NCBI RefSeq assembly: GCF_002138415.1
Contig: NZ_CP015612.1
Location: 3,326,001 to 3,390,000, forward strand
Direction of reading: 5' to 3'
Source: Stenotrophomonas maltophilia
GTDB lineage: Bacteria > Pseudomonadota > Gammaproteobacteria > Xanthomonadales > Xanthomonadaceae
Length of the DNA stretch: 64,000 nt
In this document: positions 1 through 64,000 of the stretch, one piece after another
Numbering within the stretch: the first letter of the stretch is position 1
How the letters are laid out: each line of letters starts with the position of its first letter
The notes under the pieces: model-generated
Databases searched by the model: none
Told to the model about the DNA's origin: nothing
What the model saw: only the letters and a program-made list of their open reading frames with translations
Made by a program: the position numbers and the translations under genes

Positions 1-28
1 TCGCCACCCCTGACGCACCCTTGCGCCG

Positions 29-2593
29 ATGACCCCAGACACCGACCCCGCCACCGCTTCCTCCACCCCGGCATGGAAGCGGGTCCTGACCATCGTCGTT
101 CCCCTGCTGATCCTCTCGCTGGCCCTGCATGGCCTGGCCGGTGAGTTCGACGAGCACGGCTACCGTGCCATCCGCCAGGCGTTCCGCCAGCTCAGCGGCA
201 CGCAGATCGCGCTCACTGTGCTGCTCGGCCTGGCCAGCTACGCCTGCCTCATCGGCTTCGACGCCATCGGTCTTCGCCGCAGCGGCATCCGCGTACATCC
301 GGCACGCATCGGCATCACCGCTTTCCTGGCGCATACGCTGGGCCAGACCGTGGGCTTTGCGGCATTGACCGGCGGTGCGGTGCGCCTGCGCGGCTACCGC
401 AGCGCCGGCCTGGACCTGGCGCAGATCGGCCAGGTGGTGCTGATGAGCACGCTCGGCTTCGTATTCGGTGCATGGCTGTTGATCAGCGTGGCGCTGTGCA
501 TGGAACCTGCGACGGCAGCGTTGGCATTGCCATTGAATCCTGATGCTGTGCGCGTCGTTGGCATCGTCGCCCTGCTCGCCTATCTCGGCACCGTGCTGCT
601 GGTCGGCCGCGAGGGACGGCAGTTCAGCGTGTTCGGCCATGCGCTGTGGCTGCCCGACCGCCGCACCATGATCGGTGTCACCGTACTCAGCGTCATCGAG
701 CTGGTGCTGGCCAGTGCCGCGTTCTACGTGCTGCTGCCGGACTCCACGCCCACCGGCCTGCCGGGCTTCGTCGGCCTGTACCTGGTGGCGGTGCTGGCCG
801 GCCTGGTCTCGACCGTGCCGGCCGGCCTGGGCGTGTTCGAATGGAGCCTGCTGAAGCTGCTGCCACAGGTGGCACCGGCGGCGGTGCTGGCGGCCGCGTT
901 GATCTACCGCGTTACCTACTACGTGCTGCCGCTGGTGCTGGCCACCCTGCTCGCGCTTGCGCCCGCCCTGCGCCAGCCGCTGCAGGCCAGCGCCGGCGCA
1001 ACCCGTGCCGGCTGGAACGCGCTACGCCCGTGGTTGCCGCAGATCATCGCGCTGGCGGTGTTCAGCATCGGCGCGGCGTTGGTGATCGACGGCACGCTGC
1101 CGACGCCACGCCGTCACCTGGTCAATGCCTCGCTGCCGATCCTGGAAACCTCGCACCTGATCGGCAGCCTCAGCGGCGTTGCACTGCTGCTGATCGGCCA
1201 GGGCCTGGCCCGGCGCAGCCACGCGGCGTGGATGCTGGCGATGGCGGTGTGCGTGATCACCCCGCTGCCGCTGTGGCTGCGGGGTGGGCAACTGTTGATC
1301 GCCGTCTCGGCAGTGCTGGTGGCGATGGCACTGTGGGCCGCACGTCGCGAGTTCTATCGCCAGGGTGCGCTGCTGGACGAAGCCTGGTCGTGGCCGTGGC
1401 TGCGCAATCTCGGCCTGGTTCTGGTGGCCGTTACCTGGCTGCTGTTCTTCACCTACAGCCATGTCGAATACCAGAACGAGTTGTGGTGGCAGTTTGCGGT
1501 GTCGGGCAACGCACCGCGCGCGCTGCGTGCGTTGCTGGTGGTAGCCATCGCGCTGGTGATGTTCGGCCTGGCGCGGTTGCTGCACAGCACGCGCAGCCCA
1601 CTGCAGCCCGCCGACGAGGCCACGCTGCAGTCATTGGCACCGGTGCTGGCCGGCGCTACCGATACCCAGGCCTGCCTGGTGCTGACTGCCGACAAGGCGG
1701 TGCTGCGCGATGAAGCCAAGCTGGGCTTCGTGATGATGCAGCGCTATGGCGGCTCGCTGATCGCAATGGGCGATCCGGTCGGTCCGCCGGACGTCGCCCG
1801 TGCACTGATCTGGCGCTTCCGCGAAGAAGCCGACCGGCTTGGCCTGCGTCCGGTCTTCTACCAGGTCGGCGAGACGTATTGGCAGACCTATCTCGACCTC
1901 GGCCTTGGGCTGGTCAAGCTGGGCGAAGAAGCGATGGTGCCGCTGCACGACTTCGGCCTGGAAGGCCGCGAACGTGCCGACCTGCGCCAGGCCTGGAACC
2001 GCGGCAAGCGCAGCGGCCTGTCCTTCCGCGTGGCACCGGTAGAAGAGATTCCCAGCCTGCTGCCGCGCCTGCACGCGATTTCCAACGCCTGGCTGGAAGA
2101 CAAATCCGGCGACGAAAAGGGCTTCTCACTGGGCAGCTACGACCCGGACTATCTGGTGCGCTTCCCGGTGGCGCTGGTCGAGGCCGAAGGCCAGATCGTG
2201 GCGTTTGCCAACCTGTGGCAGGCACCGGCCGGTGCCGAGCTGTCGGTGGACCTGATGCGCCACGTCAACGAGGCGCCGAAGGGCACGATGGACTTCCTCT
2301 TCATCGAGCTGTTCCTGTGGGGCCGCGCACAGGGCTATGCACGGTTCTCGCTGGGCATGGCACCGCTGTCCGGGCTGGCGCAGCATCGCCTGGCCGGTCG
2401 CTGGAACCGGCTGGCCGGCCTGCTGGCGCGGCATGGCGAACGCTTCTATGGCTTCAGTGGTCTGCGCCGCTTCAAGTCGAAGTTTGACCCGCAGTGGCGG
2501 CCACGCTATCTGGCTGCGCCGGGCGGCATGCACCTGCCGGCCGCACTGCTGGATGCCACACGGTTGATCTCGCTGGACCCGCGGCGGAACTGA
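29..2593 (+). CDS. mprF: Bifunctional lysylphosphatidylglycerol flippase/synthetase MprF
   Basis: An 854-residue integral membrane protein. The first about 530 residues are a run of hydrophobic segments (flippase and transmembrane region). From about residue 540 a soluble DUF2156/GNAT-like synthase domain follows, with the family-type stretches GDPVGPP and RWNRLAGLL. MprF proteins transfer lysine (or alanine) from aminoacyl-tRNA to phosphatidylglycerol in the inner membrane and flip the product outward, lowering the negative surface charge and giving resistance to cationic peptides. Length matches the usual 840-870 residues. Only 28 bases precede the ATG, so promoter and any upstream partner are outside the window. 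It converges on an AcvB/VirJ-type gene; in Rhizobiales the corresponding genes (lpiA, acvB) are linked in one operon, which supports a shared lipid-modification role. The amino acid actually transferred cannot be read from sequence. Confidence 0.93.
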   Translation: MTPDTDPATASSTPAWKRVLTIVVPLLILSLALHGLAGEFDEHGYRAIRQAFRQLSGTQIALTVLLGLASYACLIGFDAIGLRRSGIRVHPARIGITAFLAHTLGQTVGFAALTGGAVRLRGYRSAGLDLAQIGQVVLMSTLGFVFGAWLLISVALCMEPATAALALPLNPDAVRVVGIVALLAYLGTVLLVGREGRQFSVFGHALWLPDRRTMIGVTVLSVIELVLASAAFYVLLPDSTPTGLPGFVGLYLVAVLAGLVSTVPAGLGVFEWSLLKLLPQVAPAAVLAAALIYRVTYYVLPLVLATLLALAPALRQPLQASAGATRAGWNALRPWLPQIIALAVFSIGAALVIDGTLPTPRRHLVNASLPILETSHLIGSLSGVALLLIGQGLARRSHAAWMLAMAVCVITPLPLWLRGGQLLIAVSAVLVAMALWAARREFYRQGALLDEAWSWPWLRNLGLVLVAVTWLLFFTYSHVEYQNELWWQFAVSGNAPRALRALLVVAIALVMFGLARLLHSTRSPLQPADEATLQSLAPVLAGATDTQACLVLTADKAVLRDEAKLGFVMMQRYGGSLIAMGDPVGPPDVARALIWRFREEADRLGLRPVFYQVGETYWQTYLDLGLGLVKLGEEAMVPLHDFGLEGRERADLRQAWNRGKRSGLSFRVAPVEEIPSLLPRLHAISNAWLEDKSGDEKGFSLGSYDPDYLVRFPVALVEAEGQIVAFANLWQAPAGAELSVDLMRHVNEAPKGTMDFLFIELFLWGRAQGYARFSLGMAPLSGLAQHRLAGRWNRLAGLLARHGERFYGFSGLRRFKSKFDPQWRPRYLAAPGGMHLPAALLDATRLISLDPRRN

Positions 2594-2604
2594 CGCCCAC
2601 GATC

Positions 2605-2627
2605 CGCCGGGCATGGCCCGGCGCTAC
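2605..2627 (-). repeat. SMAG-type REP palindrome
   Basis: Read on the minus strand it begins GTAGCGCCGGGCCATG and folds into a GC-rich stem with a 3-4 base loop. The GTAG head followed by a hairpin is the hallmark of the S. maltophilia SMAG repeats. It lies between the convergent mprF and acvB-like genes. Confidence 0.75.
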
Positions 2628-2639
2628 CGGCTCGCTCTG

Positions 2640-2664
2640 GTGGGTGCGAACCGTTGGTTCGCAC
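2640..2664 (+). repeat. Short intergenic hairpin repeat, GGTGGGTGCGAACC type
   Basis: Inverted repeat with arms GTGCGAACC and GGTTCGCAC around a 3-base loop, headed by GGTGG. It sits 13 bases after the SMAG unit in the opposite orientation, forming a repeat pair at the convergent gene junction. A related GGTGGGTGTCGACC version occurs at 12738. Confidence 0.6.
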
Positions 2665-2673
2665 GCCCTCCGC

Positions 2674-4020
2674 TTACGCGCCGCCCTTGAGGATCACTTC
2701 GGCCAGGCGGTCGTAATCACCATTGAAGTGATGGTCGCCCGGCAGCTTCACCTTCTGCACGCCGTCGTTGGCCGGCAGATCCGGGCACAGCGCGTCGTCA
2801 TCCTTGTCGCCATACACGCAGAGGGTCTTCGCCGCCGGCAGCTTCGCCACTTCCGGCGCGATCGGCAGGCCGTCGCCGCCGCCACCCAGCCAGTTGCTGA
2901 CATGGAATTCGAAGTCAGCCTTCCTGCCTACCGAAAGCAGCACGATACGGTCCAGCGCTGCGCGGGTATCGGCATCGAGCTGGTTGATGGTGGCCGGCAG
3001 CACGTCGGCGCCCTGCGAGAAACCGATCAGCATCACCTTGCCGCGGTGCCACTGCTGGCGGTAGTGGTCGATGATCTTCTGCAGGTCACCGGCAAAGCCC
3101 TTCGGTGTGCGCTCGCTCCAGAAGTAGCGCAGCGAATCGATGCCGACCACCGCCACGCCGTGTTCGTTGAGCGACGACGCCACGTCCTTGTCCAGGCCGG
3201 CCCAGCCACCGTCGCCGGAAACGAACACGGCCAGCGTGTCGCCGTTGCCGGCGGCTGGCACTTCCACCACCGGCAGGCCCTTCAGCGCGGCCGGCGGCGG
3301 TGCCAGGCTGACGCCGGCCTGCGCGCCGATTACCCGCGCTGCGGCCACCAGGCCCGGCGAGGCATCGCCGCGCGCGGTGCGTTTGAACTCACGCGCCATC
3401 GCCACCTGCTGCACGAACTGGCTGGCCTCCCCCACCTTGCAGCCGTGGTCACCGGACGCACTCAACCACGGAAAGTTCAGCTCGGCAGGCTGCAGTTTGT
3501 TGTGCTTCACACCATCACCGCAGACCATGCGCTGGTGGTTGTGGTCCGGGCAGAAGCCGGTGGTCAGCACGCCGGCGAACACCTGGGTGTCGGCCTGCGC
3601 TGCGAGCGAATAGGCCATCTCGGCACCTTCACCATCACCGCCGACCAGCGGCAGGTGGTAACCGGGCAGATGCAGCGACGCCTGCAACCAGCGCGAGAAG
3701 TTCTCGACGTCACCGGAGCCGAACGAACAGGTCGGGTCACCCTCGCGCTTGAGCACCCCGCGCAGGTGCGCGATGTCCACGGCGGCAACCATGGCGCCGT
3801 CGGCACGCAAGGCCTCGATCGGCAGGCGGCTGGTGTCACCACCGGCGGTGGGCTCATGGAACCAGATCACCACCCGCTGCGGCGTGCCGGCCGGCATGTG
3901 CACCGGAATCTGCTCGAACCGTCCGTGGCTGAACTGCTGCACGCTGGCCGCCGCCATTGCCGGCAGCGCCGCCAGCGCCAGAACCACACCCATTGCCCTG
4001 CCCAGCCCTGCACGCTTCAT
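2674..4020 (-). CDS. AcvB/VirJ-family virulence-associated periplasmic protein
   Basis: A 448-residue exported protein. The ATG at 4020 is preferred over an upstream in-frame codon at 4074 because it starts directly with a signal peptide (MKRAGLGRAMG, then a hydrophobic core ending AMAAAS). The C-terminal half is a VirJ-like alpha/beta-hydrolase fold with nucleophile elbow GFSQGAD, preceded by FVSGDGGWAG and ending with GDHHFNGDY, which supplies the expected late His. In Agrobacterium AcvB acts on lysyl-phosphatidylglycerol made by LpiA, an MprF homologue. The neighbouring mprF here is convergent rather than co-operonic, but the pairing suggests the same substrate. The enzymatic assignment is by analogy; family membership is fairly secure. 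Confidence 0.82.
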   Translation of the reverse strand: MKRAGLGRAMGVVLALAALPAMAAASVQQFSHGRFEQIPVHMPAGTPQRVVIWFHEPTAGGDTSRLPIEALRADGAMVAAVDIAHLRGVLKREGDPTCSFGSGDVENFSRWLQASLHLPGYHLPLVGGDGEGAEMAYSLAAQADTQVFAGVLTTGFCPDHNHQRMVCGDGVKHNKLQPAELNFPWLSASGDHGCKVGEASQFVQQVAMAREFKRTARGDASPGLVAAARVIGAQAGVSLAPPPAALKGLPVVEVPAAGNGDTLAVFVSGDGGWAGLDKDVASSLNEHGVAVVGIDSLRYFWSERTPKGFAGDLQKIIDHYRQQWHRGKVMLIGFSQGADVLPATINQLDADTRAALDRIVLLSVGRKADFEFHVSNWLGGGGDGLPIAPEVAKLPAAKTLCVYGDKDDDALCPDLPANDGVQKVKLPGDHHFNGDYDRLAEVILKGGA

Positions 4021-4098
4021 ATCGCATCCCCGATGGAATGCGCACACGATACGCCGCCGCCACGTGCACGGCACGTACCGGCGCAGGCCGTTGGGGAT

Positions 4099-4716
4099 TC
4101 AGTGGGCCGTGGTACGCCGACTGCGACGGTACAGTGCCAGCGCCAGGTACAGCAGCCAGCCCACGATCACGACGATCACGGCCTTCTGGCCCAGCCCGCG
4201 GGGCGGACCGGCGCGCCACAGCACATGCAGCCACAACAGCACGAACGCCAGCCAGGCCCAGCCCCAGAGCAGGCCGGCGGCGGACTGCCAGCCCGGTTCG
4301 CGGCGCAGATACCAGGCCTGCAGCAGCATGCCGACACTGGCGCAGAGGAACGCGGTGTTGGCCGCCAGCCCATGGATGAACGGTGCCAGCAGCGGGGTTG
4401 TTTCCGGCAGCCAGCTGTCACCGATGGCGACCGTCGCCAGCCCCAGCGCGGAGACGGTGAACAACAGCGGCGCGGCCGCACTGCGCCGCGGACCGATGCT
4501 GCCGCGATACAGCGCAATGCCAAGCACCGCGATGGCCAGCGCCAGCAGGCAGTACGCAGCGCGCAGCGCCAGCCCCCACGGCCCGTGCAGGTAAAGGCTG
4601 AGCGTGGCCCGCACCCAGTCCAGATCGGTACGTGCGAACTGGGTCCACAGCGCAGTGGCCACGAACAGCAGCAACGCCACCAGCGCCAGCGCTGCCGCCG
4701 GGCGCGTGCGGCTCAT
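4099..4716 (-). CDS. DUF998 family membrane protein
   Basis: A 205-residue membrane protein with about six hydrophobic segments (for example ALALVALLLFVATALW near the start and AVIVVIVGWLLYLALAL near the end) and a basic C terminus. The segment pattern and the motif IGDSWLPETTPL..HG resemble DUF998 proteins, which have no settled function. Its ATG overlaps the stop of the small upstream gene by four bases (ATGA), so the two are probably translationally coupled. Confidence 0.72.
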   Translation of the reverse strand: MSRTRPAAALALVALLLFVATALWTQFARTDLDWVRATLSLYLHGPWGLALRAAYCLLALAIAVLGIALYRGSIGPRRSAAAPLLFTVSALGLATVAIGDSWLPETTPLLAPFIHGLAANTAFLCASVGMLLQAWYLRREPGWQSAAGLLWGWAWLAFVLLWLHVLWRAGPPRGLGQKAVIVVIVGWLLYLALALYRRSRRTTAH

Positions 4717-4919
4717 GGTGCGGCCTCAGGATGCCGCGCCTTCCACTCGGCCAGCGCCTTGCGATAGCGCTGCAGTTCGTCGGCATACAGGTCAAGCACG
4801 CACAAGGGGCAGCCACTGCCGCAGCATTCGTTGGGACCGGGCTCTTCCGGCGGCAGCGGACGGGGATCGGGATCAGGGACGGACACGGTTGGAGGCGACG
4901 GACGATGGAAACAGGCCAC
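4713..4919 (-). CDS. Oxidoreductase-like domain small protein
   Basis: A 68-residue soluble protein with proline-rich N-terminal half followed by GPNECCGSGCPLCVLDLYADEL. This Cys-rich motif (PxxCCGxGCxxCVxDxY) is the signature of the oxidoreductase-like N-terminal family (PF09791). Members have four conserved cysteines and no proven activity in bacteria. It overlaps the downstream DUF998 gene by four bases, which argues that it is a real gene despite its size. Confidence 0.75.
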   Translation of the reverse strand: MACFHRPSPPTVSVPDPDPRPLPPEEPGPNECCGSGCPLCVLDLYADELQRYRKALAEWKARHPEAAP

Positions 4920-4936
4920 CAGTGTACCGGCCTGGC

Positions 4937-5539
4937 TCAGCGACCCAGCTGGCGGCGCAGGTTGTCGCGCGCGGCGGCGTCCAGACGCTGATGGAAGAAG
5001 TCGCTGAGGAAGATCCGTGGGGCGCGCAGCAGGCCCTGCAGGAATCGACGCCGGCCGGCACGGTACAGGAAGCCCGGCACCACGCCCTTGTACTCCTCGG
5101 CCACGCCGCGGTCATAGGCGGCGAACACCGGCTCCGGCGCGGCCAGGATCGCCATGTCGCAGTCCAGGAACAACGCGGCCTCGGCATCGACATCGTCCGG
5201 GCCGAGCTCGCCATGCCGGGCGGTCAGCAGGATCAGCTGCTCCACCCGGGCCGCGTCGACTACGGCGAGTTCCGGCGCCTGTGCAATCGCCTGCAGGGCG
5301 AGCGCTGCCGAACGCGCCTCGTTGTCCTTTCGCCCCGCCACGTAGATCGCATCGTGGTAGAGCGCGGCCAGATAGACCTCGGCCGGTTGCTGCCAACCCG
5401 GGCCGTCGGCCACTTCCTTGCAGTGCTGCAGCACCGCGCGCACATGGCCGAAGTGGTGGTAGGCGCGTGACGGTGTGGCATAGGCATCCTGCAGCGTCTG
5501 CCATTGCGCCGGTGCAAGCGGGATCGGGGCGAAGTCCAT
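4937..5539 (-). CDS. HD superfamily phosphohydrolase-like protein
   Basis: A 200-residue protein with a compact HD-type metal-binding pattern: YHHFGHV near residue 27, ALYHDAIY near residue 60, and a downstream aspartate (LDCDMAIL). This arrangement is typical of the predicted metal-dependent HD phosphohydrolases of about 200 residues seen in many proteobacteria; the substrate is unknown. It ends 17 bases before the oxidoreductase-like gene on the same strand, so the three leftward genes likely form one transcript. No signal peptide is visible, so it should be cytoplasmic. Confidence 0.78.
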   Translation of the reverse strand: MDFAPIPLAPAQWQTLQDAYATPSRAYHHFGHVRAVLQHCKEVADGPGWQQPAEVYLAALYHDAIYVAGRKDNEARSAALALQAIAQAPELAVVDAARVEQLILLTARHGELGPDDVDAEAALFLDCDMAILAAPEPVFAAYDRGVAEEYKGVVPGFLYRAGRRRFLQGLLRAPRIFLSDFFHQRLDAAARDNLRRQLGR

Positions 5540-5767
5540 GCTGGGATCATCCTGCCAGTGGCTGCGCCGGGCAAGCTGGACAATTTTTCACCAGTCACTC
5601 ACATTGCTTGCGGGACAACGCTGCGATGCGGTTGTCCACAGCTTTGTCGAGCGCTGGTCCACACCGCGTGTGGATGAACCAGCACCCGACCGGCGGTAGA
5701 TGCGGGGCTCCTGGAGCGGGTCTACACTGCCGTCAGGCGGGAGCACCCGCCGTCGCCGGGAACCGCC

Positions 5768-6922
5768 ATGCGCCGTCTTGCCGCTTGCTTCCTTGCCCCG
5801 TTGCTGGCGGCCGCCGGCACGCCCTTCACCCAGGCCCAGGAGCCTCCACCACCGGCCGCCTACGTGGCGCCCGCCACGCCGCCCAGCGTGGCCAACGTAC
5901 CAACACCGGAACAGGTACTGGCCATTCCACCGCAATTGCGGGAGATGCTGCAGAGGCAGGTGATCGCCCGCCACAACGCGCGCGAACAGCGTCTGCAGGC
6001 CTTGGTCGAGATGATCTTCGGTGCGCAGGCACTGGACCTGCAGTACGACCCCAATGCGACCTACACCGTGTCTGAGATCTGGCAGAACCGGCGCGCCAAC
6101 TGCCTGGCCTTCACCCTGCTGTTCGTGACCCTGGCACGCGAGGCACGCATCCAGGCGCGCGTGCAGGAAGTGGACCGGGTGGTGTCCTGGTACCAGGACC
6201 AGAACCAGGGCGTGGTCTACAGCGTGGGACACGTCAATGTGGGCGTGCTGGTGGAGGGGCGCAACGGCACCGTCGATCTGGACCGCAATATCCTGTACGA
6301 CCGCCGGGGGCCGCACCCGATCAGCAGTGAGCGGGCGCTTGCGCACTTCTACAACAACCGCGGTGCCGAACGCATGGCCGTTGGCGACCTGGTGGGCGCG
6401 CGTGCGTTCTTCGATGCAGCACTGGCCCAGGATGCGGATTTTTCGGCAACGTGGAACAACCTGGGCGTGCTCGACAGCCGCCAGGGCAATCTGGCCGGCG
6501 CGCGTGCATCGCTGGAAAAGGCGCTGCGCGTGGACGGCCGACAGGACGCGGCGCTGACCAATGCCAGCGTGCTGTACCGCCGGCTGGGCCTGCCCGCCCA
6601 GGCGCTGGTACTGGAGCAGCGCCTGCAATCGGTACAGCGGGCGGATCCCTTCGTGCAGTACATGCAGGGGGCGGCGGCCGAGCGCCGTGGCGATCTGGCC
6701 ACGGCCATCCGCTATTACCGGCGCGCAGTGCAGCTGTATGACAACGCGCACCAGTTCCATTTCGGGCTGGCGCGCGCGTACTTCCTCAGTGGCCAGGTGG
6801 CCCGTGCCGACCGCGAACTGCTGCGCGCACGGTCGCTGGGCGGAACCACCGAACAGGCGCGTTACCAGGCCAAGCTGGACAGCCTTGCGCGTCTCCGCAC
6901 CCAGCAGCAGGCCCGACGCTGA
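5768..6922 (+). CDS. Exported transglutaminase-like / TPR protein
   Basis: A 384-residue protein with an N-terminal signal peptide (MRRLAACFLAPLLAAAG ... TQAQ). Residues about 75-190 look like a transglutaminase-like fold with a putative Cys-His-Asp triad: NRRANCLAF, SVGHVNVGV and GTVDLDRN. From about 195 to the end there are TPR units (for example FYNNRGAERMAVGDLVGAR and TWNNLGVLDSRQGNLAGAR). This combination is a recurrent xanthomonad periplasmic architecture; its substrate is unknown. The gene stands alone between a leftward HD gene and a convergent yjdM, only 6 bases from the latter's stop. Confidence 0.75.
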   Translation: MRRLAACFLAPLLAAAGTPFTQAQEPPPPAAYVAPATPPSVANVPTPEQVLAIPPQLREMLQRQVIARHNAREQRLQALVEMIFGAQALDLQYDPNATYTVSEIWQNRRANCLAFTLLFVTLAREARIQARVQEVDRVVSWYQDQNQGVVYSVGHVNVGVLVEGRNGTVDLDRNILYDRRGPHPISSERALAHFYNNRGAERMAVGDLVGARAFFDAALAQDADFSATWNNLGVLDSRQGNLAGARASLEKALRVDGRQDAALTNASVLYRRLGLPAQALVLEQRLQSVQRADPFVQYMQGAAAERRGDLATAIRYYRRAVQLYDNAHQFHFGLARAYFLSGQVARADRELLRARSLGGTTEQARYQAKLDSLARLRTQQQARR

Positions 6923-6928
6923 GGCCGA

Positions 6929-7264
6929 TCAGGCCTTCTTGAGGAAGCAGGTCTTCAGCACCAGGCCCTTGATCTTGTCCGAGTTGCCTTCGATGTGCTC
7001 GGCATCATCCTCGACCAGGCGGATGTTGCGGATCACGGTGCCCTGCTTGAGCGGGATCGAGGAACCCTTCACCTTCAGATCCTTGATCACGGTGACGGTG
7101 TCGCCGGTCTGCAGGGTATTGCCGTTGCTGTCACGCACGACCAGGGTGGAACCGGCGCTTTCCTCGGCGGTCCATTCGAAACCGCAGTCGGCGCAGATCC
7201 ACAGCGCGCCATCGGCATAGGTGTTTTCCAGGGTGCACTGCGGGCAGGCGGGAACAGAAGACAT
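6929..7264 (-). CDS. yjdM: YjdM (PhnA-type) zinc-ribbon protein
   Basis: A 111-residue protein with an N-terminal zinc ribbon (CPQCTLENTY ... WICADCGFEW, two CxxC pairs) followed by the PhnA/YjdM beta domain (VVRDSNGNTLQTGDTVTVIK). Length equals the E. coli protein. The name PhnA derives from the phosphonate locus, but the family is not required for phosphonate use and its role is unclear. The ATG at 7264 is chosen because GAGG lies nine bases upstream; the in-frame ATG at 7279 would place that site inside the coding region. It is divergent from the Hsp70-like gene. Confidence 0.9.
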   Translation of the reverse strand: MSSVPACPQCTLENTYADGALWICADCGFEWTAEESAGSTLVVRDSNGNTLQTGDTVTVIKDLKVKGSSIPLKQGTVIRNIRLVEDDAEHIEGNSDKIKGLVLKTCFLKKA

Positions 7265-7445
7265 CGGCAAGTACCTCAAAATGAATCAACAGCGGCCATT
7301 GTAACCGCCCGGCCCTTTTCCCCTTTTTCCGAGCGGGTGCCCGGCCACCTCCTTGTCTCATTCCACACCGGCAAGCGGCGGGAACTTGCAGTCGGCGGCG
7401 AACTGCAGCAGAGTGCGCGGCCCCTGATCGCCCCCGGAACTCCCC

Positions 7446-8807
7446 ATGCGCCTCGGCATCGACTTCGGTACCAGCAACTCCGCCGCCGCCATCGTGCATG
7501 AGGGGAAACTGCTGCCGATCCGCTTCGGCGATGCCGAGCAGTTCCGCACCAGCGTGTATTTCCCCGGCGTGGTGCCCGATCCGGACGACTTCCAGCTCGA
7601 TGACGGCCAGGAACAGCAGCTGCAGCAGATGATCGACAGCGCCGCGCGCGCGGCCCGTGCCGCCGGCCAGGAACGCACGCCGCAGGCGCTGCGCCGCGAA
7701 GCCCTGCGCGCACTGCGCCGGGAATGGATGGAAGCCCGCGCCGGCAAGGAGCGCAGCGCCAGCGACCTGCTGCAGAACGCGGTCTACGGCGACGACGCGC
7801 TGGAAGCCTATTTCGAGGAACATGAAGGCAACCTGGTGCAGAGCCCGAAGTCGATGCTGGGCTACAACCTGCACCCGCGTGCGAAGCAGACCATCACCGG
7901 CATCGCCGCGCACATCCTCGAGCACATCCGCCTGACCGCCAGCGCGCAGCTCGGCCAGCCGCTGCGCGCCGCCCTGCTCGGCCGCCCGGTGCAGTTCCGC
8001 AGCTCGATCGGTGCGGCCGGCAACGACCAGGCGCTGGACATCCTGCGCGAAGCGGCCACCCAGGCCGGCTTCGACCAGATCGATTTCCTCGAGGAACCGG
8101 CCGCGGCGGCCATGCATTACCACGCTGAAAGCCGCGAACGTCACCAGGCGGTGATCGTCGACATCGGCGGCGGTACCACCGACATCGCCCACGCCGAGGT
8201 CGGTGGCGATGCTGCGCCTCGCATCCACCGCGCGTGGGGTATCGCCCGCGGCGGCACCGACATCGACCTGGCCCTGAGCCTGTCCAGCTACATGCCGCTG
8301 TTCGGCCGCGGCATCACCCGCGTGCCCGCCCACCACTATGTGGAAGCGGCCACCGTGCAGGACATGACCCGCCAGCGCGACTTCCGCCAGCACAAATACG
8401 ACCATGTCGACGAACCGTGGGGCGCGCGCCTGCAGGCCCTGCAGGACACCGGCAACACCGCCCGCCTGTACCGCGATGTCGAGCGTGCCAAGATCGCCCT
8501 CAGCGCCGCCAGCGAGCACCGCAGCACGCTGGACTACATCGCCCGCGACCTGCATGCCGACAGCAGCGCCGACGGCCTGGCCGCCGCCGCCCACGGCTAC
8601 CTGGAGCAGATCCGTGAACTGCTGGCGCAGGTCCGCAGCGACATCGGCGGCGACCCGGACGCGGTGTTCCTGACCGGCGGCATGTCCCGCGCCGGTTACC
8701 TGCGCCAGGCCGTGGCGCAGGCCTTCCCGGGGGCCCGAATGGTCCACGGCGAGCCCTCGCTGGGCGTGGTCCAGGGCCTGGCATTGGCGGCAGCCAGCCA
8801 GGATTAA
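7446..8807 (+). CDS. yegD: Hsp70-family chaperone-like protein YegD
   Basis: A 453-residue DnaK-like ATPase without the C-terminal substrate-binding lid. It has the phosphate-1 loop GIDFGTSNSA at the N terminus, phosphate-2 VDIGGGTTDIAH near residue 237 and the adenosine motif FLTGGMSRAGY near residue 407, i.e. a complete actin-like nucleotide domain. The 450-residue length and the FGTSNS variant of the first motif are typical of YegD. Family members are putative chaperones with no defined client. It is monocistronic here: yjdM diverges upstream and nearly 200 bases separate it from the next gene. Confidence 0.88.
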   Translation: MRLGIDFGTSNSAAAIVHEGKLLPIRFGDAEQFRTSVYFPGVVPDPDDFQLDDGQEQQLQQMIDSAARAARAAGQERTPQALRREALRALRREWMEARAGKERSASDLLQNAVYGDDALEAYFEEHEGNLVQSPKSMLGYNLHPRAKQTITGIAAHILEHIRLTASAQLGQPLRAALLGRPVQFRSSIGAAGNDQALDILREAATQAGFDQIDFLEEPAAAAMHYHAESRERHQAVIVDIGGGTTDIAHAEVGGDAAPRIHRAWGIARGGTDIDLALSLSSYMPLFGRGITRVPAHHYVEAATVQDMTRQRDFRQHKYDHVDEPWGARLQALQDTGNTARLYRDVERAKIALSAASEHRSTLDYIARDLHADSSADGLAAAAHGYLEQIRELLAQVRSDIGGDPDAVFLTGGMSRAGYLRQAVAQAFPGARMVHGEPSLGVVQGLALAAASQD

Positions 8808-8852
8808 CAAAACGTTACGCGGTCTAAGTTACTCTTGGTCGGCTAGAACCCC

Positions 8853-8916
8853 GCTGCACCTTCCACCGGCCACGCCGGTGTGTGTCCACGGTGCAGCCTG
8901 GCCCGCCCTGCGGGCC
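8853..8916 (+). other. Nested hairpins between yegD and the YkgJ-type gene
   Basis: GCTGCACC (8853-8860) pairs with GGTGCAGC (8890-8897), enclosing ACCGGC/GCCGGT (8865-8879), and is followed by GGCCCG/CGGGCC (8900-8916). The structure precedes the start codon at 9004 and has no U-tract, so it is not an ordinary terminator. It might be a leader or processed RNA element; nothing proves transcription. Confidence 0.3.
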
Positions 8917-9003
8917 TAGCGGCCATGCCTTCCTGGCTCGTTCATGGTCCGCGCAGCACCTGAGCCGCCATCGAGACCCGCTTTGGGCACCCGCCAGGCC
9001 CCT

Positions 9004-9330
9004 ATGGCCTTACAACCTGACGCAGCACCTGCACCCATCGACTGCCGCCGTTGTGACGCGGTCTGTTGCCGGTTGCCCGTGCTGCTGCAGCCCGGCGACC
9101 ACGTGCCTGGCCAGTTCCTGTCACGCGACACCCACGGCCGTGCCGTGATGGCGCGCAACGAGGAAGGCTGGTGCGCGGCGATCGATCCCTATCACCTGCG
9201 CTGCACGATCTATTCGCAGCGCCCGGCGATCTGCCGCCAGTTTTCGATGGGCGGCGATGACTGCCGCCGCGAGCGGCAGGACTACCTGCGCCAGGCCGAT
9301 GCCTGGGCGCTTTCCTCCCCTTCCACCTGA
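9004..9330 (+). CDS. YkgJ-family cysteine cluster protein
   Basis: A 108-residue protein with the YkgJ metal/Fe-S binding cysteine pattern: DCRRCDAVCC near the N terminus, then WCAAIDPYHLRCTIYSQRPAICRQF, where CxxYxxRPxxCRxF is the family signature, and a final DDC. The ATG at 9004 (MALQPD) removes an unconserved 20-residue extension from a codon at 8944. Function is unknown; members are thought to bind zinc or an Fe-S cluster. It is followed 11 bases later by a 60-codon gene, likely in one operon. Confidence 0.82.
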   Translation: MALQPDAAPAPIDCRRCDAVCCRLPVLLQPGDHVPGQFLSRDTHGRAVMARNEEGWCAAIDPYHLRCTIYSQRPAICRQFSMGGDDCRRERQDYLRQADAWALSSPST

Positions 9331-9341
9331 CAGGAGCAACC

Positions 9342-9524
9342 ATGCCCCGCAAGGCAAAGACCCCCGCGAAGGCCAGCAACAGCATCCGCAGCGAACGCAA
9401 GGGCGCGGCCGCCAGCACCGTGGTCAGCAGCGATTCGATCGCTTCGGACCTGGCAGCGTTCCGCAAGGCCGGTGGCAAGATCGAAGTCCTCGGCACCACC
9501 TGGGCGCTGAAGAAAGCCAGCTGA
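9342..9524 (+). CDS. Small basic conserved hypothetical protein
   Basis: A 60-residue protein: a Lys/Arg/Ala/Ser-rich first half followed by a short ordered part, LAAFRKAGGKIEVLGTTWAL. A good ribosome site (AGGAG, six bases before the ATG) and the close spacing to the YkgJ gene support translation. I recognise no domain. The basic low-complexity start would suit nucleic acid contact, but that is only inference. Confidence 0.65.
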   Translation: MPRKAKTPAKASNSIRSERKGAAASTVVSSDSIASDLAAFRKAGGKIEVLGTTWALKKAS

Positions 9525-9535
9525 CCCAGCACCGA

Positions 9536-9558
9536 CCGCGGCGGCGCTGCCGCCGCGG
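9536..9558. terminator. GC-rich hairpin between convergent genes
   Basis: CCGCGGCGGC and GCCGCCGCGG arms around a three-base loop, between the ends of the rightward 60-codon gene and the leftward DUF4097 gene. No U-run follows on either strand, so termination is inferred from position. Confidence 0.4.
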
Positions 9559-9573
9559 CCTGCCGGACCGTGC

Positions 9574-10455
9574 TCAGCGGTCCAGGCGTACCCGCACACT
9601 GCCCGAATGCGACTGGATGCGGATGTCACCGTCGCCGCCGCCCAGACGCGTATCGAGGTGGCTGCCCGGCCCATAGCGCGGCCGCTCTACCTGCCCGGCA
9701 TCGCTGTTGATCGAGCCGCTGAAGCTGTTCACCGACAGCTGCGCCGACACCGCGCGCGGCAGGCTCAGCGTGACCGAGGCACTGACCGATTCGACGTTGA
9801 TGCGGCCGCCGGGAGCCAACCCGGCCGCTGCCAGATCGATGCTGCCCGAGACGGTTTCCACTGCCAGCCGCTGTACGCGGCCAGCGTCGACCTCGACCCG
9901 GCCCGACACCGTCTGCGCACCGATATCACCGGACACGCCGCCGCCGGCCTCAATCCGGCCACTGACCGTGTTCACATCCAACTTCGGCGTCTGCAGGCGC
10001 GCGCTCACGCTGCCGCTGACCGTGTTGAGCTTGCTGTCGCCACTGCGTCCCGCCGCGCTCAGGCTGCCGCTGACCGTGTCGGCCTGCAGCCGTCGCACGT
10101 CGATGCCACTGATATCCTGGCTGGCACTGACCGTGCTCAGCAGCAGCTCCACCGAGCGCGGCACGTTCAGCACCAGCGTCGCGCCGCCGTTGTTGTTGCG
10201 GCGCGGGTATTCGATCTCCCAGCGCACACGGTTGGCGCTCTTCTCCTGGCGCAGCTGCAGGCCGTCGCTGAGCGTGCCGGTGAGCTGCACGTCATTGCGG
10301 TCCCAGCCACGCACGGTCACCTTGCCAGCAACGTTGCTCAGCTCGATGCGACCACCCGCGGCCAGGGTGTGGCGCTCGTCGATGCGGGTGTCGGCCAGCG
10401 CCACGGCAGGGGCCAGCAGCAGCGCGACACAGCAGGAAATCAGGGTTCGGGTCAT
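9574..10455 (-). CDS. Exported DUF4097 beta-strand repeat protein
   Basis: A 293-residue protein with a cleavable signal peptide (MTRTLISCCVALLLAPAVALA). The mature part is a right-handed beta-type repeat: VSGS or VSGR recurs about every 20 residues (DTVSGSLSA, NTVSGSVSA, NTVSGRIEA, QTVSGRVEV, ETVSGSIDL), as in DUF4097 putative adhesin-like proteins. It is the last gene of a leftward operon with an ECF sigma factor and a membrane protein resembling an anti-sigma factor, with 11 bases between it and the latter. That context suggests an envelope protein produced as part of, or sensed by, the sigma system. Its actual partner is unknown. Confidence 0.83.
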   Translation of the reverse strand: MTRTLISCCVALLLAPAVALADTRIDERHTLAAGGRIELSNVAGKVTVRGWDRNDVQLTGTLSDGLQLRQEKSANRVRWEIEYPRRNNNGGATLVLNVPRSVELLLSTVSASQDISGIDVRRLQADTVSGSLSAAGRSGDSKLNTVSGSVSARLQTPKLDVNTVSGRIEAGGGVSGDIGAQTVSGRVEVDAGRVQRLAVETVSGSIDLAAAGLAPGGRINVESVSASVTLSLPRAVSAQLSVNSFSGSINSDAGQVERPRYGPGSHLDTRLGGGDGDIRIQSHSGSVRVRLDR

Positions 10456-10466
10456 GGGGGGTCTCC

Positions 10467-11000
10467 TCAGGTCGTCAAGCCGGACTCAGCGGCATAGGCC
10501 GCCTGCCGGGTCAGTTCCAGCCGCAGCGCGTAGGTGCGCTTGAGCTGGCCAAGCAGGTGCGGCGCACGCGGGTCCTGCGCCAAGGCGGCACGGATCTGCG
10601 CTGCGCTTTCATCCAGTTCATGCAGGGCCGGCTGCCATTCCGGCGCCCGTCCATCGGGCAGCGAAGCGACGGCCTGCTGGTACTGCTCGGTCATCACCGC
10701 CGCCTGCAGCTGCAGCGCTGAAGGTACCGGCACCTCCGGCTGCGCATGGCGCCACGGCGCCACCGCGTAGAGCGCCAGGCTTGCGGCCAGTGCGGCCCCC
10801 ACCGGCAACCACCAGCGCCGGCGCGAACGTGCAGGCATCGCCACAACGTTGCCGGTCGGCGCAGGCGCCGCTTGTGGTTCACGCGGCGGCAGCTGCGCCG
10901 ACAACCGGGCCCACCCATCGGCGGGCAGGCTGCGTTCGGGTGGCAGGGCGCGCAGTCGGGCCGCCAGATCGTGATCGGAATCGTGTTCGTGTGTACTCAT
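10467..11000 (-). CDS. Putative membrane anti-sigma factor
   Basis: A 177-residue protein with a cytoplasmic N-terminal part of about 75 residues, one transmembrane helix (WWLPVGAALAASLALYAVA) and a periplasmic helical C-terminal part. There is no clear zinc-finger anti-sigma motif, so identification rests on topology and position. Its ATG overlaps the sigma factor stop by four bases (ATGA), the typical coupling for a sigma/anti-sigma pair. The downstream partner is the DUF4097 envelope protein. Confidence 0.7.
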   Translation of the reverse strand: MSTHEHDSDHDLAARLRALPPERSLPADGWARLSAQLPPREPQAAPAPTGNVVAMPARSRRRWWLPVGAALAASLALYAVAPWRHAQPEVPVPSALQLQAAVMTEQYQQAVASLPDGRAPEWQPALHELDESAAQIRAALAQDPRAPHLLGQLKRTYALRLELTRQAAYAAESGLTT

Positions 11001-11575
11001 GTCATGTCTCCCAGCCGTGCGCGCAACAGACCGCGCGCACGATGCAACTGTGCCTTGGAACTGCCGACAGCCATCTGCAGTTGTTCGGCGATTTCCTGGT
11101 GTTTCCAGCCTTCGATGTCGTGCAGCACCAGTACCGCACGCGCCCGTGGTGGCAGCGTCGACAGCGCCCGTTCGAGGTCGCGTTCAGTGCCGGCGCAACG
11201 ATCGTGCACTGCCAGCTCCTGCAACCCTCCGTCCACTTCGTCGAGGCTGTCGTGATCCTGCCCGGCAGCCCGGCCGCGCAGTTCCATCAGCGCAGCGTTG
11301 ACCCCCAGGCGATGCAGCCAGGTGGACAGACTGCTTTCAAAGCGGAACCCCGGCAGCGCTTTCCAGGCCTGCAGGAAGGCCTCCTGCAGCGCATCCTCGG
11401 CACGTGCCTGCTGGCCGCCACACAAGCGCCACAACACGGCGAACACGCGCGGCGCATGGCGCCGGTACAGCAGTTCATAGGCCGCGGTATCGCCGGCGGC
11501 GGCCGCCCGCACCAGGGCGGGTTCGTCGACGGCTTCGTTGGCGGCAGGCGGCGCGGGCATGGTGGTGTCGAGCAT
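10997..11575 (-). CDS. ECF-type RNA polymerase sigma factor
   Basis: A 192-residue sigma-70 family protein. Region 2 (ELLYRRHAPRVFAVLWRL ... DALQEAFLQAWKAL ... TWLHRLGVNAAL) and region 4 (LPPRARAVLVLHDIEGWKH) are both complete. The ATG at 11575 gives the normal ECF length; the frame stays open another 100 codons upstream but that part has no sigma similarity. A start at 11560 is also possible. The gene is first in a leftward operon with a probable anti-sigma factor and a DUF4097 protein. No promoter resembling its own target was identified. Confidence 0.9.
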   Translation of the reverse strand: MLDTTMPAPPAANEAVDEPALVRAAAAGDTAAYELLYRRHAPRVFAVLWRLCGGQQARAEDALQEAFLQAWKALPGFRFESSLSTWLHRLGVNAALMELRGRAAGQDHDSLDEVDGGLQELAVHDRCAGTERDLERALSTLPPRARAVLVLHDIEGWKHQEIAEQLQMAVGSSKAQLHRARGLLRARLGDMT

Positions 11576-11701
11576 ATCGCTTGGATGCGGCAACCCGGGA
11601 AAAGGTTTAGAGCCGATCGATGATCGATGCCATGCAACCTTTTGGATGGCTCCTGCATCCATGGATAGTCCTTCGAGAAAATGCCGTCCGGGAGTTCTGC
11701 C

Positions 11702-11881
11702 ATGTCCAGTCCAACCTGTGCCGCCCTGCTGGTGATCGCCGCCTGCGTCGTGCTGCAGACCCTGGGCCTGTCGCTGCAGCTGCGCACCGACAACGGACGC
11801 GCCTGCCTGCAGCAGCATCACCAGGAGCTGGTGTGCCTGGCCTGGGCTCCGGCGGTCGAATCCACGGCACGCGCCGGGTAA
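11702..11881 (+). CDS. Possible small membrane or exported protein
   Basis: A 59-residue reading frame starting MSSPTCAALLVIAACVVLQ, i.e. one hydrophobic N-terminal helix followed by a short polar tail with two cysteines. GGGAG lies about eight bases before the ATG at 11702. It occupies the gap between the divergent sigma factor and the MscS gene. No family recognised; it could be a chance frame in GC-rich DNA. Confidence 0.42.
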   Translation: MSSPTCAALLVIAACVVLQTLGLSLQLRTDNGRACLQQHHQELVCLAWAPAVESTARAG

Positions 11882-11916
11882 CATCGAAGGTCGTTATTGC
11901 CACCGTTGTCGCCCCC

Positions 11917-12510
11917 ATGATGTTGTCGCTGAAGGATCACCTGCCGGCCTGGAGCCACCCGTGGCTGAACTACGCAGGCGTCGCCCTGCAGATCGTGCTG
12001 GTGCTGCTGGTTGCCTGGCTGTTGCGGGTACTCGCCCGTCGCCTGATCCGGCGCTTCGCCGAGCACTACACGCTTCCGCCTGAAATGGTGATGGGCGCGC
12101 GCCGGATCACCAGCTTCGTGGTCTATTTCAGCGCCCTGCTGTGCATCCTCAGCCTGCTCGGCGCGAAGCCGTCAGTGCTGTGGACCGCCTTCACCGGCTT
12201 CGCGGCCGTGGGCGCGGTCGCGTTCTTCGCCGCCTGGAGCGTGCTGTCCAACATCTTCTGCACGCTGCTGATCTTCACCACCCGCCCGTTCCGCCTGCAC
12301 GACTACATCGAAGTGCTGGAGAACGGTGAGAAGCCGGGCCTGAAGGGCCGGGTGATCGACGTGAACCTGATCTACACCACGCTGCAGGAAACCGGCGACG
12401 GCCACGAAGGCACGGTGCTGCAGCTGCCGAACAACCTGTTCTTCCAGCGCACGGTGCGCCGCTGGCGCGACCCGGCGCAGGCCCCCGGCGGCATCCAGGG
12501 CGACGGCTGA
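11917..12510 (+). CDS. Small MscS-type mechanosensitive channel protein
   Basis: A 197-residue protein with three hydrophobic segments (about residues 15-40, 60-90 and 95-120). The third carries an MscS-like pore-lining pattern rich in Gly/Ala (FTGFAAVGAVAFFAAWSVLSN), followed by the beta domain (TRPFRLHDYIEVLE ... LPNNLFFQRTVRRW). It lacks the large C-terminal cage of E. coli MscS (286 residues), so it is a short version of the family. It starts ATGATG; the first is used. Such channels gate on membrane tension during osmotic downshock. Confidence 0.83.
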   Translation: MMLSLKDHLPAWSHPWLNYAGVALQIVLVLLVAWLLRVLARRLIRRFAEHYTLPPEMVMGARRITSFVVYFSALLCILSLLGAKPSVLWTAFTGFAAVGAVAFFAAWSVLSNIFCTLLIFTTRPFRLHDYIEVLENGEKPGLKGRVIDVNLIYTTLQETGDGHEGTVLQLPNNLFFQRTVRRWRDPAQAPGGIQGDG

Positions 12511-12591
12511 GGGTGGTTTTCGGCAGGGCTGCGCCCTGCACCTGCCGAAGCAACGTCAACTTCAACGTCAAAAACGGGCATTCCGTGGGAT

Positions 12592-12694
12592 GGCGGGGTG
12601 GGTCCGGTTGAGGGGGGGCGCCGTAAATACGTCCATGTAGGCTCGGTCGCCGCATCCATGCGGCTCACGCCCCCTCAACCGGACCCACCCCGCC
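12592..12694 (+). repeat. Long nested palindrome, copy 1
   Basis: Outer arms of 24 bases (12592-12615 and 12671-12694) are perfectly complementary. They enclose a conserved core (ccgtaaatacgtccatgtag) and an inner hairpin GCCGCA/TGCGGC (12649-12664). Seven further copies are in this window. Confidence 0.85.
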
Positions 12695-12737
12695 TTCGAC
12701 AGTTGGCCGCGATCTGCCGGAACGATGCATTGCCCTG

Positions 12738-12785
12738 GTGGGTGTCGACCTTGGTCGACACGGTAGATCCACGCCATGCGTGGAT
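12738..12785 (+). repeat. Tandem short hairpin repeats
   Basis: Two adjacent palindromes: GTGTCGACC/GGTCGACAC headed by GGTGG (12738-12761), and a GTAG-headed ATCCACGC/GCGTGGAT hairpin (12763-12785). Both recur elsewhere in the window (12809, 55248; 34283, 61783). Confidence 0.65.
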
Positions 12786-12808
12786 GACTCATTCGATATC
12801 TGACAGCT

Positions 12809-12832
12809 GTGTCGACCAAGGTCGACACCTAC
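12809..12832 (-). repeat. GTAG-headed hairpin repeat (TCGACC type)
   Basis: On the minus strand it reads GTAGGTGTCGACCTTGGTCG, with 9-base complementary arms. It is the same subtype as the copy at 55248 and is inverted relative to the copy at 12738. Confidence 0.65.
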
Positions 12833-12856
12833 CAACAGCCGCGGAAATCTGTCAGA

Positions 12857-12958
12857 GGCGGGGCGGTGTCGGATTGCGGGGTGTCAGCCGCATGGATGCG
12901 GCTGCCAAGCCTACAAGGACGTACTCGCGGCGTCCCCGCACTCCGACACCGCCCCGCC
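12857..12958 (-). repeat. Long nested palindrome, copy 2
   Basis: Opposite orientation to copy 1, 162 bases away. The outer arms start GGCGGGGCGGTGTCGGA and are closed at 12934-12958 with very few mismatches. The inner hairpin is GCCGCA/TGCGGC. It precedes the end of the zinc-finger gene on the other strand. Confidence 0.85.
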
Positions 12959-13047
12959 ACCCCACGGAACGCCAGCTTTTGCTGTTGCGGTTGCCTTGGC
13001 TTGAAGGCTTCGGCAGGTGCAGGGCTGCAAGCCCTGCCGAACAACCT

Positions 13048-13314
13048 TTACCTCAACTGGCTGTCCTTGCTGCCACGGCGGTTGTAGCCGGCATGCGCCT
13101 GCTCTTCGTCGTCATGCGCCTGCTGGCACGCCACGCACAGCCGAACCCCAGGCACGGCCTGGCGCCGCGCCAACGGGATCGGCGCGTCGCATTCCTCACA
13201 GTGTTCCAGACCCGGGCCCTGCCGCAGCTGGCGCCGCGCGCGGGCGATCGCATCGTCGACGGTGGCGTCGATCTGGTCCTGGACCGCGCCGTCTCCCGCC
13301 CAACCGGTGGCCAT
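13048..13314 (-). CDS. DksA/TraR-type C4 zinc-finger protein
   Basis: An 88-residue protein with a helical N terminus (ATVDDAIARARRQL) and a C4 zinc finger, CEECDAPIPLARRQAVPGVR followed by LCVACQ, matching short DksA/TraR family members such as E. coli YbiI. These lack the long coiled coil of DksA and have no settled role. Start choice: GGAGG directly abuts the ATG at 13320, whereas the ATG at 13314 has a workable six-base spacing, so 13314 is preferred (two residues shorter). Confidence 0.83.
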   Translation of the reverse strand: MATGWAGDGAVQDQIDATVDDAIARARRQLRQGPGLEHCEECDAPIPLARRQAVPGVRLCVACQQAHDDEEQAHAGYNRRGSKDSQLR

Positions 13315-13382
13315 GGCCATCCTCCGCAGGTGTGTCGCCTGATATGGGGACGATACACCTCGGCAAAAAGACAGACCTTCAT

Positions 13383-13405
13383 GTAGAGCCGAGTCACGCT
13401 CGGCT
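13383..13405 (+). repeat. SMAG-type REP (GTAGAGCCGAG)
   Basis: GTAG followed by AGCCGAG/CTCGGCT arms around a short loop, in the 164-base gap between two leftward genes. It is followed at 13455-13481 by one arm of the taatcccctccgtcccc repeat that forms a full palindrome at 37933. Confidence 0.7.
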
Positions 13406-13484
13406 GCTCTTCAGGATGACGAACAGGACGTGGGCGGGTTCGATCAAGCCGATTACGACTTAATTCCCTCCGTCCCCTTTTTGC

Positions 13485-14042
13485 TTACCAGATCAGGTCG
13501 TCCGGCACCTGGAACTGCGCGTAATAGGCGTCGTCCTCGGCGTTGCCGGTGGAGATCTCGGCGGTCGAGCCCGGCTGGCCGTGATCGACGATGATCGCCT
13601 CCGGCGCGCGCTCACGCACCTTCTCGGCGGCGGCACGCGGCAGCAGGGCGTAGCCGTCGCCGTGGGCGACGATGACCAGCACGCCCACCGACAGCGCCTT
13701 GCGCAGCTTGGGGTCGATCAACAGGGTACGGATCGCCGCGCCGTCGCTGAAGCGGTACTCGTCGTCGCCCTTGTGGGGTACGGCGTGGACCGTGATGATC
13801 TGCCTGGCCTGGGCCTTCTGTTCAGCCTGCCTGGCCTGGGCATTGCGCTCGGCAGCCAGCGCGCGGTCGCGCTCGACTTTCTCGGCACGGGCCCGTTCAG
13901 CCTCGCGCTGCACGTCGGCCGAGGTCGATTCGGCCTTGCCCTGGCGGGCCTTGGCCTGCGCGCTCGCGGCAGCGCTGGCCTGCGACTTCTTGGCCAGGCC
14001 GGCCTTGAGCAATTGTTCCTGCAGCGCGTTGGGCTTTGCCAT
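13485..14042 (-). CDS. DUF2058 family protein
   Basis: A 185-residue protein. The N-terminal 80 residues are a highly charged Ala/Lys/Arg/Glu/Gln helix (probable coiled coil: REAERARAEKVERDRALAAE). The C-terminal about 100 residues form the DUF2058 (YaiL-like) domain with YRFSDGAAIRTLLID and VVHG/IVAHGDGYALLP-type strands. Starts MAKPNALQEQLLKAGL, the family's conserved N terminus. Function unknown; E. coli YaiL has been linked to nucleoprotein or polysome preparations. It diverges from the YgjP-type gene, with 62 bases between the starts. Confidence 0.88.
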   Translation of the reverse strand: MAKPNALQEQLLKAGLAKKSQASAAASAQAKARQGKAESTSADVQREAERARAEKVERDRALAAERNAQARQAEQKAQARQIITVHAVPHKGDDEYRFSDGAAIRTLLIDPKLRKALSVGVLVIVAHGDGYALLPRAAAEKVRERAPEAIIVDHGQPGSTAEISTGNAEDDAYYAQFQVPDDLIW

Positions 14043-14104
14043 GGTCGATGCGTACCGCGTGTAATCTTGGATGCTCCATTCTACCGACGCCCCGCCGCCC
14101 CTGC

Positions 14105-14605
14105 ATGGCAGTCCTGAAGTACCTCACCGGCTATCCCGAACCCCTGGTCGCCCAGGTCAGCGACCTGCTGGCGCAGGGCAAGCTCGGCCCCTGGCTGCAG
14201 CAGCGCTACCCCGACCCGCACGAGGTGCGCAGCGACCGCCAGCTGTACGACTACACGCAGGACCTGAAGGACCGCTACCTGCGCAAGTCGGTGCCGCTCA
14301 ACAAGGTCTGCTACGACAACACGCTGGAAGTGATCAAGCACGCACTGGGCACCCATACCGCCATCTCCCGCGTACACGGCGGCCGCCTCAAGGCCAGCCG
14401 CGAGATCCGTATCGCCACCGTGTTCCGTCAGGCACCGGCAGCGTTCCTGCGCATGATCGTGGTGCATGAACTGGCCCACCTGAAGGAAGCCGACCACAAC
14501 AAGGCCTTCTACCAGCTGTGCCAGCACATGGAGCCGGACTACCTGCAGCTGGAGTTCGATACCCGCCTGTACCTGACCGAGCTGGCCAACCGCGGCCAGC
14601 GCTGA
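14105..14605 (+). CDS. YgjP-like zinc metallopeptidase domain protein
   Basis: A 166-residue protein with the YgjP/WLM motif VVHELAHLKEADHNKAFY: HExxH supplies two zinc ligands and the downstream DHN...Y region the third. The length is close to E. coli YgjP (167). The ATG at 14105 (MAVLKYLTGYP) is preferred over an upstream in-frame codon at 14036, which overlaps the divergent gene. The physiological substrate is uncertain. It is followed 47 bases later by the pseudouridine-synthase-like gene. Confidence 0.85.
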   Translation: MAVLKYLTGYPEPLVAQVSDLLAQGKLGPWLQQRYPDPHEVRSDRQLYDYTQDLKDRYLRKSVPLNKVCYDNTLEVIKHALGTHTAISRVHGGRLKASREIRIATVFRQAPAAFLRMIVVHELAHLKEADHNKAFYQLCQHMEPDYLQLEFDTRLYLTELANRGQR

Positions 14606-14652
14606 CCGGCCGCAGCAGCTACACTGCGCGCCCCCTGCCTGACCTTTCCGCC

Positions 14653-15351
14653 ATGGAACCGATCCGTCTCGACAAACGCCTGTCCGCCCTGCTCGGCATC
14701 CCGCGCGGCGAAGCGCGACGCTACATCGAAGGCGGCTGGGTCACGGTCAACGGCGACGTGGTGGAACAGCCGCAGCGTCCGGTCGATGACAGCGCCGAGA
14801 TTGTCGTGGCCGAGCAGGCCAGCGATGAAAAGGCCGAGCGGGTCAGCATGCTGCTGCACAAGCCTGCCGGCGTTGCCGCTGAAACCCTGTGTGCGCTGGT
14901 CAGCAGTGACAGCCGCAGCGAACTTGATGCCAGCGACATCCGTCCGCTTCAGCGTCACTTCCACGGCCTGCAGCTGGCCGCCTCGCTTCCGGCCAGCGAC
15001 AGCGGCCTGGTGGTGGTCAGCCAGGACCCGGCCACGCTGGCCCATCTGCAGCGCAATCTGGGCCGCACCGAACAGGAGTACCTGATCGAAGTGGCCGAAG
15101 GCGGCCCCGAGCGCGGGCCGTGGCTGATGGCGCGGCTGCAGCAGGAATCCGGTGGTGCCAAGGTCAGCTGGCAGAGCGAGCAGCGCCTGCGCTTCGCCGG
15201 CAAGGGCCTGACGGCCAAGGGTCTGCGCGTGGCGGTTACCGCTGCCGGCCTGCAGGTGACGGCCGTGCGTCGGCTGCGTATTGGCCGCGTGGCACTGGGA
15301 CCGCTGCCTGCGGGGCAGTGGCGTTACCTGGGCAGCGACGAGCGGTTCTGA
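14653..15351 (+). CDS. RsuA/RluB-family pseudouridine synthase-like protein, catalytic Asp missing
   Basis: A 232-residue protein with an N-terminal S4 RNA-binding domain (RLDKRLSALLGIPRGEARRY, about 5-65), motif I of the family (LLHKPAGV, 67-74) and an overall RsuA/RluF-like layout. In the family the catalytic aspartate lies in G-R-L-D-x-D-[ST]-x-G-L. Here the aligned stretch is ASLPASDSGL (110-119), so Pro113 replaces the Asp and the Arg is also lost. The C-terminal motif GLTAKGLRVAV is intact-looking. The protein therefore may bind rRNA without isomerising uridine, or may use another residue. The start codon at 14653 gives the S4 domain its normal N terminus. Confidence 0.78.
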   Translation: MEPIRLDKRLSALLGIPRGEARRYIEGGWVTVNGDVVEQPQRPVDDSAEIVVAEQASDEKAERVSMLLHKPAGVAAETLCALVSSDSRSELDASDIRPLQRHFHGLQLAASLPASDSGLVVVSQDPATLAHLQRNLGRTEQEYLIEVAEGGPERGPWLMARLQQESGGAKVSWQSEQRLRFAGKGLTAKGLRVAVTAAGLQVTAVRRLRIGRVALGPLPAGQWRYLGSDERF

Positions 15352-15364
15352 CCCTTCAACCCCC

Positions 15365-15401
15365 GGGGTCGGATCCCTTTCCGCGGGAAAGGGCTCCGAC
15401 T
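15365..15401. repeat. GGGGTCGGATCC-type palindrome
   Basis: Imperfect inverted repeat (ggtcggatccctttcc / ggaaagggctccgac) just after the stop of the upstream gene. Same class as those at 37139, 42351 and 61717. Confidence 0.7.
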
Positions 15402-15448
15402 CTATCCACCCATGGCGTGCATCCACAGCAATGGGTCTGTCGGCTTTC

Positions 15449-15471
15449 ATCCACGCACGGCGTGGCTCTAC
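15449..15471 (-). repeat. GTAG-headed hairpin repeat
   Basis: On the minus strand GTAGAGCCACGCCGTGCGTG, an imperfect hairpin of the SMAG-like ATCCACGC subtype, ending ten bases before the start codon of the phospholipase D-type gene, so it would lie in that mRNA's leader. Confidence 0.55.
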
Positions 15472-15480
15472 CATCGGGGC

Positions 15481-17046
15481 ATGAGCCTGCCCAAGCCCCT
15501 GTGGCGACGCCTGCTGCGCGTCGCTGCAATCATCCTCGCCGCGCTGTTGCTGCTGGTCCTGTCCGGTCTGCTGCTGGCCGACCACCTCACGCCGCAGGCT
15601 CAGGGCGCACCCTCGCAGGTACTGCCACTGCAGCGGGCGCAGACCCGTATCGACCAGCAGATCGTGCCCTTGCAGGAGGCCCATCCGGGGCAGTCCGGCG
15701 TGGCCTTCCTCAGTGATGGCATGGATGCCTTCGCCGCACGCGCGATGATCACCACGCACGCAGGCCGCAGCCTGGACCTGCAGTACTACATCTGGCACGA
15801 CGACCTGATCGGTCACCTGATGGCCAAGGCACTGTACGACGCCGCCGAGCGCGGTGTGCGCGTGCGCATCCTGCTTGACGACATGAACGCCAAGGACAAG
15901 GACGCGCTGATGATGGCGCTCGATGCGCACCCGAACATCGAGATCCGCCTGTACAACCCGTTCCGCAACCGCAGCGGCATCGCGCGCACGCTGGAGCTGG
16001 TGCAGCGCGCTTTCAGCGTGAACCACCGCATGCACAACAAGAGCTGGATCGCCGATGGCCGCATCGCGATCGTTGGCGGCCGCAACATCGGCGAGGAGTA
16101 CTTCAGCGCACGCGACGATGTGAACTTCCAGGACCTGGATCTGGTGGTGGCCGGCCCCGCCGTGCAGCAGGCCAACCAGATCTTCGACGACTACTGGAAC
16201 AGCAGCGCGGCGATCCCGATCTCCGCGCTGGCCTCGTACAGCGATGAACAGCTGCGGCAACTCGTGCGGCAGTCGGACCTGGATGCCATGCATGCCAAGG
16301 CACAGCCCTACCTGCAGCGCGTGGCCGAATCACGCGCCCTGCAGCGACCCAGCCCGGAGCCGCTGCACTGGAGCGCGAACGTACGCATCGCTTCGGATCC
16401 GCCGATGAAGCACCGCGATGACGATCGCCGCGGCTGGCTGGTCAACACCCTCAGCGAGGAACTGCGCAGCACCCGCCGCAGTGCGCTGCTGATCTCGCCC
16501 TACTTCGTGCCCGGCAACGATGGGGTCGAGGCGCTGTCGGCGCTGGCCGCGCGCGGCGCGCAGGTGGGCGTGGTCACCAATTCGCTGGCCGCCAACGACG
16601 TGGCGGCGGTACACGGCGGCTACATGGGCTACCGGGTGCCGCTGCTGAAGGCCGGCGTGCAGCTGTACGAACTGAAGGCGCACGGCCAGCCGGATACCAG
16701 CCTGTTCGGCAGCAGCGGCGCCAGCCTGCACACCAAGGCGTTCGTGGTCGATGATCGCCGCGGCTTCGTCGGCTCGTTCAACCTCGACCCGCGCTCGGCC
16801 TACCTCAATACCGAGATGGGCGTGTTGTTCGACGACCCGGTGCTGGGGGCGCAGCTGCGCGATGAATACCTGCGCCTGGCCGGCCCGGAGCACAGCTGGT
16901 GGCTGGCGCTGGGGCGCAATGATGACCTGCGCTGGCTGGAGCACCAGCCACCGCCGCACTGGGTGGAGGCCGAACCCGGGGCCAGCCTGGGCAAGCGCTG
17001 GACCGCACGGGTGATCAGCTGGCTGCCGGTGGAATCGCAGCTGTAG
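15481..17046 (+). CDS. Phospholipase D-family cardiolipin synthase (ClsC-like)
   Basis: A 521-residue protein with an N-terminal membrane anchor (VAAIILAALLLLVLSGLLLA) and two HKD motifs. The first is HNKSWIADGRIAIVGGRNIG (about residue 182) and the second HTKAFVVDDRRGFVGSFNLD (about 420). The arrangement with QYYIWHDDLIGHLM and DDRRGWLV resembles ClsC rather than ClsA/B. Such enzymes make cardiolipin from phosphatidylglycerol with another phospholipid in the inner membrane. The ATG at 15481 puts the anchor at the very N terminus. With mprF in the same window it is a second phosphatidylglycerol-consuming enzyme. Confidence 0.85.
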   Translation: MSLPKPLWRRLLRVAAIILAALLLLVLSGLLLADHLTPQAQGAPSQVLPLQRAQTRIDQQIVPLQEAHPGQSGVAFLSDGMDAFAARAMITTHAGRSLDLQYYIWHDDLIGHLMAKALYDAAERGVRVRILLDDMNAKDKDALMMALDAHPNIEIRLYNPFRNRSGIARTLELVQRAFSVNHRMHNKSWIADGRIAIVGGRNIGEEYFSARDDVNFQDLDLVVAGPAVQQANQIFDDYWNSSAAIPISALASYSDEQLRQLVRQSDLDAMHAKAQPYLQRVAESRALQRPSPEPLHWSANVRIASDPPMKHRDDDRRGWLVNTLSEELRSTRRSALLISPYFVPGNDGVEALSALAARGAQVGVVTNSLAANDVAAVHGGYMGYRVPLLKAGVQLYELKAHGQPDTSLFGSSGASLHTKAFVVDDRRGFVGSFNLDPRSAYLNTEMGVLFDDPVLGAQLRDEYLRLAGPEHSWWLALGRNDDLRWLEHQPPPHWVEAEPGASLGKRWTARVISWLPVESQL

Positions 17047-17049
17047 CGC

Positions 17050-18117
17050 TCAGGGCGCTGGGTCCTGTCCGGCCTCATCCAGCGTTTCCACACTGCGCCC
17101 GTGCAGGCGCCGCCAGATCCAGCGCAGCGCATGCGGCGGCGCCGACGGCAGTTGTTCAAGCAGGGCCAGCATGCGGCTCTGGCTGGCGTGGCCATGGCGG
17201 CACAACAGACTGGCAGCGGCCGCAGCGCTGCCTAGACGCAGGCTGTCGGCCAGCGGGCCCTCGGCCTCCGGCACCAGCGCCTGATGCACCGGCTCGGGCA
17301 GCTCCCAGGCAGCCGCCACCCGTTGTGCCAGCGGCAACGACCACTGCTGGAGCAGCTGCAGGGCCAGCGCCGGCTCCACGGCTTCACCGCGTGCCTGGGC
17401 TTCCTGCAGCAGCTGGCGCATCACCAGCGCAGACCCCAGGCCCTGCACCAGTCCCAGCCACTGCGCGGCGAAGGCATCACCAAAGGTAACCGTGCGTGCG
17501 TGGTCTGCGGCCGCGCGCGAGGCCAGCAGTGCGTGCTCCCAGATGATCGTGCTGAACTGCGGAAACACCTCGCACTGCACCTGCATCACCGGCTGCACCA
17601 GCACCGCGCTGATGATCTGGCGCACGCCCTCGGTACCGACCAGGGTCACCGCCCGCTGCAGGCTTTCGACCGGGCGCTCATGGACCTTGTAGGCCGGGCT
17701 GTTGGCGATGCGCAGCAGGTTGCCGGTCAGCACCGGGTCCTGGCCGATGATCGCGGCCATCACCCGCGCGGAGGCGGCGTCGTCGTTGACGGTCTGGATC
17801 AGCTGCGGCAACAGCTGCGGACGCCGGGGCAGGTGCCGGGCCGCCCAGTCGCGGTCCTGCAGCGCGCGTGCCACCGCGTCCCCCAACGCCGGATCCTGTA
17901 CCGGCGTCGGCTCACCGGCCAGTCGTGGATACAACGCCAACGCGTGCAGGCCGCGCTGCAGATGCGCGGCGATCTCCGCAGACGGCAGGGCCTCACCCTG
18001 CAGGCTCGCGGCAGCTGCCGCCACTGCCTGTCGCGATACAGCCGCCAAGCGGGACGGCGCAGCCTCGGTCGAGCGTGCCAGCCAGCCACACAGTAGTCGC
18101 CACCAGGCCGGCCTCAT
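17050..18117 (-). CDS. HDOD domain protein
   Basis: A 355-residue protein. Residues about 95-290 form an HDOD domain, with LLPQLIQTVNDDAASARVMA and QDPVLTGNLLRIANSPAY as the characteristic opening, then ESLQRAVTLVGTEGVRQI. HDOD proteins are degenerate HD relatives used in c-di-GMP and two-component signalling. No GGDEF, EAL or receiver domain is attached, and the role cannot be specified. It converges with the phospholipase D gene three bases away and is divergent from leucine dehydrogenase, with 279 bases between the starts. Confidence 0.82.
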   Translation of the reverse strand: MRPAWWRLLCGWLARSTEAAPSRLAAVSRQAVAAAAASLQGEALPSAEIAAHLQRGLHALALYPRLAGEPTPVQDPALGDAVARALQDRDWAARHLPRRPQLLPQLIQTVNDDAASARVMAAIIGQDPVLTGNLLRIANSPAYKVHERPVESLQRAVTLVGTEGVRQIISAVLVQPVMQVQCEVFPQFSTIIWEHALLASRAAADHARTVTFGDAFAAQWLGLVQGLGSALVMRQLLQEAQARGEAVEPALALQLLQQWSLPLAQRVAAAWELPEPVHQALVPEAEGPLADSLRLGSAAAAASLLCRHGHASQSRMLALLEQLPSAPPHALRWIWRRLHGRSVETLDEAGQDPAP

Positions 18118-18396
18118 CGCCGCCCGCCCTGTCGTTGTGGAGCCCTTGCCGTCACTGACTGCCCTGCCTCTTCACACGAATCCGGCCACCCGCCGTCGTC
18201 GCAGCATCGGCCGCACTTTCATCTTCTTTAACCGGAAGGCCGCCGATATCGACGGCAACGGCCGGGGGAATGGACTAGAATGGCGCCGCGCGACCCGTCA
18301 CCCTGCACCGACGACGTCGCTTTTTTTGTTTTTGGGACCCTACCGTTCACTGGCCGTTCGCTGCAGTTCGCCGCTGTTCGCGCCATCGGAGACGCC

Positions 18397-19494
18397 ATGC
18401 TATTCGAAACCCTCGCCACCACCGGCCACGAACAGGTGGTGTTCTGCCACAACCACGATGCCGGCCTGCAGGCGATCATCGCCATCCACAACACCACCCT
18501 GGGCCCGGCCCTGGGCGGCGTGCGCATGCGCCCCTATGCCAGCACCGACGAGGCGCTGGCCGACGTGCTGCGGCTGAGCCGGACGATGACCTACAAGAAT
18601 GCGCTGGCCGGCCTCAACGTGGGCGGCGGCAAGGCGGTGATCATCGGCGACCCGAAGGTGGACAAGACCGAGGTGCTGTTCCGCGCCTTCGGCCGTTACG
18701 TTGACTCGCTGGGCGGGCGCTACATCACCGCCGAGGACGTCGGCACCGACGTCAACGACATGGAGAACATCTACCTGGAAAGCCAGTTCGTGACCGGCGT
18801 GCACCAGGTCCATGGCGGCTCCGGCGATCCGGCCCCGTTCACCGCCTATGGTGCGCTGCAGGCGCTGATGGCGGCGATGCGCTTCAAGTTCGGCCATGAG
18901 GAAGTGGGCAAGACCAGCATCGCGGTGCAGGGCCTGGGCCACATCGGCATGGAACTGGTCAAGCTGCTGCGTGACCGCGGCGCCAAGCTGTATGTCACCG
19001 ACCTGGACAGCGCGTTGGTTGATCGCGCGGTCAGCGATTTCGGCGCCGAAGCGGTCAAGCCGGACGAGATCCACGAGGTGAACGCCGACGTGTTCGCACC
19101 GTGTGCGCTGGAAGGCGCCATCAACGCCGACACTCTGCCGCGGATCAAGGCGAAGATCATCTGTGGCACCGCCAACAACCAGCTGTCGAGCCTGGAAATC
19201 GGCGATGAGCTGCACGCGCGCGGCATCCTGTATGCGCCGGACTATGCGGTCAACGCCGGCGGCGTGATGAACGTGTCGCTGGAGATCGATGGCTACAACC
19301 GCGAACGCGCGATGCGCCTGATCCGCAGCATCTACCACAACCTCACCCGCATCTTCGAACTGTCGCAGCGCGAGAACATCGCGCCGCAGCGTGCAGCCGA
19401 CCGCATCGCCGAAAGCCGCATCCTGTCGATCGGCAAGCTGAAGATGCCGCTGGGCCGCAGCACCCCGCGCCTGGGCAACCTGCGCGGCGGTTGA
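18397..19494 (+). CDS. ldh: Leucine (branched-chain amino acid) dehydrogenase
   Basis: A 365-residue Glu/Leu/Phe/Val dehydrogenase. The dimerisation/catalytic domain has the active-site lysines in MTYKNALAGLNVGGGKAV (about 68-84), and the NAD domain has GLGHIGMELVKLL (GxGxxG, about 180). These enzymes reversibly deaminate leucine, valine or isoleucine to the keto acid with NAD, the entry step to branched-chain catabolism and branched fatty-acid precursors, which are abundant in Xanthomonadaceae. Length matches leucine dehydrogenases. GGAG precedes the ATG at 18397. The 279-base upstream gap contains a T-rich stretch (18321-18335) but no clear regulatory site. Confidence 0.9.
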   Translation: MLFETLATTGHEQVVFCHNHDAGLQAIIAIHNTTLGPALGGVRMRPYASTDEALADVLRLSRTMTYKNALAGLNVGGGKAVIIGDPKVDKTEVLFRAFGRYVDSLGGRYITAEDVGTDVNDMENIYLESQFVTGVHQVHGGSGDPAPFTAYGALQALMAAMRFKFGHEEVGKTSIAVQGLGHIGMELVKLLRDRGAKLYVTDLDSALVDRAVSDFGAEAVKPDEIHEVNADVFAPCALEGAINADTLPRIKAKIICGTANNQLSSLEIGDELHARGILYAPDYAVNAGGVMNVSLEIDGYNRERAMRLIRSIYHNLTRIFELSQRENIAPQRAADRIAESRILSIGKLKMPLGRSTPRLGNLRGG

Positions 19495-19504
19495 ACCTGC
19501 TGAT

Positions 19505-19534
19505 GTCGCGCCGGGGCTGACGTCCCGGCGCGAC
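19505..19534. terminator. Hairpin between convergent genes
   Basis: Eleven-base arms GTCGCGCCGGG and CCCGGCGCGAC with an eight-base loop, exactly between the stops of leucine dehydrogenase and the autotransporter. No strong U-tract on either side; bidirectional termination is inferred. Confidence 0.45.
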
Positions 19535-19541
19535 TGCCCAC

Positions 19542-22385
19542 TCAGAACCCGGTGCTGTAGCGCAGCGCCGCCTGGCGCGCGCCCTCTCCACCGACGCGCT
19601 GGTCGAAGCCCAGGCTCAGGCGGCCATTGCGGCCCCACCACGATTCCAGCGCCACACCGAACAGCGCACTGCCGCGCGGCGCGTTCCATCCCGCCAGTGG
19701 TGCCCAGGCATCGACACCAACGAAGCTGGCCTGCCAGTCCGCATCCGCACCATCAAGCCGTTGCTGCCATTCGGCATGCCCACGCAGCGTCCAACGCCCC
19801 CAGCCACGCTCGCCGCGGACACCGGCCTGCATCTGGCTGCGCTGCACGCGATTGGCATCCCCCCGCAGGCCGAAGCCGAAACCGCCCAGCTCTGTGAAGG
19901 CATCGGTATCCACACGCGTGGTGCTGGCGCCGAAGTACGGCGTCAACGACGCACCGGCACGCCCCAGCCGGTACCCGCCCTCCACGCTGGCACTGCTGAA
20001 CCGGCCGCCGTAGCGTGCAGACACGCCATACGCGCCAGCGCCCAGCAGCAGCTGGCGGTCCAGCGCACGGGTGAACTGGCCGCTGCCGAACTGAGCCAGC
20101 GCGTAGCCACGCCCCAGATTCCAGCCGGCATACAGCTGCGCCTGCGCCTGGCGATCACGCCCACGATCACCAGCGAAGCTGCTGCCACCATTGCTGCGGG
20201 TCTCGCCAAAGGCCACGCCCATCAAGCCGTTGCTGCCCAGCGGCAGATCCTGGCCCGCCATCCAGCCACGGCTGTCGGCGGTATTGCCGGCGAAGCTGCC
20301 CTGCCCGGCCTCACCCAGCGCGCTCTGCCAGGTGCCGCGCAGGCGCGGCGCGGCCTGCACGCGGTCGAAGCGCTCGGCGATCGCGCGCCGCGACATGTCG
20401 ATGCTGTCGAAGGTGGCCGCTTCAGCACGCGCATGCGCTTGACCGGACAGGCTCTGCAGGCTGACGGCCAGACCGTCATTGCCACCGCCGGTCCATTGCA
20501 GTGCACCGGCTGCCGCGCCGAACTGCGATCCCTGCAGGCCGGGATTGCCGTCGAGCACCGCGAATGCACCTTCCACACGCTGCGCGGCCGCCTGCGCCGA
20601 GGTATTCAATCCACTGGCCGCGGCAGTGACGCTGACCTGTGTCAGGTTCAACCAGGCATTGTTGTTGTCGTAGCCATAGCTGCTCTGCAGCAGGGACACT
20701 CCCTGCAGGCCAGTAGACGTGGCCGGGGTGCTGAAGGTGCCACTCAGTCTGCCCGCCGCATGGATCAGATCCTGGCGGGCGCCGTTCTGCGGCACGTAGC
20801 CGGTGACCATGCCGTGCACGCGCACACCGCCGTCGATCGCGGCATTGCCGGTGACCTGCAGTGCATTGGCGCCGAGGGCGATCATCAGCTGTGCACCGGC
20901 CTGCTGGGTGTAATTGCCCTCGATGGTGCCGGTGGTATTGGCCGTGGTGAGGAACACACTGCTGCCGTTGGTCACATCCCCGATCACCCGTGGCGTGCCA
21001 CCGTTGAACTGCAGCCCAGTGGAGTCCGGATCGGGCTGACCGAGGATGGTCACGTTGGAACGGATGACGCCGCCGTTCTGCAGCGACAGAATGCCGCGTT
21101 CGATGCGGGTGGCGCCGGTATAGCTGTTGTTGCCGACCAGCACCAGCTTGCCGCCGCCCTGCTTGACCAGGCCACCGCCGCCGGTGATGTCGTTGCTCCA
21201 GATCGAATTGGTCGAGCCCGCATCCACGTTGGCGACCACATCCCCCCAGTCGAAGCGACCCGGACCGTTGATCGCACGACCGATGTCGAGCAGGCCATAG
21301 CCGAACACCGGATCCACGCCCGCGGCGCCGATGTCCTTGGCGGTGCCCAGCAGGGTCTGCCGGACCAGATCGTTGCTGAAGTACGGGAAGCGCTGCCAGA
21401 CCAGGGCCGCCGCACCGGACACCAGTGGCGCAGCGAAAGACGTGCCGTAGTTCCAGTAGTAGCTGCCACCATTGGCATCCGGGTAGACCGCGCTGCCCGG
21501 CGCTGCCAGACAGTAGCGGGCCGCCTGCCCGCAGGCATTGGCATAGCCGGCCAGTGCTCCGGGCGTATACGGATCCACCGCCGTGGCCACCAGCCAGCCA
21601 CGCTCCAGATCGGCCGCAGGCAGTGAACCGGCCACGCCCTTCTGGCTGGGCAACGCAGCCAGGCTGCTTGGCTCGCTGCGCCCATCATTGCCGGCGGCGA
21701 ACACCACCAGGCCACCGTGATTGATCACGAACGGCCGGTACTCCGCGGCCACCTGCGCGGTGGTCGGCAGGTCGGTCCAGTACAGGCCGCCCCACGAGTT
21801 GTTCATCACCTTCACGTTGTAGTTGATCAGGTCCTGGTGGACCTGGGCCACGCCCAGCGGGCCGCTGAAGGCATTGCCCTTGCCACTGCCGTCATCGGCC
21901 GGCGGCTTGTCGGAAACGATCCGTGCCGACACGATCTGCGCGCCCGGCGCGATGCCGCCCGGCCACGACCCCACTGCCGCACCGGCAGCAAGGCTGGCGA
22001 CGGCAGTGCCATGCCCGACCACGTCGTCGACGCCCAGGTTGTTTTTAGCCGGGTCGATGTAATTGAGGTTGGCGACCACCCGCCCGTTCAAGGCCACCGC
22101 ATTGCGCTGCACGCCCGAATCGACGATGCCGATGCGTACGCCCTGCCCGGTCAGGCCGGCAGCCTGTGCGGCACGCGCGTTGGTGACTGACAGATGCGCA
22201 TCGAAAGCCGGCTCCTGCGGCTTGGCCGGCGGCGGCGGGGTGGGAGGCGGCGTGGTCGGCGGCGTAGGCGTGGTCGGCGGCGGATCGATGCGCACATTGC
22301 TGCCGCCACCACCTCCACCGCAAGCCGTCAGCGCCAGCGCCAGCGCGGTTCCCAGGGCAGACCTCACCATCGTCGTGCGTTCCAT
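19542..22385 (-). CDS. S8 (subtilisin-like) serine protease autotransporter, putative lipoprotein
   Basis: A 947-residue protein. The N-terminal signal ends in a lipobox (LALALTAC, Cys22) followed by poly-Gly and a Pro/Thr-rich linker (34-57). The peptidase S8 domain follows, with the triad Asp89 (GIVDSGV), His125 (VGHGTAVAS) and Ser316 (GTSFAAPLVSG). A passenger linker with autotransporter-associated repeats (NNSYTGATRIERGILSLQNG) leads to a C-terminal beta-barrel of about 270 residues ending in aromatic Phe (LRYSTGF), the usual barrel signal. Relatives include the lipid-anchored maturation proteases SphB1 and NalP. It would be surface-exposed in the outer membrane and may process itself or other surface proteins. 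Confidence 0.9.
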   Translation of the reverse strand: MERTTMVRSALGTALALALTACGGGGGGSNVRIDPPPTTPTPPTTPPPTPPPPAKPQEPAFDAHLSVTNARAAQAAGLTGQGVRIGIVDSGVQRNAVALNGRVVANLNYIDPAKNNLGVDDVVGHGTAVASLAAGAAVGSWPGGIAPGAQIVSARIVSDKPPADDGSGKGNAFSGPLGVAQVHQDLINYNVKVMNNSWGGLYWTDLPTTAQVAAEYRPFVINHGGLVVFAAGNDGRSEPSSLAALPSQKGVAGSLPAADLERGWLVATAVDPYTPGALAGYANACGQAARYCLAAPGSAVYPDANGGSYYWNYGTSFAAPLVSGAAALVWQRFPYFSNDLVRQTLLGTAKDIGAAGVDPVFGYGLLDIGRAINGPGRFDWGDVVANVDAGSTNSIWSNDITGGGGLVKQGGGKLVLVGNNSYTGATRIERGILSLQNGGVIRSNVTILGQPDPDSTGLQFNGGTPRVIGDVTNGSSVFLTTANTTGTIEGNYTQQAGAQLMIALGANALQVTGNAAIDGGVRVHGMVTGYVPQNGARQDLIHAAGRLSGTFSTPATSTGLQGVSLLQSSYGYDNNNAWLNLTQVSVTAAASGLNTSAQAAAQRVEGAFAVLDGNPGLQGSQFGAAAGALQWTGGGNDGLAVSLQSLSGQAHARAEAATFDSIDMSRRAIAERFDRVQAAPRLRGTWQSALGEAGQGSFAGNTADSRGWMAGQDLPLGSNGLMGVAFGETRSNGGSSFAGDRGRDRQAQAQLYAGWNLGRGYALAQFGSGQFTRALDRQLLLGAGAYGVSARYGGRFSSASVEGGYRLGRAGASLTPYFGASTTRVDTDAFTELGGFGFGLRGDANRVQRSQMQAGVRGERGWGRWTLRGHAEWQQRLDGADADWQASFVGVDAWAPLAGWNAPRGSALFGVALESWWGRNGRLSLGFDQRVGGEGARQAALRYSTGF

Positions 22386-22568
22386 CGATTCCTTCCCATG
22401 AACGTTGTCCTGCCTTCATCCCGGCAGGCGTGCGGCCGCGCCCAGCGGCGGCCCTCCCCGACCCTCTATACTTGGGCCGACCCCCACGCAGTCTGCCGGG
22501 AAACCGGGGCACATCCAACGGCCCCCGGTCTCCTTTCCGAACATTGCTTACGCATCAACGAGATTGCC

Positions 22569-23744
22569 ATGTCCAACATCGTCATCGCCGCCGCCAAGCG
22601 CACCGCCATCGGCTCCTTCCTCGGCCAGTTCAACGGCGTGCCGACCCCCACCCTCGGCGCGGCCGCCATCGCCGCCGCCCTGGAGCAGTCGGGTGTCCCG
22701 GCCAGCGACGTTTCTGAAGTCCTGATGGGCTGCGTGCTGCCGGCCAATCTCGGCCAGGCGCCGGCCCGCCAGGCTGCGATCGCCGCCGGCATCCCGCTGT
22801 CGACCGGTGCCACCACGCTGAACAAGGTGTGCGGCTCGGGCATGAAGACCATCATGCTTGGCCATGACCTGATCAAGGCCGGTTCGGCCCGCATCGTGGT
22901 CGCCGGCGGCATGGAATCGATGTCCAACGCCCCGCACATGCTGCCGAACTCGCGTACCGGCAACCGCTTCGGCAACTTCCAGGCGGTCGACCACATGGCG
23001 CACGACGGCCTGATCAACGCCTACGACGGCAAGGCCATGGGCGAATTCGCCGAGTGCGCCGTGGACAAGTACAAGTTCAGCCGCGAAGAGCAGGACGCCT
23101 ACGCCATCGAATCGGTCAAGCGTGCCCAGGCCGCGCAGGCCAACGGTGCATTCGCCGATGAAATCGTCGCGGTGAAGGTCGCCACCCGCAAGGGTGAGGT
23201 CGAAGTCACCACCGACGAGCAGCCCGGCCGCTCCGACATTGCCAAGATCCCGACCCTGCGCCCGGCCTTCAAGAAGGACGGCAGTGTCACCGCCGCCAGT
23301 TCCTCCAGCATTTCCGACGGCGCCGCTGCAGTGGTCCTGCTGACCGAGGAAGACGCAGCCGCGCGCGGCATCACCCCGCTGGCCCGCATCGTCGGCCACG
23401 CCACCCATTCGCAGGAGCCGGAGTGGTTCACCACCGCCCCGATCGGCGCGCTGCACACGCTGCTGGAGAAGACCGGCTGGTCGCTGGACCAGGTCGACCT
23501 GTTCGAAATCAACGAAGCCTTCGCCGTGGTGGCGATGGCGCCGATGCGCGAACTGGGCATCCCGCACGACAAGCTCAACGTGAATGGCGGTGCCTGCGCA
23601 CTGGGCCATCCCATCGGTGCCTCCGGTGCGCGTCTGGTGGTGACCCTGGTCAACGCCCTGCGCACGCGCGGTGGCAAGCGCGGCATTGCCACCCTGTGCA
23701 TCGGTGGCGGCGAAGCAACCGCAATCGCCATCGAGTTGATTTAA
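22569..23744 (+). CDS. Acetyl-CoA C-acetyltransferase (thiolase)
   Basis: A 391-residue thiolase. The nucleophile is in NKVCGSGMK (about residue 88), the His in NVNGGACALGHPIGASG (about 348) and the second Cys in IATLCIGGGEA (about 378), so all catalytic residues are present. Length and N terminus (MSNIVIAAAKRTAIGSF) fit the biosynthetic type (AtoB/PhaA), which condenses two acetyl-CoA to acetoacetyl-CoA or the reverse; a broader degradative role is possible. The start is at 22569; the frame is open further upstream but that stretch overlaps the divergent protease leader. It lies 183 bases from that divergent gene. Confidence 0.92.
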   Translation: MSNIVIAAAKRTAIGSFLGQFNGVPTPTLGAAAIAAALEQSGVPASDVSEVLMGCVLPANLGQAPARQAAIAAGIPLSTGATTLNKVCGSGMKTIMLGHDLIKAGSARIVVAGGMESMSNAPHMLPNSRTGNRFGNFQAVDHMAHDGLINAYDGKAMGEFAECAVDKYKFSREEQDAYAIESVKRAQAAQANGAFADEIVAVKVATRKGEVEVTTDEQPGRSDIAKIPTLRPAFKKDGSVTAASSSSISDGAAAVVLLTEEDAAARGITPLARIVGHATHSQEPEWFTTAPIGALHTLLEKTGWSLDQVDLFEINEAFAVVAMAPMRELGIPHDKLNVNGGACALGHPIGASGARLVVTLVNALRTRGGKRGIATLCIGGGEATAIAIELI

Positions 23745-23786
23745 AAAGATTTAACGATGGTTTCGCAAAAATGAATGCGGGATCGC

Positions 23787-23815
23787 TTGACACCCAATCT
23801 TGGCTTGTCATCATG
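23787..23815 (+). promoter_or_regulatory. Candidate sigma-70 promoter for the first Ala-rich lipoprotein
   Basis: A consensus -35 TTGACA (23787-23792), then 16 bases, then CATCAT (23809-23814) as a weak -10. It is 54 bases before the start codon, in the gap after the thiolase stop. The strong -35 fits high expression of a small lipoprotein; no start site is known. Confidence 0.45.
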
Positions 23816-23868
23816 TTGTCGGCGCGCAGCATGCGCGTTGCCTAATTCTAACGACGAGGATTTACACA

Positions 23869-24210
23869 ATGAGCATCAACAAGCTGCTGGTCGCGATGTC
23901 CCTGGCTCTGGCCCTGGCCGCCTGCTCGAAGCAGGAAGCTGCCCAGGACGCCGCTGCTTCGGCCAACGAAGCCGCCACCGAAGCCCAGGCTGCTGCCGAC
24001 CAGGCCGCCGCTGCTGGCGCCCAGACCGCCGACGCTGCCCAGCAGGCCGCTGACACCGCCGCCACCGCTGCTGACGCTTCGGTTGACGCTGCTGCCCAGG
24101 CTGGCGCTGCTGCCACCGACGCCGCTGCCGGCGCCGCTGCTGACGCTGCCAAGGCTGCTGAAGGCACCGCTGAGAAGGCCAAGGACGCTGCTGAAGAAGC
24201 CAAGAAGTAA
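23869..24210 (+). CDS. Small Ala-rich helical lipoprotein, copy 1
   Basis: A 113-residue protein: signal peptide with lipobox LAAC (MSINKLLVAMSLALALAAC), then about 94 residues that are nearly half alanine with regularly spaced Asp/Glu/Gln/Lys (AADQAAAAGAQTADAAQQ). The pattern predicts one long amphipathic alpha-helix without cysteine or proline, as in Lpp-like or LEA-like helical proteins. GAGGA eight bases upstream supports the ATG at 23869. A strong intrinsic terminator follows. The next gene is a paralogue. Function unknown; a periplasmic spacer or stress-protective role is only a guess. Confidence 0.82.
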   Translation: MSINKLLVAMSLALALAACSKQEAAQDAAASANEAATEAQAAADQAAAAGAQTADAAQQAADTAATAADASVDAAAQAGAAATDAAAGAAADAAKAAEGTAEKAKDAAEEAKK

Positions 24211-24236
24211 TAACTTCTTTCTTCACGCTGTTCTGG

Positions 24237-24270
24237 AAAAGCCGCTGGTTCGCCAGCGGCTTTTTCTTTT
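24237..24270 (+). terminator. Rho-independent terminator of lipoprotein 1
   Basis: Stem GCCGCTGG/CCAGCGGC (24241-24248 and 24253-24260) with a TTCG tetraloop, preceded by AAAA and followed by TTTTTCTTTT. This is a textbook intrinsic terminator 30 bases after the stop codon. Confidence 0.92.
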
Positions 24271-24367
24271 GTCGAATGCGCGCGACTGAGCCGCTGCATC
24301 GCGACCCCGTCTTCACAACGGCATGAATAGGCTGGCGTCCCCATCCATTGCAGTACCGGAGACCGCC

Positions 24368-24778
24368 ATGAAGATTCGTCCGATCACCACCACCCTGCTG
24401 GCCGCCTCCCTGCTGCTGGCCCTGGCCGCCTGCAAGGGCCCGGAAGCCGAACAGGCCAAGCAGGACGCACAGCAGGCCGCCGACAGCGCAGGCGCTGCCG
24501 CCCGTGACGCCGTGGACAAGGCCGCCGAAGCCACCCGCGATGCCGCCGACAAGACCGCCGCCGCCTCCGAGCAGGCCGCTGCCGATACCCAGCACGCGCT
24601 GGACAAGGCCGCCGACGCCACCGCCACCGCCGCTGACAAGGCCAAGGACGCCGCAACCGACGCCGCCGCACACGCCAGTGACGCCACCGCCAACGCGGCA
24701 CAGAAGGTGGCCGACAAGGCCCGCGATGTCGCCAATGACGCCAAGGCCAACGCCGCCAAGGAAGAAGCCAAGCACTAA
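24368..24778 (+). CDS. Small Ala-rich helical lipoprotein, copy 2
   Basis: A 136-residue paralogue of the preceding gene. Signal peptide with lipobox LAAC (TTLLAASLLLALAACKG), then about 115 residues of repeating Ala/Asp/Lys (DKAAEATRDAADKTAAASEQ, DKAADATATAADKAKDAATD). The 11-residue-like spacing (AADKAKDAATD) resembles LEA-type helical repeats. It has its own ribosome site (GGAG) and its own terminator, so it is transcribed separately from copy 1. Tandem duplication followed by divergence is likely. Confidence 0.82.
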   Translation: MKIRPITTTLLAASLLLALAACKGPEAEQAKQDAQQAADSAGAAARDAVDKAAEATRDAADKTAAASEQAAADTQHALDKAADATATAADKAKDAATDAAAHASDATANAAQKVADKARDVANDAKANAAKEEAKH

Positions 24779-24789
24779 GCCCTACCGGC

Positions 24790-24813
24790 AGCCGAGCATG
24801 GCCTCGGCGCTAC
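24790..24813 (-). repeat. SMAG-type REP
   Basis: On the minus strand GTAGCGCCGAGGCCATGCTC, a hairpin with GTAG head, between the stop of lipoprotein 2 and its terminator. Confidence 0.65.
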
Positions 24814-24816
24814 AGG

Positions 24817-24850
24817 AAAAGCCGCGGCACTGCCGCGGCTTTTCTGCTTT
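24817..24850 (+). terminator. Rho-independent terminator of lipoprotein 2
   Basis: AAAA, stem GCCGCGGC/GCCGCGGC (24821-24828 and 24832-24839) and TTTTCTGCTTTT. Confidence 0.88.
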
Positions 24851-24907
24851 TCGCTCTCCGCTCTTTCTGTTGATTCCGTGGTGGACGCGTACGGAAAGTG
24901 TCCACGG

Positions 24908-25007
24908 ACGCGCGGGTAGGTTGCGCAGGGGCGTAAGCGCCATGGATGGCGCGCCCGAGCCTATAAGGACGTATTCACGGCGCCCCCTGCGCAACCCACC
25001 CGCGCGG
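24908..25007 (-). repeat. Long nested palindrome, copy 3
   Basis: Outer arms of about 25 bases (from CGCGCGGGTAGGTTGCGCAG, closed at 24981-25006) with one or two mismatches. The inner hairpin is GCGCCA/TGGCGC (24937-24952) and the core (cctataaggacgtattcacgg) is shared with the other copies. It lies between the convergent lipoprotein 2 and AidB-like genes. Confidence 0.8.
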
Positions 25008-25067
25008 CCCGCTCACGACGCAGACTCCGCGCCGCCCACCACGAGGGGCTCCGCCGTTGGCCGCCTC

Positions 25068-26705
25068 CTACGGCAGCGCGCGTGCCAGCATCGCCGACAG
25101 ATCCACGCCCACCGGCAGCGTCCCGAACACCAGCCCGTGCTCCCCTTCCAGCCGGCTGCGCACGAACGCCTCCGCCATCGGGCTGCGCGCACGCAACAGC
25201 AACGCGGCCTGCAACAGCAGCGCAGTACGCTCGCAGAACAGCCGCGCCTGCGACTCATCCGGTGGCGGCGCCGCTGCCCAACGCTGCAAAGCCGCTGCGT
25301 AGCGCGCATCGCGATCGGCCACCGCTGCCAGCTCAGCGCGCAGCGCCGCCAGCGCCTCCGGTTCGCGCGCCAGCGCGCGCAGCACGTCCAGGCACTGGAT
25401 GTTGCCGCTGCCCTCCCAGATCGAATTCAACGGTGCCTGCCGGTACAGCCGCGGCAGCATCGACTCCTCCACGTAGCCCGCCCCTCCCAGGCACTCCTGT
25501 GCTTCGTTGACGAAGGCCGGCGCGCGCTTGCACAGCCAGTACTTCCCGAGCGCCGTCCCCACCCGTGCCAACGCAGCTTCGTTGGCGTCCACACCGGCAC
25601 GGTCCACTGCACGCGCGATGCGCATCGACAGCACCGTGGCCGCCTCCGACTCCAGCGCCAGGTCGGCCAGCACGTTGGCCATCAGCGGGTGCTCCACCAG
25701 CAGCTTGCCGAACGTGCGCCGATGGCGTGCATGGTGCAGCGCCTGCGACAAGGCCATGCGCATCTCCGCCGCCGCGCCCAGCATGCAGTCCAGGCGGGTC
25801 ATCATCACCATGCCGATGATGGTGGGCACGCCGCGCCCCTCTTCGCCCACGCGCCATGCCTGTGCGCCGCAGAACTCGACCTCGCTGGACGCGTTGGCCC
25901 AGTCACCGAGTTTGTCCTTCAGCCGCATCAACCGGAACGCGTTGCGGTCGCCATCGGCCAGCCGGCGCGGCATCAACAGACAGGTCAATCCGCCCGGCGC
26001 TTGTGCCAACACCAGAAAGCCGTCGCACATCGGTGCGGAGAAGAACCACTTGTGGCCCACCAGGCGGTAGCGTTCGCCATCGATTGGTTCGGCACGCGTG
26101 CTGTTGGCACGCACGTCGGAACCGCCCTGCTTCTCGGTCATGCCCATACCCAGGGTGATGCCGGCCTTGTCCGCCACCGGTACATCGCGCGGGTCATAGA
26201 CCGGGGCGGCGGCCTTGCGCGTCCACTCTGCAAGATGTGGTTGTGCCTGCAGCACCGCCACCGCGGCATGGGTCATGGTCAATGGACAACTGGTGCCGGC
26301 TTCGGCCTGGTGGTGCAGGTAGCTCAGCGCCGCCCGCGCGACGTGTGCGCCGGGCTGTGGCTCGTGCCAGGACAATCCAGCGACACCGTGCGACTTCGCC
26401 GTACCCATCAGCTGGTGGTAGGCCGGATGGAACTCCACCGTATCGATGCGGTGGCCCTGCGCATCGTGCGTGCGCAGGCGCGGACGATCACGGTTGGCAT
26501 CGAAGCCGATCCGGTACAGCTCATCCCCCGCCAGTGCGCCATAAACCGCCAGCCGCGGCGCGAAGCTGCCCGCGCCTTCGCGCTGCACCGCCTCCATCAG
26601 CGCCACGTCATCGGTCCACAACTGGCGCCCCGCGAACGGCGGCGGCTGGTTCAGCACCACATGGGTTTCATACGGCGCGTTGCTGCTGAAGCTGGGTCCA
26701 CTCAT
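25068..26705 (-). CDS. aidB: AidB-like acyl-CoA dehydrogenase
   Basis: A 545-residue flavoprotein of the acyl-CoA dehydrogenase fold. Key blocks are GMGMTEKQGGSDVRAN (about 185), LVGHKWFFSAPMCDGFL (about 212), RRTFGKLLVEHPLMANVLADL (about 355) and the C-terminal LNSIWEGSGNIQCLDVLRA. The unusually long N-terminal domain and 540-residue length are AidB features. E. coli AidB is induced by alkylating agents, binds DNA and has weak isovaleryl-CoA dehydrogenase activity. The ATG at 26705 (MSGPSFSSNAPYETH) is preferred over 26795. It is divergent from the DNA-repair operon by 113 bases, which may be meaningful. Confidence 0.9.
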   Translation of the reverse strand: MSGPSFSSNAPYETHVVLNQPPPFAGRQLWTDDVALMEAVQREGAGSFAPRLAVYGALAGDELYRIGFDANRDRPRLRTHDAQGHRIDTVEFHPAYHQLMGTAKSHGVAGLSWHEPQPGAHVARAALSYLHHQAEAGTSCPLTMTHAAVAVLQAQPHLAEWTRKAAAPVYDPRDVPVADKAGITLGMGMTEKQGGSDVRANSTRAEPIDGERYRLVGHKWFFSAPMCDGFLVLAQAPGGLTCLLMPRRLADGDRNAFRLMRLKDKLGDWANASSEVEFCGAQAWRVGEEGRGVPTIIGMVMMTRLDCMLGAAAEMRMALSQALHHARHRRTFGKLLVEHPLMANVLADLALESEAATVLSMRIARAVDRAGVDANEAALARVGTALGKYWLCKRAPAFVNEAQECLGGAGYVEESMLPRLYRQAPLNSIWEGSGNIQCLDVLRALAREPEALAALRAELAAVADRDARYAAALQRWAAAPPPDESQARLFCERTALLLQAALLLRARSPMAEAFVRSRLEGEHGLVFGTLPVGVDLSAMLARALP

Positions 26706-26818
26706 CCGGTCCGTCCTGGCGGCAAGAGGTGTGCGGTTCGATTGTGCCGCATCGCCTGCCAAGCCCGTGTTCAGGCCAATTCTCACCCTGTGCACGAGCG
26801 GCCGGCCACAGTGATCGC

Positions 26819-27817
26819 ATGGCAGTCAACGACGATCTGGTGGTGCTGCGCCCGGAGGGGCTGTACTGCGCCGCCGGCGATTTTCATATCGACCCGTGGC
26901 GACCGGTAGCGCGTGCGGTCATCACCCATGGCCACGGCGATCATGCCCGCCCGGGCATGGGCGAATATCACTGCAGCGAAGGCAGCCTGCCGATCCTGCG
27001 CTGGCGGCTGGGTGACGTGCCGGTGCAGGCGCATGTCGAGGGCGTGCCGTTCCGCCTGGGGCAGGTGCAGGTATCGCTGCATCCAGCCGGTCACGTGCTC
27101 GGTTCTTCGCAGGTGCGCATCGACGACGGGCGACAGGTCTGGGTGGCCTCCGGCGACTACAAGCGCCAACCTGATCCAACCTGTGCGCCATTCGAAGTGG
27201 TGCCCTGCGATACCTTCATCACCGAAGCCACCTTCGCCCTGCCCATCTACCGCTGGCCGGATACGCCGGCAGTGGCGGCCGAGATCGTGGCGTGGCGCCG
27301 CGAATGCGAACGACGCGGCGAGGCCGCGATCCTGCTGTGCTACGCACTGGGCAAGGCACAGCGGGTGCTGGCCGAGCTGCTGCCGCTGGACGATCGCCCA
27401 GCCTGGCTGCACGGCGCCATCGCCAATGGCGTGGCGGTCTACCGGCAGGCCGGCGTGCCGATGCTGGAGACGCTCACCGTGGCCGAGCAGGGCCGCCAGC
27501 CTGATGCCGCCGGCCAGCTGATCCTCGCCCCGCCGTCGGCTGCTGGCACGCCCTGGATGCGCCGCTTTGGCCGCCACCAGCTGGGCTTCGCATCCGGCTG
27601 GATGCAGCTGCGCGGCAATCGGCGGCGCCGTAATGTCGATCGCGGTTTCGTCATTTCCGATCACGCCGATTGGCCAGCGCTGCTGCAGACCATCGAACAG
27701 ACGGGCGCCCAGCGGGTGATCGCTACCCATGGCAATACCGATGCGTTGATTCCGTTCCTGCGCGAGCGCGGCGTGGCTGCCGAAGCCTTCCGTACCGATT
27801 TCGGGAGCGAGGAATGA
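26819..27817 (+). CDS. Ligase-associated DNA exonuclease (metallo-beta-lactamase fold)
   Basis: A 332-residue protein of the CPSF/beta-CASP-like metallo-beta-lactamase family. The metal motif THGHGDHARPG is near residue 38, followed by HPAGHVLGSSQV, SGDYKRQ and the late VISDHADW and THGN motifs. This is the family annotated as ligase-associated DNA exonuclease and related to the mRNA 3'-end processing factor. It is the first gene of a four-gene operon and overlaps the ligase gene by ATGA. The start at 26819 follows the divergent aidB leader by 113 bases. Probable role: trimming DNA ends before ligation. Confidence 0.9.
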   Translation: MAVNDDLVVLRPEGLYCAAGDFHIDPWRPVARAVITHGHGDHARPGMGEYHCSEGSLPILRWRLGDVPVQAHVEGVPFRLGQVQVSLHPAGHVLGSSQVRIDDGRQVWVASGDYKRQPDPTCAPFEVVPCDTFITEATFALPIYRWPDTPAVAAEIVAWRRECERRGEAAILLCYALGKAQRVLAELLPLDDRPAWLHGAIANGVAVYRQAGVPMLETLTVAEQGRQPDAAGQLILAPPSAAGTPWMRRFGRHQLGFASGWMQLRGNRRRRNVDRGFVISDHADWPALLQTIEQTGAQRVIATHGNTDALIPFLRERGVAAEAFRTDFGSEE

Positions 27818-29421
27818 AGGCCTTCGCTGCGCTCTACCAGCGCCTGGATCGCAGCACTGCCACGCTGGACAAACGTGCAGCGCTGGTCGACTACTTCCGC
27901 CAGGCGCGCGCGCACGACGCCGCATGGGCGCTGTACCTGCTCAGCGGTGGCAAGGTGGGCGGCGCACGCCGCAAGATCGCCGCCAGCGGCGAGCTGCGCG
28001 CCTGGATTGCCGAAGAATCCGGCTTGCCGGCCTGGTTGGTGGAAGACAGCTATACGCAGGTGGGTGATCTGGCCGAAACGCTGACCCTGCTGTTGAATGA
28101 TCCATCGCAGCCAGCTGCCGACCGCCCATTGGCCGAATGGATCGAACAGCATCTGCTGGCAGTGGCCAATCAACCCGAAGCAGTGCGCCGTGCGGCGGTT
28201 GTCGCAGGCTGGCAGCAGTTGTGCAGCAGCGAACGCCTGGTGTTCAACAAGCTGCTGACCGGTGCCCTGCGCGTAGGCGTTTCGCAGCGACTGGTGCAGC
28301 AGGCGCTGGCCGAATGGTCCGGCCTGGACATCGCACGCATCGCCCAGCGCATGCTTGGCGAGTGGGTGCCCTCGCCCGGACTGCTGGGCCAGCTGCTGTC
28401 GCCAGATGAGCTGCCACTGGACCGGCAGCAACCCTACCCGTTCTTCCTCGCCTCGCCCCTGGAAGGCGATCCTGCCGAACGCCTCGGCCCTGTCGAAGAT
28501 TGGTTGCTGGAATGGAAATGGGATGGCATCCGCCTGCAGCTGCTGCGCCGGCGTGGCGAGGTCGCATTGTGGTCGCGTGGCGAAGAGCGGCTGGATGGCC
28601 GCTTCCCCGAAATCGAACAGGCGGCGATGGCGCTTCCCGATGGCTGCGTACTGGACGGAGAGCTGCTGGCCTGGGATGAAGCTACGGACCTGCCGCGTGC
28701 CTTCACCGCGCTGCAGACCCGCATCCAGCGCCGCAAGCCCGGTGCGGCCACCCTGCGCAACACGCCGGTGCGCGTGCTCGCCTATGACCTGCTGGAACAC
28801 GATGGCGCGGACCTGCGTGAGCTGCCGTTGCGGGAACGGCGTGCACGGCTTGCCGACATCGTCGGTGCCTTGGGTGATGCACGGATCCAGCTCTCACCCG
28901 ACGTTGCCGCCGAAGACTGGCCGCAGGCGGCAGCGATGCGCGACATGGCACGCGAACGCGGCGTGGAAGGGCTGATGCTGAAACGTCGTGCCTCGCCCTA
29001 CCAGGCCGGGCGACGCCGCGGTGACTGGTGGAAATGGAAGGTCGATCCGCTCACCATCGATGCAGTGCTCTTGTATGCACAGGCTGGCCATGGGCGGCGC
29101 AGCACGCTGTACACCGACTACACCTTCGGTGTCTGGGATGGCGACACCCTGGTGCCGGTGGCCAAGGCGTATTCGGGCTTGGACGACAAGGAGATCCTCG
29201 TGCTTGACCGCTGGATCCGCGCAAACACCCGCGAGCGTTTCGGGCCTGTACGCAGCGTACGCGCCGAACAGGTCTTCGAACTCGGCTTCGAAGCGGTCAA
29301 CCGCAGCAGCCGGCACAAGTCCGGAATCGCCGTGCGCTTTCCACGCATCCTGCGCTGGCGGCACGACAAACCGGCCAGTGAGGCCGATCAGCTGGCCACC
29401 CTGCAGGCGCTGGCGCGATGA
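27814..29421 (+). CDS. ATP-dependent DNA ligase (damage-response type)
   Basis: A 535-residue ATP-dependent ligase. An N-terminal helical DNA-binding domain (about 1-200) precedes the nucleotidyltransferase domain with the adenylated Lys235 in EWKWDGIRLQL (KxDG). Later motifs include LDGELLAW (about 310), GVEGLMLKRR and WWKWKVDP (motif V/VI region), then a C-terminal OB fold. It is unlike LigD: no primase or Ku is attached. The family is known as the cisplatin-damage-response ligase. ATGA overlaps at both ends couple it to the exonuclease and helicase genes. Confidence 0.92.
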   Translation: MKAFAALYQRLDRSTATLDKRAALVDYFRQARAHDAAWALYLLSGGKVGGARRKIAASGELRAWIAEESGLPAWLVEDSYTQVGDLAETLTLLLNDPSQPAADRPLAEWIEQHLLAVANQPEAVRRAAVVAGWQQLCSSERLVFNKLLTGALRVGVSQRLVQQALAEWSGLDIARIAQRMLGEWVPSPGLLGQLLSPDELPLDRQQPYPFFLASPLEGDPAERLGPVEDWLLEWKWDGIRLQLLRRRGEVALWSRGEERLDGRFPEIEQAAMALPDGCVLDGELLAWDEATDLPRAFTALQTRIQRRKPGAATLRNTPVRVLAYDLLEHDGADLRELPLRERRARLADIVGALGDARIQLSPDVAAEDWPQAAAMRDMARERGVEGLMLKRRASPYQAGRRRGDWWKWKVDPLTIDAVLLYAQAGHGRRSTLYTDYTFGVWDGDTLVPVAKAYSGLDDKEILVLDRWIRANTRERFGPVRSVRAEQVFELGFEAVNRSSRHKSGIAVRFPRILRWRHDKPASEADQLATLQALAR

Positions 29422-31877
29422 CCCGCAGCCAGGCGCTGCGCCGGCTGGAAGACTGGTTCGCGACGCGAGGCTGGCGCTCACTGCCGTTCCAGCGCGCAAT
29501 GTGGCGGCACTATCTCGCCGGCGAATCCGGGTTGCTGCATACACCCACCGGCAGCGGCAAGACGCTGGCGATGTTCGGCGGCCCGCTGCTGCAGGCCATG
29601 ATCGACCCACCGCCGTCGCCCCGCCGCGCCAGTTCGGTGCGCCCGCTGCAGGTGCTGTGGGTGACGCCCTTGCGCGCATTGGCAAGCGACACCGCACGCG
29701 CACTGCAGGCCGTGGTCGATGGGTTGGGGCTGGGATGGCGGGTCGGCCTGCGCAGTGGTGACGCCAGCAACCGCGAACGACGACAGGCGCGCGAGGGCCG
29801 CGTCGACGTGCTGGTGACCACGCCGGAATCGCTGGCGCTGCTGCTGAGCTATCCGGATACGCTGCCGCGCATGCGCCAGCTGCGCTGCGTGGTGGTGGAC
29901 GAATGGCACGAGCTGCTGGGCAACAAGCGCGGTGTGCTGCTGCAGTTGAATCTGGGCGTGTTGCGCGATGCCGCGCCTGCACTGCAGCTGTGGGGGCTTT
30001 CGGCAACGCTGGGCAATCTGGATGAGGCGCGCGACGTGCTGCTGCCCGGGCAGCCCGACGCGCCGATCGTTCAAGGGGTACGCCCACGTGCGATCAGCGT
30101 GCGCAGCCTGCTGCCGGAACCCGGTGAACGTTTCCCCTGGGCGGGGCATCTGGGTCTGGCGCAGCTGCCGCGCGTGCTGGACGCGTTGATGCAGGCACGC
30201 AGCAGCCTGTTGTTCACCAATACGCGTGCGCAGGCGGAACTATGGCATCAGGCACTGGCCGCGGTCTGGCCCGAGGACCAAGATACACTTGCGCTGCACC
30301 ACGGCTCGCTGGATCCGGCGCTGCGCCAGCAGGTGGAAGACGGACTGCGCGCGGGCGCGCTGCGCTGCGTGGTGGCAACGTCCAGCCTCGACCTCGGCGT
30401 GGACTTCCCCGAGGTTGAACAGGTGCTGCAGCTGGGCAGCCCGAAGGGCGTGGCGCGCCTGCGCCAACGCGCCGGACGTGCACGCCACCGCCCGGGTGCC
30501 AGCGGCGCCATCCTGTGCGTGCCCAGCCATGCGCTGGAACTGGCCGAGTACGCCGCGGTGCGCCGTGCGTTGGCCGAAGGCGTGGTCGAAGCGCGCAGGC
30601 CGCCGACGCTGTCGCTGGATGTGCTGGCCCAGCATGCGGTAAGCCGCGCCCTGGCCGGTGGCTTCGACAGCGATGCACTACTGGCGCAGGTGCGGCGCAC
30701 CCACGCCTTCGCATCACTCGGCGACGGCCCATGGCAGGCAGTTCTGACCTTCATCGTGCAGGGCGGCCAGGCGCTGGCCCAGTACCCCGATTTCCACAAG
30801 GTCGTGCGCGATGACGACGGCTACTACCGCATGCACGATCGCCGCCAGGCACTGCGCCATCGGTTGTCGATCGGCACCATCAGCAGCGATGGCAGCGTGC
30901 GCGTGCAGTTCCTGCGCGGTGGTGGCCTGGGCGCCGTGGAGGAGCAGTTCGCCAGCCGACTGCGCCGCGGTGATCGCTTCCAGTTCGCCGGGCGCCTGCT
31001 GGAACTGGTGCAGCTGCGCGACATGACCGCCTTCGTGCGCCTGGCACGAGGGCGCGGTGAGGGTGTCGTGCCGCGATGGCAGGGAGGCCAGTTGCCGCTG
31101 TCGATGCCGCTCGGCCGCGAGCTGGAGTGGGTACTGTCCGGCGCCGACGACAGTGCCGAATCACGCTGGTTGTCACCCTTGCTGGCATTGCAGCAGCAGT
31201 TGTCGGCGCTTCCCGGCCCAGAACATCTGCTGGTGGAAGAGGTGCGGCGCCGCGAAGGCCAGTTCCTGTTCGTCTACCCCTTTGCCGGCCGCCACGTGCA
31301 CGAGGCGCTGGCCGCCTTGCTGGCACTGCGCTGTACCCGCCGGCAGCGCAACAGCATCGGCTATGCGGTGAACGATCATGGCCTGGTGCTGGCACCAGCG
31401 CAGGCGATCAATCTGGATGCGGCGCAATGGCGCGCATTGTTCACCACCGATCAGCTGCTGGACGATCTGCGTGCCGCGGTGAATCTTGGCGAGCTGGCGC
31501 GGCGCCAGTTCCGTGGCGTCGCACGCGTAGCGGGCCTGCTGGTCCCCAGCCTGCCTGGCGGCATGCCGCGATCGCTGCGCCAGCTGCAGGCCTCGGCGGG
31601 CCTGCTGTACGACGTACTGCGCGAGCACGATCCCGACCATCTGCTGCTGGCCCTGGCCGAGCGCGAAGTACTGCACGACAGCCTGGACCTTCCCGGACTG
31701 CAGCAGGTACTGGAACGGATCGGCACGCGGTCGCTGTCGGTGCAGCGCCCTTCATCGCTCACGCCACTGGCCTTTCCACTGTGGGCAGAGCGGCTGCGCG
31801 GGCAATTCAGCAACGAAGACTGGCGCACCCGCGTGCAGCGCGCCGCACAACAGCTGGAGCGCCGCCATGGCCGATGA
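29418..31877 (+). CDS. Ligase-associated DEXH-box helicase (Lhr-type)
   Basis: An 819-residue superfamily-2 helicase. Walker A is HTPTGSGKTLAMFG (about 34-47), motif Ia VLWVTPLRALASD, DEAH-type box VVVDEWHELLGNK (about 157), motif III GLSATLGNL and motif VI QRAGRARHRPGASG. A long C-terminal Lhr-like region follows (about 420-819). Lhr-core proteins unwind 3'-tailed DNA:RNA or DNA duplexes. The gene overlaps the ligase by four bases and PdeM by eleven, so all are made together. Confidence 0.93.
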   Translation: MTRSQALRRLEDWFATRGWRSLPFQRAMWRHYLAGESGLLHTPTGSGKTLAMFGGPLLQAMIDPPPSPRRASSVRPLQVLWVTPLRALASDTARALQAVVDGLGLGWRVGLRSGDASNRERRQAREGRVDVLVTTPESLALLLSYPDTLPRMRQLRCVVVDEWHELLGNKRGVLLQLNLGVLRDAAPALQLWGLSATLGNLDEARDVLLPGQPDAPIVQGVRPRAISVRSLLPEPGERFPWAGHLGLAQLPRVLDALMQARSSLLFTNTRAQAELWHQALAAVWPEDQDTLALHHGSLDPALRQQVEDGLRAGALRCVVATSSLDLGVDFPEVEQVLQLGSPKGVARLRQRAGRARHRPGASGAILCVPSHALELAEYAAVRRALAEGVVEARRPPTLSLDVLAQHAVSRALAGGFDSDALLAQVRRTHAFASLGDGPWQAVLTFIVQGGQALAQYPDFHKVVRDDDGYYRMHDRRQALRHRLSIGTISSDGSVRVQFLRGGGLGAVEEQFASRLRRGDRFQFAGRLLELVQLRDMTAFVRLARGRGEGVVPRWQGGQLPLSMPLGRELEWVLSGADDSAESRWLSPLLALQQQLSALPGPEHLLVEEVRRREGQFLFVYPFAGRHVHEALAALLALRCTRRQRNSIGYAVNDHGLVLAPAQAINLDAAQWRALFTTDQLLDDLRAAVNLGELARRQFRGVARVAGLLVPSLPGGMPRSLRQLQASAGLLYDVLREHDPDHLLLALAEREVLHDSLDLPGLQQVLERIGTRSLSVQRPSSLTPLAFPLWAERLRGQFSNEDWRTRVQRAAQQLERRHGR

Positions 31878-32508
31878 ACTTCCGCTGCTGCTGGCCGGTG
31901 AGCCGCTGACGCTGCTTGGCGCGCGCGCCATCTACTGGCCCGCACGGCAGGCACTGCTGATCGCCGACCTGCACCTGGGCAAGGCCGATGTGTTCCGTCG
32001 TTCCGGCATCGCGCTGCCCGCTGGCGGTACCCGTACCGACCTGCAGCGCCTGCAGTCACTGCTGGACACTTACACCTGCCGCGAACTCTGGATCCTGGGC
32101 GACATCCTGCATGGGCCGGCACATCGCGCCGCGTGGTACCAGCAATGGTTGGCATGGCGCGAGCGCAATGCCGCGCTGGACGTGCATGTACTGCGCGGCA
32201 ATCACGATCGGCAGCTACCGCATGCGCAGCTGCAGGTACATATCCACGATGAGGTACGGCTGCAGCCGTTCCTGCTTCGCCATGAGCCGATGCCCGATGC
32301 GGCATTGCACGTGATCGCAGGTCATCTGCATCCGCAGATCGCCTTGCCGTCATTGCGGCGGCGCTTCCCCGCGTTCTGGCTGCGCGAGCGCATGACGATC
32401 CTGCCGGCGTTCTCCGCGTTCACCGCTGGAATCATGCCCGTACCTGCCCACAGCGAGCGGATGGTCGCCTGTGTGGAGGAGGGCCTGGTGGACCTGCCCG
32501 TACGGTGA
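31867..32508 (+). CDS. pdeM: Ligase-associated endonuclease/phosphoesterase PdeM
   Basis: A 213-residue calcineurin-like phosphoesterase. Metal ligands appear in IADLHLGKADVFRR (D-x-H), LGDILHG (GDxxH), LRGNHDRQ (GNHD) and VIAGHLHPQI (GHxH). PdeM homologues next to ligase and helicase are phosphodiesterases proposed to trim damaged ends. Last gene of the operon; the two-base gap to the convergent 89-residue protein leaves no room for a separate terminator. Confidence 0.92.
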   Translation: MADELPLLLAGEPLTLLGARAIYWPARQALLIADLHLGKADVFRRSGIALPAGGTRTDLQRLQSLLDTYTCRELWILGDILHGPAHRAAWYQQWLAWRERNAALDVHVLRGNHDRQLPHAQLQVHIHDEVRLQPFLLRHEPMPDAALHVIAGHLHPQIALPSLRRRFPAFWLRERMTILPAFSAFTAGIMPVPAHSERMVACVEEGLVDLPVR

Positions 32509-32509
32509 A

Positions 32510-32779
32510 TCAGGCCGGGCGTACGTCCAGCGCCGGCATCAGGCGGAAATCAGGCGTGTCATCGTCACGTCGCCGCGGCAGCGCCTGGATGGCCACCAGC
32601 ATTTCCTGCGCACAGGCCCGGATGCGTGCGTGGTGCTCGGGCGATGCATGACTGATCAGGCTGCCGACATGGAATTCGAATACGTCCTCCAGTACGTCGG
32701 GCTGGTCCTCGTGCAGCATCTGCAGCAGACCGCGCAGCTTGCAGATTTCCGATTCCAGCTCCTCGACCGCAAACAACAT
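32510..32779 (-). CDS. Conserved hypothetical protein, 89 residues
   Basis: A small, acidic, helical protein beginning MLFAVEELESEICKLRGLLQ (likely a coiled-coil start) with no signal peptide or recognisable domain; its C terminus is Arg/Asp-rich. It ends two bases after the pdeM stop on the other strand. The 180-base region upstream up to the monooxygenase gene holds no other feature I can identify. Confidence 0.6.
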   Translation of the reverse strand: MLFAVEELESEICKLRGLLQMLHEDQPDVLEDVFEFHVGSLISHASPEHHARIRACAQEMLVAIQALPRRRDDDTPDFRLMPALDVRPA

Positions 32780-32959
32780 GGCGTCCTCCTCTTCAACATC
32801 AGCGGCACATCCGGGCCGCAGCAGGCCGCAACGGCGGCGCCACCCGGGCCACGCGCGATATTGATCACGGAAAGGAAAACGGGCGACGCGGCTGTCGCGT
32901 GCTCCCCCCTTCTCGCATATCCGCGGTGAGGCAACCGTTAATTCACGTGACGGCGAGCT

Positions 32960-34228
32960 TCACGCACCGGCGGTTGCGGCAACGATGCGGGGCGGTTCGG
33001 CGGCAGTTGCCAACGCGTCGATGAAGGCCGGATCCAGTGCCAGCGAGCCGAACCAGCCATGCTGCGTGCCACTGAGCACGCGCAGCATGTGGCCACGACC
33101 ACCGGGCAGGCGCCCCATCGGGCCGAGCAGTACATCACGCGCCTTCGCCCACACATCACGATCGGACTGGAACAGCGGCGTCAGCCAGCGGCTCCAGCGC
33201 TGATACACCGCCACATGCGCGCGTCGCTGCGCCTGGTAGGCCTGCAGCGCAACCGTGCTGCCGCCGTAGGTGCGCACCGCGTCACGCAGCGCCAGCGCAT
33301 CCAGCAGCGCCATGTTCACCCCCTGCCCCAGCTGCGGGCTCATCGCATGCGCGGCATCTCCGGCCAGTACCATGCGGCCCTGATGCCAACGCGTCATCAC
33401 TGCATCGCGATAGATCGCGCGCGCCATCTGGCCGGGGTCGCGCAGATGGGCGAAGCGCGCAGCGGCCTGCGGCCACAGCGTGTGCAGTTCCTCCAACCAG
33501 GCGGGCATGCCATCGCTCTGCCAACGTTCGAAGTCGGCACGTGGCAGGCTCCAGAAGAAACTCAGGCGCGGCGTGTCATCACCGGGGCGCGTGCCGACCG
33601 GCAGCAGCCCGATCATCTTGCGCGCGGCCACGTAACGCTGCCGCAGCTCCTGCACGTGCGGCCAGTCCTCGGCCGGCAGCAGGCACCACAGCGCCCCCCA
33701 CGGATACACGCGGTCCAGCCCGGCACCACCGGCGATCGTGCCGCGCAGCGTTGATGCAGCGCCATCGGCGGCCACCACCAGATCGAACGGGCCATGCGTG
33801 CGCCCGTCGCTGTCGCGCAGACGGCCGTGTTCGGCATCCACCTCGGTAACGGTGGTACCGGCATGCAGCTGGCCCTCGCCTGCACGCGCCTCGTCCAGCA
33901 GCGAGAACAAGGCCCCGCGCTGCATGCCCAGGCCGTGCAGGCGCGCATCCAGTCCGTCGTAGCGCATGTCCATCACCGCGCGCTCGCACGGCGTGTCGCC
34001 ATACAGGCGGTGCACCGGCGCGGCATGTGCGCGCACGGAATCAAGCAGGCCCATCTGCCACAGCACCTGCAGGCCACTGGGCTGCAGCAGGAAGCCTGCC
34101 CCGACCGGCCCCGGCGTGGGCACGCGTTCGAAGATCTCCACCTCGTGGCCATCACGGGAAAGCAGGATGGCCAATGCCTGGCCAGCGGTGCCGTAGCCGA
34201 TCACGGCGATGCGCAGTCGTTCCGTCAT
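32960..34228 (-). CDS. FAD-dependent aromatic monooxygenase-like protein
   Basis: A 422-residue class A flavin monooxygenase. The N-terminal Rossmann motif is VIGYGTAGQALAILLSRDGH (GxGxxG), the DG motif is VVAADGAASTLRG (about 155) and the second FAD motif is RMVLAGDAAHAMSPQLGQG (about 290). These features define the PHBH/UbiH/salicylate-hydroxylase family; the substrate is not apparent. The ATG at 34228 directly precedes the Rossmann strand. No neighbours suggest a pathway: upstream on the same strand is the separately terminated cold-shock gene. Confidence 0.85.
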   Translation of the reverse strand: MTERLRIAVIGYGTAGQALAILLSRDGHEVEIFERVPTPGPVGAGFLLQPSGLQVLWQMGLLDSVRAHAAPVHRLYGDTPCERAVMDMRYDGLDARLHGLGMQRGALFSLLDEARAGEGQLHAGTTVTEVDAEHGRLRDSDGRTHGPFDLVVAADGAASTLRGTIAGGAGLDRVYPWGALWCLLPAEDWPHVQELRQRYVAARKMIGLLPVGTRPGDDTPRLSFFWSLPRADFERWQSDGMPAWLEELHTLWPQAAARFAHLRDPGQMARAIYRDAVMTRWHQGRMVLAGDAAHAMSPQLGQGVNMALLDALALRDAVRTYGGSTVALQAYQAQRRAHVAVYQRWSRWLTPLFQSDRDVWAKARDVLLGPMGRLPGGRGHMLRVLSGTQHGWFGSLALDPAFIDALATAAEPPRIVAATAGA

Positions 34229-34282
34229 GGGCGCATTGTGCCCGAGGCGGGTTGCGAATGGAGAAGGGAAGCCGCGCACGGC

Positions 34283-34305
34283 ATCCACGCATGGCGTGGA
34301 TCTAC
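34283..34305 (-). repeat. GTAG-headed hairpin repeat
   Basis: On the minus strand GTAGATCCACGCCATGCGTG, arms ATCCACGC/GCGTGGAT. It lies just beyond the cold-shock terminator and is identical in type to the copies at 12763 and 61783. Confidence 0.7.
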
Positions 34306-34310
34306 TGCGC

Positions 34311-34339
34311 AAAAAAAAACCCCGCCGAAGCGGGGTTTT
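34311..34339 (-). terminator. Rho-independent terminator of the cold-shock gene
   Basis: On the minus strand AAAA, stem CCCCGC/GCGGGG with a TTCG loop, then nine T residues (34311-34319). It lies 20 bases beyond the cold-shock stop and precedes the monooxygenase start, isolating the two genes. Confidence 0.93.
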
Positions 34340-34358
34340 CAACGCACTGTCGAGTGGA

Positions 34359-34565
34359 TCACTCGGCCGGCGTGATGTTCGAAGCCTGGGCACCCTTCGG
34401 GCCCTGGGTCACGTCATAGGTGACACGCTGGCCTTCCTGCAGGCTGCGGAAGCCCTTGGAGTTGATGGCGGAGAAGTGCGCGAACACGTCGGCGCTGCCA
34501 TCCTCCGGCGAGATGAAGCCAAATCCCTTGGCGTCGTTGAACCACTTGACGGTACCGTTCGGCAT
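34359..34565 (-). CDS. Cold-shock protein, CspA family
   Basis: A 68-residue single-domain cold-shock protein. Both nucleic-acid binding motifs are present: RNP1 KGFGFISPE (about 13-21) and RNP2 DVFAHFS (about 26-32). It starts [14 protein letters not shown], the canonical N terminus. Such proteins bind single-stranded RNA and DNA and melt secondary structure. A strong terminator follows. About 90 bases separate it from the MTI phosphorylase stop; that gap is AT-richer than average and probably carries the promoter. Confidence 0.95.
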
Positions 34566-34653
34566 GGTGATGCGAGACCTTATGCAATGAATGGGTGGTG
34601 TACGCTGAACCCGCGCACAAGCTGAGTATGCAAAGCTTGCTCGGGGAAGACAA

Positions 34654-35400
34654 TCACCCCCGTGCCAATTCGCCCACCAGTTCCGGAAGTCCGTTGCCGG
34701 CCGCCTGCACGTTGGCCAGCACTTCGGCCATCGTAATCTCCTCGCCATCACCACACCCGGCAGCCCAGTTGGCGATGATCGCCAGGCAGGCGTAATCCAG
34801 CCCCAGCTCACGTGCCAGCGCGGCTTCCGGCATGCCGGTCATGCCCACCAGATCGCAGCCGTCGCGGCGCATGCGGGCGATTTCAGCGATGGTTTCCAGG
34901 CGCGGCCCCTGCGTTGCGCCGTAGCAGCCACCGTCATGGACCGTGACGCCGGTCACTTTGGCCGCGGCCAGGATCTTGCTGCGCAGCATCGGCGTGTACG
35001 GATGGCCGAAATCGACGTGGACCACATCGGTGCCTTCTTCTTCACAGATCGTGCTGATGCGGCCCCAGGTGTAGTCGATGATCTGGTCCGGGCAGGCCAG
35101 CACGCGCGGACCAAAGTGTTCGGTGATGCCACCGACCGTGTTCAACGCCAGCACCCGCTGCGCGCCCAGCTGCTGCAGCGCGGCCAGGTTGGCACGGTAG
35201 TTGATCTTGTGCGGCGGCAGCGAATGTCCCTCGCCATGGCGCGCCAGGAACGCCACGCGGTGGCCGAGCAGCGTACCGACGCGCACCGGGCCGGACGGAC
35301 GGCCAAAGCGGGTGTCGATCTCGTGGGTCTGCACGTCGTCAAGCTTGGCCAGGTTGTAGACACCGGTACCGCCGATCACGGCCAGGGCGATCTGTTGCAT
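34654..35400 (-). CDS. S-methyl-5'-thioinosine phosphorylase
   Basis: A 248-residue member of the MTAP/PNP type II family: [10 protein letters not shown] at the N terminus, [22 protein letters not shown] (phosphate and purine region) and [21 protein letters not shown] near the C terminus. The [10 protein letters not shown] version and length fit the gammaproteobacterial methylthioinosine phosphorylases rather than human-type MTAP. It releases hypoxanthine and methylthioribose-1-phosphate. The next gene upstream in the operon, hpt, would salvage that hypoxanthine. The ATG at 35400 has GGAG at a good distance; a codon at 35409 is less likely. Confidence 0.85.
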
Positions 35401-35482
35401 TCGAAGCACTCCATGAAAAGACGAACGCCGGCACCCGAGGATGCCGGCGGCAGAAGAAGACGCGCCGCGGGCGGCTGCGCCG

Positions 35483-36037
35483 TTATTCCTTCATCGCGTA
35501 GATGGCCGGCACGCAGCGCAGGGTTTCGTTGACGTCCATGCCGAAGCCGAACACGTAACGGTCCGGCAGTTCGATGCCGGCGTAGTCGGCCGTCACGTCC
35601 GGCAGCGCGCGGTCGTGCTTCTTTACCGTCATCGCGGCGATACGCACGTCGGTCGCGCCCTGTTCCAGGCACCAGGTGCGCACGCCCTGCAGGGTGTAGC
35701 CCTCGTCCAGAATGTCGTCGACCAGCAGCACGCGGCGGCCGAACAGCGACGTGGCCGGCTTGTGCTTCCAGACCAGGTCGCCGCCGGTGGTTTCACCGCG
35801 GTAACGGGTGGCGTGCAGGTAATCGAACTGCACGTCCTGGCCGCGCGCGCCCAGTTCCAGCGCCAGCTGGCCGGCGAACGGCAGCGCACCGTGCATGATG
35901 GACAGGAACAGCGGCACCTCGCCCTTGTAATCGCGCGCGATGGCGTCGGCGATACCAGCGATGGCCTTGTCGATGGTGGGGCGGTCGACCAGCAGGTCAG
36001 CCTGGGCCAGGGCCTGGGAAATGGTGAGGTTGGGCAT
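35483..36037 (-). CDS. hpt: Hypoxanthine-guanine phosphoribosyltransferase
   Basis: A 184-residue PRTase with the PRPP-binding signature VLLVDDILDEGYTLQ (about 104-118) and the flexible-loop region HATRYRGETTGGD. It converts hypoxanthine (and guanine) with PRPP to IMP/GMP. Its start overlaps the nagZ stop by one base (TGATG), and the MTI phosphorylase begins 82 bases after its stop, giving a coherent salvage operon. Confidence 0.92.
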   Translation of the reverse strand: MPNLTISQALAQADLLVDRPTIDKAIAGIADAIARDYKGEVPLFLSIMHGALPFAGQLALELGARGQDVQFDYLHATRYRGETTGGDLVWKHKPATSLFGRRVLLVDDILDEGYTLQGVRTWCLEQGATDVRIAAMTVKKHDRALPDVTADYAGIELPDRYVFGFGMDVNETLRCVPAIYAMKE

Positions 36038-37044
36038 CAGACGGTTCTTCCAAGGGTTTCAAGCAGACGGGATTGGGTGTCGCCATGGCGGGCATCGGCC
36101 AGCAGGCCGTCCCAGCCAAGCGCGCCGCGGCCGAGCAGGCCCAGCAGCGCAGCAGTATTGAGGGAACGGCCCTGCACCGCGTGCAGGGCTTCATCGACCA
36201 GTTCCGGGTGGCAGACCAGCACCACGTCGCAGCCGGCATCCAGGTGCGCGTGCACGCGTGCCGGCACGCCACCGGCACTGTGCGAGGCGGCCATGCCGAT
36301 GTCATCGGAGAACACCACGCCGCGGAAGCCGAGCTCGCCGCGCAGAATGTCCTGGATCCAGCGCGGCGAATAGCCGGCCGGTTCAGGCGCAATCTGCGGG
36401 TAGATCACGTGCGCCATCATCACCGCGTCGGCACCGGCGGCGATGCCTGCCTGGAACGGCACCAGGTCCTGCGTGCGCAGCTCGTCCAGCGCGCGCGGAT
36501 CGATCGCGGTATCCACATGGGTGTCTTCCAGCACCGTGCCGTGGCCGGGGAAATGCTTGAGCGTGGCGGCCATGCCGACCGCATGCATGCCCCGCACATA
36601 GGCGGCAGTGAACGCAGCCACCACCTGCGGATCTTCGCTGAAGGCGCGGTTGCCGATAGCGCGGTTGCCACGGCCCAGGTCGACCACCGGGGCGAAGCTG
36701 AGGTCCAGGCCGCTGGCGCGCACTTCGCTGGCCATCAGCCAGGCGTGTTGCTCGGCCAGGGCCATGGCCTGCTGCGGATCGGTGGCGTACAGCGCGCCAA
36801 TGTCCTGCAGCGGCGGCAGCTCGCTGTAGCCTTCGCGGAAACGCTGCACTCGGCCGCCTTCCTGGTCCACGCAGATCAGCTGCGGGCGCGGCGCGGCAGC
36901 GCGGATCGCCGCGCTCAGATCGGTCACCTGCTGGCGCGAGGCGAAGTTGCGCTTGAACAGCACCACCCCGGCCACGGCATCGTGCTGCAGCCAGTCACGT
37001 TCCTGGGCGGTCAGTTCAGTGCCGGCAACGCCGATCAGCAGCAT
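36037..37044 (-). CDS. nagZ: Beta-N-acetylhexosaminidase NagZ
   Basis: A 335-residue glycoside hydrolase family 3 protein. The NagZ signatures are ICVDQEGGRVQRF (about 57), LDLSFAPVVDLGRGNRAIGNRAF (about 111, quoted from two adjacent blocks), KHFPGHG (about 163) and the nucleophile region VVFSDDIGMAA (about 243). It removes GlcNAc from anhydro-muropeptides in the cytoplasm during cell-wall recycling; in bacteria with AmpR-controlled beta-lactamases its products are inducing ligands. The ATG at 37044 has GGAG upstream, whereas a codon at 37062 does not. First gene of the nagZ-hpt-phosphorylase operon. Confidence 0.94.
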   Translation of the reverse strand: MLLIGVAGTELTAQERDWLQHDAVAGVVLFKRNFASRQQVTDLSAAIRAAAPRPQLICVDQEGGRVQRFREGYSELPPLQDIGALYATDPQQAMALAEQHAWLMASEVRASGLDLSFAPVVDLGRGNRAIGNRAFSEDPQVVAAFTAAYVRGMHAVGMAATLKHFPGHGTVLEDTHVDTAIDPRALDELRTQDLVPFQAGIAAGADAVMMAHVIYPQIAPEPAGYSPRWIQDILRGELGFRGVVFSDDIGMAASHSAGGVPARVHAHLDAGCDVVLVCHPELVDEALHAVQGRSLNTAALLGLLGRGALGWDGLLADARHGDTQSRLLETLGRTV

Positions 37045-37138
37045 GGTCGATCTCCACAACACGCGCCCGCATGGCGCAGTGCCGCATTGTCGCAGAACCG
37101 GCCGACAGGCGCAGTGGTCAAGGCAAAAGGGAAGCGCG

Positions 37139-37202
37139 GGGTCAGAGCCTCTGCGGGGATCTGACCCCGGGGTCGGATCCCCGCAAGGGCTCTGACCCCG
37201 AT
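37139..37202. repeat. GGGGTCAGAGCC-type palindrome
   Basis: Two nested inverted repeats: CGGGGTCAGAGCC with GGCTCTGACCCCG at the outside and GGGGATCTGACCCC/GGGGTCGGATCCCC at the centre. It fills the gap between the FrnE-like gene end and the nagZ start. Confidence 0.75.
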
Positions 37203-37206
37203 CTGC

Positions 37207-37902
37207 TCAGACCTTGCAGCCATCCGGGCCGCAGGCCTCGTCTCCGTCAGCCGAAGCTGCCGGGGCGCCCTGTTCGGCCGCGATCTGTCGCAGGACGTTG
37301 GCGAAGGCCTCTGGGGGCTGGGCCCCGGAAATGGCCCACTTTCCATCGATGACGAAGGTCGGCACCGAGGAAATGCCCAGCGCATGTGCCTGCGCCAGCT
37401 TGGCCTCGACCTCGGCCAGGCCGCGGTCGGAGGCCAGCATCTGCGCGATTTCACCCGCGTCGAGGCCGCCTGCCACACCGGCCTTGATCAGCACCGAGGG
37501 GTCCGCCAGGTTCTGGCCATGCTCGAAGTGGGCGCGGAACAGCGCTTCGCCGACCGCATCCTGCACGCCGTGCTGGCCGGCCAGCCACAGCACCCGGTGC
37601 GCCGGCAGCGTGGTCACCCGCACCTGGCCCTGGCCGAAGTCCATCGGCAAGCCTTCTGCACGCGCAGTGGTCTGGGTCTGGCCGAGAATCTGCTCGGTGC
37701 GCTCGACGCCGCCGAACTTGCGCACGTAGGCCTCGCGCAGCGGCACCGGGGTGGCGTCCGCGTCCGGATCCAGCTGGAATGGCTGCCAATGGATGTCGAG
37801 TTCAGGCGCGTCCGCGCCCAGCAACTGCACACCCTGCTGGAAACGATGCTTGCCAATCCAGCACCAGGGGCAGACCACGTCGGAGTAGATGTCGATTCTC
37901 AT
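37207..37902 (-). CDS. DsbA-family (FrnE-like) thiol oxidoreductase
   Basis: A 231-residue thioredoxin-fold protein. The redox motif CPWC (VVCPWCWIGKHRF, about 10-22) is followed by the helical insertion and cis-Pro loop SSVPTFVIDG (about 178). No signal peptide, so it is cytoplasmic like FrnE. The extra C-terminal tail ends CGPDGCKV, adding a second Cys pair seen in some xanthomonad relatives. The role is probably protein or small-molecule disulfide exchange under oxidative stress. Confidence 0.87.
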   Translation of the reverse strand: MRIDIYSDVVCPWCWIGKHRFQQGVQLLGADAPELDIHWQPFQLDPDADATPVPLREAYVRKFGGVERTEQILGQTQTTARAEGLPMDFGQGQVRVTTLPAHRVLWLAGQHGVQDAVGEALFRAHFEHGQNLADPSVLIKAGVAGGLDAGEIAQMLASDRGLAEVEAKLAQAHALGISSVPTFVIDGKWAISGAQPPEAFANVLRQIAAEQGAPAASADGDEACGPDGCKV

Positions 37903-37932
37903 CCCCCCGACATGGGGGCCGCCCCCCTCGAT

Positions 37933-38008
37933 AAAAGGGGACGGAGGGGATTAAGTCGTTTTCAGCACAGGTGGGGTAAAGACGACTTAATCCCCTCCGT
38001 CCCCTTTT
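37933..38008. repeat. Long perfect inverted repeat (taatcccctccgtcccc)
   Basis: Arms of 27 bases (37933-37959 and 37982-38008), perfectly complementary, starting aaaaggggacggagggg and separated by 22 bases. With its terminal A/T runs it can act as an intrinsic terminator on either strand. It sits between two leftward genes; a single arm recurs at 13455-13481. Confidence 0.8.
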
Positions 38009-38016
38009 TGGCGGCT

Positions 38017-38502
38017 TCACCACTCTGAATACGGGTGACTGGCCAAGGCAACGTTGTAGTAGCGGGCATCATCGGTGACTTCAGCGCCCACCCAGTCCGG
38101 CAGGTCGATGACCTGGTCGGCACTGTCCAGCTCGACCTCGGCCACGACCAGGCCGGCGTTGTCGCCGAGGAACTCGTCCACTTCCCAGGTCAGGCCGGCG
38201 TGTTCGACCAGATGGCGGCGCTTGTCGATCAGGCCACCCACGCACAACGCCAGCAGCGCGCGCGCGTCCTCCACGGGAATCGGATAATCGAACTCCTGCC
38301 GGGTGTGGCCGATGGTGCGCGACTTCAGGTTCAGCGCGGCGTGGTCGCCCTCGATGCGCACGCGCACCGAGGCGTTCTGGGTGCCGCGGTCGAGCGCGCC
38401 CATATCGTTGATATAGCCCTGCGCCATCGGAATCACCCGATGCGCGGCGGTGCGCCAGCGATCACTGCTGACGAGGAATTTGCGTTCGATTTCGATGCCC
38501 AT
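38017..38502 (-). CDS. CYTH domain protein (putative triphosphatase)
   Basis: A 161-residue protein with the defining N-terminal EIERKFLV motif (residues 3-10) followed by alternating basic and acidic strands of the triphosphate tunnel fold (VRVRIEGDHAALNLKS, WEVDEFLGDNAGLVVAEVEL). CYTH proteins hydrolyse inorganic triphosphate, and some act as class IV adenylate cyclases or thiamine-triphosphatases; the specificity is not evident. The ATG at 38502 sets the motif at the N terminus. Same strand as rlmD, 33 bases downstream of it. Confidence 0.88.
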   Translation of the reverse strand: MGIEIERKFLVSSDRWRTAAHRVIPMAQGYINDMGALDRGTQNASVRVRIEGDHAALNLKSRTIGHTRQEFDYPIPVEDARALLALCVGGLIDKRRHLVEHAGLTWEVDEFLGDNAGLVVAEVELDSADQVIDLPDWVGAEVTDDARYYNVALASHPYSEW

Positions 38503-38535
38503 CGCGCCATTATGCGCGATGGGCATGACAGCCGA

Positions 38536-39870
38536 TCAGCGCTTCTCGAACACCGCGATGCTTTCCACGTGTGCGGTGTGCGGGAACATGTCCATGGCAC
38601 CGGCGCTGACCAGGGTGAAGCCCTGTTCGTTGACCAGATAGCCGGCATCGCGGGCCAGCGAACCCGGGTGGCAGCTGACATAGACGATGCGCTTGAACTG
38701 CTTCAGCGGCAGCTGCTGCAGCACTTCGATCGCGCCCGAGCGCGGCGGGTCCAGCAGCAGCTTGTCGAAGCCCTGGCGCATCCACGGGGTGCTGCGCTGG
38801 TCCTGGGTCAGGTCGGCGCTGAAGAACTGCGCGTTGGCCAGGCCATTGCGCTCGGCATTCTCACGGGCACGCGCGACGAGGCCGGCATCACCTTCCACAC
38901 CGACCACTTCGCGCACGCGGCGCGCCAGCGGCAAGGTGAAGTTGCCCAGGCCGCAGAACAGGTCCAGCACGCGCTCGTCCTCACCCGGTTCCAGCAGGTC
39001 CAGGGCGTGGGCGATCATCTTCTCGTTGAGCTTGGCATTGACCTGGATGAAGTCCAGCGGGCGGAACGCCAGTTCGACATCCCACGGCGCCAGACGGAAC
39101 GACAGCGGTACGCCCTGCCCGTCCAGCGGCTGCACGGTGTCCACGCCACCGGACTGCAGGTAGATCACGAAGCCATGCTGCTGGCCGAAGGCGGCCCAGG
39201 CCGCACGATCAGCGTCGCTGAGCGGCTGCAGGTGGCGCACGGTCAGGACCACGGCCTGGTCACCGGCGATGAATTCGATCTGCGGGATGTCGCGCTTGCC
39301 ATCGAGCGACTCGATGAAAGTCGACAACGCCTCGACCTTGGTGCCGATTTCCGGAATCACGGTCAGGCACTGGCTGAGATCGGCCACGAATCGCGGGTCC
39401 TGTTCACGGAAACCGACCAGGGTCTTGTCCTTCTTCTCGACCCGGCGCACCGAGAAGCGGCCCTTGCGCCGGTAGCCCCAGCTCTCGCCGACCAGCGGCG
39501 CCAGCACGGTTCCCGGCTTCACGTGGCCGATGCGCTCCAGGTTGTCCATCAGCACGCGCTGCTTGGCGACGATCTGCTGGTCTTCGTCCAGGTGCTGCAG
39601 CACGCAGCCGGCGCAGGTGCCGAAGTGCGGGCACTTCGGGGTGACGCGCTGCGGCGAGGCCTGCAGCACTTCCACCGTACGCGCTTCGTCGAAATGGCGG
39701 CTGCGGGCGGTCTGTTCGGCCATGACCACCTCGCCCGGCAGGGCGCCGCTGACGAAGGTGACCTTGCCGCCCTCGCCTTCACGGCGGGCGACACCGCGAC
39801 CATCATGGCTGAGGTCGAGGATCTCGGTCTGGAACGGGGTACGGTCGATGCGGGAGCGGGATCGGGCCAC
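38536..39870 (-). CDS. rlmD: 23S rRNA (uracil-1939 C5)-methyltransferase RlmD
   Basis: A 444-residue RumA-type enzyme. An N-terminal TRAM domain (about 10-70) precedes the Fe-S cluster cysteines CPHFGTCAGC (about 80) and the SAM domain with VLDLFCGLGNFTLPLA (about 290). Catalytic blocks LLLDPPRSGA and VYVSCHPGSLARD (nucleophilic Cys) follow. The best N terminus is a GTG at 39870 (VARSRSRIDRTPFQTE); upstream sequence in frame lacks similarity and crosses into the divergent gene. It methylates U1939 of 23S rRNA. Confidence 0.92.
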   Translation of the reverse strand: MARSRSRIDRTPFQTEILDLSHDGRGVARREGEGGKVTFVSGALPGEVVMAEQTARSRHFDEARTVEVLQASPQRVTPKCPHFGTCAGCVLQHLDEDQQIVAKQRVLMDNLERIGHVKPGTVLAPLVGESWGYRRKGRFSVRRVEKKDKTLVGFREQDPRFVADLSQCLTVIPEIGTKVEALSTFIESLDGKRDIPQIEFIAGDQAVVLTVRHLQPLSDADRAAWAAFGQQHGFVIYLQSGGVDTVQPLDGQGVPLSFRLAPWDVELAFRPLDFIQVNAKLNEKMIAHALDLLEPGEDERVLDLFCGLGNFTLPLARRVREVVGVEGDAGLVARARENAERNGLANAQFFSADLTQDQRSTPWMRQGFDKLLLDPPRSGAIEVLQQLPLKQFKRIVYVSCHPGSLARDAGYLVNEQGFTLVSAGAMDMFPHTAHVESIAVFEKR

Positions 39871-39997
39871 GTGGCAACAGGCTGCGGGCAAAAATGGGGG
39901 CGTATTGTCGCAGATCCTGACCGGCAGGGTCCGGACCCGCTTGCGCCCGCCGCCGCTGTGCTTGATGATTGCAACAGCTGACATGGAGGCAGCCCTG

Positions 39998-40726
39998 ATG
40001 CAGATGACCCCGCGGGCCAGCCGGCCCCGCTTCCTGCTTGTCGAGGACGACATCATCAGCCGCGGTTTTTTCAAAGCGGCGTTGGAAACGTTACCGGCGG
40101 ACGTGGACACCGCAGATTCACTGGCCAGTGCGCTGGCGAGCGCCGAACCCGGCGCGCATGACCTGTGGCTGATCGACGTCAACCTGCCTGACGGCAACGG
40201 CGCGCAGCTGCTGCGCGAACTACGCCGTTCACACCCCGATACCCCGGCGTTGGCGCATACCGCCGACGGCGATACCTCGATCCATGCGCGCCTGCGCGAG
40301 GCCGGCTTCAGCGACACCCTGGTCAAACCCCTCGGCCGCGACCAGCTGCTGAAAGCGGTGCGCCGCGCACTGGTCAACAGCCCGGCCGGGATTGTCATGG
40401 CCCAGGCGCCGGCCGCGGTCGAGCTGCAGGTACAGGACTGGGACGAGACTGCGGCACTGGCCGCGCTCAATGGCCAGCGCAACCACCTGATCGCCCTGCG
40501 CGAGCTGTTCCTGGCCGAGCTGCCGGGCGTACGTGACGCGGTCGAGCAGGCGGTGGACCAGCATGACGAGCGCCAGCTGCGCAGCCAGTTGCATCGGCTG
40601 CAGGCGAGCTGTGGCTTCGTGGGCGCGGCACGCTTGGCCCGTGCGGTGCGCCAGTTGCATCATACGCCCGAGTCCGGGCAGGCCCAGGCGGGATTCCGCG
40701 ACGCGGTAGCTGCCCTGCTGCATTGA
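39998..40726 (+). CDS. Response regulator with C-terminal Hpt domain
   Basis: A 242-residue two-domain signalling protein. The receiver domain (about 10-125) has FLLVEDDIISRGF, the phospho-acceptor Asp60 (LWLIDVNLPDG), the switch Thr in LAHTADGD and Lys in DTLVKPL. The second domain (about 150-242) is an Hpt bundle with phospho-His199 in LHRLQASCGFVGA. There is no output domain, so it would relay phosphate between a hybrid kinase and another regulator. GGAGG eight bases upstream favours the ATG at 39998 over 39983. The kinase partner is not in this window. Confidence 0.85.
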   Translation: MQMTPRASRPRFLLVEDDIISRGFFKAALETLPADVDTADSLASALASAEPGAHDLWLIDVNLPDGNGAQLLRELRRSHPDTPALAHTADGDTSIHARLREAGFSDTLVKPLGRDQLLKAVRRALVNSPAGIVMAQAPAAVELQVQDWDETAALAALNGQRNHLIALRELFLAELPGVRDAVEQAVDQHDERQLRSQLHRLQASCGFVGAARLARAVRQLHHTPESGQAQAGFRDAVAALLH

Positions 40727-40813
40727 GGGTTGTTCGGCAGGGCTGCGCCCTGCACCCGCCGAAGCTTCAAGCCAGGGCAACGGCAACAGCAAAAACTGGA
40801 ATTCCGTGGGCTG

Positions 40814-40913
40814 GTGGGGCGGTGTCGGAGTGCGGGGACGCCGCAAGTACGTCCTTGTAGGCTTGGCAGCCGCATCCATGCGGCTGACACCCCGCACTCC
40901 GACACCGCCCCAC
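40814..40913 (+). repeat. Long nested palindrome, copy 4
   Basis: Perfect 23-base outer arms (GTGGGGCGGTGTCGGAGTGC..., closed at 40891-40913) with inner hairpin GCCGCA/TGCGGC. It is preceded by the gttcggcagggctgcgcc hairpin (40732-40766) and followed by the ctgacagatttccg tail, as in other copies. Confidence 0.87.
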
Positions 40914-41000
40914 CTCTGACAGATTTCCGCGATCGGGTAGTTCCACGCCATGCGCGGATGAATCTCTGTCAGATATCGAAATTCAAACTGGGGTCGGATC

Positions 41001-42350
41001 CTGAGGTATCCCCACGTTTTCATGGCAGCAACGTCATTTGGTCCAAGGCCTTCCCTGGGGGCGAGCGCAGAAGATCAAGCCACCGTGCCGGTGGTCCTAG
41101 GGGCCAGCCTCTGACTAGTGCCTCGCGCCCAACGCGTGGGGTGGAATAGCGTTTGCGGGTGCTTTTGCTGGGCCAAAGCCAGTGGGCGATGTCTGCCGCT
41201 TCACACACCAAGCCGGCCAGCCAGCTGACGAAGGTGGCCAGCGTGCTGATCAGGAGCAGGATCTGCAGCCTGGGCCCTTGCCGGGTCAGACTGTCTTCCA
41301 GGGCATGCCCGTAGCGGTGTGATTTGAGATCTCGAAAGGCCAGTTCGATCTGCATCCGGCGGGCATAGAGGTTAACCAACTGTCGGGCGCTGGCCTGACT
41401 CAATTCGGGCGCGGCCACGATAAGCCAAGGCTCTCGCTCACGAGCGGCAGCCTTCAGGCTCACCGCCGAACGAGAGGCCTGCTGTGGAGTACGGCGGGTG
41501 GATTTTTTGCGGCCCTTACGCGTTTTGGAACACAGCACCACGCGGCAGGCCAGCGGCGAGCTGCGGTTGACCAGCGCTGGCGGGAGCTCGCGTGGCACGG
41601 TCCTGGCTCTGGCGTGCAGGGTGCGGCTGTCATGCCAGTGTTCCGGGTAGTTGGGGGCCTCCTGAAGTTTGATGCGCGTTGCTCCACGCAGACGCCCCAC
41701 CCAGTGCCAGCCCAGCGCAGAAACCGCGCGAAACCAAGGGGTCCGGAACCCAGCATCGGTCACCAGAATCGGAGTTACCCCTTCTGGAATGAGCTTGCGC
41801 AATTGCTGCAGAAAATGCCTCTCGGCCTCGGCGGAGCCTTGTTCTTTCCCGCGAACAATCATGTCCAGCAGCGTCAGCGTGCGGCCGCCCACGGGAACCG
41901 CCGCGCGAAGCAAGCACCAGCTTTTGTCCGGCTTCAAGTCAGACCAATCGATGAGGATGACCGGCTGTGGGCCACGTAGCAGCCAGCGAGCCATGTCGGC
42001 CTCAATGGCACCGCGTTCGCCATGTAGATGCCGATTTCCCAACAGGCGATCAAACGCCTTGAGGGGAGCTCGTACACGCTCGGCCCCAGGCCACGCTCGA
42101 GCGATATCGGTCAAGGTCAACCGTCGCCCAACGATCAGCGCTTGCACCGCGCTGAGAAGGGCCCGCATGCGCAGGACATGCATGGCCGATAGTGAGTTGG
42201 GCAAGCACTTCTGCAATACTTGGCTGGCGCGCATGACCGCATTCTTCTTTTGGTTTAGTCACCTTGAAGGCTGCGGCATGCGCGCACTTGTTTCCAGAGC
42301 CTGATACGTAAGCCATTGCTCTGTCTGAGGAAAACGTGGGGATACCTCAG
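41001..42350 (-). mobile_element. IS4-family (IS10-like) insertion sequence, complete
   Basis: 1350 bp bounded by near-perfect inverted repeats: left CTGAGGTATCCCCACGTTTT and its complement at the right end. The 9-bp direct repeats GGTCGGATC (40992-41000 and 42351-42359) are the target duplication. The CTGAG start, 9-bp duplication, single transposase gene and size all match IS10 (1329 bp, ends CTGAGAGATCCCC). It has landed inside a ggggtcggatcc palindrome. Intact ends and gene suggest recent arrival. Confidence 0.93.
41020..42234 (-). CDS. IS10-like transposase
   Basis: A 404-residue IS4-family DDE transposase, colinear with the 402-residue IS10 protein (shared blocks such as DRLLGNRHLH and the GW-W stretch before RGA). 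Catalytic residues are Asp96 (LIDWSD), Asp160 (LVTDAGF) and Glu297 within the family motif Y-2-R-3-E-6-K (YARRMQIELAFRDLK, 290-304). No internal stop or frameshift, so it should be functional. Cut-and-paste transposition via hairpin intermediates is the known IS10 mechanism. Confidence 0.95.
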   Translation of the reverse strand: MRASQVLQKCLPNSLSAMHVLRMRALLSAVQALIVGRRLTLTDIARAWPGAERVRAPLKAFDRLLGNRHLHGERGAIEADMARWLLRGPQPVILIDWSDLKPDKSWCLLRAAVPVGGRTLTLLDMIVRGKEQGSAEAERHFLQQLRKLIPEGVTPILVTDAGFRTPWFRAVSALGWHWVGRLRGATRIKLQEAPNYPEHWHDSRTLHARARTVPRELPPALVNRSSPLACRVVLCSKTRKGRKKSTRRTPQQASRSAVSLKAAAREREPWLIVAAPELSQASARQLVNLYARRMQIELAFRDLKSHRYGHALEDSLTRQGPRLQILLLISTLATFVSWLAGLVCEAADIAHWLWPSKSTRKRYSTPRVGREALVRGWPLGPPARWLDLLRSPPGKALDQMTLLP

Positions 42351-42389
42351 GGTCGGATCCGTTTTCCGAAGGAAAACGGATCCGACCCC
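42351..42389. repeat. Remainder of the ggggtcggatcc palindrome split by the IS10-like element
   Basis: Removing the IS and one copy of its 9-bp duplication restores a perfect palindrome with 19-base arms (40989-41000 joined to 42360-42389; centre gaa). Same class as 15365, 37139 and 61717. Confidence 0.8.
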
Positions 42390-42514
42390 ATGCCATTCCG
42401 ACAGATCGCGGAAAACTGTCGAAGGCGGGGTGGGTTCGGTTGCGGGAGTGTCCGCGGCATGGATGCCGCGGCCAAGCCCCCAAAGGTGAAGTGACCCCCG
42501 AGACTTGGACGGTT

Positions 42515-43348
42515 TCAGGCGGCCGATTGGGCCTGCTCCCGGTACTGTACCGGGCTCAGGCCTTTCAGTTTCAGTTTGATGCGCTCTTCGTTGTAGTACT
42601 GGATGTATTCCACCAGCCCGGCCTCCAGACTCTCGATGCTGTCAAAGCTGTTCAGGTAAAAGAACTCCGACTTCAGCGTCCCAAAGAAGCTCTCCATCGC
42701 TGCATTGTCCAGGCAGTTGCCACGCCGGGACATGCTTTGTTTCAAAGAGTGCTTTTCCAGCATGTGCCGGTAGTTTTCATGCTGGTACTGCCAGCCCTGG
42801 TCGGAGTGGATCATGGGGCGCTCATCCGGCGAAAGCTTCTTGATGGCCTCCTCCAGCATCTGACCTACCAGATCGAACACGGGCTGGCGCTTGATCTGAT
42901 AAGCCACGATTTCGCCGTTGTAGAGGTCCATGATCGGCGACAGATACAGCTTCATGCCTTGTACCTTGAACTCGGTCACGTCGGTCACCCACTTCTGGTT
43001 GGGGCGCTCGGCGTGGAATTGGCGATTGAGGTCATTGCCAACCACAACATTGGCGGCCCCCTTGAAGGACCGGTAGCGCTTCACGCGTACCCGTGATTTC
43101 AGGCCCATCTTCCCCATCAGGCGCTGTACCCGCTTGTGATTGGTCCGATGGCCCTGGTTGGCCAATTCCAGCGTCACCGTGCGATAGCCATAACGCCCTT
43201 GGCTTTGATCGTAGATTGCACGGATGCGCTCGCACAGGGCTGCCTCATCCTGATCCGGATGGGCCAGGACATGGTTCTGGTAATAGAACGTACTGCGTGA
43301 CAGCTCTGCCGCTTCGAGCAGAAGCGACAACGTATGAACCTGCCTCAA
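42515..43348 (-). CDS. IS3-family transposase OrfB (catalytic part)
   Basis: A 277-residue DDE integrase-fold domain: Asp123 (KWVTDVTEF), Asp183 (IHSDQGWQY) and Glu219 (NAAMESFFGTLKSE), giving the D-59-D-35-E spacing of the IS3 family. An HTH_21-like region is at the N terminus (ELSRSTFYYQ). The annotated start is a TTG overlapping the orfA stop; expression is more likely as an OrfAB fusion after a -1 shift at 43411-43417, since the frame is open back to that point. Confidence 0.93.
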   Translation of the reverse strand: MRQVHTLSLLLEAAELSRSTFYYQNHVLAHPDQDEAALCERIRAIYDQSQGRYGYRTVTLELANQGHRTNHKRVQRLMGKMGLKSRVRVKRYRSFKGAANVVVGNDLNRQFHAERPNQKWVTDVTEFKVQGMKLYLSPIMDLYNGEIVAYQIKRQPVFDLVGQMLEEAIKKLSPDERPMIHSDQGWQYQHENYRHMLEKHSLKQSMSRRGNCLDNAAMESFFGTLKSEFFYLNSFDSIESLEAGLVEYIQYYNEERIKLKLKGLSPVQYREQAQSAA

Positions 43349-43896
43349 TCCTTGGATGGCTTGCGCTTTGCGTCCTGCGCCGCCTGCTCTTCCCGGATCA
43401 AGGCATCGAGTTTTTTTAGGTAGTCGGTCTCCGCACGCAGATAGGCGACTTCCTTGAGCAGCTCATCGCGGCTCATTTCCTCAGGTGGCTTGGACGAACG
43501 GGTCTTTTTCATCGGCTTTCGGGGCAGCGGCGGAGGCGGTGCCAACGCTTGGGCACCGCCTTGAGCATACAGGCGCCGCCATCGCCCCACCGCGCCGGCA
43601 TCGCCAATCTGGAAGTAGGTGGTGGCCTCCCGCCCGGACAGGCCGTCCCGGCTCATCTTCTCCAGGACCGCCAGCTTGAAGGCGAGGTCATAGGACCGGG
43701 GCTGGCGGCGAAACCCACGCCAACCGTGCAGCCGATAGGTCGCTACCCAGCGCCTGACCGTGGAGAACTCCAGACCGTGGCGACGGGCAATGGCTTTGAC
43801 CGATGTGGAGGTCTTGCAGGCCTCTTTGGCGACCTGCAGTTTGAAACGCGCGTCGTATTTGTTCATGTATCCCTCGGGGTTGGATCTGGCGTCCAA
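43345..43896 (-). CDS. IS3-family OrfA (DNA-binding part)
   Basis: A 183-residue protein with two helix-turn-helix regions (SVKAIARRHGLEFSTVRRWVATYR, given as SVKAIARRHG then TVRRWVATYR, about 33-56; and GLSGREATTYFQIGDAGAVGR region, about 92-112) and a C-terminal leucine-zipper-like helix (EEMSRDELLKEVAYLRAETD). This is the IS150-type OrfA, which binds the terminal repeats. The A7 slippery run lies at codons LKK near residue 160. It overlaps orfB by four bases. Confidence 0.92.
   Translation of the reverse strand: MDARSNPEGYMNKYDARFKLQVAKEACKTSTSVKAIARRHGLEFSTVRRWVATYRLHGWRGFRRQPRSYDLAFKLAVLEKMSRDGLSGREATTYFQIGDAGAVGRWRRLYAQGGAQALAPPPPLPRKPMKKTRSSKPPEEMSRDELLKEVAYLRAETDYLKKLDALIREEQAAQDAKRKPSKD
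43411..43417 (-). other. Candidate programmed -1 frameshift site in the IS3-family element
   Basis: Minus-strand CTA-AAA-AAA-CTC contains the heptamer A-AAA-AAA in the right register for tandem slippage. After a -1 shift the frame reads through without stops into orfB (…RKAQAIQGLRQVHT). IS3-family elements are known to make their transposase this way. Confidence 0.75.
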
Positions 43897-44032
43897 CTCC
43901 CGGGGGTCACTTCAAGGACGGGTTTACGGCGTCTCCCGCAACCGGACCCACCCCGCCTACCCACGGATAGCCAGCTTTTGCAGTTGACGTTGATTCGGCA
44001 GGTGCAGGGCTGCAAGCCCTGCCGAACACCCC

Positions 44033-44752
44033 TCAACGCCGGGGCGCGAGCTGCTCGATCATTTCCCAGGATTTCAGGCCGCGTGGCCCGAGGTGATGGG
44101 CCAGCACCCGCCGCATCGGCAGCCGCAGGCTGGCCAGGTCGGCCGCATCGGGCTCTTCGTCCGCTGCCAGCGCCAGCAGCGCTGAGCCAGTGGCTGCCGC
44201 ACGGCGTTCCCCACCACGCTCGCTCAGCAGCCGCTGCGCGCCTTCCTGCGGATCCAGTTCGTAGCGCGCGGCCGGGTCGATCGGCTGGCCGTCGCTGGCG
44301 CTGTCCAGCTCGAAGCCCAGGCCCAGCGCGGACAGCAGCTCGCGTTCGAAGCGACGCAGGGTCCAGGCCAGACCGGCGCCCACGGCCAGCCGCGCACGTG
44401 CCTCGCCGTAGGCCAGGTACAACTCCGGCAGCGGGTCCTGGCGCGGGGCCAGGCGCAGGGTCAGTTCACTCAGGTAGAAGCCAGCCAGCATCGCCTGGCC
44501 GACCAGGCGTGGCGCGGCATCAAGCGACTCGGCACCCCGCAGCTGGGCCAGTTCGCCCCGCTGCAGGGCACTGAAGCGGATCCACTGCAGCGGCTGCAGG
44601 GCCGCGCGCAGCACCTGGCCCTTGGCAGTGGACACGCCACGCGCGAGCAGGCCAATGCGGCCATGCTGCGCGCTCAACACTTCGACCAGCAGGCTGGTCT
44701 CGCGATAGGCCCGTGCATGCAGCACGAAGCCGGTGTCGTCCTCGATCAGCAT
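44033..44752 (-). CDS. recO: DNA repair protein RecO
   Basis: A 239-residue RecO. The N-terminal OB fold begins [20 protein letters not shown] with the conserved [16 protein letters not shown], and a helical C-terminal domain follows. The zinc-ribbon cysteines found in some RecO proteins are absent, as in other gammaproteobacteria. It acts in the RecFOR pathway loading RecA on SSB-coated gaps. Last gene of the long leftward block, 18 bases after era. Downstream lies the IS-filled repeat region; no terminator other than the palindromic repeats is seen. Confidence 0.92.
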
Positions 44753-44770
44753 CGAAGCGACCGTCGCGGC

Positions 44771-45667
44771 TTATTCGTAGCCGAAGGCCTTCAGCGCGGC
44801 CTCGTCGTCGGACCAGCCTTCACGCACGCGCACCCAGGTCTCCAGGAACACCTTGGCCCCGAACAGACGCTCCATCTGCAGGCGGGACTTGGCCCCGATC
44901 TCCTTCAGGCGGGTACCACCCTTGCCGATCACGATGGCCTTCTGGCCCTCGCGCTCGACCCAGATCACCGCACCAATGCGCAGCAGGTTGCCATCTTCAG
45001 TGAAGCGCTCGATTTCCACGGTGGTCGCGTACGGCAGCTCTTCGCCCAACTGGCGCATCAGCTGCTCACGCACCAGCTCGCCGGCCAGGAAACGCTGGCT
45101 GCGGTCGGTGATCTCGTCTTCGCCGAACATTGGCGGCGCTTCCGGCAACAGCGCCAGTACGTCGCGTACCAGTGCTTCCAGGCCGTTGCGCTTCTGCGCC
45201 GAGATCGGGTGCACGGACGAGAAATCGCGGCCGGCCGTGACTTCCTGCAGGAACGGCAGCAGCGCGCCCTTGTCCTTCAGCCGGTCGATCTTGTTGACCA
45301 CCAGCACCACCGGGATACCGGCGTCGCGCAGCACGTTGAAGGCCAGGCTGTCCTCTTCGTCCCAGCGCCCGGCTTCAATCACCAGCAGGCCGGCGTCGAC
45401 ACCTTCCAGCGAACCGCGCGCGGCCCGGTTCATCACCCGGTTCATCGCCCGCTTCTGCACCTTGTGCAGGCCGGGGGTGTCGACCAGCACCAACTGGCCT
45501 TCCGGATACGTGGCGATGCCCAGCAGGCGATGGCGCGTGGTCTGCGGGCGGTTGGAAACGATGCTGACCTTGGCGCCGACCAGGGCATTGGTCAGGGTCG
45601 ACTTGCCCACGTTCGGGCGGCCGATGACGGCCACGCTGCCGCAATGATGGGGAGTTTGTTCGCTCAC
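44771..45667 (-). CDS. era: GTPase Era
   Basis: A 298-residue Era. G motifs: G1 GRPNVGKS (17-24), G3 [10 protein letters not shown] (about 64), G4 NKID (about 126). The C-terminal KH domain includes [21 protein letters not shown], split here as [14 protein letters not shown] and TRLKEIG. It binds 16S rRNA in 30S maturation. The start is a GTG overlapping the rnc stop (GTGA), coupling the two. Confidence 0.95.
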
Positions 45668-46344
45668 TTGGAATCCAGTTGTTCTAGGACGGCCGCAGCC
45701 GCCTGTTGTTCGGCAAGCCGCCGCGAGGCGCCTTCGCCCTCGGTGCTGGCGGCCGGGTCGGCTACGATGCAGCGTACCCGGAAGTGCTTGGCATGGTCGT
45801 CACCGGATTCTGACACCAGTTCATACTGCGGCAACGCCTTCTGTCGGGCCTGCAGCCATTCCTGCAGGCGGGTCTTGGGGTCCTTCTCGGGCCGGCCGGA
45901 GGCCGGCAGTGCCTCGATCGAAGCGCTGAACCAGGGCAGCACCACCGCCCGGCAGGCCTCGAAGCCGGCGTCCAGGTAGATCGCGGCCACCACGGCTTCC
46001 ACCGCGTCGGCCAGGATCGAGTCGCGACGATGACCACCGGACTTCATTTCGCCCGGGCCCAGGGTCAGCCGCTCGCCCAGTTCCAGGGTGCGCCCGATCA
46101 CCGCCAGCGCGCCTTCACGCACCAGTTCGGCGCGGGCACGGGTCATCGCCCCTTCGTCAGCCTTGGGCCAGCGTCGGTACAACGCCTCGGCCGCCATCAT
46201 GTTGACGATGCTGTCGCCGAGGAACTCCAAGCGCTCGTTATGCGGCGCACCGGCACTGCGATGCGTCAGCGCCTGCTTGAGCAGGGCCGGATCGCGGAAG
46301 GGATGACCGATCAGGTCGCCACGTTGGATGAATTTACTGGGCAC
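45664..46344 (-). CDS. rnc: Ribonuclease III
   Basis: A 226-residue RNase III: signature [17 protein letters not shown] (about 37-53), second catalytic block [18 protein letters not shown] (about 110) and a C-terminal double-stranded RNA-binding domain ([20 protein letters not shown], about 154). The start is GTG ([16 protein letters not shown]). It overlaps the DUF4845 gene by 11 bases and era by four. Confidence 0.95.
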
Positions 46345-46717
46345 CGCTTCGTGTCAGGTCCTGGGAAGAATCGAATTTGCCAACCACATCGAGGTTGCCG
46401 ATCAGCGGGCGACGCACTTCGTAGTTGACCTTGAGGGTCCAGCCATTGTCGCGACGATCGAACTTCACGTTGGCCGGCTTCACATTGTCCGAGTAGTTGA
46501 TGTACAGGCGCTTGAAGAACAGGTCCTGGATCCGCGACGGCTCCATGCTCCCCACGCCCGGCTCGTTGGCCAGGCTCTTCATCGCCGAGCGCACGGCGTA
46601 GTACTCCTGGTACATCGGGAACAGCTTCATGCCGATGTAGAGGAAGAAACCGACCACGATCAGGACCGTCAGGAACGACGTCAGGGTCATGCCACGCTGC
46701 GTGTTCATCGTCTTCAT
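46334..46717 (-). CDS. DUF4845 membrane protein
   Basis: A 127-residue protein with one N-terminal transmembrane helix ([21 protein letters not shown]) and a periplasmic domain. The start RGMTLTSF resembles a type IV pilin leader, but the protein belongs to DUF4845, a family found between lepB and rnc in many proteobacteria. GGGGAG precedes the ATG at 46717. The function is unknown; the location suggests a link with secretion or RNA processing. Confidence 0.88.
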
Positions 46718-46769
46718 TGCGTTCTCCCCAGATACGCGTTGGATGTGAAAATACTCAGTTGATGCCCGA

Positions 46770-47564
46770 TCAGTTGATGCTCGAGCCGATCCGCGACGGC
46801 TCGAAGCCATCCTTGCAGAACCAGCCCTGGCAGTTCAGCCAGATCAGGAAGGCCTTGCCGCGCAGGTTCTCTTCCGGCAGCAGGCCCCAGAAACGGCCAT
46901 CGTCGCTGTTGTCACGGTTGTCGCCCATCACCAGGTACTTGCCGGCCGGCACGGTCCACTGGCCCTGGCCACGCGGGTAGTCGGTCTCCAGCACTGTGTG
47001 GGTACGGCCCGGCAGGTGCTCGACCAGCAGGTTGGCGCCCTCGCCCTGGCCCTTGTGGCCGGCGTAGATGCCCTTGTTGTCGTACTTCAGCGGTTCGCCA
47101 TTGAGGATCACGCCGTCGCCTTCGAAGACCACGGTGTCACCCGGCACGCCGATCACGCGCTTGATGAAGTTCTCGCCCTTGGCCGGGTCGTTGTCGCTGT
47201 GGCCGGGGAAGTGGAACACCACCACATCACCACGCGACGGCTCGCCGAACGGCACGATCTTGGTGTTGCTGATCGGCAGGCGCAGGCCGTAGGAGAACTT
47301 GTTGACCAGGATGAAATCGCCGATCAGCAGGTTCGGCATCATCGAGCTGGACGGAATCTTGTACGGCTCGGCGATGAAACTGCGCACGATCAGTACGATC
47401 GCCAGCACCGGGAAGAACGCACGCGAGTAATCCACCAGCACCGGCTCGGAATCGAGCAGGCCCGCGCGCTGGGCGCGACGCTTGGCGAGGTACAGCTTGT
47501 CCGCGAGCAGGATCAGGCCCGAGGCCAGGGTCAGCACGACCAGGAGGATCTCAAACAGTTTCAT
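46770..47564 (-). CDS. lepB: Signal peptidase I
   Basis: A 264-residue type I signal peptidase. Two N-terminal transmembrane segments (1-22 and 48-66) are followed by the catalytic Ser74 (YKIPSSSMMPNL) and Lys135 (FIKRVIGVPGD), plus box E GDNRDNSDDGRFWG near residue 225. It cleaves Sec and Tat signal peptides in the inner membrane. It lies 54 bases after lepA, as in E. coli. Confidence 0.95.
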   Translation of the reverse strand: MKLFEILLVVLTLASGLILLADKLYLAKRRAQRAGLLDSEPVLVDYSRAFFPVLAIVLIVRSFIAEPYKIPSSSMMPNLLIGDFILVNKFSYGLRLPISNTKIVPFGEPSRGDVVVFHFPGHSDNDPAKGENFIKRVIGVPGDTVVFEGDGVILNGEPLKYDNKGIYAGHKGQGEGANLLVEHLPGRTHTVLETDYPRGQGQWTVPAGKYLVMGDNRDNSDDGRFWGLLPEENLRGKAFLIWLNCQGWFCKDGFEPSRIGSSIN

Positions 47565-47618
47565 TCAGGGTCCTTTGCAACGTCACCAGACGACCGGCCC
47601 CGCAGGGCCGGTGCGGGC

Positions 47619-49427
<1,809 letters not shown>

Positions 49428-49526
49428 AGGTGGCGGCGGCGCGCGGCGTCGTCAGGGTAACGGTCGATTATCGCACGCCCGGCGCCCCGCCGCGAAAACG
49501 GCCTGATCGGCCCGGGTCCGGAATGG

Positions 49527-49554
49527 CCGAAGCCCCGCCGGGGCGGGGCTTCGG
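49527..49554 (-). terminator. Strong hairpin after mucD
   Basis: Thirteen-base perfect arms CCGAAGCCCCGCC / GGCGGGGCTTCGG with a 2-base centre between the mucD stop and lepA start. No U-tract on the minus strand, so it may attenuate rather than stop transcription into lepA. Confidence 0.45.
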
Positions 49555-49592
49555 GGGGATCGACGGGGCCACCGGAACGGCTTGGGCAGGCC

Positions 49593-51134
49593 TTACTGGC
49601 CGGCCTTCACCGCCACGAACGCGCTGTTGCCATTGCCGGTACGCACCAGCAGCATCACTACGTCGTCCTTCTTGTAGCTGGACAGCGCGCGGTTCAGGCC
49701 ATCCACGCTGCCGACCGGAGTGCGGCCGACCTGCAGGATCACCATGCCCGGAGACAGGCCGGCATCACGCGCCGCCTGGCCCTTGACCCCGGTGATGCGC
49801 ACGCCCTCGTTGCCGTCCAGGCCGAACTGCTTGCGCTGCGGTGCGGTCAGGTCGCTGACGTCCAGGCCCAGCAGGGCATTGGCGCCGGCCTGCGGCGCCG
49901 CATCGGGCTTGGCCGTAGCCGCCGCACGGGCATTGCCCTGGCCGTCATCGCTCAATGCGGTCAGCGTGGCGCTGAGGTCACGCGGCTTGCCGTCGCGGAT
50001 CACACCCAGGGTGACCCGGCTGCCCGGCGCCATCGCGCCGATCAGCGGCGGCAGGTCGGACCAGCTGTTGACCGGGCTGCCATTGACCGAACGCACCACA
50101 TCGCCGATCTGCACACCGGCCTTCTCGGCCGCACTGCCGGGTACGATCTGGTTGACCAGCGCGCCACGGCTGTCCGGCAGCCCCAGGCCTTGTGCCTTCA
50201 GTGAATCGATCGGTTCAACCACCGCGCCGAGCTGGCCACGAGTGACCTTGCCGCTCTTCTTGATCTGCTCGACCGCGCTCATCGCCAGGTCGATCGGGAT
50301 CGCGAAGCTGATGCCCATGTAGCCGCCGGAGGCGGAGAAGATCTGCGAGTTGATGCCGACCACTTCGCCGCGGGTGTTCAGCAGCGGGCCGCCGGAGTTG
50401 CCCTGGTTGATCGCCACGTCGGTCTGGATGAAGGGCACATAGCGCTGGTCCGGGCCGCCGGTACTGCGGCCGACGGCGCTGACCACGCCGGCGGTGACCG
50501 AATGGTCGAGGCCGAACGGCGAGCCGATCGCGACAACCCACTGGCCCGGCTTGAGGGTGTTCGAATCGCCCACGCGCACGGTCGGCAGGTTCCTGCCGTC
50601 GATCTTCAGCAGGGCCACGTCGTACTGCTGGTCGCTGCCGACCACCTTGGCGGTGAACTCGCGGCTGTCGCCCAGCTTCACCTTCACTTCGCTGGCGTCG
50701 GCCACCACGTGGTAGTTGGTCAGCACGTAGCCATCGGGCGAGATGATGAAGCCCGAGCCCATGCCACGGCCCTTGATGCTGGGACCGCCATCCTGCCCAC
50801 CCGGACCCTGCCCCGGCATCGGGAAATCCGGGCCGAAGAAGCGGCGGAAGAACTCCGGCATGTCATCGTCGCCGCCCATCGGGCCCCGCGAGGCCTGGCG
50901 GTTGTTGCGGACGATGGTGGTGTCGACGTTGACCACGCCCGGCCCGACCTGTTCGACCAGATTGGTGAAGTCGGGCAGCCCACTGACCAGCGGCTGGGCC
51001 GGCGCCCGTGGCGCAGCGGCCGGCGCGGCCTGGGTCTGGGCGGCCGGGGCCGGGGCCGGGGCCTGCGCGCAGGCCATCAACGGCAGGGTCAGGGCCAGCA
51101 GGCCCATGGCCTGCGTGCGGAGTCGGGGAGTCAT
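49593..51134 (-). CDS. mucD: Do-family periplasmic serine protease (MucD/DegP)
   Basis: A 513-residue HtrA protein. The N terminus carries a signal with possible lipobox (LPLMACAQ) and a long Ala/Pro/Gln-rich linker. The trypsin-like domain has His142 (LTNYHVVAD), Asp172 (YDVALLKI) and Ser247 (NQGNSGGPLLN); two PDZ domains follow (about 285-375 and 405-505). It degrades misfolded periplasmic proteins. Position just after rpoE-rseA repeats the algU-mucD arrangement, so it is probably part of the sigma-E response. GGAGG lies ten bases before the ATG. Confidence 0.93.
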   Translation of the reverse strand: MTPRLRTQAMGLLALTLPLMACAQAPAPAPAAQTQAAPAAAPRAPAQPLVSGLPDFTNLVEQVGPGVVNVDTTIVRNNRQASRGPMGGDDDMPEFFRRFFGPDFPMPGQGPGGQDGGPSIKGRGMGSGFIISPDGYVLTNYHVVADASEVKVKLGDSREFTAKVVGSDQQYDVALLKIDGRNLPTVRVGDSNTLKPGQWVVAIGSPFGLDHSVTAGVVSAVGRSTGGPDQRYVPFIQTDVAINQGNSGGPLLNTRGEVVGINSQIFSASGGYMGISFAIPIDLAMSAVEQIKKSGKVTRGQLGAVVEPIDSLKAQGLGLPDSRGALVNQIVPGSAAEKAGVQIGDVVRSVNGSPVNSWSDLPPLIGAMAPGSRVTLGVIRDGKPRDLSATLTALSDDGQGNARAAATAKPDAAPQAGANALLGLDVSDLTAPQRKQFGLDGNEGVRITGVKGQAARDAGLSPGMVILQVGRTPVGSVDGLNRALSSYKKDDVVMLLVRTGNGNSAFVAVKAGQ

Positions 51135-51174
51135 CGGACGGCAACCTCCGGATCGGATGGAAAGAGAAATACGG

Positions 51175-51193
51175 GCCCCGCCGAAGGCGGGGC
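51175..51193 (-). terminator. Hairpin between rseA and mucD
   Basis: Minus strand GCCCCGCC-TTC-GGCGGGGC, 8-base stem and 3-base loop, without a good U-run. It may reduce read-through from rseA into mucD or protect a processed 3' end. Confidence 0.45.
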
Positions 51194-51208
51194 GTGAAAG
51201 CGCCCGGC

Positions 51209-52090
51209 TCAGTCGCGCGGGCGCGGCGGCACCGGCAGGTCATCCTGCAGGCGCGGCTCGAACGGGTAGAACGCGGCGCCCCCGGCATGGGCCGGGAAGC
51301 TGGCATTGAGCGCGCTGCCGGCAGCGGGCGTCAGGCTGGAGCGCGGCCACGGTCGCGCCTGCAGGCCACCGACCTCACCGAACGGCAGGTTGCGGCTGGC
51401 ATTGGCCGGCACGATCGGGGTCAACGGCGCCTGCGCGGAGGCCACGGCCCGCTGCGGCACACCGTCACGCTGGGCGGCGCGCGCGGCCTGCTGGCTGCGC
51501 GTCGCGCTGGCACGGCGGGTGTCCTGGCGGCGGCCTGCAGCGGCCATTGCCACCGCTGGCGCCGCTGCCACAGCCATTGCCGCGGTATCCACCGACGCTT
51601 CGGTGACGGGCGCCGGGGTGGCCGGTGCCGGCGCCAGTTCGGCCTGGCTGGCGATCACCTGCGGTGCCAACGGCTCGCCTGGCGTGGCTTCCTGCAGCTT
51701 CTCGCCGCCCATGAACAAGGCCACCGCCGCCACCGAAGCGGCCAGTGCGGCACCACCGCCCCACGCTCGCCAGCCCGTACGGCGCACCTTGCGGCGCGGC
51801 TCGGCCTGTGGCGCGGGTTCGGCCGCGATGGCGGCAGCCACGGCAGCACTGAATCCGGCCGGCGCCAGCGCCGACGCTTGTCCGCGCATCACGTCGCCCA
51901 GCAGCTGCCAGCGTTCCTGGCAGCCGGCCAGCTCGGGGTCGTGCTCCATCCGGCGCAGCAGGAAGCGTGCTTCATCGGCGCCCAGCTCGCCATCGACCAG
52001 GGCCGACAGCTGCTCGCGATGGCGCTGGTCCAGGCGCTGCCCGGCGGGCGATTGGTGGTTCTGCGATTCGTTGAACGGATTACTGGTCAT
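51209..52090 (-). CDS. rseA: Sigma-E anti-sigma factor RseA
   Basis: A 293-residue inner-membrane protein. The cytoplasmic N-terminal domain (about 22-80) has the RseA_N pattern REQLSALVDGELGADEARFL; one transmembrane helix (AWGGGAALAASVAAVALFM, about 108-127) leads to a long Ala/Pro-rich periplasmic region without an RseB-type domain. It holds the sigma factor at the membrane until cleaved by envelope-stress proteases. Its ATG overlaps the rpoE stop by four bases. Confidence 0.87.
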   Translation of the reverse strand: MTSNPFNESQNHQSPAGQRLDQRHREQLSALVDGELGADEARFLLRRMEHDPELAGCQERWQLLGDVMRGQASALAPAGFSAAVAAAIAAEPAPQAEPRRKVRRTGWRAWGGGAALAASVAAVALFMGGEKLQEATPGEPLAPQVIASQAELAPAPATPAPVTEASVDTAAMAVAAAPAVAMAAAGRRQDTRRASATRSQQAARAAQRDGVPQRAVASAQAPLTPIVPANASRNLPFGEVGGLQARPWPRSSLTPAAGSALNASFPAHAGGAAFYPFEPRLQDDLPVPPRPRD

Positions 52091-52707
52091 ACGCGGCTCT
52101 TCTCACGGGTGGCGCTGCCGATGTCCAACAGCGGCCGGAGTTCGGTGTCGATCGCCTCGCGCGCCCGGAAGATCCGTGAGCGCACGGTGCCGATCGGGCA
52201 CCCCATTTTCTGCGCGATATCCTCGTAACTCAGGCCTTCCACCTCGCGCAGGGTGATCGCCAACCGGAGCTCTTCCGGCAGCGCGTTGACGGCCTTCATC
52301 ACCGTCTGTTCCAGTTCCTGGCGCATCAACTCGCGTTCGGGCGTGTCGGTGTCGCGCAGGCGCGTCCCGCTGTCGAACTGTTCGGCATCACCGATGTCGA
52401 TGTCATCGGTCGGCGGTCGGCGATTGTGTGAAGCCAGGTAGTTTTTGGCGGTATTCACGGCGATTCGATGCAACCAGGTTGAGAACTGGGCATCGCCACG
52501 GAAACTTCCGATCGCGCGGTAGGCACGGATGAAAGTGTCCTGGGCGACGTCCTGACATTCGCTCCAGTCGGCGATGTAGCGACCGACCAGGGCCACCACG
52601 CGATGCTGGTACTTGCGCACCAGGACATCGAACGCGGCGCTCTCGCCGTGCTGCACGCGCCGGACCAGTTCCAGATCCAGCTCCTGAGGTGTATCAACAT
52701 CGGCCAT
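52087..52707 (-). CDS. rpoE: RNA polymerase sigma-E factor
   Basis: A 206-residue ECF sigma factor close to E. coli RpoE and AlgU: region 2 (LVRRVQHGESAAFDVLVRKYQ, quoted as LVRRVQHGESAAFDVL then VRKYQ; ECQDVAQDTFIRAYRAIGSF; STWLHRIAVNTAKNYL) and region 4 (LPEELRLAITLREVEGLSYE; GCPIGTVRSRIFRARE). The ATG at 52707 has AGGAG upstream and gives the standard length. A matching sigma-E-type promoter lies 40-65 bases upstream, which suggests autoregulation. Confidence 0.93.
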   Translation of the reverse strand: MADVDTPQELDLELVRRVQHGESAAFDVLVRKYQHRVVALVGRYIADWSECQDVAQDTFIRAYRAIGSFRGDAQFSTWLHRIAVNTAKNYLASHNRRPPTDDIDIGDAEQFDSGTRLRDTDTPERELMRQELEQTVMKAVNALPEELRLAITLREVEGLSYEDIAQKMGCPIGTVRSRIFRAREAIDTELRPLLDIGSATREKSRV

Positions 52708-52746
52708 GAGGGGCCGCACTCCTGTCAGCCCAACCGACGTCGGGCA

Positions 52747-52773
52747 ATGAGACTGCCAATCCCGGGAAAAGTT
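52747..52773 (-). promoter_or_regulatory. Sigma-E-type promoter upstream of rpoE
   Basis: Minus strand GAACTT (52768-52773), 16-base spacer, TCTCA (52747-52751). This fits the ECF sigma-E consensus (GAACTT, 16, TCTGA) with one mismatch. Position relative to the start codon is normal for an autoregulatory promoter. Confidence 0.62.
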
Positions 52774-52942
52774 CAGTCGCCGATCACCTGGCGCCGCACC
52801 AGCTTTTAACCACCGTTCCGTTAGCGTTCCGGTCCACGGCCATGGATCCGGGGTCGCCACTCCCCTGCTATTGGGATTTGACGCGGGGGAAACAACCTCT
52901 GGATCATAGCCGCTTCTCCATACACAACCGGATGGAACGTCC

Positions 52943-55006
52943 ATGCTCTCAGGCTTCGATGGTCTCCGCTTCAGCCACTGGCACCCCGAGATCCGCGACG
53001 ACGGCGTGGTGGTTCTCTCCCTGGATCGTCAGGACAGCAGCGTCAACGCCATGTCGCAGGACGTACTGCTGGAACTGGGCGACCTGCTTGAGCGCATCGC
53101 GCTGGACCCGCCCAAGGGCGTGGTAATCCAGTCGCTGAAGAAGGCCGGCTTCATTGCCGGTGCGGACCTGAAGGAGTTCCAGGAGTTCGACCGCCGCGGC
53201 ACCGTCAACGACGCCATCCGTCGCGGCCAGGCCACTTACCAGAAGCTGGCCGAGCTGCCCTGCCCGACCGTGGCAGCCATCCACGGCCACTGCCTGGGCG
53301 GCGGTACCGAGCTGGCGCTGGCCTGCCGCTACCGCGTGGCCTCCAATGACAGCAGCACCCGCATCGGCCTGCCGGAGACCCAGCTGGGCATCTTCCCGGG
53401 CTGGGGTGGCAGCGCGCGCCTGCCGCAGCTGGTCGGCGCACCGGCTGCGATGGACATGATGCTGACCGGCCGCACCCTGTCGGCCTCGGCCGCGCGTGGC
53501 ATCGGCCTGGTCGACAAGGTGGTGGCACCGGCGGTGGTGCTCGATACCGCGGTGGCGCTGGCCTTGTCCGGCACCACCCGCCCGTTCAAGCAGCGCGCGA
53601 CGGCCTGGGCCACCAACACCTGGCTGGCCCGCACGCTGCTGGCACCGCAGATGGTCAAGCAGGTCGCGCGCAAGGCCAAGAAGGACCAGTACCCGGCGCC
53701 CTACGCGCTGATCAGCACCTGGCAGCGCAGCGGCGGCAAGCCGATCCAGGCGCGCCTGGATGCCGAACGTCGCGCGGTGGTGAAGCTGGCCAGTACACCG
53801 ACCGCACGCAACCTGATCCGCATCTTCTTCCTGACCGAGCGCCTGAAGGGCCTCGGCGGGGGTGATTCCGGCATCCGCCACGTCCACGTGGTCGGCGCCG
53901 GCGTGATGGGCGGCGATATCGCCGCGTGGGCCGCCTACAAGGGCTTCGAGGTGACCCTGCAGGACCGCGAGCAGCGCTTCATCGACCCGGCAATGGAACG
54001 CGCACAGGCGCTGTTCGCCAAGAAGGTGCGCGACGAGAGCAAGCGCCCCGCCGTGGCCGCGCGCCTGCGTGCCGATCTGGAAGGCAACGGCGTGGCCGAG
54101 GCCGACCTGGTGATCGAGGCGATCATCGAGAACCCCGAGGCCAAGCGTGCGCTGTACCAGACGCTCGAACCAAAGATGAAGCAGGACGCGCTGCTGACCA
54201 CCAACACCTCGTCGATTCCGCTGGTGGAACTGCGCGACCATATCCAGCGCCCGGCGCAGTTCGCTGGCCTGCACTATTTCAACCCGGTTGCGCAGATGCC
54301 GCTGGTGGAGATCATCCATCACGACGGCATGGCGCCGGAGACCGAGCGTCGCCTGGCCGCGTTCTGCAAGGCGCTGGGCAAGTTCCCCGTGCCGGTGGCC
54401 GGTAGCCCGGGCTTCCTGGTCAACCGCGTGCTGTTCCCGTACATGCTGGAAGCCGCCACCGCATATGCCGAGGGCATTCCGGGCGCGGTGATCGACAAGG
54501 CCGCAGTGAAATTCGGCATGCCGATGGGCCCGATCGAACTGATCGACACCGTGGGCCTGGACGTGGCCGCAGGCGTCGGCCGCGAACTGGCGCCGTTCCT
54601 GGGCCTGCAGATTCCGGCCGCGCTGCAGACGGTGGAACCGGACAAGCGCGGCAAGAAGGACGGCCAGGGCATCTACACCTGGGAAAACGGCAAGCCGAAG
54701 AAGCCGGACGTGGCCAGCGATTACCAGGCCCCGGCCGATCTGGAGGACCGCCTGATCCTGCCGCTGTTGAACGAGGCAGTGGCCTGCCTGCACGAAGGCG
54801 TGGTGGCCGACGCGGACCTGCTGGATGCCGGCGTGATCTTCGGCACCGGTTTCGCACCGTTCCGCGGCGGTCCGATCCAGCACATCCGTGCGGTGGGTGC
54901 CGACGCGATCGTCGAGCAGCTGAAGGCACTGCAGCAGCGCCACGGCGACCGTTTCGCCCCGCGCCCCGGCTGGGACAACCCCGCCCTGCGCGAACCGGTG
55001 GTGTGA
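52943..55006 (+). CDS. Fatty-acid oxidation multifunctional enzyme (enoyl-CoA hydratase / 3-hydroxyacyl-CoA dehydrogenase)
   Basis: A 687-residue FadB/FadJ-type protein. The N-terminal crotonase domain (about 15-200) has the oxyanion-hole motif AGADLKEF and catalytic Glu stretches HGHCLGGGTELALACRYR (about 115) and LPETQLGIFPGWGG (about 145). A Rossmann domain VVGAGVMGGDIAAWAAYKG (about 315) and the dehydrogenase C-terminal domains (SPGFLVNRVLFPYMLEA, about 490) follow. It catalyses hydration and NAD-dependent oxidation of enoyl-CoA. No adjacent thiolase partner; the nearest thiolase is at 22569. It diverges from rpoE. Confidence 0.9.
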   Translation: MLSGFDGLRFSHWHPEIRDDGVVVLSLDRQDSSVNAMSQDVLLELGDLLERIALDPPKGVVIQSLKKAGFIAGADLKEFQEFDRRGTVNDAIRRGQATYQKLAELPCPTVAAIHGHCLGGGTELALACRYRVASNDSSTRIGLPETQLGIFPGWGGSARLPQLVGAPAAMDMMLTGRTLSASAARGIGLVDKVVAPAVVLDTAVALALSGTTRPFKQRATAWATNTWLARTLLAPQMVKQVARKAKKDQYPAPYALISTWQRSGGKPIQARLDAERRAVVKLASTPTARNLIRIFFLTERLKGLGGGDSGIRHVHVVGAGVMGGDIAAWAAYKGFEVTLQDREQRFIDPAMERAQALFAKKVRDESKRPAVAARLRADLEGNGVAEADLVIEAIIENPEAKRALYQTLEPKMKQDALLTTNTSSIPLVELRDHIQRPAQFAGLHYFNPVAQMPLVEIIHHDGMAPETERRLAAFCKALGKFPVPVAGSPGFLVNRVLFPYMLEAATAYAEGIPGAVIDKAAVKFGMPMGPIELIDTVGLDVAAGVGRELAPFLGLQIPAALQTVEPDKRGKKDGQGIYTWENGKPKKPDVASDYQAPADLEDRLILPLLNEAVACLHEGVVADADLLDAGVIFGTGFAPFRGGPIQHIRAVGADAIVEQLKALQQRHGDRFAPRPGWDNPALREPVV

Positions 55007-55065
55007 GTTGATCGGCCGGGCCTGCGGCCCGGCACCCGCAGAGGCAACGTCAAGTTCCACAGCAG

Positions 55066-55100
55066 AAGCCAGAGCCAAAGCGGCTCTGGCTTTTCTGTTT
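55066..55100 (+). terminator. Rho-independent terminator of the multifunctional enzyme gene
   Basis: Nine-base stem GCCAGAGCC/GGCTCTGGC (55068-55090) with a 5-base loop, then TTTTCTGTTTG. Located 60 bases after the stop, inside the composite repeat unit. Confidence 0.85.
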
Positions 55101-55103
55101 GTT

Positions 55104-55207
55104 GGGCGGGGCGGTGTCGGGTTGCGGGGACGCCGTAAACCCGTCCTTGGGGGCTTGGCCGCGGCATCCATGCCGCGGACACCCCGCAACCCGACACCGC
55201 CCCACCC
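55104..55207 (+). repeat. Long nested palindrome, copy 6
   Basis: Perfect outer arms GGGGCGGTGTCGGGTTGCGG... (55108-55129) and complement (55182-55203). The core reads cgccgtaaacccgtcctt and the inner hairpin is GCCGCGGCA/TGCCGCGG. Followed by the ctgacagttttccg tail. Confidence 0.88.
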
Positions 55208-55247
55208 CTGACAGTTTTCCGATGACGGTGAGCGAACAGCAAACCCG

Positions 55248-55272
55248 GTAGGTGTCGACCTTGGTCGACACC
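55248..55272 (+). repeat. GTAG-headed hairpin repeat (TCGACC type)
   Basis: GTAGGTGTCGACCTTGGTCG then ACACC; arms of 9-10 bases. Between palindromes 6 and 7. Confidence 0.7.
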
Positions 55273-55355
55273 TGAGCGAAGCGACCGGCGTTTGATTTTG
55301 ATTTTGCTTTTCTTTTTTCTTCTCCGTGGCTGGACAGCACACGGAAACTGTCAGA

Positions 55356-55459
55356 GGCCGGGCGGGTGGGTTGCGCAGGACCGTTGGCGCCATGGATGGC
55401 GCCATCGAGCCCCCACGGACGGGTTTACGGCGTGTCCTGCGCAATCCACCCGCCCGGCC
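55356..55459 (-). repeat. Long nested palindrome, copy 7
   Basis: Opposite orientation to copy 6, forming a facing pair. Outer arms GGCCGGGCGGGTGGGTTGCG... with one mismatch to the complement at 55435-55459; inner hairpin GGCGCCA/TGGCGCC. Together with copy 6 it fills the 606-base gap (55007-55612), in which I see no gene. Confidence 0.85.
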
Positions 55460-55612
55460 AAGCGCTGCTTTTCCTTTTGCCTTCAGCGACCAACCCACAG
55501 CCACGAGGGGCTGCGCCGTTGGCTGGAACAACCTGTTACCCATACGGGGCATGTCCCCGTCACAGCCGCGTGCGATGCTGACCACCTGATCCCTGCCAGC
55601 GAGAACGCCCGC

Positions 55613-56476
55613 ATGACCACCATCATCGCCCCGCGCGTGCACGACATCGGCGGCCTCGAAGTCCGCCGGGCCGTCCCGACCCTGCAGGCCCGCAGCATCG
55701 GCTCGTTCGTGTTCGTCGACCAGATGGGCCCGGCACTCATGCACCCCGGCACCGCCATCGACGTGCGCCCGCATCCGCATATCGGCCTGGCCACGGTCAC
55801 CTATCTGTGGTCAGGCGCCATCGGCCACCGCGACACGCTGGGTTCGGACCAGGTGATCCGCCCCGGTGACGTCAACTGGATGACCGCCGGCCGCGGCATC
55901 GCCCATTCCGAGCGCACGCCGCAACCGGACCGCGACCATGACAACCCGATCCACGGCATGCAGACCTGGGTGGCACTGCCGAAATCGCATGAGGAAATCG
56001 AACCGGCGTTCTACCACCATGCCGCAGCCACCCTGCCCGAGCAGCGCCGCAAGGGTGTCTGGCTGCGGGTGATCGCCGGCCGCGCCTATGGCGAGGAATC
56101 ACCGGTGAAGGTGTTCGCCGACACCCTCAACGTAGCGATCGACCTCGACCCGGAGGCGGAGATCGATATCGACAATGGCCATCGCGAGCGCGCGCTGTAC
56201 ATCCTCGAAGGTGAGGCACAGCTGGATGGCGTGGATATTCCCGCCCAGCACCTCGTGATCCCCGAAGCTGGTGCGATAGGTCGCCTGCGTGCGAAGACAC
56301 CGGTGAAGGCGATGCTGTTCGGCGGCGAGCCACTGGATGGCCCACGTCACCTGTGGTGGAACTTCGTCTCCAGCTCGAAGGAGCGTATCGAGCAGGCCAA
56401 GCACGACTGGGAAGCCGGCCGCTTCGGCACCATCCCGGGCGACGACAAGGAGTTCATCCCGCTGCCGCAGTACTGA
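55613..56476 (+). CDS. Pirin family protein (copy 1)
   Basis: A 287-residue bicupin. The N-terminal pirin cupin carries the metal motif HPHIGLATVTYLW (about 49) and HRDTLGSDQ, then MTAGRGIAHSERTP (about 92) and MQTWVALP. The second cupin (about 180-260) is more divergent (RERALYILEGEAQLDG). Bacterial pirins of this type may be quercetin dioxygenases or redox-responsive regulators. A second pirin lies on the opposite strand at 58105; they are not tandem duplicates. Confidence 0.9.
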   Translation: MTTIIAPRVHDIGGLEVRRAVPTLQARSIGSFVFVDQMGPALMHPGTAIDVRPHPHIGLATVTYLWSGAIGHRDTLGSDQVIRPGDVNWMTAGRGIAHSERTPQPDRDHDNPIHGMQTWVALPKSHEEIEPAFYHHAAATLPEQRRKGVWLRVIAGRAYGEESPVKVFADTLNVAIDLDPEAEIDIDNGHRERALYILEGEAQLDGVDIPAQHLVIPEAGAIGRLRAKTPVKAMLFGGEPLDGPRHLWWNFVSSSKERIEQAKHDWEAGRFGTIPGDDKEFIPLPQY

Positions 56477-56554
56477 ACATCGCGTGTTGCACACATCCGA
56501 GGGTGTATCCCTGCACCCGGCGTTGACGCTACAGTCACCCGCTGATCACTGAAA

Positions 56555-56570
56555 TGTGACATAAATCACA
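56555..56570 (+). promoter_or_regulatory. CRP/Clp-type binding site upstream of aqpZ
   Basis: TGTGA-CATAAA-TCACA is a perfect match to the CRP core (TGTGA, 6, TCACA), which the xanthomonad regulator Clp also recognises. It ends 27 bases before the aqpZ start codon, near the likely promoter or leader, so activation or repression cannot be told. Confidence 0.65.
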
Positions 56571-56597
56571 CTTTCGACCGTCAAAGGAGTGCAACAC

Positions 56598-57317
56598 ATG
56601 AGCATGGGTAAACGCTTGTCCGCCGAGTTCCTCGGCACGTTCTGGCTGGTTCTGGGTGGCTGTGGCAGTGCGGTGCTGGCCGCCAAGTTCGGCGGTGACG
56701 GCAATCCGCTGGGTATCGGTTTCCTCGGCGTGGCGCTGGCCTTCGGCCTGACCGTGGTGACCGGCGCCTATGCGTTCGGCCACATCTCCGGCGCGCACTT
56801 CAACCCGGCGGTCAGTGTCGGCCTGTGGGCCGGCGGTCGTTTCCCGACCAAGGACCTGATCCCGTACATCATCGCCCAGGTCGCCGGCGGCCTGCTGGCC
56901 GGCTTCATCCTGCTGCAGATTGCCTCCGGCGCCAGTGGCTTCGCCATCGATGGCAGCCAGGCCGGCGCGTTCGCCAGCAATGGCTATGGCGCGCTGTCGC
57001 CCGGCGGCTACAGCGTGGCGGCCGCCTTCCTGTGCGAAGTGGTGCTGACGGCGGTGTTCCTGATCGTGATCATGGGCTCCACCCACGGCAAGGCACCGGC
57101 CGGGTTCGCGCCCTTGGCGATCGGCCTGTCGCTGACCCTGATCCACCTGATCAGCATTCCGGTCACCAACACCTCGGTGAACCCGGCCCGCTCCACCGCC
57201 GTCGCGTTCTTCGCCGGCAGCGGTGCGGTCAGCCAGCTGTGGCTGTTCTGGGTCGCCCCCCTTCTGGGCGGCGCGATCGGCGGCATCATCTACAAGTGGA
57301 TCGGCAACGACCGCTGA
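56598..57317 (+). CDS. aqpZ: Aquaporin Z
   Basis: A 239-residue MIP-family channel with six transmembrane segments and both NPA loops: [11 protein letters not shown] (about residue 60) and [11 protein letters not shown] (about 190), the latter with the R expected for the selectivity filter. It resembles AqpZ (water-specific) rather than GlpF, as the post-NPA residues are Ser-Thr. AAAGGAG eight bases upstream fixes the ATG at 56598. A consensus CRP/Clp site lies upstream and a hairpin follows the stop. Confidence 0.93.
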
Positions 57318-57329
57318 GGCCTGTGCGGT

Positions 57330-57358
57330 CCATTGCGGCCGACCTTCGGCCGCAATGG
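57330..57358 (+). terminator. Hairpin after aqpZ
   Basis: Twelve-base perfect arms CCATTGCGGCCG / CGGCCGCAATGG with a five-base loop; only a weak T-run follows. Likely the aqpZ transcript end. Confidence 0.5.
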
Positions 57359-57514
57359 TTACGCTTGTAACCGCAATTTGTGCGATCGCTCACGTTCCGT
57401 TAAGGTTGAGTTGACCGTCCGTGCACATGCCGGTCGGGGTGGCATCCGGGGATGGGATGCCAACGCTGCCCGTCCATCAGGCGGCGCCAAACGACACACC
57501 ACCTTGGGGGATGC

Positions 57515-57976
57515 ATGAAGTTCGCGCCTGTAGTGTTGTCGAGCCTGCTGTTCGCCGTGGCCCAGGCCGCCGCTGCACAGGCTCCCACCGAATGTCCTTC
57601 GCTGCCGGCCAGCAGTGGCCTGCAATGGCAGCAATTGGTGCAGACGGACTTTCTGATCTGTCGCGCCAGTACCGGAGATGGCCGTGAAGTACTGAGCCTG
57701 ATGCTCAGTGCACGTGACCCGTCCATTCCGTTGAACCGCTCGCTGCGCCAGGAAAAGGGCAGCTTCGGCGGTGAATCACTCTACTGGTACCAGCCCGACC
57801 TCGGTGGCCAGCAGCCTCCGGGCTATGCCGAACGCCGGATCAGCGTGGTCAAGCTCGACAAAGGGCGTTACGCGCAGATTTCGCTGTATCCGGACAGCGC
57901 GCAGGAACTGGGCTCGCTGCAGCAGTTGGCGCAGGGCATGAGCCTGACGCCATCGGCCGTGGCCGCCGGGCGCTGA
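57515..57976 (+). CDS. Exported hypothetical protein
   Basis: A 153-residue protein with a signal peptide (MKFAPVVLSSLLFAVAQAAA, cleavage near AAAQA) and a mature domain of about 130 residues with two cysteines (TECPSL and FLICRAS) that may form a disulfide. No family recognised. GGGGG lies just upstream of the ATG at 57515. A partly matching CRP-like sequence is at 57379-57394, about 120 bases upstream. Confidence 0.7.
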   Translation: MKFAPVVLSSLLFAVAQAAAAQAPTECPSLPASSGLQWQQLVQTDFLICRASTGDGREVLSLMLSARDPSIPLNRSLRQEKGSFGGESLYWYQPDLGGQQPPGYAERRISVVKLDKGRYAQISLYPDSAQELGSLQQLAQGMSLTPSAVAAGR

Positions 57977-58030
57977 CCATGACGGGGATGCCTGCCTGGC
58001 AGCATCCCCGCAATGCGGCCCGATCACAGG

Positions 58031-58100
58031 GTAGTGCCGGCCGCTGGCCGGCACCTCGATCCGCCGTGACCGCAGGCAGTTGCCGGCCAGCGGCCGGCAC
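58031..58100. repeat. Facing pair of SMAG REP elements
   Basis: GTAGTGCCGGCCGCTGGCCG with GCAC (58031-58054) and its inverted partner GTTGCCGGCCAGCGGCCGGC with AC (58079-58100), 24 bases apart. This is the archetypal S. maltophilia SMAG sequence as a dimer, between convergent genes. Confidence 0.88.
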
Positions 58101-58104
58101 CGCC

Positions 58105-58956
58105 TCAGAACTTGCCTTCCTGGAAGTCGACGAAGGCCTGCATCAGTTCCTGCCGTGTGTTCATCACGAACGGGCCATGCCGCATCACCGGCTCGCGCAA
58201 CGGACGGCCAGCCACCAGGATCAACCGCGCGCCATCGCTGCCGGCCGAGAGGTGCAGCTGTTCGCCGCCGCCCAGCACCGCCAGTTCCTGGCGCGCCACG
58301 TCACGCGCAGCGTCCTGCTCACCTACGGTCACCGCACCTTCGAACACATAGGCAAACGCGTTGTGCCCTTCCGGCAGCGCATAGGTCCACGCGCGATCCG
58401 GCGCCAGCGTGATATCGAGGTAGAGCGGATCGGTGGCCGGCTGCACGATCGGCCCGTGGGTGCCGTCGACCGTGCCGGCAATCACCTTCACTTCCACACC
58501 GGCATCCGGCTGCACCACGGGAATGCGCTCGGGCGCGAACTCCTGGTACTTCGGCTCGGTCATCTTCTCCTTCGCCGGCAGGTTCACCCACAGCTGGAAA
58601 CCGCGCATCTGCCCGCTTTCCTGCTCGGGCATCTCCGAGTGCACCAGGCCACGACCAGCGGTCATCCACTGCACGCTGCCCGGGGTCAGCAGGCCTTCGT
58701 TGCCGTGGTTGTCGCGATGCCGCATGCGCCCGTCGAGCATGTAGGTGACGGTCTCGAAACCGCGATGCGGATGCTCCGGGAAGCCTGCGATGTAGTCCTC
58801 GGCGCGGTCGGTACCGAACTCATCAAGCAGCAGGAACGGATCCAGGTCCGGCAGCGTCGGGCCGCCGATGACGCGGGTCAGGCGCACGCCGGCACCGTCG
58901 GAGGTGGGCATGCCACGGATGGTGCGCAGTACGCGGACCGGTTCGGGAAAGCTCAT
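58105..58956 (-). CDS. Pirin family protein (copy 2)
   Basis: A 283-residue bicupin with the full pirin metal set: HPHRGFETVTYMLDG (about 63), RHRDNHGNEG, and MTAGRGLVHSEMP (about 100). The C-terminal cupin (HNAFAYVFEGAVTVG) and VMRHGPFVMNTRQEL are typical of YhhW-like pirins. AGGAG six bases upstream supports the ATG at 58956. Divergent from cstA, with 215 bases between starts. Confidence 0.9.
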   Translation of the reverse strand: MSFPEPVRVLRTIRGMPTSDGAGVRLTRVIGGPTLPDLDPFLLLDEFGTDRAEDYIAGFPEHPHRGFETVTYMLDGRMRHRDNHGNEGLLTPGSVQWMTAGRGLVHSEMPEQESGQMRGFQLWVNLPAKEKMTEPKYQEFAPERIPVVQPDAGVEVKVIAGTVDGTHGPIVQPATDPLYLDITLAPDRAWTYALPEGHNAFAYVFEGAVTVGEQDAARDVARQELAVLGGGEQLHLSAGSDGARLILVAGRPLREPVMRHGPFVMNTRQELMQAFVDFQEGKF

Positions 58957-59171
58957 GGCGACTCCTGTTGGATGGATGCCACTGAAGATGGACGCCACAC
59001 GACCGTAGGCCAATGGATGGCTCCGCAACCGATTGTTCCATCCCTGATGTTCGCTGCATGTCAGCGCAGCCGCCGTACGACCAAAGTACTACCGCCGATT
59101 CGTCCTGTGCCAATTGACCCTGTCGTGGGCAAGCAGGACTCTTTGTCTGTCTTTCCGGGAGAGAGCACCTC

Positions 59172-61253
59172 ATGAAAGGGTTTTCCAAACTGGGCTGGGC
59201 GGTACTCGCTCTGCTCGGCGCGTTCTGTCTGGGCACCGTGGCGCTGCGCCGCGGCGAACACATCAATGCCCTGTGGATCGTCGTCGCGGCGGTGTCGCTG
59301 TACCTCGTCGCCTATCGCTTCTACAGCCTGTTCATCGCCAACAAGGTGATGCAGCTGGATCCGACCCGGGCCACCCCGGCGGTGATCAACAACGATGGCC
59401 TGGACTACGTTCCGACCAACAAGCACGTGCTGTTCGGCCACCACTTCGCCGCCATTGCCGGCGCCGGCCCGCTGGTCGGCCCGGTGCTGGCTGCGCAGAT
59501 GGGCTACCTGCCCGGACTGCTGTGGCTGGTGGTGGGCGTGGTGCTGGCTGGTGCGGTGCAGGACTTCATGGTCCTGTTCCTGTCCAGTCGGCGCAATGGC
59601 CGCTCGCTGGGTGACCTGGTAAGAGAAGAGATGGGCCAGGTGCCTGGAACGATCGCGTTGTTCGGCGCGTTCCTGATCATGATCATCATCCTGGCAGTGC
59701 TGGCGATGGTGGTGGTCAAGGCGCTGGCCGAAAGCCCGTGGGGCATGTTCACGGTGATCGCGACGATGCCCATCGCGATCCTGATGGGCGTGTACATGCG
59801 CTACATCCGCCCCGGCAAGATCGGCGAGATCTCGGTGGTTGGCCTGATCCTGCTGCTGGCCGCGATCTGGTACGGCGGCAAGGTCGCCGCCGACCCGGTC
59901 TGGGGCCCGGCCTTCACCTTCACCGGCACCCAGATCACCTGGATGCTGATCGGCTACGGCTTCGTCGCCTCGGTGCTGCCGGTGTGGCTGCTGCTGGCCC
60001 CGCGTGATTACCTGTCGACCTTCCTCAAGATCGGCACCATCATCGCGCTGGCCATCGGCATCCTGGTGGTGATGCCGGAACTGAAGATGCCGGCGTTGAC
60101 CCAGTTCGCTGCCAGCGGCGACGGCCCGGTGTGGAAGGGCGGCATGTTCCCGTTCCTGTTCATCACCATCGCCTGTGGCGCGGTCTCCGGTTTCCATGCA
60201 CTGATTTCCTCCGGCACCACGCCGAAGCTGCTCGCCAATGAAGCGCACATGCGTTACATCGGCTACGGCGGCATGCTGATGGAATCGTTCGTCGCGGTGA
60301 TGGCGCTGGTGGCGGCCTCGATCATCGATCCGGGCATCTACTTCGCGATGAACAGCCCGGCGGCGGTGATCGGTGCCGATGCGGCCTCGGCCGCGCACTA
60401 CATCACCAACACCTGGGGCTTCACCATCACCCCCGAGCAGCTGACCGCGACCGCGGCGGCCATTGGTGAACCCACCATCCTGCATCGTGCAGGTGGCGCG
60501 CCAACACTGGCGGTAGGCATCGCGCAGATCCTGCACCAGGCCATCCCCAGCAGCAGCGACGCGATGATGGCGTTCTGGTACCACTTCGCGATCCTGTTCG
60601 AAGCACTGTTCATCCTGACCGCGGTGGACGCCGGTACCCGCGCCGGTCGCTTCATGCTGCAGGACCTGCTGGGCAACTTCGTGCCGGCCCTGAAGAAGAC
60701 CGAGTCGTGGACCGCCAACATCATCGGTACCGCCGGCTGCGTGGCACTGTGGGGCTACCTGCTCTACACCGGCGTGGTCGATCCGTTCGGCGGCATCCAG
60801 ACCTTGTGGCCGCTGTTCGGCATCTCCAACCAGATGCTGGCCGGTATCGCGCTGATGCTGGGCACGGTGGTGCTGTTCAAGATGAAGCGTGACCGCTATG
60901 CGTGGGTGACCGCAGTACCGGCCGTGTGGCTGCTGATCTGCACCACCTACGCCGGCTTCATCAAGATCTTCGACAGCAACCCGGCGCAGGGCTTCCTGGC
61001 GCAGGCGCACAAGTTCCAGGCCGCGCTCGCCAGCGACACCATCACTGCACCGGCCAAGTCGGTGGCGCAGATGAAGCAGATCGTGGTCAACGCCTACGTC
61101 AACACCGGCCTGACCGCCCTGTTCCTGCTGGTGGTGGGCGCGGTGCTGGTGTATTCGATCAAGACCATCCTGGCCGCACGCCGCAACCCGCAGCGTACCG
61201 ACCGTGAGACCCCGTACGTGGCGCTGAAGCCGCATGAAATGGTGGATCTGTGA
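59172..61253 (+). CDS. cstA: Carbon starvation protein CstA (peptide/pyruvate transporter)
   Basis: A 693-residue inner-membrane protein with about 16-18 transmembrane segments. The CstA signatures are [20 protein letters not shown] (about 75), [20 protein letters not shown] (about 97) and [14 protein letters not shown] (about 545). CstA is known in E. coli as a carbon-starvation-induced transporter for peptides and pyruvate. The start follows GGGAGAGAG. It is coupled to the downstream YbdD gene by TGATG. Upstream (59075-59089) is an imperfect GTAC/GTAC motif of unknown role. Confidence 0.93.
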
Positions 61254-61477
61254 TGAGCACGCAACTGGTTCCCGCCGGCCAGTATCAGGCGCACCGCCGC
61301 ATCTGGCGGCGCCTGGTTCAGACCGCACGACTGTGCTGTGGCATTCCTGATTACGACAACTACGTCCGGCACATGCTGGAAAAGCATCCGGACCAGGAGC
61401 CGATGGACTACAAGACGTTCTTCCGCGAGCGCCAGGAAGCGCGTTACGGCGGGCGCAACGGTGGACGCTGCTGTTGA
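61253..61477 (+). CDS. YbdD/YjiX family small protein
   Basis: A 74-residue protein with the family motif [20 protein letters not shown] (about 28-47) and [18 protein letters not shown]. YbdD/YjiX proteins always follow cstA-type genes and are needed for efficient uptake by some of these transporters. The ATG at 61253 overlaps the cstA TGA by one base. It ends in GRCC. Confidence 0.9.
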
Positions 61478-61578
61478 GGGTTGGGTGCCGGGCTTGCAGC
61501 CCGGCGCCCGCAGAAGCAACTGCAACTGCAACAGCAACAGCAACAGCCAAAGCGTCGGCTCTGGTTTTCCGTGAATTT

Positions 61579-61680
61579 GGCGGGGTGGTGTCGGATGGCG
61601 GGGACGCCGTAAACCCGTCCTTGGGGGCTTGGCCGCGGCATCCATGCCGCGGACACCCCGCCATCCGACACCACCCCACC
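61579..61680 (+). repeat. Long nested palindrome, copy 8
   Basis: Outer arms about 24 bases with GGGTGGTGTCGGATGGCGGG complementary to 61656-61679; core cgccgtaaacccgtcctt; inner hairpin CCGCGGCA/TGCCGCGG. Same orientation as copies 1, 4 and 6. Confidence 0.87.
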
Positions 61681-61716
61681 TTCGACAGATTTCCGGTGAC
61701 GGCAAGAAGCATCAGG

Positions 61717-61752
61717 GGACAGATCCGTTTCCGCGTGGAAACGGATCTGTCC
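61717..61752. repeat. GGACAGATCCGTTTCC palindrome
   Basis: Perfect 16-base arms around a 4-base centre; the same family as the ggggtcggatcc palindromes. Confidence 0.75.
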
Positions 61753-61817
61753 TTTCTTTGTTCATGGATACCCATGAAGTGCATCCACGCATGACGTGGA
61801 TCTATCCGGTGGCAGGC

Positions 61818-61846
61818 AAAAAGAAAGCCGAGCGTGGGCTCGGCTC
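61818..61846 (-). terminator. Rho-independent terminator of the DUF819 gene
   Basis: Minus strand AGCCGAGC-CCAC-GCTCGGCT followed by TTCTTTTT, 65 bases beyond the stop of the leftward gene. Confidence 0.85.
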
Positions 61847-61857
61847 CGCACGGGAAA

Positions 61858-61891
61858 AGCGTGTTCACGGCAATTGCCGTGAACACGCTAC
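61858..61891 (-). repeat. GTAG-headed perfect palindrome
   Basis: Minus strand GTAGCGTGTTCACGGCAATT and complement; 15-base arms with a short AATT centre. Sits 20 bases after the DUF819 stop. Confidence 0.7.
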
Positions 61892-61910
61892 ATGATCGTC
61901 AGCTCAGGAC

Positions 61911-63164
61911 TCAGGCCCCGGCCATCCACTTCAGGATCAAACCGGTGACGTAGGCCAGGCCGGTGCCGGTGGCATAGCCCACCGTGCCCAGCAGCACGCC
62001 CACCGGCGCCAGCGTCGGATGGAAGGCTGCGGCCACCACGGGGGCCGAGGCGGCGGCGCCGATGTTGCCCTGCGAACCGATCGCGAAGAAGAACAGTGGC
62101 GCACGCAGCAGCTTGGCCACCACCCACAGCACCAGCACATGCGTGACCATCCAGATTGCGCCGAGCAGGAACAGCCACGGCCGATCCAGCAGCGACAGCA
62201 GGTTCATCTGCATGCCGATGCAGGCGATCAGGAAGTACAGGAACACCGTGCCCAGCCGCGAAGCGCCAGCCGCTTCCAGCCGGCGTGCACGGGTGAAGCT
62301 CAGGCCCAGGCCCATCGCGGTGGACAGCAGGATCACCCACACGAACTGACTGTCCAGACTGAACTGGCTGGCCCAGCTGACATTGGCCTTGAACCAGCCT
62401 GCCAACGGCGCGGCAATGGCATGGGCCAGGCCGACGCCGCCCAGTGCCACGCCAACGATCACCATCAGGTCGGTCATGCTGGGAATGCGCGCGTTCTGCG
62501 CCTCGTAGGCACTGATGCGCGCCTTCATCTCGTCGATGGCACGGGTGTCGGCACCGTTGCGGGTATCGATCTGCTGCGCGCGGTTGGCCAGGAACAGCAG
62601 GATCGCCATCCACAGGCTGGCGCAGGCCACATCGACCACCGCGAACTGGCCGAAGGTAGTGGCATCGGTACCGAACACTTCGCGCATGGCGACCATGTTG
62701 GCTCCGCCACCGATCCAGCTGCCGGCCAGCGCCGCCATGCCCGCCCAGGTATCACCGGCCACGGTTTCCGGATGGATCAGCTTCATCAGCTGGAACGAGA
62801 CGATGGCGCCGAGCATGATGCCGGCGGTACCGGCACAGAACACGATCAGCAGTTTCGGGCCAAGCTTGATGACGCCCTTCAGGTCGATCGACAGGGTCAG
62901 CAGGACCAGTGCGGCCGGCAGCAGCACGTCACGCGCGACCGGGTTGTACAGCGACGTGTTGTGACCATCAATGACACCGGCGGTGTTGTAGATGGCGGGA
63001 ATGAAGTAGCACAGCAGCAGCGCCGGTACCCAGGCGAAGATCTTCTTCAGCAACGGGGTCGGACCACTGGCGGCCCAGAAGATCAGGGCCAGGGTGGCGG
63101 CAATCAGGCCCAGTCCAACGATGTCGTTGCTGATCAGGGCAGTAGTAGCGGGTTCGGTCGGCAT
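61911..63164 (-). CDS. DUF819 family membrane protein (putative transporter)
   Basis: A 417-residue protein with about 11-12 hydrophobic segments. The features fit the DUF819 (YjcL-like) permease family: GSWIGGGANMVAMREVFG (about 150) and the C-terminal GSQGNIGAAASAPVVAAAFH (about 367) are the two matching signature loops. The substrate is unknown. The ATG at 63164 has GAGG upstream. It has a terminator at both ends: one downstream, and one in its presumptive leader (63193-63219), which suggests attenuation. Confidence 0.83.
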   Translation of the reverse strand: MPTEPATTALISNDIVGLGLIAATLALIFWAASGPTPLLKKIFAWVPALLLCYFIPAIYNTAGVIDGHNTSLYNPVARDVLLPAALVLLTLSIDLKGVIKLGPKLLIVFCAGTAGIMLGAIVSFQLMKLIHPETVAGDTWAGMAALAGSWIGGGANMVAMREVFGTDATTFGQFAVVDVACASLWMAILLFLANRAQQIDTRNGADTRAIDEMKARISAYEAQNARIPSMTDLMVIVGVALGGVGLAHAIAAPLAGWFKANVSWASQFSLDSQFVWVILLSTAMGLGLSFTRARRLEAAGASRLGTVFLYFLIACIGMQMNLLSLLDRPWLFLLGAIWMVTHVLVLWVVAKLLRAPLFFFAIGSQGNIGAAASAPVVAAAFHPTLAPVGVLLGTVGYATGTGLAYVTGLILKWMAGA

Positions 63165-63192
63165 GGGATCCTCTGTCGATCGAAAGAGCGGG

Positions 63193-63219
63193 AAAAAAAA
63201 GCGCCGCATAATGCGGCGC
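63193..63219 (-). terminator. Terminator-like hairpin upstream of the DUF819 gene
   Basis: Minus strand GCGCCGCA-TTA-TGCGGCGC then TTTTTTTT, an ideal intrinsic terminator 28 bases upstream of the DUF819 start codon. It could stop antisense read-through from the kinase gene or act as a leader attenuator. Confidence 0.8.
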
Positions 63220-63298
63220 AGGTCGAGATTAACATTGTCTTCACGCCGGGTCATGCTGCAGTGCCGACCGCGCCCCATTCCCCTCAAGGAGCCCACTC

Positions 63299-63688
63299 AT
63301 GCAGCTTGGCGCCTTTTCGGTCAGCCTCTCGGTGAAGGATCTCGCGGCCTCCCGTGCGTTCTACGAAGCCCTGGGCTTCTCGGTGACCGGCGGCGATCCA
63401 GCACAGAACTGGCTGGTACTGCGCAGCAACGGCACCGTGATCGGCCTGTTCCAGGGCATGTTCGAGGGCAACCTGCTGACCTTCAACCCCGGCTGGGACC
63501 AGCACAAGCAGGAACTTCCCCATTTCCAGGACGTGCGTGAGCTGCAGGCCGAGCTGGATGCCAAGGGCATCGAACTGGCAGTGCGGACCGATCCCGATGG
63601 CCAGGGGACCGGCTACCTGCAGCTGGCCGATCCCGACGGCAACGTGATCCTGATCGACCAGCACGTGGCGCGACCGGCTGCCACCTAG
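63299..63688 (+). CDS. VOC family (glyoxalase-like) protein
   Basis: A 129-residue vicinal-oxygen-chelate protein with the usual paired beta-alpha-beta units: [20 protein letters not shown] at the N terminus and [18 protein letters not shown] at the C terminus (metal Glu/His positions of glyoxalases are not all present). The exact activity is unknown. AGGAG precedes the ATG. Confidence 0.86.
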
Positions 63689-63698
63689 TGCGGTGAGG

Positions 63699-63722
63699 TT
63701 GCCGGCCAGCGGCCGGCACTAC
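63699..63722 (-). repeat. SMAG REP element
   Basis: Minus strand GTAGTGCCGGCCGCTGGCCG then GCAA, identical in type to the pair at 58031, between the convergent VOC and kinase genes. Confidence 0.88.
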
Positions 63723-63724
63723 CG

Positions 63725-64000
63725 TCATGCAGGGCGCGAGGCGCCGAAATCCAGGGTGGCGCGTGTCCCGCGCGGCTCGCAGGGCTGCAGCTGCAGGGTC
63801 CAGCCCAGGTGCTCGCACAGCCGTGCGATCAGGTCCAGGCCGATACCGCCGCCCCGATCAGCGCGTTCACCGCGGGCCATGCGCGCGTGGATCGCGGCAA
63901 TCTCCTCCGGGCTCATGCCATGCCCCGGATCCTGCAAGGTCAGCACCGCCGACGAGCTCAGGCGCAGCTCGATGTGGCCGCGCCCGCTGTTCTCGATGGC
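63725..64000 (-). CDS. Sensor histidine kinase, C-terminal fragment (cut by window edge)
   Basis: The frame is open to the window end, so this is the 3' part of a longer gene. The visible 91 residues are the HATPase domain: AIENSGRG at the edge (N box), QDPGHGMSPEEI (G1 box, DxGxG variant DPGHG) and GGGIGLDLIARLCEHLGW (G2 region). It ends GTRATLDFGASRPA. The N-terminal sensor and the cognate regulator are outside the window. The short relatives of this end are typical of two-component kinases. Confidence 0.8.
   Translation of the reverse strand, partial: AIENSGRGHIELRLSSSAVLTLQDPGHGMSPEEIAAIHARMARGERADRGGGIGLDLIARLCEHLGWTLQLQPCEPRGTRATLDFGASRPA

Follow-up and report, generated by a model that had tools for sequence, protein, structure and literature searches.

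The nested palindrome that occurs eight times in the window (here, the whole 64,000-nucleotide stretch of DNA analysed) is probably a dispersed RNA element that binds RsmA/CsrA, related to the Rfam families TwoAYGGAY and Ysr224. This assignment, made from sequence, draws on computed features of the element, namely its fold, the rule obeyed by its loops, a strand-specific tolerance of G-U pairs in two families, its copy number, its divergent pairs with unlike arms, and the presence of csrA in the genome.

All eight copies listed by an earlier, sequence-only reading of this DNA are present, seven of them intact and one split by an insertion sequence at 42424/43915. The strand given below for each copy is the one that reads CANGGANG, opposite CCGTAAA. 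Copy 1 (12591..12696, minus strand) has a predicted fold with a z-score of -8.4, and its two hairpin loops with their closing pairs, assigned from the sequence and from column counts, lie at 12630..12637 (minus, CATGGACG, hairpin 1) and 12653..12660 (minus, CATGGATG, hairpin 2). Its divergent partner, copy 2 (12855..12959, plus), was found by the covariance model, as were the single copy 3 (24904..25010, plus) and copy 4 (40812..40916, minus), which points away from copy 5 at 1.5 kb. Copy 5, read by eye on the plus strand, consists of a first part (42424..42486) that stops within the loop of hairpin 1 at the target copy AGG and a second part (43915..43957); between them, within the loop, lies an IS3-type insertion sequence (42487..43914, minus) with rve, HTH_21 and HTH_Tnp_1 domains. 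Insertion of other mobile DNA into hairpin loops of the element was also observed more generally. Copy 6 (55104..55208, minus), supported by a covariance-model match and a predicted fold, has copy 7 (55354..55460, plus) as its divergent partner, in which hairpin 1 has the loop CACGGACG (N = C). Copy 8 (61578..61682, minus), a covariance-model match, lies 3' of cstA and of a short ORF that follows cstA. A search of the window against Rfam at the gathering score gave zero matches, and the matches returned at permissive E-values were mostly to microRNA models, scored from the stem alone, and were discarded.

The element folds as a three-way junction in which an outer stem of 25-30 bp carries two short hairpins, the first of which bears a 5-nt bulge in copies from this genome. 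The inner hairpin described by the sequence-only reading is part of the structure; the second co-varying hairpin, formed by what had been called the conserved core, and the CANGGANG loops had been overlooked. Its claim that the arms co-vary, so that structure is kept over sequence, was borne out by double changes in 24 of 40 pairs among 24 copies from this genome. Such changes affect 36 of 40 pairs among 30 copies from 28 other genomes; in this class-wide alignment, which was fitted to the structure, 97.4% of cells are paired, against 35.7-41.0% when partners are slid. Of the five measures, one did not exceed shuffled alignments, namely the count of additional pair types (95 vs 90.1; 79 of 500 shuffles reach it). 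The predicted folds are very stable; the predicted best fold of the copy at 12855 is without hairpin 1, a point against the RsmA reading.

Searched with a covariance model trained on 24 intact copies, the 4.67-Mb genome yielded 136 matches at E<=0.01, including those of the window; the figure is possibly a lower bound because the best 150 candidates were scored. A pattern for the core matched the genome 29 times and its backward version 0 times. There are 142 copies when interrupted ones are counted and about 158 when those with a loop module are added; this module is present in 22 copies and usually adds two CAGGA loops. The family recurs across Gammaproteobacteria, in 68 of 369 sampled genomes, and copy numbers per genome in this survey are lower bounds (best 13, 10, 10 or 7 candidates scored).

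On the strand opposite CCGTAAA, CANGGANG occupies both hairpin loops in 123 of 127 intact copies of this genome. In hairpin 1 of these 127 copies the N position is free (T62, G44, A15, C6), while the fixed positions are nearly invariant (A in 127, then G, G and A in 126, 127 and 127). A second family of the same order, read in 70 copies from two genomes, has C-A-N(G31 T27 A9 C3)-GGA-T/A-G in hairpin 2 in 70/70, and its hairpin 1 fits the loop rule in 67/70; four of the 70 rows fell outside the automatic rule, and L198, an incomplete read, fits by eye. The rule also holds for 60 of 60 hairpins from the rest of the class (30 copies, 28 genomes, 24 families), in a sample biased to such loops because the models were trained on them and the best match per genome was taken. 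All 11 copies in Pseudidiomarina, Aliidiomarina, Ectothiorhodospira and Saccharospirillum contigs fit as well, five of them independent, since six were retrieved with a pattern that fixes the loops. In a further listing, which omits 2 of 34 rows printed in the wrong strand, CANGGANG appears twice in 29 of 32 rows, the exceptions being L077, L071_1255 and L277_1235.

This is the pattern recognised by RsmA/CsrA, for which the partial text of PMC7652899 gives an ANGGAN hexaloop with variable N, the SELEX consensus RUACARGGAUGU and, in CsrB, CAGGA(U/A/C)G. Such a hexaloop, with C-G as its closing pair, is present in both hairpins of the element in 123 of 127 copies of this genome and in all 60 class-wide hairpins. 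According to the same partial source the stems of SELEX ligands are mostly weak; hairpin 2 of the element, in contrast, is stable, which counts against the RsmA reading. A csrA gene is present in the genome, and by our own count its product carries L4 and R44; its presence is non-discriminating because the gene is nearly universal (39/41).

Several known RNAs resemble the element. TwoAYGGAY (RF01731, clan CL00106) has two hairpins with GGA hexaloops, a caAG...CGG joint and an outer stem, all on the same strand as in the element. It too is multicopy in several genomes, and among the matches listed 4/4 pairs within 500 bp point apart. One relative that our model found in L426 passes the TwoAYGGAY cut-off (44.0 vs 43 bits). 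In the genome studied here, TwoAYGGAY gave 0 matches at E<=1e-5 with the best 7 candidates scored, and none at E<=10 in 12400-13100. AYGGAY is found in both loops of only 66 of the 127 copies (hairpin 2, 125; hairpin 1, 67), and the 5-nt bulge of hairpin 1 is a further difference. TwoAYGGAY is predicted to bind CsrA (PMC4333381, in part) and, as far as the partial sources extend, is not described as a dispersed repeat, unlike the element. Ysr224 (RF02770, Yersinia) has nearly the same core but is annotated on the opposite strand; from our reading of the Rfam consensus, its complement also yields two CANGGANG loops. Its cut-off of 70 bits was not reached in this genome, where the best score, 35.1 bits, falls at a copy of the element.

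The sponge RNAs RsmX/Y/Z and CsrB/C likewise contain several ANGGA hairpins. Each genome encodes them in one or a few genes that have promoters of their own, unlike the element with its about 158 dispersed copies and no conserved promoter found. RsmU of Xanthomonas campestris, to which the element is likened by description only and which is one locus instead of dispersed copies, is reported in the partial text of PMC7694677 to be a 3'UTR-derived RNA that sequesters RsmA and binds it in vitro and in vivo. The same text reports that an RsmU variant altered at all four GGA motifs was still able to bind RsmA, forming a smaller complex; GGA loops therefore do not account for all of the binding in RsmU. 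Short paired intergenic palindromes near gene ends are also known as SMAG/GTAG REPs, TIR repeats and ERIC/YPAL MITEs (PMC3733652, in part), the last of these compared by description, not by sequence. The element is distinct from SMAG/REP units, as had been claimed, given that REPs are described in this partial source as 20-40 bp long with a GTAG or CGTC tag. No dispersed CsrA-binding repeat was found in the literature searched, a scope that left most subscription papers outside.

In the proposed mechanism, the CANGGANG strand is the one read, and each copy would act as the gene of a structured RNA or as a module within one. The outer stem would hold the three-way junction so that the two short hairpins project from it, each capped by a C-G-closed A-N-G-G-A-N hexaloop, a shape that RsmA/CsrA recognises, and one RsmA dimer could grip both sites. 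We infer that the element is transcribed, whether through an unseen promoter or because transcription of an adjacent gene reads through into it, and that the RNA docks RsmA; an abundant RNA would act in trans as a decoy, or the effect would be in cis, on the transcript containing the element. The loops look made for the grip of RsmA/CsrA, and what seems to be intergenic padding may therefore be a regulatory decoy. More tentatively, a spreading RNA element might have placed up to about 150 RsmA/CsrA docking sites in gammaproteobacterial genomes, with divergent, unlike-armed pairs letting read-through from either side meet an active orientation; it would thus form a distributed sponge, tunable by copy number, that couples leaky transcription ends to the Csr/Rsm regulon. 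If the RsmA reading is right, junk-like intergenic palindromes in many Gammaproteobacteria would offer binding sites to a global regulator, the RsmA wiring of Xanthomonadales would have an extra layer, the orphan families TwoAYGGAY and Ysr224 would merge into one dispersed superfamily, and the element would be a case of a repeat amplifying a protein-binding RNA module.

The choice of strand rests on mismatches in the outer stem. Read on the CANGGANG strand, these are G-U (G.T) in 75 cases and A-C in 13 in this genome, and still 45:12 after removal of the commonest position (30:1; p 1.3e-5). In the second family of the order the counts are 51 and 10 (p 1e-7; by copy 33 vs 9, with 28 ties). The excess was absent from the 30 class-wide copies (6 vs 4), and the two short hairpins of this genome gave 5 vs 3. 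It is very unlikely that the RNA acts instead from the CCGTAAA strand, the one annotated for Ysr224 and matched by it, with [N]UCC[N]U loops pairing with GGA or Shine-Dalgarno-like sequences. That strand is in sense with the nearest gene end in 87 of 132 copies, at a median of 81 nt from the stop codon; read on it, however, the stem mismatches would be A.C and not G.U, so that 75:13 and 51:10 run the wrong way, and TwoAYGGAY matches the other strand. Terminator-like signals favour neither strand (11 and 10 of 80; shuffled, 5). No conserved promoter was found upstream of the CANGGANG strand, where conservation ends about 25 nt out.

The placement of the copies invites a reading as a REP/BIME-like 3'-end element, an RNA stabiliser or bidirectional transcription end that works without a specific protein. 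As had been noted, convergent genes flank four of the window's five loci in our own gene calls; the 55.1-kb locus is tandem. Genome copies follow the same trend: with genes from our own codon-usage caller and background gaps taken from the retrieved regions and the window, 35 of 101 element-bearing gaps are convergent, compared with 11 of the 108 gaps of 150 bp or more that lack the element (Fisher p=2.2e-5), and divergent gaps are depleted. Convergent placement is a tendency and is not exclusive, as 51 of the 101 gaps are tandem and 15 divergent. The convergent enrichment, the tight spacing from stop codons and the very stable folds all suit such a 3'-end role, but it is improbable: a stabiliser has no need of fixed GGA loops, the 15 divergent gaps do not suit it, a U-tract consistent across copies was not found, and in the relatives L398 and L405 the element lies, by eye, beyond a canonical terminator. 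Insulation, 3' stabilisation and a nucleoid-protein target, the roles suggested by the earlier reading, are not favoured as primary; the loops fit the RsmA/CsrA rule, which it had not considered. Its remark that copies often form oppositely oriented pairs proved an understatement: 50 of 50 pairs within 500 bp point apart. The arms within close pairs are unlike in 36/36, and local duplication was rejected as the origin of the pairs, with 0 of 36 having arms more than 75% identical where 6.2 were expected.

It is also rather unlikely, if less so, that the element is a miniature mobile DNA whose hairpins, in single-stranded or cruciform form, are used by a transposase that recognises the CANGGANG strand, with the fit to RsmA an accident. 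Near-identical copies are many (61 of 127 have arms that match those of a neighbour at 95% identity or more), numbers among congeners are patchy, from 0 to at least 96, the strand-specific G-T tolerance also fits single-stranded DNA, and the hairpin loops are entered by other mobile DNA. Against this, a free N within a fixed A-GGA is a feature read by RsmA that recognition as DNA leaves unexplained, and a target duplication of the element was not recognised. GTAG REPs are tied to Y1 transposases in the partial text of PMC3733652, whereas the element flanks 0 of the 4 Y1 genes in this genome, Y1 being the only type examined. Repeats of the SMAG type or GGGGTCAGATCC/GGGACGGAGG repeats lie on the flanks of these four, which does not support identity of the element with the self-complementary S. 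maltophilia TIR repeats of that source. The element may be mobilised, as had been suggested: its copies form subfamilies and are patchily distributed, but none of the Y1 transposases is linked to it, and the two clearest element-less sites resemble deletions: among 30 loci compared, L388 and L390 lack the element at one locus in a manner that fits deletion.

The element is probably an RsmA/CsrA-binding RNA element, as predicted from its sequence and fold, and would be a dispersed variant of the TwoAYGGAY (RF01731) kind. All eight palindromic copies claimed by the sequence-only reading are present in the window (12591, 12855, 24904, 40812, 42424/43915, which is split by an IS, 55104, 55354 and 61578). 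As that reading had proposed, a covariance model was built, here from 24 intact copies, and genomes were searched, which gave far more copies than eight. In the single contig of the genome (4,668,743 bases, of which the window is 3326001-3390000), at least 136 matches were obtained, 127 of them above 80 bits (150 candidates were scored; 136 is a lower bound). Six interrupted copies, with other DNA inside, and sixteen copies with a loop module that were absent from the match list raise the total to at least 158.

The structure consensus of the intact copies is a three-way junction, in which an outer stem encloses hairpin 1 and hairpin 2. The claimed co-variation of the arms was borne out by double changes in 24 of 40 pairs among the 24 copies. 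The "conserved core" described earlier is also present, but it was missed as a structure: it is itself a hairpin with co-changing stem letters (CCC..GGG, TAC..GTA and TCC..GGA around GTCCNT). Among 30 copies from 28 other genomes, in an alignment that had been fitted to the structure, double changes occurred in 36/40 pairs, and 97.4% of the cells were paired versus 35.7-41.0% with the partners slid; further pair types were no higher than in shuffles, 79 of 500 of which reached the observed count.

On the strand opposite CCGTAAA (hereafter the CANGGANG strand), both hairpin loops read C-A-N-G-G-A-N-G. ANGGA is kept in both loops of 125 of the 127 intact copies of the genome, CANGGANG in both loops of 123, and every base occurs at the N position in hairpin 1 (T62, G44, A15, C6). 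With their free N, these loops follow the same rule as RsmE/CsrA sites, described in PMC7652899 as an ANGGAN hexaloop with variable N. The model search gave 39 and 44 matches in two genomes of another family of the same order (G030 and G040). Seventy copies were read there, with 70 different left arms; hairpin 2 obeys the loop rule in all of them (N = G31, T27, A9, C3) and hairpin 1 in 67, while two of the three exceptions have loops one base shorter (CAGGATG and CAGGACG) that resemble the CsrB repeat. The rule also holds in 29 of 32 rows covering congeneric species and further genera of the order, in 11/11 copies from Pseudidiomarina, Aliidiomarina, Ectothiorhodospira and Saccharospirillum (six retrieved by a loop-fixing pattern, five by the model alone), and in 30/30 class-wide copies (60/60 hairpins; one genome from each of 24 families). 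There is some bias towards rule-fitting loops, since the training copies of the models had them and each class-wide locus was taken as a best match. A single loop letter was judged to contribute merely a few bits to scores of 80-120, and the free N next to a fixed A-GGA is not a product of the model.

The strands were compared on the premise that the decaying stem of an RNA strand should keep G-U over A-C. Read on the CANGGANG strand, the genome's copies have 75 G.T versus 13 A.C mismatches in their outer stems; one position alone gives 30:1, and the remainder 45:12 (p = 1.3e-5, a rough value since the copies are related). G.T is likewise in excess in the second family (51 versus 10 on this strand). 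The two short hairpins in the genome gave 5 G.T versus 3 A.C, and no G-U excess was seen in the 30 class-wide copies (6 versus 4). The asymmetry could instead be due to use of the element as single-stranded DNA, or to strand-biased deamination in transcribed DNA.

With regard to the RsmA-binding reading, the genome has one csrA gene, whose product carries, by residue count, L4 and R44, which are marked in a figure legend of PMC7652899. One RsmA dimer could suit both loops of one junction. In the preferred model, read-through transcription from either side would reach a site in active orientation, and the transcribed element might act as a decoy for RsmA or as a tag on the carrying transcript; a divergent pair would serve both directions of transcription. 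A precedent is RsmU, a 3'UTR-derived RsmA-binding RNA; as described in PMC7694677, RsmA binding was retained without its GGA motifs, and strains lacking RsmU appeared wild-type in the tests described. The initial observation was confirmed and extended, and its anonymous insulator gives way to a probable RsmA/CsrA-binding RNA element.

The claimed enrichment at convergent junctions held when tested: 35 of 101 gaps with the element are convergent, 51 tandem and 15 divergent, versus 11, 48 and 49 of 108 gaps without it (at least 150 bp, from fetched stretches of the genome and the window). Within the window, the element occupies all four convergent gaps that reach 150 bp. A neighbouring gene lies no more than 400 nt from the CCGTAAA side of 132 copies; in 87 of these it ends there in the same sense (median distance 81 nt). 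Paired copies are indeed oppositely oriented, with CANGGANG strands diverging in 50/50 pairs of the genome and 9/9 of the second family; L421, a locus from another genome, is an exception with two copies in the same orientation. Of 40 of the genome's pairs, classed by their neighbours, 18 lie in convergent, 18 in tandem and 4 in divergent gene gaps. Arms more than 75% alike were found in none of 36 intact pairs (6.2 expected), while for most copies a near relative exists elsewhere in the genome (median best arm identity 0.94).

Between copies 4 and 5 of the window, about 1.5 kb (40917-42423) is without a called gene and has a GGGTCGGATCCG-type inverted repeat at its end. The copy at 61578 lies downstream of cstA (59172-61253), which in E. 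coli is a textbook target of CsrA, and of a short ORF after it. By eye, many second-family copies (e.g. loci L207 and L211) have tandem GTGACGC or GGTGAGAC repeats in front, and their outer stem seems lengthened as AAGCGTCTCGCGG/CCGCGACACGCTT.

R3, a broader covariance model of the element, matched in 75/299 genomes and 23/85 genera of the order, and in 68/369 genomes and 60/271 genera of the class; it gave zero matches in five listed genomes (4.8-5.5 Mb) of one genus of the same family. The TwoAYGGAY model scored 34.8 bits on an Aliidiomarina copy, on the CANGGANG strand, and 44.0 bits on the copy at locus L426, exceeding its cut-off of 43. It matched in 14 of 369 genomes, with at least 6 or 7 copies in seven of them (7 candidates were scored per genome, and copy numbers are lower bounds); among the matches listed, the four pairs within 500 bp all point apart like those of the element. 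Weinberg 2010 (PMC2864571) lists TwoAYGGAY as probably an RNA, with human gut, gammaproteobacteria and Clostridiales as its sources, and according to PMC4333381 it is a predicted CsrA binder. Ysr224 (RF02770) matches the element on the opposite strand (CCGTAAA), with a score under its own cut-off. This family is counted in PMC9029176 among the most prevalent bacterial sRNAs, and is unmentioned by name in the main text of PMC4376681.

At the 61.6-kb position, 30 loci were compared, our own included. The model detected the element in eight (L385, L386, L387, L391, L393, L396, L398 and L405), and in L386 it is a second copy adjoining a first one that is truncated. The element is absent from L388 and L390 in a pattern compatible with deletion, L394 and L395 carry modules within the element loops, and no intact copy was seen in the rest. 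Three copies of the genome (window 42487-43914; G000:C1 near 203665 and 1682856) share an insert in their hairpin 1 loop, which represents loop-specific insertion; that in the window is IS3-type with, by eye, an AGG target duplication. In 22 copies of the genome with differing arms (L250-L271), a near-identical module of about 85 nt takes the place of the hairpin 2 loop and comprises three hairpins, usually two with further CAGGA loops. A second module, of about 100 nt, follows CATGG or CAGGG within the loop of hairpin 1 (L394, L395, L260 and L266), and L395 has modules in both loops. SMAG-like or TIR repeats flank the four Y1 (IS200-like) transposases (L460-L463), with a different repeat at each.
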